Virus record (IMG/VR): IMGVR_UViG_3300020186_000103
Coordinates: 1-20,279 of that record
From: a virus
DNA length: 20,279 nt
Strand: one strand, 5' to 3'
Position 1 is the first letter of the stretch. Every line of letters starts with the position of its first letter. Shown here piece after piece: positions 1 through 20,279 of the stretch. Both the position numbers and the translations under genes were made by a program. The notes under the pieces are model-generated. The model saw only the letters and a program-made list of their open reading frames with translations. It did not search any database and had not been told where the DNA came from.

Positions 1-96
1 GATGATGATGATGATGCTCAGGAGGAGGAGGAGGACGTTATCCCTTTTGAGATGGAGAAAGAGACTAAACCTAAAGCTAAACGTGCACGTCGTTAA
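1..96 (+). CDS. 3' end of an acidic-tailed phage protein (partial)
   Basis: The first 96 bases are an open frame that enters from outside the window and stops at TAA (94-96). The 31 visible residues are a highly charged, low-complexity tail: five Asp, then Ala-Gln, a run of four Glu and one Asp, a short hydrophobic patch (VIPF), and a basic end rich in Lys and Arg (KAKRARR). Acidic C-terminal tails are common in phage single-stranded DNA-binding proteins and in some other replication proteins, but those usually end in acidic or aromatic residues, whereas this one ends basic. The body of the protein is not visible, so no function can be assigned. It lies 2 nt upstream of the nuclease gene, which suggests the two are co-translated in a DNA-metabolism operon. 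Confidence 0.6.
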   Translation, partial: DDDDDAQEEEEDVIPFEMEKETKPKAKRARR

Positions 97-98
97 AC

Positions 99-977
99 AT
101 GAAACAGCTTGAGAGTCTTGTAAGAGTGCTCAACAAAGAGCAAGTCTTGCACAGCGCTATAGAGGATGACTATGCTAGGGAGTTTCTTAGCTTAGTCACC
201 TCTTCCTTTACTGAGAAGTTCCTCACTGGTCGCACATCCACACAGAATAACCACCAACTACGCGTATCAAGCTTGGGCAAGCCTATAGTCGAACAACTGT
301 TACCTATTCTTTTACAGAAGGACAGGGGCTTTACTTCTAGCTATGAACCGATGCTTATGGCGCAAGCTATCATCACAAGTATGGGTGACTGGGTAGAGGC
401 TATCGCCATCTTAACTGCTAGGCGACATAACTTCGCTATCACAGACTGCCAAAAAAGAGTATCCTACCTAGACGTTAGCGGTCGTATTGACTTTATCCTC
501 GACGGTTATGTCGTTGATGTTAAGTCAATGGCGGGCGGCTACTACGGGATGTTCAACAAAAAGGTGAATGATACGCGAGGGTACATCACACAAGCGGCGG
601 TGTACGGTGAAGCGCTAGGTTTGCCATTCGCTTGGCTTCTCTTCAATAACCATACACGGATGTGGTCGTGTCATGCTCTCGATGAGAGAGACAAACAAGA
701 GGCACTCGTAAGAGTAAACCGTATTGTTCCTAAGATGCGGGCTATCACGTGTATTGAGGAGATGGTGGTGAAGTTCAAAGCGCCTGACCCTGTGCCTGAA
801 GTCTTCAAACACGTCGCTACAGGCAAGCTTCTGACCCCAACCCCGATGTTCTTTAGTCGTTACAAAGACCTTTTCTACGTACTAGATAAAGGTATCAACG
901 GCTACAACAAAGAAACGTACTACGTTGAAAGGGTACGTTCACCGAAAGAAGTCATCAAGCGGTATCATGATATGTAA
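99..977 (+). CDS. RecB/Cas4-like PD-(D/E)XK exonuclease
   Basis: A 292-residue protein with the motif series of the RecB/Cas4-type PD-(D/E)XK nucleases: an acidic helix residue in GDWVEA (E100), a metal-binding Asp in GRIDFIL (D131), the D-x-K element in VVDVKS (D140, K142), and a QxxxY motif (Q165-Y169, QAAVY). Spacing and order fit the family. These enzymes usually degrade or process DNA ends; in phages they serve recombination, replication or breakdown of host DNA. The four Cys of iron-sulphur Cas4 proteins are not evident, so a plain phage exonuclease is more likely than true Cas4. The ATG is 2 nt after the preceding stop and has no clear Shine-Dalgarno, so translation is probably coupled. 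It is the last gene of the plus-strand operon, followed by a strong terminator. The fold is a confident call, the exact substrate is not. Confidence 0.75.
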   Translation: MKQLESLVRVLNKEQVLHSAIEDDYAREFLSLVTSSFTEKFLTGRTSTQNNHQLRVSSLGKPIVEQLLPILLQKDRGFTSSYEPMLMAQAIITSMGDWVEAIAILTARRHNFAITDCQKRVSYLDVSGRIDFILDGYVVDVKSMAGGYYGMFNKKVNDTRGYITQAAVYGEALGLPFAWLLFNNHTRMWSCHALDERDKQEALVRVNRIVPKMRAITCIEEMVVKFKAPDPVPEVFKHVATGKLLTPTPMFFSRYKDLFYVLDKGINGYNKETYYVERVRSPKEVIKRYHDM

Positions 978-988
978 GCGTGTTTTTG

Positions 989-1026
989 AACGCATTAGTT
1001 TTGGCGACTAATGCGTTTTTTTTTTT
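989..1026 (+). terminator. Rho-independent terminator at the convergent junction
   Basis: A perfect 11-bp stem (989-999 with 1007-1017), a 7-nt loop (1000-1006) and an unbroken run of eleven T (1016-1026), starting 11 nt after the nuclease stop codon. It has the classic intrinsic terminator shape for plus-strand transcription. On the minus strand the hairpin is followed by CAAAAACACG, with no T-tract, so it should terminate the late operon arriving from the other side poorly or only by pausing. The fibre stop codon sits 2 nt beyond the T-run. Confidence 0.9.
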
Positions 1027-1027
1027 C

Positions 1028-2551
1028 TTACATAGTGACAAACCCGTGCAAGCTATTAAGTACCACATCTGTACTGTTACCAGAGAAGGTAGCGCCTGTT
1101 GCACCGTACTCGCAAGACGTTAAGAAGTGATACCCGGCACTAAGACCATCAGCGATAAAGTCATTTGAGCCAGTCAAGAAAGATGTACCAGCGGAGTACA
1201 TGTTGGCGATAGTCGTCGTGCCACTACGTACGTTAGGGATAGTGTAGACACCATCCAAGCCAATAGCGATGTAAACCTGAGTGTTTGTAGTACTGAAAGC
1301 AACCTGACAGAACTTAGTAACACTCACAGCGTTACCCGCTAGACAGTGGATGAACTCTACTTGCTCTAAGGCACTAGCGTTTGTCTGTCGCCACGCACCA
1401 GTAGCGTAAACGTAAGCGGCACCAGCATAGTTTCGAGCCACTCTCCGACTTACTTTATTCTCGACGTTAGCGACATAGCGCCGAGCATCAGTATCTTGTG
1501 ACTGTCCGATAGTACCAGTCGTTCGTATTGTGCCGACTAAGCGACGTGTATTATCTGATGTCATGACCACAGTGCCATTGAGTAACGAAACAGCCAAAGC
1601 TCTGGTCGTGTCATTAGTCCACGTTACTGCTGATAAGACCGGTGTTGTGACGTTAGTGATAAACACATCATAGTTTGTGTTGATGGCTAGACCAGCCAGA
1701 GAAAGCGTCAGTTCATTGAAGGCAACATTAACCCACTGTGTCCCATTCCATAACCGGATATAGTTATGAATGAACGGTGTATAGAAGACGCTAGTAATGC
1801 CCGTGACCCCTGCCGTTGGTACTGGGGTACCCGTAGTGCTAGTCAACCGCCCGCCCGCGCTACCCCTATCAAGTAACTGCACAAAGTTAGTGTTAGCTAG
1901 TCTTGTACTGTTGTCGCCTTGTGGTGGTGTGAGTGCTGTCGGTGAACCCGTAAAGCTCGGTGATGCTAAGAGAGCGTAGCTAGCTAAGGCAGTGGTAACG
2001 AAGGCAGTGGATGATGCTCTAGTATTGTTACTCCCTGCTATCTCTGTTGGTACCGTTACAACACCCGTGAACGTCGGACTAGCTGACGTTGCTAAGGTGC
2101 TGATGATATTAAAGAGTGAGTCACGCGTCGCTGAGAACGTTGTATCGCCTGACCATCCACTAGGGTAAACGCTATTCTGAGGAATAGGTGCAACGACTAC
2201 AGAACCAGGACCTATCCCATTCAGTGCATACTCTTCACTCAGCCTTACGCGCCTGTCTACTTCCTTGTTCCAGACATCAGATGAGAACCTAGAGGCGAAC
2301 CCAATAACTGTCCGTTGTCCCGGCGGTGTACGTCTCTGTATGACTACCGAAGTGCTCACTAAGAGCGAAGCACCAATGTAAGTTAAGACTGTAGGCGATG
2401 TCTTTACAAAGTTGCCAGCTACGACTATGGGTGAGCCAGCGAAGAAGGGTAAGAAGTCAATGATAGTTAAGTCTGTGTCTAGGTTAGTTGCAGTTACGTT
2501 GATAGTCCAACCTGTTCCAGTGAATGAGCCTGAGACGTTTGCCGTTGGCAT
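1028..2551 (-). CDS. Tail fibre with T7-like N-terminal region
   Basis: A 507-residue protein, the last gene of the minus-strand late operon. The N-terminal ~110 residues resemble the virion-anchoring part of T7 gp17: a YIGASLLV segment, then VVIQRRTPP (69-77), and a segment ending in VRLSEEYAL (102-110), like the fibre-attachment domains that fix the fibre to the tail. Two tail-fibre repeats of the SPTFTG...AFV type follow (about 157-185 and 196-224). The C-terminal half has a phage fibre signature: LWNGTQWV (267-274), NYDVFITN (293-300), RRLVGTIRTTG (336-346), and DARRYVANVENKVSRR (355-370). The rest is probably the receptor-binding tip. The start at 2551 is 2 nt after the preceding stop, with AGG about 9 nt upstream. 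No enzymatic (depolymerase) motif is visible. The tip is the part most likely to vary with host. Confidence 0.82.
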   Translation of the reverse strand: MPTANVSGSFTGTGWTINVTATNLDTDLTIIDFLPFFAGSPIVVAGNFVKTSPTVLTYIGASLLVSTSVVIQRRTPPGQRTVIGFASRFSSDVWNKEVDRRVRLSEEYALNGIGPGSVVVAPIPQNSVYPSGWSGDTTFSATRDSLFNIISTLATSASPTFTGVVTVPTEIAGSNNTRASSTAFVTTALASYALLASPSFTGSPTALTPPQGDNSTRLANTNFVQLLDRGSAGGRLTSTTGTPVPTAGVTGITSVFYTPFIHNYIRLWNGTQWVNVAFNELTLSLAGLAINTNYDVFITNVTTPVLSAVTWTNDTTRALAVSLLNGTVVMTSDNTRRLVGTIRTTGTIGQSQDTDARRYVANVENKVSRRVARNYAGAAYVYATGAWRQTNASALEQVEFIHCLAGNAVSVTKFCQVAFSTTNTQVYIAIGLDGVYTIPNVRSGTTTIANMYSAGTSFLTGSNDFIADGLSAGYHFLTSCEYGATGATFSGNSTDVVLNSLHGFVTM

Positions 2552-2553
2552 GT

Positions 2554-5500
2554 TTAGTTACCTACCTTTTGTAGTTCTTCTGAAATAATACTCGCACCCG
2601 GTAGCGTCTCTCGACCACTCTGGACGCGCTCTTTAAGCAGTTTCCTGTCTAGTCGTTTCTGTAACTCGGGCGTGGTGATGTTGTTTGCTTTCTTGTAAGC
2701 GTCGAGTCTCAGTAAGTCAGCTTTTATTTGCAGATAGGTATCTGTATAATGCCTGTACTGTGCCTGTTGCTCCGGTGACATTTGTTCTGTAGTCAGCTTG
2801 CCAGCGTTCTCAGTAGAGAACTTAACTAAAGCACTCTTCATCTCAGTTGCTGCTCTCTCCATGTCCTTAATGGAGTAGTTAAGGTTAGCGAGTGTGTCAA
2901 CGGTTTGAATGTTCAGACCGAGTGCGTTAACGATGCGGATACCCAGTGGTGCTTTCGCTTGCGTTTGATAGAACTTGCTTTGAGGCGTTCCTAATGCCCC
3001 CGAGTTTTCGAGATGTCTTGTAAACGGTACGGACATGAGTGCGCCACGTACTACACCCGATACGGGCATACCACCGTATGTGTTCTGTGTGAGGGCATCT
3101 TTTGTACCATCCTCGAACTTCTGGTTGCGTAGGTCAATGCCTAAAGCTTGAATAGGTCTGGCGAAAAAGCTTCGAGCAACTAAGCCGATAAGGTAGTCTT
3201 GAGCACTCTGTTTCTGTCCGCCCGTTGCAAGTCTTGTTTGCTCTTCAGTCGTCCCTGCGTACTTACCGAAAGCTATCCTCAAGAGAGCGTCACCACTGCT
3301 CACCGTGTTTGAGAAGGCATCGGTTAGCGGGTCATATTGGTTAGGCATCATGGAGTACTGGTGCCCACTGAGTGGGTCATACCCAACAGTAATAGGGTAC
3401 TCATTAAGGTAGTCAGTTCTGTAAGCTGCTTCGGGTAGGTGTTTACCATCCTTTCCTTTTGCTCTGTTTTCGTAACTAATGGTTTGTAGTAGGCGGTTAT
3501 AAGCGATAAACTTCTCTGGGTTCTTCATGGCGAACCTGACCATCGCCGGGTAGTTCTGCATGACCCAAGAGGAGAACGGAAAAACATTCTTAGCGATGCT
3601 CTGAGGCACTTTACCCAAGTCATCGTACATGTAGAACCTATCATCGATAGTACGCATGAGGTCACGCCAGTCTACGTTACCACCTCTCGCTACGTGAGAC
3701 TGTACGACCGCCCAACGTGCCGCCATGTCAGCCATGCGTGAGTTAACCGCTACGAGTGAGTACGTGTTGTGTAAAAGCTTACCAGAGAGATAGGTAGCGT
3801 AGTCCACACCTTTGATGACTGTGTTGAGTGGGTCAGTACCGTAAGCCTTTGCATAGGCTACCATGTTGGTCAAAGCTCTCTTGCTCTGCAACGGGTTAAA
3901 GGTGCTCCAGTCTACTCTACCGATGGCTACGCCCGCTGTCTCGGGTGCGATGTCCTCGCCACGATGTATCAGTAGTTTCTTTAAGAGGTTTTGCTGTGTC
4001 ATCTCAACGCCGTCAACTGTAGCGTTTAATGGTTTCACATTATCGAACGCCTGCAACCCTTTCTGAGCCACTCGGTACATGTCCAACGACGCAGGAATAA
4101 GCATCGCCGGGTTGCCACCACTACCCATTGTCATGAGAGCATTACCAAACAATATCTTCATCATGTACGCTGGTGCCGTCGCTACCACGTTCACTTTGTA
4201 GAGTGTTAACACGTTCTGCTGTATGTAGCTCATGATAGAGCCAAGCTTCGCAGGAGAACTAGCTACGGTTAGTAGGTCGTTCATCTGTTCTGCTACGAGC
4301 GGATGAATAAGAATGTCTTCTGAGAAGGCTGACCCTGCTTCATCAGTGATGCCGTAACGAGTGAGGTCGATGCCTTTACTACTTACCCAACCCTTGTACT
4401 CAGCACCAGTCGCCTGACTAGCGGGGATAGACCAACCAGCGTCTAAACCATCCTTGATAGCAGTCTTGATAACAGCGGCATTACCGAGTGGCTTTTTCAT
4501 GTTGGTTGCCATACCCGCCATAGCGTCGTAAGGGTTTAGCTTCCACATCTCGTTTATCTCTTTGAATGGTAGTTGGTACTGGTCAACTACGTAACGAAAC
4601 GACTCTGCACCCGTCATGGGTAACGACTTAAAGATGCCAGTTTCTACGAGTAGGTCTAGTTGGTCTGCTGTGAGGTTCTCATCTAAATGGTTTCTGAACT
4701 TCGCCGGGTCTAGCAGCAGTTCATTTAGCTTCTCTGGTGAGATGTCTAGCAGTGCTGCACCGAGTTCCTCATGTATGGGTGCGTACCAGTTAGTAGTACG
4801 AGCTTTATTAAAGGCACCGCTGAGTGAAACCTTACCCTCATAGACCATCTTTAGAACCGATGGTTCGACATTCGCTTGCATGAACTTCTGAAAGTCCGGT
4901 GTGGCGATGCGGTTAAAGTAACCCATACCTTGGAGCATTGGTACGTCTAGACCCTGTGACAAGCCTATCATTCTAAACTCGTCGTTCGCCGCGTGTAGGT
5001 GTGATGATAAGTCCACTAGCTCATCAACGTCAAGGGCATCAAAACCCCTGTCAGCCATGTCTTTCATGAAGTTGTTATAGCGCCATGCAGCAATATTCCG
5101 CATACCCGGACTGTTACCGTAAAGTGCAATGTCTTGTGTAGTCCTACCAACTTCTATTACCTGTTGGTAGACTTCATCGACGACGGCACCCTTAAGCCCC
5201 TTGCGTTTAATAGCGTCCATAAGGTCTGCAATACGGTGAGTGCTCTCTAGTAAACCAGCGTCATCTAACAGACCGTGGGCTACTCGTTGAGCGGAAAGCA
5301 GTGTGTCACGTACATCACCAGCGAGAGTAAACTCGTTCTTACCAGTGAGCAAGCCCTTAATGATGTCCATCTTCTGTCCGAGTGTCCGCGCTAACCAAGA
5401 GCCAACACGGTCAGTCTGCGTAGGGTCAAGACGTACCATGTCCCCTAACTCTTGTTTAAGGATGGCATCTTTTTCAGCCGAGACTCTTGCTACTCTAGCC

Positions 5501-5661
5501 ATCTCCATCTTGTCAGCGTCAGCGTAAACGTCAGCACTAGCTACTTTAAGCTTCTCTAAGAACTCATTAGTTTTCTTGATGTTAGTCTCTTCATCTTTAG
5601 AGAACGGACGTTTCTTCCGCCCTTCTCCTGCTGTAGTGGCATTAACGCAAGGTGTGTTCAT
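2554..5661 (-). CDS. Large internal virion/ejection protein, polyvalent-like
   Basis: A 1035-residue protein between the 1625-aa virion protein and the fibre, the place where T7 has its large core protein gp16. I see no T7 gp16 transglycosylase motif. The middle and C-terminal part instead resembles the LPD38-type associated domain of phage polyvalent or ejection proteins: LYKVNVVATAPAYMMKILFGN (about 487-507), then a long helical stretch, then FPFSSWVMQNYP (694-705) followed by NPEKF (714-718). The N-terminal 150 residues are charged and helical, with basic RKKR near the start (15-18); the last 100 residues are Gln/Lys-rich helices. Low-hydrophobicity helices and lack of a signal peptide fit a protein packed in the capsid and ejected. 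The ATG at 5661 is 3 nt after the upstream stop and has no clear Shine-Dalgarno. Role is by position and motif resemblance; no enzymatic function is assigned. Confidence 0.6.
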   Translation of the reverse strand: MNTPCVNATTAGEGRKKRPFSKDEETNIKKTNEFLEKLKVASADVYADADKMEMARVARVSAEKDAILKQELGDMVRLDPTQTDRVGSWLARTLGQKMDIIKGLLTGKNEFTLAGDVRDTLLSAQRVAHGLLDDAGLLESTHRIADLMDAIKRKGLKGAVVDEVYQQVIEVGRTTQDIALYGNSPGMRNIAAWRYNNFMKDMADRGFDALDVDELVDLSSHLHAANDEFRMIGLSQGLDVPMLQGMGYFNRIATPDFQKFMQANVEPSVLKMVYEGKVSLSGAFNKARTTNWYAPIHEELGAALLDISPEKLNELLLDPAKFRNHLDENLTADQLDLLVETGIFKSLPMTGAESFRYVVDQYQLPFKEINEMWKLNPYDAMAGMATNMKKPLGNAAVIKTAIKDGLDAGWSIPASQATGAEYKGWVSSKGIDLTRYGITDEAGSAFSEDILIHPLVAEQMNDLLTVASSPAKLGSIMSYIQQNVLTLYKVNVVATAPAYMMKILFGNALMTMGSGGNPAMLIPASLDMYRVAQKGLQAFDNVKPLNATVDGVEMTQQNLLKKLLIHRGEDIAPETAGVAIGRVDWSTFNPLQSKRALTNMVAYAKAYGTDPLNTVIKGVDYATYLSGKLLHNTYSLVAVNSRMADMAARWAVVQSHVARGGNVDWRDLMRTIDDRFYMYDDLGKVPQSIAKNVFPFSSWVMQNYPAMVRFAMKNPEKFIAYNRLLQTISYENRAKGKDGKHLPEAAYRTDYLNEYPITVGYDPLSGHQYSMMPNQYDPLTDAFSNTVSSGDALLRIAFGKYAGTTEEQTRLATGGQKQSAQDYLIGLVARSFFARPIQALGIDLRNQKFEDGTKDALTQNTYGGMPVSGVVRGALMSVPFTRHLENSGALGTPQSKFYQTQAKAPLGIRIVNALGLNIQTVDTLANLNYSIKDMERAATEMKSALVKFSTENAGKLTTEQMSPEQQAQYRHYTDTYLQIKADLLRLDAYKKANNITTPELQKRLDRKLLKERVQSGRETLPGASIISEELQKVGN

Positions 5662-5664
5662 ATG

Positions 5665-8600
5665 TTACATGTCGCAAGGGTTTTTCGACGGTTTGTTTAA
5701 GTGTCTGTCAAGGTCGTCAAGACGTTGTGCTGCGTCAGCTTCATTCGAGAGTGCTAACTTTCGTGCTTCTATAGCTGCTTCATCACCTAGTTTAGTGTAA
5801 GCCTCAAGTGCATCGTTAACAGAAGCTACAAGTGCCTCTTGTGCCTCTTGTGCTTCCTTGTAGTTGTCTTGTGACATCCTCGCAATAAGCTGTGTTGCTG
5901 ACTCTTCATGGTTAACAGCACTGTCGATACTCTCTGGGTTATTCAGAGCTACCATACTGTCCGCGTTGTACCTTGCTGCTGCTTGCTCAGTGACGCTACT
6001 CGGTGGTAAGTCTTCGACGTTAATGCCAATAACCTTAGAAGGTTGGAGTAACTCAACAGAGAGACTACCATCACCGTTACGTAAACCGACGCTATCGTAA
6101 CCCATAGTACTCAGTTCTTTACCGAGAGACTTCTGAAAGTTAGTGCTATAGGTTTCTGCCGTAAGGTTTCTCTGCGCCAATATAGCCTGCATATCATTGA
6201 CGTGCTGCTGTAGCGTTCCCTTCCCTTTCTTCACCTCTCTTAAGAAGGTTTGTAAGGCTTTACGTTCGATAGGGTCGCCAATGTCTAACGTCGCCTCAGC
6301 ACTCCTACGCAAGGCATCACGGACATCATCAGTAGCAATAACACCAGCGTCTAGAGGGTTCGATACGTTTGGTTTTACTTCAACAAAAGTACCGTTATCA
6401 TTAAACTCTTTACCTGGCATCACATTACGTTCGACGTTGCTCAGTGCTTGGTTCTTCGCTGTTTGGAAGTTACTCTCCAAACGGATACCCGGTACTACTT
6501 GACCTCTAGGCATCTCGTTCACAGTTGCGTAGATGTCTGCGTCTACTAGGTTGGTGTCAACTAGCTTTGCAATAACTCTAGGGTTGCTCGTGCCAGCGCC
6601 CATAGTGATAGAGTTTATGTCCTCAATGAGTGCCGTATCGATGACCGGTGCTCTCGGTGCAAAGAAGGTGTCAGGGTAACTGTTAACCGTAGCCGCTAAC
6701 GCTTTACCCTCACCTCTCCTCGCCCTAGCCATCTTGTTACGGAAGACAGTAATACGCCTCATTAAGTCGATATCGTCCGTGTACGCTAAGCCCATACTCT
6801 TCGCTTGAGCCTTAGCCGCCTTTAAGCCTTTCTTATCAACCGTCTTGCTTAGCTCTTCTGCTGTACTCGTGGGGTAGTTGTTTATCTCAACACCCGTACC
6901 AGGGTCAATGTGCTTACCAGCGGGTTTCTTTACGCCTGCTACAGGCGGCTGTGGGTCTGGGTGTACGTAGTCGTGCGGTAGTTCTTTACGACCGACATCA
7001 GGTAGCGCTAACGTGTTCCTTGTCGATACCTCTAGTGACTGTTGAATGCTCTGCTGCCTAAGCTCAGTGGCTTGAGATAGATGTGCATCGTCAGATACCT
7101 TAAGCACAGTGTCAATGACCGCTTGCGTTGCCTCAACGACAGCAGGGCTTTTACCGTGATGAGTCTTTGGCAATAACTCTTTCTGTACATACGCTAATGC
7201 TCTCTTATCGATACTTACGTTCGGTGCTGCCTGCTGTCCTTGTATGGCTTCAATACGCTGTGTCAGTCCCTCTAGCCGCGTACGCTTAAAGGAAGTACTC
7301 GCAGAGTCAAACCGCTCTCGCTCTAGCATGTTACCAACGAAAGAGACACCCTTGATGTTGTCTGGGGTGATGCCCTCATTAATGTAGAACCCGTCTCTGC
7401 CAGACTTAACCGCGCTTATTGGTGTAACAGTACCAGTAGGGATATCTACAGCTATGAGTGTGTTGCCGTACTTAGTGAGCGTAGGGTCATCGTGTAAGAA
7501 TACTTGGTTGCCTTCTAGCCCAACACTTCTCTGGAACGTCGAACCACCACGTGCTTCTATGCCCTGACGACCAATACTCGGTAGGTTCTTTGCGTTAGTC
7601 GAATGGTAATAGCGCGTGAACCCTGGTGCCGCTACAGGAGCCTCAGTTATCTTGTCGAAGACGATAGGTGTTCCAATACTTTCTTGAGTCGCTTTCACAG
7701 TAGCCGTCAACTCTTGTTTCCAGTTACTCCGAACAAGTGCCTGTACAACTACCTTGCCCTCTTTCGCATCCGCTTTCGTTTGCACTGTAGGTTCAAAGCG
7801 CTTAGTGATAAAAGATGGGTCATAAACGACTTTAACTTGAGGTTCTTTTGGAGGAATAACGAGAGCCTGCACCTCTGGACTACCATCCAAGCCCGCTGAG
7901 CGTTTGACTACTCTAAACCCCTCACCGCGTAAAGCTTCTTCTGGGATACTCGCACCATAGCGGTCGAATATTCTCCGATAGATAGGGTCAGTGAGTGTCG
8001 CTAGTCTGTCTTGAAGCTGCTGCCAAGTCTTGAACGGTCGTGCACTTGTAGCTAGTGGTAAGCCATCTTCACCAGGGATGAAACGAGCCAGCGCACCTAA
8101 CTGGTCTAGTGTACGTTTCTTGGGTTTCACACCCGTTACATCTAGCTGCATACCCGGTGTGGGTACACTAAGCTGTTCAGCGAACTCGTTCAAGGTAACG
8201 TCACCTTGGAACACTTTGTTAGGAACAACTGGTACCAGAGTTTCGATATGCTCTAGCACCTCGGGGGTAAACGCTGTATCCCTTTTAATGACCTTCAGAG
8301 AAGCGTTAATAGCTTGTATGCGTCTTTCATCAACAGCCATCGCTAGGCGTTCCCCGAAGCCGTCTGGTACGTCATCACGAAGTGTACTTACTACGTCCTC
8401 TACATCTACCTTAGGGTTAGGGTTAGTAAAGCTTTTCGTAGCTCCCTTCTCAATGGTCGTGTCTTGTTGACCGAGGTTCCTCAAGACTCTCTTGACTCGC
8501 GTTTCTTCTAACGACTCTCTGATAACGGCTAAGGCTTCTCCTTTCTCAACCATCGCAGGACTCACTAAAGAAGTGCCATCCTTCACAAGTGGCTGAATAG

Positions 8601-10542
8601 CATTACCCTCTCGTAGTACCTCTAGAACGCTAAGCTCTTCTAGTGGAACACTACTGCTCGGTGGTAGTGTATTGATGTCTAGTGCGGGTAGCTTCAGGAC
8701 TGTAGGCGGAAGTGTAACAGGTGCAGTGTTACCCGGTGAAAACGGCAGTATTTCATCGAGTTCTATGAGTCTGGTTTCTGGTGGCTTTATGGCTGCTGGT
8801 GTAATACTGTCGGGGTTCAGCGGTGTTCGCTTGCCGTTTACTGGTCTGTCACTCAGCAGTGAACGTGGCGGTAGTGGACTTGACAACGGGTCATAACCAC
8901 CATCTTCCAAGAGCTTAGCAATACGACCAGACTCGCGCGCATCAAAGGCTTGAGAGTTGCCCGGTGCTGGAAAGACGTTAGGTGTTTCCTTTCCTCTTGC
9001 AGGTAACTCAAAGTAGCCATCTCTGTAGACTTGGCTACCGAGAGGAGCATCAGGCGATGGCGGCGGCGGAATGATAGTACGTTGTGGTGGTACGGTCGGT
9101 TCAGTAGGCGGTACGACGAAGGTACCATCTGCACCTTTACGTGGCGCACTGCTAGGGAGTAACGGTACAGCCTTACGACCGGGTAACAGTCTACCTATCT
9201 GCTTAAAGATAGGTGAGAGCGGGTCATTAAGAACGTCGAGAGTGACTGCTACTGCTTTGGTAGCTTTTGCAACTCTAGTCGCTGATGTAACTTTTGCAAC
9301 TGTTGCTGCACCTCTAACAAGTTGGTTTCCAGGGATAGGAACCGCAAACATATCGATACCGGCACCAACAATACGACCAGGGTCAATGAACCAAGGAACA
9401 CGCTTATCAGTACCTCCAAGACCAAGTGGTAGGTTGTTCTTCTTTCTGTCATTTTGGTCTGATGTCGCTGAGTACTGTTTACCACGCAACGCCTGTACAA
9501 GTTGTAGCGGTTTCGTTCGGTCATCCGTGTTATGTAGTTTTGCATTACCAATAAACTCCGGTATTGCCGCTACTGCATAGTTAATAGCACCAGCAGCAGA
9601 GACGATGTTAGAAAGGACGGGCGGCAGCTTTCCTTCGAGTGCTTGTGCATCTCTACCCTGGTCACGTAAGAACCTTTGTGTAGGGGCAATAATACCAAGT
9701 TTATCAATACTCTTGAAAAGCTCTGAACCAGGGTTAAAGTTAAGAACGTCTTGTACAAAGTTTGGTAGCGTAGACACGACTCTATCCCGTGCGTTCTTCG
9801 CGTCAGCTAGAGCACCCATCGGTACGTTTTGTAACAAGCCCAAGCCGTACATGATAGCACCGCCCGTATTCTTCCCAGCTTGTCCGAACTCTCCTTTCAA
9901 AGGGTTGAAGTTTGCAGTAGCGGCACCGATACCGAGCCAGGTCATCCAGTCCCCAAACGGGTTCTTTGTGCTGTCTGGGTGATACTGGTCGTTACCTTTG
10001 CGCGTTTGTTGTGGTGCGTTTGCTGCTGCTTGCAGAGCTACTGCTGCTTGGTTCCTACCGGCTGACTCAATAAGTCCTTGTGTAATACCATCAGTTTCAT
10101 TGATGCTATTAATAGCGTTGTCTACAAAGTCGCCACTGTAGAGCGTCGGGAAAAACTCCGCATTACGTGAAGTATCGTCACTCGCTTCTGCCTGTAAGTT
10201 AATGAGGTTCTGTACGCGCGCTGTACCTTGGTCTTCTAGTCTTTCAGTCAGACGAGAAACTGGACTAGCGTTGCCCATGAGTGACTGCTGTACTTCCGGG
10301 TTAAGCGTCGGATAGCCGCCCGGGATACCACCTTCGGGGATACTCCCTTCGATGTTAGCAGCTTGAGCTATCTGTGGCTCGACGACTACCTGAGGTTGCT
10401 CGACTACCTGAGGTTGCTCCTCGACTACCTGCGGTTGAGGTGCCTGAAGAGGAGGAGGAGGAGTAGGAGGTCGAAGCTTAGGAACGTCTACTTTATACTC
10501 TGGTTGAGGTGTACCAATAAGGTTATTAAGCGAGTTAGCCAT
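5665..10542 (-). CDS. Giant virion protein with two ADP-ribosyltransferase-like segments
   Basis: A 1625-residue protein, the largest in the window. Layout: a Pro/Gln-rich N-terminus (20-60, with QPQVV repeats); weakly hydrophobic Gly/Ala segments (about 197-246, 306-333, 391-417) that could touch membrane; a proline-rich linker (477-500); a long middle part I do not recognise. A first ART-like segment (about 976-1080) has RYYHST with H980, N983, the SIGRQGI helix, QVFLHDD, Y1025 and FYINEGIT with E1056. A second (about 1336-1508) looks like the ART domain of polyvalent phage proteins: FVEVKPNVSNPLD (1386-1398) and GYDSVGLRN (1481-1489), then a short strand and LQPSKVIGI (1499-1507). The C-terminus (1555-1615) is a predicted coiled coil. 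Position after the gp15-like gene suggests an ejected core protein; the ART-like parts could modify host proteins early in infection. Domain calls are from motif resemblance and untested. Shine-Dalgarno is weak. Confidence 0.6.
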   Translation of the reverse strand: MANSLNNLIGTPQPEYKVDVPKLRPPTPPPPLQAPQPQVVEEQPQVVEQPQVVVEPQIAQAANIEGSIPEGGIPGGYPTLNPEVQQSLMGNASPVSRLTERLEDQGTARVQNLINLQAEASDDTSRNAEFFPTLYSGDFVDNAINSINETDGITQGLIESAGRNQAAVALQAAANAPQQTRKGNDQYHPDSTKNPFGDWMTWLGIGAATANFNPLKGEFGQAGKNTGGAIMYGLGLLQNVPMGALADAKNARDRVVSTLPNFVQDVLNFNPGSELFKSIDKLGIIAPTQRFLRDQGRDAQALEGKLPPVLSNIVSAAGAINYAVAAIPEFIGNAKLHNTDDRTKPLQLVQALRGKQYSATSDQNDRKKNNLPLGLGGTDKRVPWFIDPGRIVGAGIDMFAVPIPGNQLVRGAATVAKVTSATRVAKATKAVAVTLDVLNDPLSPIFKQIGRLLPGRKAVPLLPSSAPRKGADGTFVVPPTEPTVPPQRTIIPPPPSPDAPLGSQVYRDGYFELPARGKETPNVFPAPGNSQAFDARESGRIAKLLEDGGYDPLSSPLPPRSLLSDRPVNGKRTPLNPDSITPAAIKPPETRLIELDEILPFSPGNTAPVTLPPTVLKLPALDINTLPPSSSVPLEELSVLEVLREGNAIQPLVKDGTSLVSPAMVEKGEALAVIRESLEETRVKRVLRNLGQQDTTIEKGATKSFTNPNPKVDVEDVVSTLRDDVPDGFGERLAMAVDERRIQAINASLKVIKRDTAFTPEVLEHIETLVPVVPNKVFQGDVTLNEFAEQLSVPTPGMQLDVTGVKPKKRTLDQLGALARFIPGEDGLPLATSARPFKTWQQLQDRLATLTDPIYRRIFDRYGASIPEEALRGEGFRVVKRSAGLDGSPEVQALVIPPKEPQVKVVYDPSFITKRFEPTVQTKADAKEGKVVVQALVRSNWKQELTATVKATQESIGTPIVFDKITEAPVAAPGFTRYYHSTNAKNLPSIGRQGIEARGGSTFQRSVGLEGNQVFLHDDPTLTKYGNTLIAVDIPTGTVTPISAVKSGRDGFYINEGITPDNIKGVSFVGNMLERERFDSASTSFKRTRLEGLTQRIEAIQGQQAAPNVSIDKRALAYVQKELLPKTHHGKSPAVVEATQAVIDTVLKVSDDAHLSQATELRQQSIQQSLEVSTRNTLALPDVGRKELPHDYVHPDPQPPVAGVKKPAGKHIDPGTGVEINNYPTSTAEELSKTVDKKGLKAAKAQAKSMGLAYTDDIDLMRRITVFRNKMARARRGEGKALAATVNSYPDTFFAPRAPVIDTALIEDINSITMGAGTSNPRVIAKLVDTNLVDADIYATVNEMPRGQVVPGIRLESNFQTAKNQALSNVERNVMPGKEFNDNGTFVEVKPNVSNPLDAGVIATDDVRDALRRSAEATLDIGDPIERKALQTFLREVKKGKGTLQQHVNDMQAILAQRNLTAETYSTNFQKSLGKELSTMGYDSVGLRNGDGSLSVELLQPSKVIGINVEDLPPSSVTEQAAARYNADSMVALNNPESIDSAVNHEESATQLIARMSQDNYKEAQEAQEALVASVNDALEAYTKLGDEAAIEARKLALSNEADAAQRLDDLDRHLNKPSKNPCDM
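10383..10437 (-). repeat. Tandem 18-bp coding repeats (QPQVV units)
   Basis: Two exact 18-bp copies (10383-10400 and 10401-10418), then a 3-bp spacer (10419-10421) and a third, slightly diverged and shorter copy (10422-10437). They encode the repeated PQVV/EQ units in the N-terminal Pro/Gln-rich arm of the 1625-aa protein, so the repeat is part of a coding region and keeps the frame. Confidence 0.8.
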
Positions 10543-10554
10543 GCTGTTTCTTAC

Positions 10555-10785
10555 TCATTCTTGAATGGGTTGTGTATAGCCAGAGGGTACTTGAATGTTA
10601 CTCTCATGGGGAATGATAGGGCTACCGCTTTCGAGTAGCGCATCGCACATCTTACAGCCTTCTGCATACTCTGTATGTATCTCTGCACGTAGCCTAGACA
10701 TTCTACCCGCGCCCGTGTCTTCATACTGTCTACCAGCGCCCGCACCGAGAGTACTTAAGTGCCTAGCTTGCTCTTGTTCATTCAC
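10555..10785 (-). CDS. Small CxxC protein of unknown function
   Basis: A 76-residue protein starting with GTG at 10785. The start overlaps the stop of the upstream 975-aa gene by four bases (GTGA), and a good Shine-Dalgarno TAGGAG lies at 10795-10800 with 9 nt spacing, so the frame is well supported and translationally coupled. It ends 12 nt before the 1625-aa gene. The sequence is hydrophilic, with a Gly/Ala-rich part (14-28) and a CKMC motif (C44, C47) that could bind metal or form a disulphide; no second cysteine pair is present. No signal peptide or membrane segment is seen and I do not recognise a family. Being within the virion operon, it may be a small virion component or chaperone for its large neighbours; that is inference from position. 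Confidence 0.65.
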   Translation of the reverse strand: MNEQEQARHLSTLGAGAGRQYEDTGAGRMSRLRAEIHTEYAEGCKMCDALLESGSPIIPHESNIQVPSGYTQPIQE

Positions 10786-13709
10786 GACCTGTATCTCCTA
10801 CCTTGTGCTGTTCCTAACCTCTCCCTAACATAAGTTACTCTATCGACGTAGCCGTCTGATGGGTTGTAGTTTTTGTTCCTTCTAAGAATGTCTACTGCAC
10901 CACCACCACCAAAGATAGCTAAGTGAAACTCAGCAGGAGAACGATAGCCACCAGGAGGTTTGTTAGCCTTGAGGTACGATAAAACAGGTCCTAGTGTTTG
11001 CTGTGCTGGACTCATCTTTGCTATCTGTGTCGCTGTGTACCCTTGCGTACTCCCTGGACAGAACTGAATAAGACCGACGCAACCGTGAGCATTGATAACA
11101 GTGCTAGAGTGAGTGCTTTCAGTACCCATAACATCTGCTAACCAGACAGCAGGTACGCCGACCGCTGTAGCCGTTGAAGCTATTGCTTTACTGAAAGCTT
11201 TATCACCAGCTAGAGACGCATAGCCGTAGTTCGCGTTAGGGTCATTCTTGCCGTAGTCTTTAGGACTATCAGACATGTACCCATTCCTGATGGGAAGCTT
11301 ACTATTGAATGGCATCTGTGCAGAGTTATCCACGTTGTTATCCCACTTGTGGTACTTACCCCTAGTGATGTAACCCCCTGGAACAACGTAAGAGTCTTTA
11401 GTAAAGTACTGCTGACTCGCTACTGACGGGTTCGAGTTATATTGATGACTCGTGTTACCTCTCGGCTTAAAGTTGTTATTGGTTCTACTCGTGTTCTGCT
11501 GTAAGTAAGCCAACGGGTCTACGGTACCGTCAATGCCATAGCCGTCAGTCTTTCGTATCTCTAGATGTAAGTGGGCACCCGTACTCCTACCAGTGTTACC
11601 GCTTACACCGATGGTTGTACCAACGCCAACGTTTTGCCCTACGTGAGCAGACGTACCATTCAGATGGGCGTAACGATAGAACATACCATCGTTACCTTTC
11701 ACTGTAATGTACTTGCCGTAACCGGTAGGGTCATTCGCTATCTTGACTACTTTCCCGTTGACGGGGGAAAGTATTTTAGTACCTTCTGGTATGGCAATAT
11801 CAATACCAGCGTGAGAGTGGGTTCCCCTGTCTTCTTTGAAGTTATCAAAGACGTGTACCTGCGCCCCTTTTGGGAAAGGTAACAAAACAGGCTTACCTCG
11901 GTAGGTAGCAGTAGTGAAGTTAGCTGGCTTTACTGCTTGTCCTTGTGCCCCAATGAGGGGCTGTTCAAAAGGGGCGTTGTTACCATTGCCTCCCTTTGGG
12001 TTGAAATAACTGAGCGTCTGCCTACTTCCCTTCTCTGCTCCGAGTAGTTGTCTCTGTGCTGCTTGTAACTTACCGAGGTTCTTTTCCTGTCTTGTTTTTA
12101 TTTCATTGACATCACCGTTAAGCCCATAAGGTTGCAGTTGTACCTCAATGGCATTTAGCTGGTCTTTGTAAGCCTTGATAACGTCTAGCTGAGCGAGTTC
12201 GTACCTTTGCTTTGCTTCTTTAATAGTAGTGAGTTCTGCCGGTGTGAGTGGTCTTTGTTTACTGGCTGTTAAGATGCCTAGTAAGGTTGCGTCACCATCG
12301 CTCATAATGCCGGCGTTCGCAGGAGAGCCTTGCTTAGCAGCTTCTCTTACGAACTGCTCGATGTTCTGTCCTTGATAACGGGCAAGGTTAGCTTGAGCAG
12401 CAGCAGCTTGAGAACGTACCTCACCTCTCTGTAGTAGGCTCTTTTGGTAGAGTGCTGCACCGTCTACAATACTCTTACCGAGTCGTGTCTTAGACAGTTC
12501 AGGGTCATTCTTGTAGGTAGCGAGTAGAGCGGGGTTGTTAATAGCGTCCCAGGTGAGTGCGCCTAATGCATCGTTAGTCAACTCCATCTTATCAACAGAG
12601 TTAATAAAGCGTTTGTCCTCTAGCTCCTGTAATGAGTTTTGTGTTTCTTCAAAAGATAACTGATGCTTCTGTGCTGCGTCAACGCCGATGGGTTCAGCAG
12701 TTGTTTTTTGCCCGTACTTAATACCAGCTAAGCCCAACTCCGCCATGCCTTGCTCGTAACTCAACGTACCAGAGCGTATCTTATCGTTGATAACTAGGTT
12801 TTCATTGAGGTACAACTGTGCGTTAGTTAAGTTCTGCGATAGAGTCGAGTACGCCTGACTCTTTTGGTCTACTGCCTTTAGTGCTGCTCCCCATGTTGCA
12901 GAAATGACTGTAAGCTTCTGTAGTGGGTCTAGTTCAGGGTTCTGTGTTATCTCTTGGAGTAGTCCTTGTACTTCTAAAAGCGATGCCTCACCATTAGGGT
13001 TGTTCGGGTTACGAACGTTAGCGAAACTGTTACTTACCTTAATAAGAAACTTGTCCGACGTTATCTGTGCTACTGTGTCTTTTTGCTTTTGTAGCGTTGT
13101 CTGTAGTCTCTCGGCTGTCTGGTTCGCGAACGACTGAATAGGCTCGTAACCACTATTAAGTAAGCTGTCTAAGTCCTTACTAGGGATGTTCTTATACTTA
13201 CTGAGAATGTTAGTAAGCTCTTGTCTAGCAACCGAAGTGCCGCCCTCTCTCAGCGTCCTCTCTACTGCTTCGACTCTGAAAGCTCTTACTTCTTCTGTTG
13301 CTGTGGTTAGCTCTGCTGCTGCACGTAAGTCTTGCTGCTGCTTTAAGTAACCGCCTACCATACCAGCGGCTTGCTGAAAAAAGTCTGAGCCACGCTGTGA
13401 CGACGCTACCCTAGCCTTCATCGCGTCAATAGCTGCTCCTTGTGCAGAGGAGATACTTTGCCCGACAGCTTGCGCCCCTTGAAGCGTGTCATTAAGACGA
13501 CCTTGTGCCCCTTGTCTTTCGTTACCTATCTGTTGGTTAAAGCTCGTCAAACCAGCAGTGAACGTTTCGTTTGGTCTGTTGCTACCAGTGACTAGCTGTC
13601 CCGGTTGAGTAGTCGTAGGTTGGTTAGCACTGCCAACATCAGCACCAACAAACGTAAGACCGGGTGCCGCAGTGTATTGACTTTGATAGTTACCTTGTTT
13701 GTTATCCAT
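10782..13709 (-). CDS. Internal virion protein with M23 peptidase and transglycosylase-like domains
   Basis: A 975-residue protein in the place of T7 gp15/gp16. Residues 1-570 are Gln/Ala-rich helices like other ejected core proteins. Residues ~615-735 form a peptidase M23 (LytM-type) domain: HAGID (H633, D637) and HLHLE (H713, H715) are the metal and catalytic motifs, with YAHL (H682) between; the domain ends in DPLAYL (731-736). Such enzymes cut peptide cross-bridges in peptidoglycan. A Asn/Ser-rich linker follows (738-840), then a lytic-transglycosylase-like domain (842-966) with GTESTH (E864 as candidate catalytic acid) and GLIQF (879-883). In T7 only a transglycosylase is known in the core, in gp16; here both activities sit on one protein and the peptidase is added. 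They would open the cell wall during ejection. The start overlaps the upstream stop by 8 nt (ATGGATAA). The M23 call is strong, the transglycosylase moderate. Confidence 0.8.
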   Translation of the reverse strand: MDNKQGNYQSQYTAAPGLTFVGADVGSANQPTTTQPGQLVTGSNRPNETFTAGLTSFNQQIGNERQGAQGRLNDTLQGAQAVGQSISSAQGAAIDAMKARVASSQRGSDFFQQAAGMVGGYLKQQQDLRAAAELTTATEEVRAFRVEAVERTLREGGTSVARQELTNILSKYKNIPSKDLDSLLNSGYEPIQSFANQTAERLQTTLQKQKDTVAQITSDKFLIKVSNSFANVRNPNNPNGEASLLEVQGLLQEITQNPELDPLQKLTVISATWGAALKAVDQKSQAYSTLSQNLTNAQLYLNENLVINDKIRSGTLSYEQGMAELGLAGIKYGQKTTAEPIGVDAAQKHQLSFEETQNSLQELEDKRFINSVDKMELTNDALGALTWDAINNPALLATYKNDPELSKTRLGKSIVDGAALYQKSLLQRGEVRSQAAAAQANLARYQGQNIEQFVREAAKQGSPANAGIMSDGDATLLGILTASKQRPLTPAELTTIKEAKQRYELAQLDVIKAYKDQLNAIEVQLQPYGLNGDVNEIKTRQEKNLGKLQAAQRQLLGAEKGSRQTLSYFNPKGGNGNNAPFEQPLIGAQGQAVKPANFTTATYRGKPVLLPFPKGAQVHVFDNFKEDRGTHSHAGIDIAIPEGTKILSPVNGKVVKIANDPTGYGKYITVKGNDGMFYRYAHLNGTSAHVGQNVGVGTTIGVSGNTGRSTGAHLHLEIRKTDGYGIDGTVDPLAYLQQNTSRTNNNFKPRGNTSHQYNSNPSVASQQYFTKDSYVVPGGYITRGKYHKWDNNVDNSAQMPFNSKLPIRNGYMSDSPKDYGKNDPNANYGYASLAGDKAFSKAIASTATAVGVPAVWLADVMGTESTHSSTVINAHGCVGLIQFCPGSTQGYTATQIAKMSPAQQTLGPVLSYLKANKPPGGYRSPAEFHLAIFGGGGAVDILRRNKNYNPSDGYVDRVTYVRERLGTAQGRRYRS
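10795..10800 (-). promoter_or_regulatory. Ribosome binding site that supports the GTG start at 10785
   Basis: The minus strand reads TAGGAG, followed by 9 nt and then GTG. This site decides between two overlapping minus-strand frames here (the 76-aa frame and a 64-aa frame starting at 10745), in favour of the 76-aa one. Confidence 0.7.
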
Positions 13710-14883
13710 ATGTGCCTAATAGCCCGCTGTACTTACCTTCCGGTGAACGTGAAGGATGTCTACTGTTTGTTTCGTGTTGTAGTGGTGCTCCCTGCATGAG
13801 CTGTGGCTGTGTTGCTTGCAGTGGGTTATTGTTAGTCCTCGAACCGAGAGCATTATTAAAGGCACCGTAGATGCCAAGACCAGCTTGAGCGTACTGCATT
13901 AAGGAAGCACCTTTTATCTGACTCGCTTGAGACTGTAGCGCCGCCTGTTGGGAACCGAACTGACTTGCAGCAGCATTGGCTTGAGAACTAATGCCTTGAG
14001 TAGCGGTTATCTGGTTCGCTCTGTTCGTTAGAGCGTCTAAGTTAGAGGCACCTTGTAAAGACACCCGAGCGGCATTAGAGGCTTGCTGCTGTCTCACTTG
14101 CTCTGCTGCGATAGCCTGTTGGTTGAAGCTATTGACACCACGGTTATAGGAGAGGGAGGAGTCTGCATTACTACTCGCTACTCCGGCGTTGAACAAGCCG
14201 ATAGCGTTCGTTTGGTCAGCAATAGTATTAGCGTAGCCTAGCTGCTGTTGTGCTACGCTCGTGCCTTGTGCTAGTGCTTGCTGCTGTTGCTGTGCTCTCT
14301 GTAAGGCGATGTTTTCTTCTCTAGTCTGCATTTCGTTGGCTGACGTAGACATATAGGCATTGTTACCCATAAGTGCCGATGCCATACCACGCTGTGATGC
14401 TGCTGCATCCATACCATACTCTACAGCTACACCCGCCTCATTTGCTTGGTTAGCTATCTGTGCTTGTGTCTGTTGGTTCTGCGCTGATGCTTGCGCTTTT
14501 GTCCCTAGTGCCTGTTGGTTACTCTGGAACTTCTGGTTTTCTGCTGCACTCTTTTCCCCTACTGCTGTCATCTCTTGTAGGGCTAACTGTTGCTGGTTTT
14601 GAAACCCTTGCTGTGCCGCAGTCATGTTATCGATAATACTTGAGTACTCTAAACCTAGCTGCTGCTGTACGAGTAACCCTTGGTTTTGAATAGTACTTAA
14701 AGCTGCTTCGTAGTCTGCGTACTGTTGCCTTGCTTGTAGCTGTGCTTTAGTGTTTGCGTACTGTGCTTCATTAGCGAGGTTACTTGCCCTGACGCTATCC
14801 CGCTGTGCTTTAGCTTGACTGTTACTTGATGCTAGTCCCGAGAGTGTACTGACTACACCTAGAACCGGTGCTACTGCTGCCAT
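13702..14883 (-). CDS. Gp14-like internal virion protein (Q/A-rich)
   Basis: A 393-residue protein with a hydrophobic N-terminus (MAAVAPVLGVVSTLSGLASS), then a very long Gln/Ala/Asn-rich helical and coiled-coil stretch (about 25-330) and a flexible Pro/Gln-rich tail. This composition and the position between the gp12-like nozzle and the muralytic core protein match T7 gp14-type internal proteins, which leave the capsid first and help build the channel through the outer membrane. Repeated helical segments such as QQQLGLEYS and QQQLALQEM look internally duplicated. A strong Shine-Dalgarno (AAGGAG at 14894-14899, 10 nt spacing) supports the start. The gene lies 18 nt after the nozzle gene and overlaps the next gene by 8 nt. 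Assigned by composition and position, not by a diagnostic motif. Confidence 0.65.
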   Translation of the reverse strand: MAAVAPVLGVVSTLSGLASSNSQAKAQRDSVRASNLANEAQYANTKAQLQARQQYADYEAALSTIQNQGLLVQQQLGLEYSSIIDNMTAAQQGFQNQQQLALQEMTAVGEKSAAENQKFQSNQQALGTKAQASAQNQQTQAQIANQANEAGVAVEYGMDAAASQRGMASALMGNNAYMSTSANEMQTREENIALQRAQQQQQALAQGTSVAQQQLGYANTIADQTNAIGLFNAGVASSNADSSLSYNRGVNSFNQQAIAAEQVRQQQASNAARVSLQGASNLDALTNRANQITATQGISSQANAAASQFGSQQAALQSQASQIKGASLMQYAQAGLGIYGAFNNALGSRTNNNPLQATQPQLMQGAPLQHETNSRHPSRSPEGKYSGLLGTYG

Positions 14884-14893
14884 CTGTTTTATA

Positions 14894-14899
14894 CTCCTT
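14894..14899 (-). promoter_or_regulatory. Strong ribosome binding site of the gp14-like gene
   Basis: The minus strand reads AAGGAG, 10 nt before the ATG at 14883. It is the clearest Shine-Dalgarno in the late operon; most neighbours have weak or no sites and probably depend on coupled translation. Confidence 0.7.
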
Positions 14900-14901
14900 C
14901 T

Positions 14902-17900
14902 TCAAAGTGCTGAAATAACTCGACGACCTTTTGTAATGATAGGCAACTGGTAGCCAGCGAGTGAGAAGTAAGCTTCATCGTAACTAAAGATGATGAACTG
15001 AATAGCATACCCAGTGCCGATGATAGGTTGCTTAAGCAGTTGGTATTTGTTGAACGCCCTCGCAGTGGGAGCAATGTCGAAGGTAGAGTCATCCCAGACG
15101 AGAGTACTGTAGCCGTAAGCGTCATATGAAATGTCTACATCTTGCGTCGAACTGTACTGCACTAAGAAGTCGCAACCAACTCTAGTTTTATAGAGGTCTA
15201 CTATCGGCTCAGTCGCCTGTGAAGCTAGTGTGTTAACGTCATCTGCTGTGTAGGTTTCTTGCGCCTCAACGTTGCTCATAAAAGCCAGCACGTGAGTAAT
15301 GCGCTTATAGTTCCCTAGGGTACCAGCGTTAAAGACTGGTGTACTGTAGATAGCCATGTACGCTACACCGAGTTCTACTACTGCGCTTTGCCTTGATGTG
15401 ATAGTCATAAACTGCGCCGTGCCTATCGTCTGAAACGTGTAGACACCACTCAGGTCACTCTGTAGGACGTTATCGATGTAGACAATGTAGATGCTGGCAT
15501 CGAACGGTGCCGTAGTGTTGTAGAGCGCTTGACCCTCTAGTGAGTCAGCTATCGGTCGTCTTGCTGTAATGTTTAGGGTCTTGCCTACACCAGGGTCGGC
15601 GAGTAGATAAACGTTACCACTAGGGAGCTTTTTGTAGTCAACGTCAAACGTGAGTTTGATACCGTTTAAGGTAACAAGGCAGTCTTGCACGTTAGTGTAC
15701 GGCGAGATGAGAAAAGCTGTGCTCTGTCTAGTTTCGCTGTACGTCGTACTGTAACCACGTTGACCCGCCTTAGTAGTAAAGGTCACTGTTGGTAGTGCGT
15801 TCGTAGTTGGTTGTGAGATGCCTGAGCCACTGGAAGACTCTACGTAGCGTTGTCTGAAGTCGATGTATCTTGTGTCGTCGAACCTGATGAAGCACAAGTC
15901 GCTAGGTATTCCAATAGCAGACCTAAAGCGAGTACAGAGCATTCCAAAGCGAGTGCCCAAAGCTCTATCAGTATATGAACCCGCAGAAAAGCTCTGAAAA
16001 CTTCCAGGGGTATCGTACTCTGTCCACGACTCTCTAAAGGTTGAGTAAACAAAAAGCTTCCTACAGGTATAGAACTCGCCTTCGACTGGATAACCGAGAT
16101 AAACAATACGCTGTGCTTGGTCGTACTTCAGCCACGGAAGTGTCTCAAGGTTTGGGTTTAGCGTCACACCAAACTTGTCTCTTATCTTAAGTGTGCGTTC
16201 GCGTACTTGATACTCACCAGAGACTGTATACGGTACAAGGTCGAAGACACCGAAGTCACTCAGGTACATCATTGATGTGTCAGTGACGACCACACACTGC
16301 TCATTGACTAAGCCCATAGTAGCGACTGTATCTACAGCACTACTAATGGCTGAGAGTGGTTGGTTAATGCCAGCGATACGAAAGACACCACGACGTGTAA
16401 AGCAGAACAAGTTACCTTGCCACTCCTGGAAAGAGATGGCTCTATCATCGGGTGTAGAAGAGACGACGACATCGAAGGGGTCATTAGGCGTACCACTAAG
16501 GTCATCAGTTATCTGATAGTAGTTATAGAAGGAACCAGGGATAATGGTGTCTGTAACCGCTGAAAAGACGACCTGGAGCGGGATGTGAGGAAAACCCCCA
16601 AGGACTACACGACCTTGATAAAGTGAAACCTGTCTAGGGTAAAAGCCATTCAAGTAGTCAGCGAACAAGCCAATACCAAACGCTGGTACGTAGCCGCCAT
16701 CTCTGTACGGCTCACGTGTAGAGAGGGCATTAGACCCGATGTGGGTTTTATTATTATTAACGACCTCAACGAATGAGGAGAAGTTAACACCTATCTGTGT
16801 TTCCCACTCGAAGCTAAGGTACAATGCCGGAGTCGTGTTATTAAGGATAGCGACAGCATTACCAATACCATCGTCACTAAATAAGAAGTAGTCTTGTGCT
16901 ACTGGGGTAGGTCCTCCTGTACGTATTTGGTTTCGCTTTACGCCATCAACGAAGACATCAATAGCCGTCGGTACTAGCGGGATGTTGTTATTTAGTCTTA
17001 GCTCTCGCCGTCGTATCCAATAGAGTGGTAACGGTGTAGAACCACTCAAGGCACCGAAGGTAATAAAGAGACTCGACGGGTTTAGCGACTGTAGTGCACT
17101 AGGAGTATAGACACCACCATCTGAGAACCCAAACGTTGTAGCCGTGCTTGGCTTATTAGTGTTAGGGTTTGAGTAACCATTAGGCAGTGCCGCTTGGTTG
17201 TACGGAACGATATTAAAGTTATTATTGCCGCTGCGAAGCGGGTTCAAGTCTGTCCTCGCGAACAAGGGAATAGGGATACTAAGGTCTGCGTTCGTCGCAT
17301 TGTTCCTAGTCGTTATCTGGTAGTATCTGTTACCTTGCCAGCGCATTGCCTCAGCCCACCACGCCCAAGTAACGATACAGATATCGACTACACGAGTACC
17401 TGTTGCGAGAGTAATGTTACCGACTGTGAGGTTGCCAGCAGAATAAGAGAAAGATGGGTTTGTCTGTCTGACTCTATCGACGTAAACCACCATGTTCTCA
17501 GTAGCCGCGTGGACATACCGAGTCAACGTGTCAGGGATGACGATAGACGTTGCTGGACTACCCAGAGTGGTAGTAGTCTGCTGCTCGGCAAACTTAAGCT
17601 GCACTGGTTTATTCACACCAGTGAACAGAAGTAGTCTTGGTTCTACTTCAGAAGTCCTGACGAAAGATGGCTTCACAAACTGAGCAGCACTGGTAAAGAC
17701 TGATGTCTTACTCATAATGATGGTGGCTACATCATTAATGACCTCAAACAGAAACAGTGTGCTCCCACTCTTAACCACTACATGGTTGTAACCCAACCCA
17801 GTAGTGAAAGGCATCATCGAAGCCCCTTGTGTTGACGTGACGCTGTTGTAGAGTAAGTAAGTACCTCGACGCTTATTGACGTTTCCACTAATGTCTACAG

Positions 17901-18054
17901 AGATGTTAGTTAAAAAAGGACTGTCTGAGTAAGGACAGTTAATAGGGTTCGCAGTAGTGTTCAAGCCCCCAAAGTTATTACTTTGAATACTGTCTTCTAC
18001 CTGTTTTGGTTTGTCCTTCTCAAACTGGTCTGCTACGTCTCTAATGCTAGGCAT
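14902..18054 (-). CDS. Tail tubular protein B (nozzle, T7 gp12-like)
   Basis: A 1050-residue, beta-rich protein that forms the tail nozzle. The N-terminal region has the gp12 signature: NNFGGLNTTANPINCP (26-41), then SPFLTNISVDISGNVNKRRGT (45-65), where T7 has FGGVN...VDGLRKRPGT. The C-terminal end also fits: GTGYAIQFIIFSYDEAYFSL and a terminal GRRVISAL (1043-1050). It is clearly longer than T7 gp12 (794 aa), with extra middle regions that probably add surface domains to the nozzle. The start at 18054 is 6 nt after the adaptor stop; the Shine-Dalgarno is weak, so translation is likely coupled. No enzymatic motif is visible. Confidence 0.85.
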   Translation of the reverse strand: MPSIRDVADQFEKDKPKQVEDSIQSNNFGGLNTTANPINCPYSDSPFLTNISVDISGNVNKRRGTYLLYNSVTSTQGASMMPFTTGLGYNHVVVKSGSTLFLFEVINDVATIIMSKTSVFTSAAQFVKPSFVRTSEVEPRLLLFTGVNKPVQLKFAEQQTTTTLGSPATSIVIPDTLTRYVHAATENMVVYVDRVRQTNPSFSYSAGNLTVGNITLATGTRVVDICIVTWAWWAEAMRWQGNRYYQITTRNNATNADLSIPIPLFARTDLNPLRSGNNNFNIVPYNQAALPNGYSNPNTNKPSTATTFGFSDGGVYTPSALQSLNPSSLFITFGALSGSTPLPLYWIRRRELRLNNNIPLVPTAIDVFVDGVKRNQIRTGGPTPVAQDYFLFSDDGIGNAVAILNNTTPALYLSFEWETQIGVNFSSFVEVVNNNKTHIGSNALSTREPYRDGGYVPAFGIGLFADYLNGFYPRQVSLYQGRVVLGGFPHIPLQVVFSAVTDTIIPGSFYNYYQITDDLSGTPNDPFDVVVSSTPDDRAISFQEWQGNLFCFTRRGVFRIAGINQPLSAISSAVDTVATMGLVNEQCVVVTDTSMMYLSDFGVFDLVPYTVSGEYQVRERTLKIRDKFGVTLNPNLETLPWLKYDQAQRIVYLGYPVEGEFYTCRKLFVYSTFRESWTEYDTPGSFQSFSAGSYTDRALGTRFGMLCTRFRSAIGIPSDLCFIRFDDTRYIDFRQRYVESSSGSGISQPTTNALPTVTFTTKAGQRGYSTTYSETRQSTAFLISPYTNVQDCLVTLNGIKLTFDVDYKKLPSGNVYLLADPGVGKTLNITARRPIADSLEGQALYNTTAPFDASIYIVYIDNVLQSDLSGVYTFQTIGTAQFMTITSRQSAVVELGVAYMAIYSTPVFNAGTLGNYKRITHVLAFMSNVEAQETYTADDVNTLASQATEPIVDLYKTRVGCDFLVQYSSTQDVDISYDAYGYSTLVWDDSTFDIAPTARAFNKYQLLKQPIIGTGYAIQFIIFSYDEAYFSLAGYQLPIITKGRRVISAL

Positions 18055-18060
18055 TTTGTG

Positions 18061-18744
18061 TTATCTCGTGCCTCTATAGGGTCTGTACATATTCTGTCTG
18101 CCAGCGACTACACCGCGTTCGCGTTGCTTTATCTGCTCAGCCATCTGGGTAAAGAGTTGGTTCTCAAACTGTGCCGTAGCAGTATCGCCTAAGTGTCTCA
18201 AAAGTGTGAGTGCCGTAGCATGTTTGACAATGAGTGGTAGGAACCTTTCTGGTACTGGGAAAAAGTCTGTAGACGCGTTGGGCGGGACGATAGTCGTAGT
18301 GACATAAAACCGTAGCTGGCTCTGTCCAATAGAACCTGTAGGGTACGGGTTAATACGTACTCTGTTTAAGTCGTTTGTGATGTTGTACCAGCGTGAGCCT
18401 TGTAGCTGTGTGTCATCGAACGTCATCAGCGGTCTGCTGTCATAGACATCAGGCGCAACGTAAGAGAGGTTAGTAAACCCAGTGCTGTTACTGCCTTGCT
18501 CTACGTTGTGGATAGCTTGTACAAAGTCTCCAAGGTATGCAGTATCAAAAAGCCACGACTGAGCGGGGAGTACGAGTTTAAGAAACGTCCATTCGCTCAT
18601 CGTGCTGACATGGTAACAAGACTCTCTCAAGTTGCTTGCGACTATGTTTGAAAGCGGAGAGACAAGCGTTGATACCTGTCTCTCCCCCACATTCTGCAAT
18701 ACGCTGTTGACTGCACTCAAAAGGTTTGTTGTGCTAGTCGCCAT
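18061..18744 (-). CDS. Tail tubular protein A (adaptor, T7 gp11-like)
   Basis: A 227-residue protein between the capsid and nozzle genes, the same order as T7 10-11-12; T7 gp11 has 196 residues. The N-terminus (TTNLLSAVNSVLQNVGERQVSTL) is the usual start of this family, whose members read L..VN.iL...GE.pV. The middle has FDDTQLQGSRWYNIT and the conserved end contains ERFLPLIVKHATALTLLRHLGD, typical of gp11 C-terminal helices. It forms the adaptor ring between the portal and the nozzle. It starts 11 nt after the capsid stop codon. Confidence 0.85.
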   Translation of the reverse strand: MATSTTNLLSAVNSVLQNVGERQVSTLVSPLSNIVASNLRESCYHVSTMSEWTFLKLVLPAQSWLFDTAYLGDFVQAIHNVEQGSNSTGFTNLSYVAPDVYDSRPLMTFDDTQLQGSRWYNITNDLNRVRINPYPTGSIGQSQLRFYVTTTIVPPNASTDFFPVPERFLPLIVKHATALTLLRHLGDTATAQFENQLFTQMAEQIKQRERGVVAGRQNMYRPYRGTR

Positions 18745-18755
18745 TGTACAGTTCT

Positions 18756-19781
18756 CTAGGTAAGAGTGTTGATAGTGTGGATAACAACTGCATGGTCAAC
18801 GCGAAACACGCGCACACCGTAAAGCTGCGACATGATAACCGCGTCTGCCAGATAGAGTGCCTCACGGGATGACTCTAGCTTAGGGTCTTGCTGGATGCCC
18901 AACGTAGCCCAGTCCATGTGACAGAGTAGCGCCGTAACAATAGGAGCAGTACCCGCCCCAGTGAAGGCAAGCGGTAACGTGGTGCCCGTGTCTTGCTTAG
19001 GCATGTAAGGAGAACCGAGGACACCCGGTGTAGGCTGTCCAACGTTACCCGTGCCGTTAACGTACCCTGTAAGGGAGTTGACACCGACTTGAGAAGTCAT
19101 GACCACAGGAATACCAAACAGTGTTCCTACCAAGCCGTTCTCAATAGGACGACCATCAGTGAACTGTACGTTCGTGAACTGGTTAACGTTCAGTAGTTGC
19201 GCGTACTGTCCAGGAGAAACAATAAGTACCCGGTCTTCAGGCGGTACGTCAGCGTTGTCCAAGATAAGCTTGGCAGTCAGGAATGTAGCGAACGAGAAAA
19301 CCTGACCAACACCGCCAACTGCGCCAGTACTAGAGGCAAAGAGCACTTGAGCCGCCGTTGCGTTAATGACCGAGCGTAGTGCTAGGACACTGTTATCAAT
19401 GTCACGAGCAATAGCGTAGCCTGCTTCTCGCGTGTACTCAGAGCGTAGAGCATACGCTGACTGCGTGGCAACAATGTCCTCTATCATAAAACTCGACTCT
19501 TTGTAGGTGTCGATGTCTAAGTAGAACTCTAGCTCTGTCCGTGCCTGCATAGTCACCGGACGCTCTGGCAGTTTGTCGTACACTGCTGCACGACTAATGT
19601 TAGGGATATGCAAGCGGTCGCCTTTCTTGCCAGCGAAAGGAAGTTTCTTGGTATACATCGAAGTGATAAGCTTCGCGTCACGAAAGCGCTTGACTTCTGC
19701 ACTCCAAAGGTCTGGAATGAATACGTCGGCACGTTGGACTGTATACGCATCTCCTACAAACTCGATACCTGGTAAAGCCAT
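18756..19781 (-). CDS. Major capsid protein (HK97 fold, T7-supergroup type)
   Basis: A 341-residue protein encoded directly after the scaffold gene and before the tail adaptor, as in T7 gene 10. Motifs fit the phage major capsid family: VFIPDLWSAEV (20-30), FAGKKGDRLHIPNIS (49-63), and DIDTYKESSFMIEDIVATQ (89-107), then a long helix with REAGYAIARDIDNSV (118-132). The C-terminal LYGVRVFRVDHAVVIHT matches the usual final beta-strand. No signal or cleaved delta domain is evident at the N-terminus, so a separate scaffolding protein is needed, and its gene is next door. The start at 19781 has AGG 8 nt upstream. The gene lies 20 nt after the scaffold gene. Confidence 0.88.
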   Translation of the reverse strand: MALPGIEFVGDAYTVQRADVFIPDLWSAEVKRFRDAKLITSMYTKKLPFAGKKGDRLHIPNISRAAVYDKLPERPVTMQARTELEFYLDIDTYKESSFMIEDIVATQSAYALRSEYTREAGYAIARDIDNSVLALRSVINATAAQVLFASSTGAVGGVGQVFSFATFLTAKLILDNADVPPEDRVLIVSPGQYAQLLNVNQFTNVQFTDGRPIENGLVGTLFGIPVVMTSQVGVNSLTGYVNGTGNVGQPTPGVLGSPYMPKQDTGTTLPLAFTGAGTAPIVTALLCHMDWATLGIQQDPKLESSREALYLADAVIMSQLYGVRVFRVDHAVVIHTINTLT

Positions 19782-19801
19782 GATGTGAACCTAATGAATG
19801 T

Positions 19802-20279
19802 TTACTTTTTAATGCGTCCAGAAGCATAAAGCTCGGCTATCTGTGCGCTGTTAGCTGCCCATTCTTGTGGGGTCAGTGCGTCTAACTGCGCTTGTGTCAC
19901 CGTCTTGTTTGCTCCTCTTCCGGGTGTCGTGGTAGAGCGGTCTAGTCCAGTTGTGGGTGACTGTCGTTGTCCTCCTCTTTCCATCTGTATCTTCGCCCAA
20001 ATAAGCTGTGCGCCTTCTGGGTTGTCTAGTGATGCTTGCAGGCTCTGCGGGTACTTAGCAAAGCGGGCTTGCACTTCTGTGAGGCGTGATGCAACGGTAG
20101 CATCATCAACACCCCAAGCTTTTTTCAAGTCTGAAAGCTGTTTATCGACGTTTTGCTGTTGCCGAATAGCTTGCACTTCAGCGAACTGCTTAATAGCGTC
20201 CTCAACGGGAATACCAAAAGCTTTTTCAAACTGTTTCTTAAACTTAGCGTTCTCCGGGTCTTCACCTTCATCGCTAACT
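19802..20279 (-). CDS. Capsid assembly scaffolding protein (partial, 5' end outside window)
   Basis: About 158 C-terminal residues are visible; the frame is open to the right edge, so the GTG inside at 20176 is not taken as the start. The visible part is charged, helical and Gln-rich (FGIPVEDAIKQF, KYPQSLQASLDNPEGAQ), with a basic, disordered linker (RGGQRQS...GRGANKTV) and a final helical tail ending ELYASGRIKK. This composition and its place directly upstream of the capsid gene fit the T7 gp9-type scaffold, whose C-terminal helix and basic residues bind the coat protein. Confidence 0.8.
   Translation of the reverse strand, partial: VSDEGEDPENAKFKKQFEKAFGIPVEDAIKQFAEVQAIRQQQNVDKQLSDLKKAWGVDDATVASRLTEVQARFAKYPQSLQASLDNPEGAQLIWAKIQMERGGQRQSPTTGLDRSTTTPGRGANKTVTQAQLDALTPQEWAANSAQIAELYASGRIKK

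What the first reader, a model, noticed from the sequence alone, without database searches (positions are those of the whole stretch)
1..20279. The degenerate palindrome RATY (GATC, GATT, AATC, AATT) is absent from the whole window
Reading every line and every line junction, I find no occurrence of GATC, GATT, AATC or AATT, on either strand (the set is self-complementary). For about 50 % GC, 20 kb should contain roughly 300. Sister words are frequent: every ATC or ATT is preceded by C or T (catc, tatc, catt, tatt), and GATG, GATA, AATG, AATA are common. The rule holds in both the plus-strand early operon and the minus-strand late operon, so it is not a strand or single-gene codon bias. Known phages avoid some restriction sites, but total loss of a target that should occur every 64 bp is extreme. 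Inference: a host restriction-like system or a phage-encoded host-DNA-degrading nuclease with a 4-base RATY specificity. I know CviJI (RGCY) and FaiI (YATR) as similar degenerate specificities but do not recall one for RATY.
Basis: partly seen in the sequence, partly recalled or inferred. Interest (0 to 1): 0.93.

Follow-up and report, generated by a model that had tools for sequence, protein, structure and literature searches.

The report
Cyanophage genomes purged of AAT-core words
A virus of filamentous cyanobacteria has erased every copy of five four-letter DNA words from its genome, and its relatives have erased related words, up to the whole three-letter word AAT, which points to a DNA-cutting enzyme with an unusually short target, possibly made by the viruses themselves.

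Summary
Confirmed: GATC, GATT, AATC and AATT are all absent from the 20,279-base window (0 observed; 142±12 expected by Markov, 231±11 by codon shuffle). GGCC is absent too. The window is half of a Saffermanviridae cyanophage (A-4L/Pf-WMP3 family).

RATY is probably not one unit. In relatives its parts come and go separately. GATC and GGCC loss is ordinary palindrome avoidance. The unusual part has an AAT core and is not palindromic: AATC/GATT is lost in A-4L and others, AATC plus AATT in the window, and the whole trinucleotide AAT/ATT in five 42-kb Wumptrevirus genomes (4-8 copies, about 1,600 expected). Codon-boundary analysis shows the constraint acts on double-stranded DNA.

The loss follows phage lineage, not host. 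Other phages of the same hosts keep AAT and AATC, although nearly all of them lose GGWCC. Of 38 A-4L protein families, only two occur in avoiders and in none of seven non-avoiders: a DUF5664 protein and a small protein that models as a PD-(D/E)XK nuclease.

My leading but unproven model is a phage-encoded nuclease with an AAT-type target, with self-immunity by purging the sites. Host restriction in unsampled natural hosts is equally live.

The parts
1..20279 (.). Stretch free of GATC, GATT, AATC, AATT and GGCC on both strands
   Evidence: exact counts and three nulls
99..977 (+). Cas4-like/RecB-family exonuclease, early operon; present in avoiders and non-avoiders alike, so not the likely cause
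   Evidence: PHROG 1990 E 5e-12; family census
1028..2551 (-). tail fibre protein
   Evidence: PHROG 22682 E 2.5e-54
2554..5661 (-). tail fibre / host-specificity protein
   Evidence: PHROG 19395 E 1e-157
5665..10542 (-). large virion protein, 1625 aa, counterpart of the A-4L 1717-aa tail protein
   Evidence: PHROG 33290 on the C-terminal part; family census
10782..13709 (-). internal virion protein with peptidase domain
   Evidence: PHROG 21656 E 5e-108
13702..14883 (-). internal virion protein
   Evidence: PHROG 35077; counterpart of A4L_29
14902..18054 (-). tail tubular protein B; used for the tree
   Evidence: PHROG 21185 E 2e-287; tree
18061..18744 (-). tail tubular protein A
   Evidence: PHROG 10775 E 9e-27
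18756..19781 (-). major capsid protein; 82% identical to G001
   Evidence: PHROG 267 E 9e-55; alignment A1
19802..20176 (-). scaffold protein, C-terminal part (cut by the window end)
   Evidence: PHROG 19777 E 6e-20

Best explanation
Every RATY and GGCC word has been removed by selection on double-stranded DNA by sequence-specific endonucleases (shown as far as composition can show it). Two layers are superimposed (well supported). Layer one is classical palindrome avoidance of host restriction targets: GGCC, GATC and GGWCC. Layer two is an AAT-core, non-palindromic target specific to this phage family: AATY in the window and partly in G001, AATC in A-4L, G002 and L017, and AAT in the Wumptrevirus genomes and G005. 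I propose (inferred, not shown) that layer two comes from an early-expressed small phage protein of the WMP3_05/A4L_11 family that models as a PD-(D/E)XK nuclease. It would cut or nick the host chromosome, or a competing phage, at a 3-4 bp AAT-type site every 30-130 bp. The phage would have no methyltransferase and would be immune only because its own genome holds no sites. The window's copy of this gene would lie in the half of the genome that is not in the contig.
For: Zero counts with strong nulls, and codon-boundary compensation in the window. Independent loss of each word in relatives. Wumptrevirus genomes hold 4-8 AAT+ATT against about 1,600 expected. Pf-WMP3 coding sequence holds 3 against about 670 expected over all three phases. 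Unrelated contigs with T7-like capsids strongly lose almost only palindromes. The pattern follows lineage, not host. Cyanophage PP (AAT+ATT 4, GATC 91) and Lbo240-yong1 (AAT+ATT 614 on one strand, GATC 0) both grow on L. boryana FACHB-240 (PMC10140849). The unrelated L. boryana myophage JY16 keeps AAT and GATC yet is depleted in GGWCC. A-4L lyses Nostoc 7120 (PMC12507012), but the Nostoc/Anabaena 7120 phages A1, N1 and Elbi keep AATC and GATC and lack GGWCC. Of 38 A-4L families only A4L_11 (in 8 of 9 avoiders) and A4L_20 (DUF5664, in 7 of 9) are found across avoider lineages and in 0 of 7 non-avoiders. Members carry G-x3-E ... DIDxYV ... xxK. Two members weakly hit MjaI restriction endonuclease (E 0.0035 and 0.0062) and one weakly hits PADLOC REase_II (E 0.001). 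A model of the G001 member matches I-Ssp6803I (E 5.7e-4), and Eco15I-N, Hjc and other PD-(D/E)XK nucleases (Z about 8). It is an early gene (position 3184 of 43,249 in Pf-WMP3).
Against: A distant homolog (27% identity) sits in Lbo402-yong5, which keeps AATC (335 against 213 expected), although it lacks GATC and GGCC. G004 is depleted in AATC (20.5 of 221) without a detectable homolog. The tree allows only about two independent contrasts, so the association is not significant. GATC loss also follows lineage rather than host in lineages without the nuclease, so lineage-tracking alone does not prove a phage cause. The fold could equally be a Holliday-junction resolvase. The model of the Pf-WMP3 member is poor (pLDDT 52). 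The window's own copy was not found.
Confidence: 0.4

Rival explanations
1. Host restriction-modification in the natural (unsampled) hosts of each lineage recognises AAT, AATC or AATY, as well as GATC and GGCC. The phages escape by losing the sites, as T7-like phages do for other targets.
For: Restriction avoidance is the established cause of missing words. GGCC and GATC behave that way here and in unrelated phages. Bloom-forming cyanobacteria carry unusually many R-M systems (PMC8262939). GATC avoidance also follows phage lineage. G004 and yong5 break the nuclease association.
Against: Phages that share the tested hosts keep AAT, AATC and GATC while losing GGWCC, although some of those phages encode their own methyltransferases. 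A 3-bp host restriction target has no bacterial precedent that I know of. Wumptrevirus isolates from the USA and China show the same purge.
Confidence: 0.4
2. One enzyme with the symmetric degenerate specificity RATY acts on the window/G001 clade.
For: All four RATY words are absent from the window. In the sister G001, GATC is 1, AATC/GATT 0 and AATT 23 of 204.
Against: The parts are lost separately in every other lineage. GATC loss alone is common in unrelated phages. The partial AATT loss in G001 suggests AATC and AATT have different histories.
Confidence: 0.12
3. Mutational or codon bias, or an assembly artefact.
For: None beyond the low AAAT count.
Against: Zero counts in all frames and both strands, compensated at codon boundaries. 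The same words are absent in three contigs, and related losses are seen in published genomes. Host-like DNA next to phage G002 has normal AATC density.
Confidence: 0.01
4. Avoidance of a CRISPR protospacer-adjacent motif.
For: PAM depletion in phages has been reported (PMC4246573).
Against: CRISPR escape needs change only at targeted protospacers and could not purge hundreds of 3-mers to zero.
Confidence: 0.02

Closest known systems
Restriction-site avoidance in phages (for example GATC and GGCC in T7-like phages)
   Same: Short words brought to zero by selection; GATC, GGCC and GGWCC loss here is of this kind
   Different: Classical cases are palindromes of 4-6 bp. Here non-palindromic AATC/GATT and a whole trinucleotide AAT/ATT are lost
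Chlorella-virus short-specificity nucleases (Nt.CviPII /CCD, Nt.CviQXI R/AG, CviJI RGCY; PMC7019647)
   Same: Virus-encoded enzymes with about 3 bp of information; packaged viral restriction enzymes are presumed to degrade host DNA
   Different: Chloroviruses are rich in DNA methyltransferases. Here no methyltransferase was seen among the annotated genes of the avoider genomes examined, and sites are purged instead. The target is AAT-based. No biochemistry exists
MjaI-type and other small PD-(D/E)XK restriction enzymes; I-Ssp6803I; Hjc resolvases
   Same: Predicted fold and motif order
   Different: Sequence similarity is weak (E 0.003-0.006), no methyltransferase is linked, and specificity is untested
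Phage PAM depletion (PMC4246573)
   Same: Non-palindromic short motifs under-represented in phages
   Different: There the depletion is statistical, while here it is total

Membership tests
Saffermanviridae (freshwater T7-like cyanophages) | Shared virion gene block with A-4L and Pf-WMP3 (tail tubular B, capsid, internal proteins) | tested here: met
   tblastn hits to 22 phage records, best A-4L 41.7% over 99%; tree
Type II restriction-site avoidance | Avoided word is a palindrome | tested here: inconclusive
   GATC, AATT and GGCC are palindromes, but AATC/GATT and AAT are not
Type II restriction-site avoidance | Unrelated phages of the same host avoid the same word | tested here: not met
   AAT/AATC kept in JY16, A1, N1 and Elbi; met for GGWCC. 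The hosts tested are those of relatives; the window's own host is unknown
Single RATY-specific nuclease | All four words avoided together in relatives | tested here: not met
   words vary independently
PD-(D/E)XK nuclease superfamily (candidate protein) | Fold with alpha helix then beta sheet, and E...D...xxK motif | tested here: met
   motif in the alignments; G001 model pLDDT 69.5, matches only moderate, top E 5.7e-4 and Z about 8
Type II restriction endonuclease (candidate protein) | Sequence-specific cleavage with a cognate methyltransferase | not testable with these tools
   weak profile hits only

The most novel reading that the evidence does not exclude
These phages encode a methyltransferase-free nuclease whose 3-4 bp AAT-core target they have erased from their entire 42-kb genomes. 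Self versus non-self is thus encoded by word content alone, and the target has evolved within one phage family (AAT, AATC, AATY).
Probability: 0.33. Interest if true: 0.92.

Novelty: new variant of a known kind. Interest (0 to 1): 0.75.

Why it matters
A genome can apparently discard a whole trinucleotide in every reading frame. Whatever enforces that must recognise about 3 bp of DNA, shorter than any bacterial restriction target I know of. If it is the phage's own nuclease, it is a new way to tell self from non-self and a source of ultra-frequent cutters. If it is a host system, filamentous cyanobacteria hold an undescribed short-target defence. Either way the genes to test are named and the phages are in culture collections.

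Tried and rejected
Codon or composition bias: rejected by codon shuffle, Markov simulation and codon-boundary counts. One RATY unit: rejected as a general rule. RNA-level target: rejected because AAT and ATT are both absent from both strands and all phases. The Cas4-like gene as cause: found in non-avoiders too. DUF5664 (A4L_20) also tracks avoidance but is a nucleotide-hydrolase-like domain, so kept only as a second associate. Prediction that a distant homolog implies AATx loss: failed for Lbo402-yong5. Bacterial homologs of the nuclease: 390 cyanobacterial genomes gave only weak hits, mostly to generic Mrr-like PD-(D/E)XK proteins. PDB sequence search: nothing useful. Search for the missing half of the window's genome: not found. 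Model of the Pf-WMP3 member: too poor to search with. Literature searches found no report of the AAT loss; the library is open-access only.
Full report
Observation. The window holds no GATC, GATT, AATC or AATT. Expectation is 142±12 under an order-2 Markov model, 231±11 under within-gene synonymous codon shuffling and 337 from base composition. GGCC is also absent, so exactly five 4-mers are missing. The near-identical contigs L001 and L002 also have no RATY word, and L001, which runs about 5.4 kb past the window's end, lacks the same five words. Codon choice bends around the rule at codon boundaries: Ile is ATA in 45 of 45 cases after a purine-ending codon and ATT/ATC in 259 of 276 after a pyrimidine-ending codon, and Asp/Asn before a pyrimidine-starting codon is GAC/AAC in 230 of 230. 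This is selection on DNA, not codon preference.

What the window is. It is an IMG/VR fragment holding a Cas4-like exonuclease on the plus strand and a minus-strand virion block. Its best isolate match is Anabaena phage A-4L (41.7% over tail tubular protein B), so it belongs with Saffermanviridae. The sister contig is G001 (capsid 82% identical).

RATY falls apart in relatives. A-4L (41.7 kb): GATC 0, AATC/GATT 0, AATT 121, GGCC 0. L017: the same pattern except that GGCC is kept. G002: AATC/GATT only, with GATC and AATT present. G001: AATC 0, GATC 1, AATT 23 of 204. TR020, Pf-WMP4, Lbo240-yong1, LPP-1 and JingP1: GATC 0-3 but AATC not depleted to any such degree. Pf-WMP3, PP, LPP-2, Lbo-JY12 and Lsp-JY17: GATC kept (80-102), but AAT+ATT falls to 4-8 copies against about 1,600. 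G005, 30.6 kb, does the same. In Pf-WMP3 coding sequence 3 AAT/ATT remain against about 670 expected over all three phases, and Asn is 559 AAC to 2 AAT. GATC and GGCC losses are widespread: contigs found through a T7-like capsid search lose GATC, GGCC, CCGG, CGCG, GCGC, ACGT or TCGA, almost always palindromes. The AAT-core losses were seen only in this phage family. The best reading of the window is therefore GATC loss plus GGCC loss plus AATY loss.

Host or phage. If a host enzyme set the pattern, unrelated phages of that host should share it. GGWCC passes this test: it is missing or rare in phages of L. boryana and of Nostoc/Anabaena 7120. AAT, AATC and GATC do not pass. PP and Lbo240-yong1 both infect L. 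boryana FACHB-240 (PMC10140849) with opposite patterns. The L. boryana myophage JY16 keeps AAT and GATC. A-4L lyses Nostoc 7120 (PMC12507012), but A1, N1 and Elbi from the same host keep AATC and GATC. Caveats: some of these phages carry methyltransferases, natural hosts may differ, and GATC loss also follows lineage in phages without the candidate nuclease.

Candidate agent. I tested each of 38 A-4L families by iterated profile search. Leaving aside families found only in A-4L itself or its closest relatives, two occur in avoiders and in none of the seven non-avoiders: A4L_11/WMP3_05 (8 of 9 avoiders) and A4L_20, a DUF5664 protein (7 of 9; G001 and G002 lack that genome region). A4L_11/WMP3_05 is a 181-196 aa early protein with G-x3-E, DIDxYV and xxK motifs. 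Two members weakly match MjaI restriction endonuclease and one weakly matches a type II restriction-enzyme model. A model of the G001 member (pLDDT 69.5, pTM 0.70) matches I-Ssp6803I, Eco15I-N, Hjc and other PD-(D/E)XK nucleases. The model of the Pf-WMP3 member is too weak to use.

Limits. The association rests on about two independent contrasts. G004 is AATC-depleted without the gene. Lbo402-yong5 has a distant homolog but keeps AATC. The window's missing half was not found. I therefore give the phage-nuclease model and host restriction in unsampled hosts about equal weight.

Mechanism if true (inferred). The nuclease is made early, cuts or nicks host DNA at an AAT-type site every few tens of bases, and spares the phage because the phage has no sites. 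The few conserved remaining AAT sites of the Wumptrevirus genomes all lie in the first 3.3 kb of the early region, and one sits in the ribosome-binding site of the nuclease gene itself in all five. Whether that site regulates the gene is unknown.

Novelty. Missing palindromes are known. Total loss of a non-palindromic 4-mer, and of a trinucleotide, across whole genomes was not found in the open literature searched. The nearest biochemical parallel is the chlorovirus enzymes with about 3 bp targets (PMC7019647), which are paired with methyltransferases.

Noticed in passing
window 1-20279: GGCC is also totally absent (about 36 expected by codon shuffle) and GGACC/GGTCC (AvaII) is depleted (1.5 per strand against about 18).
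   Followed up: yes
window 1-20279: AAAT is low (8 against 35 by Markov), and AAAAT and CGCGG are the only absent 5-mers that hold no absent 4-mer.
   Followed up: no
L029:3174, L032:3282, L033:3184, L035:3034, L028:35316: One of the few AAT sites left in the Wumptrevirus genomes lies in the ribosome-binding site (ggaggAATacttgagATG) of the candidate nuclease gene, conserved in all five.
   Followed up: partly
L029:224, 752, 1975, 3174 and counterparts: The conserved residual AAT sites are all within the leftmost 3.3 kb, the early region.
   Followed up: partly
L038:1-1264 (G002, IMGVR_UViG_2909936442): The contig's left 1.2 kb encodes WD40 repeats with normal AATC density, so it looks like cyanobacterial DNA joined to an A-4L-like phage: a provirus or an assembly join.
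   Followed up: partly
L025:12780-13076; L029:12316-13395: A DUF5664 (PF18909, dATP/dGTP diphosphohydrolase-like) protein also occurs only in word-avoiding members of the family.
   Followed up: partly
L058:38418-38987 (Lbo402-yong5): An unrelated Leptolyngbya myophage carries a distant homolog of the nuclease and has zero GATC, GGCC and GGWCC.
   Followed up: partly
L055/L057 (PP438410), L052 (PP438407): Records named as Nostoc and Dolichospermum phages have 67% and 63% GC, odd for phages of those hosts.
   Followed up: no
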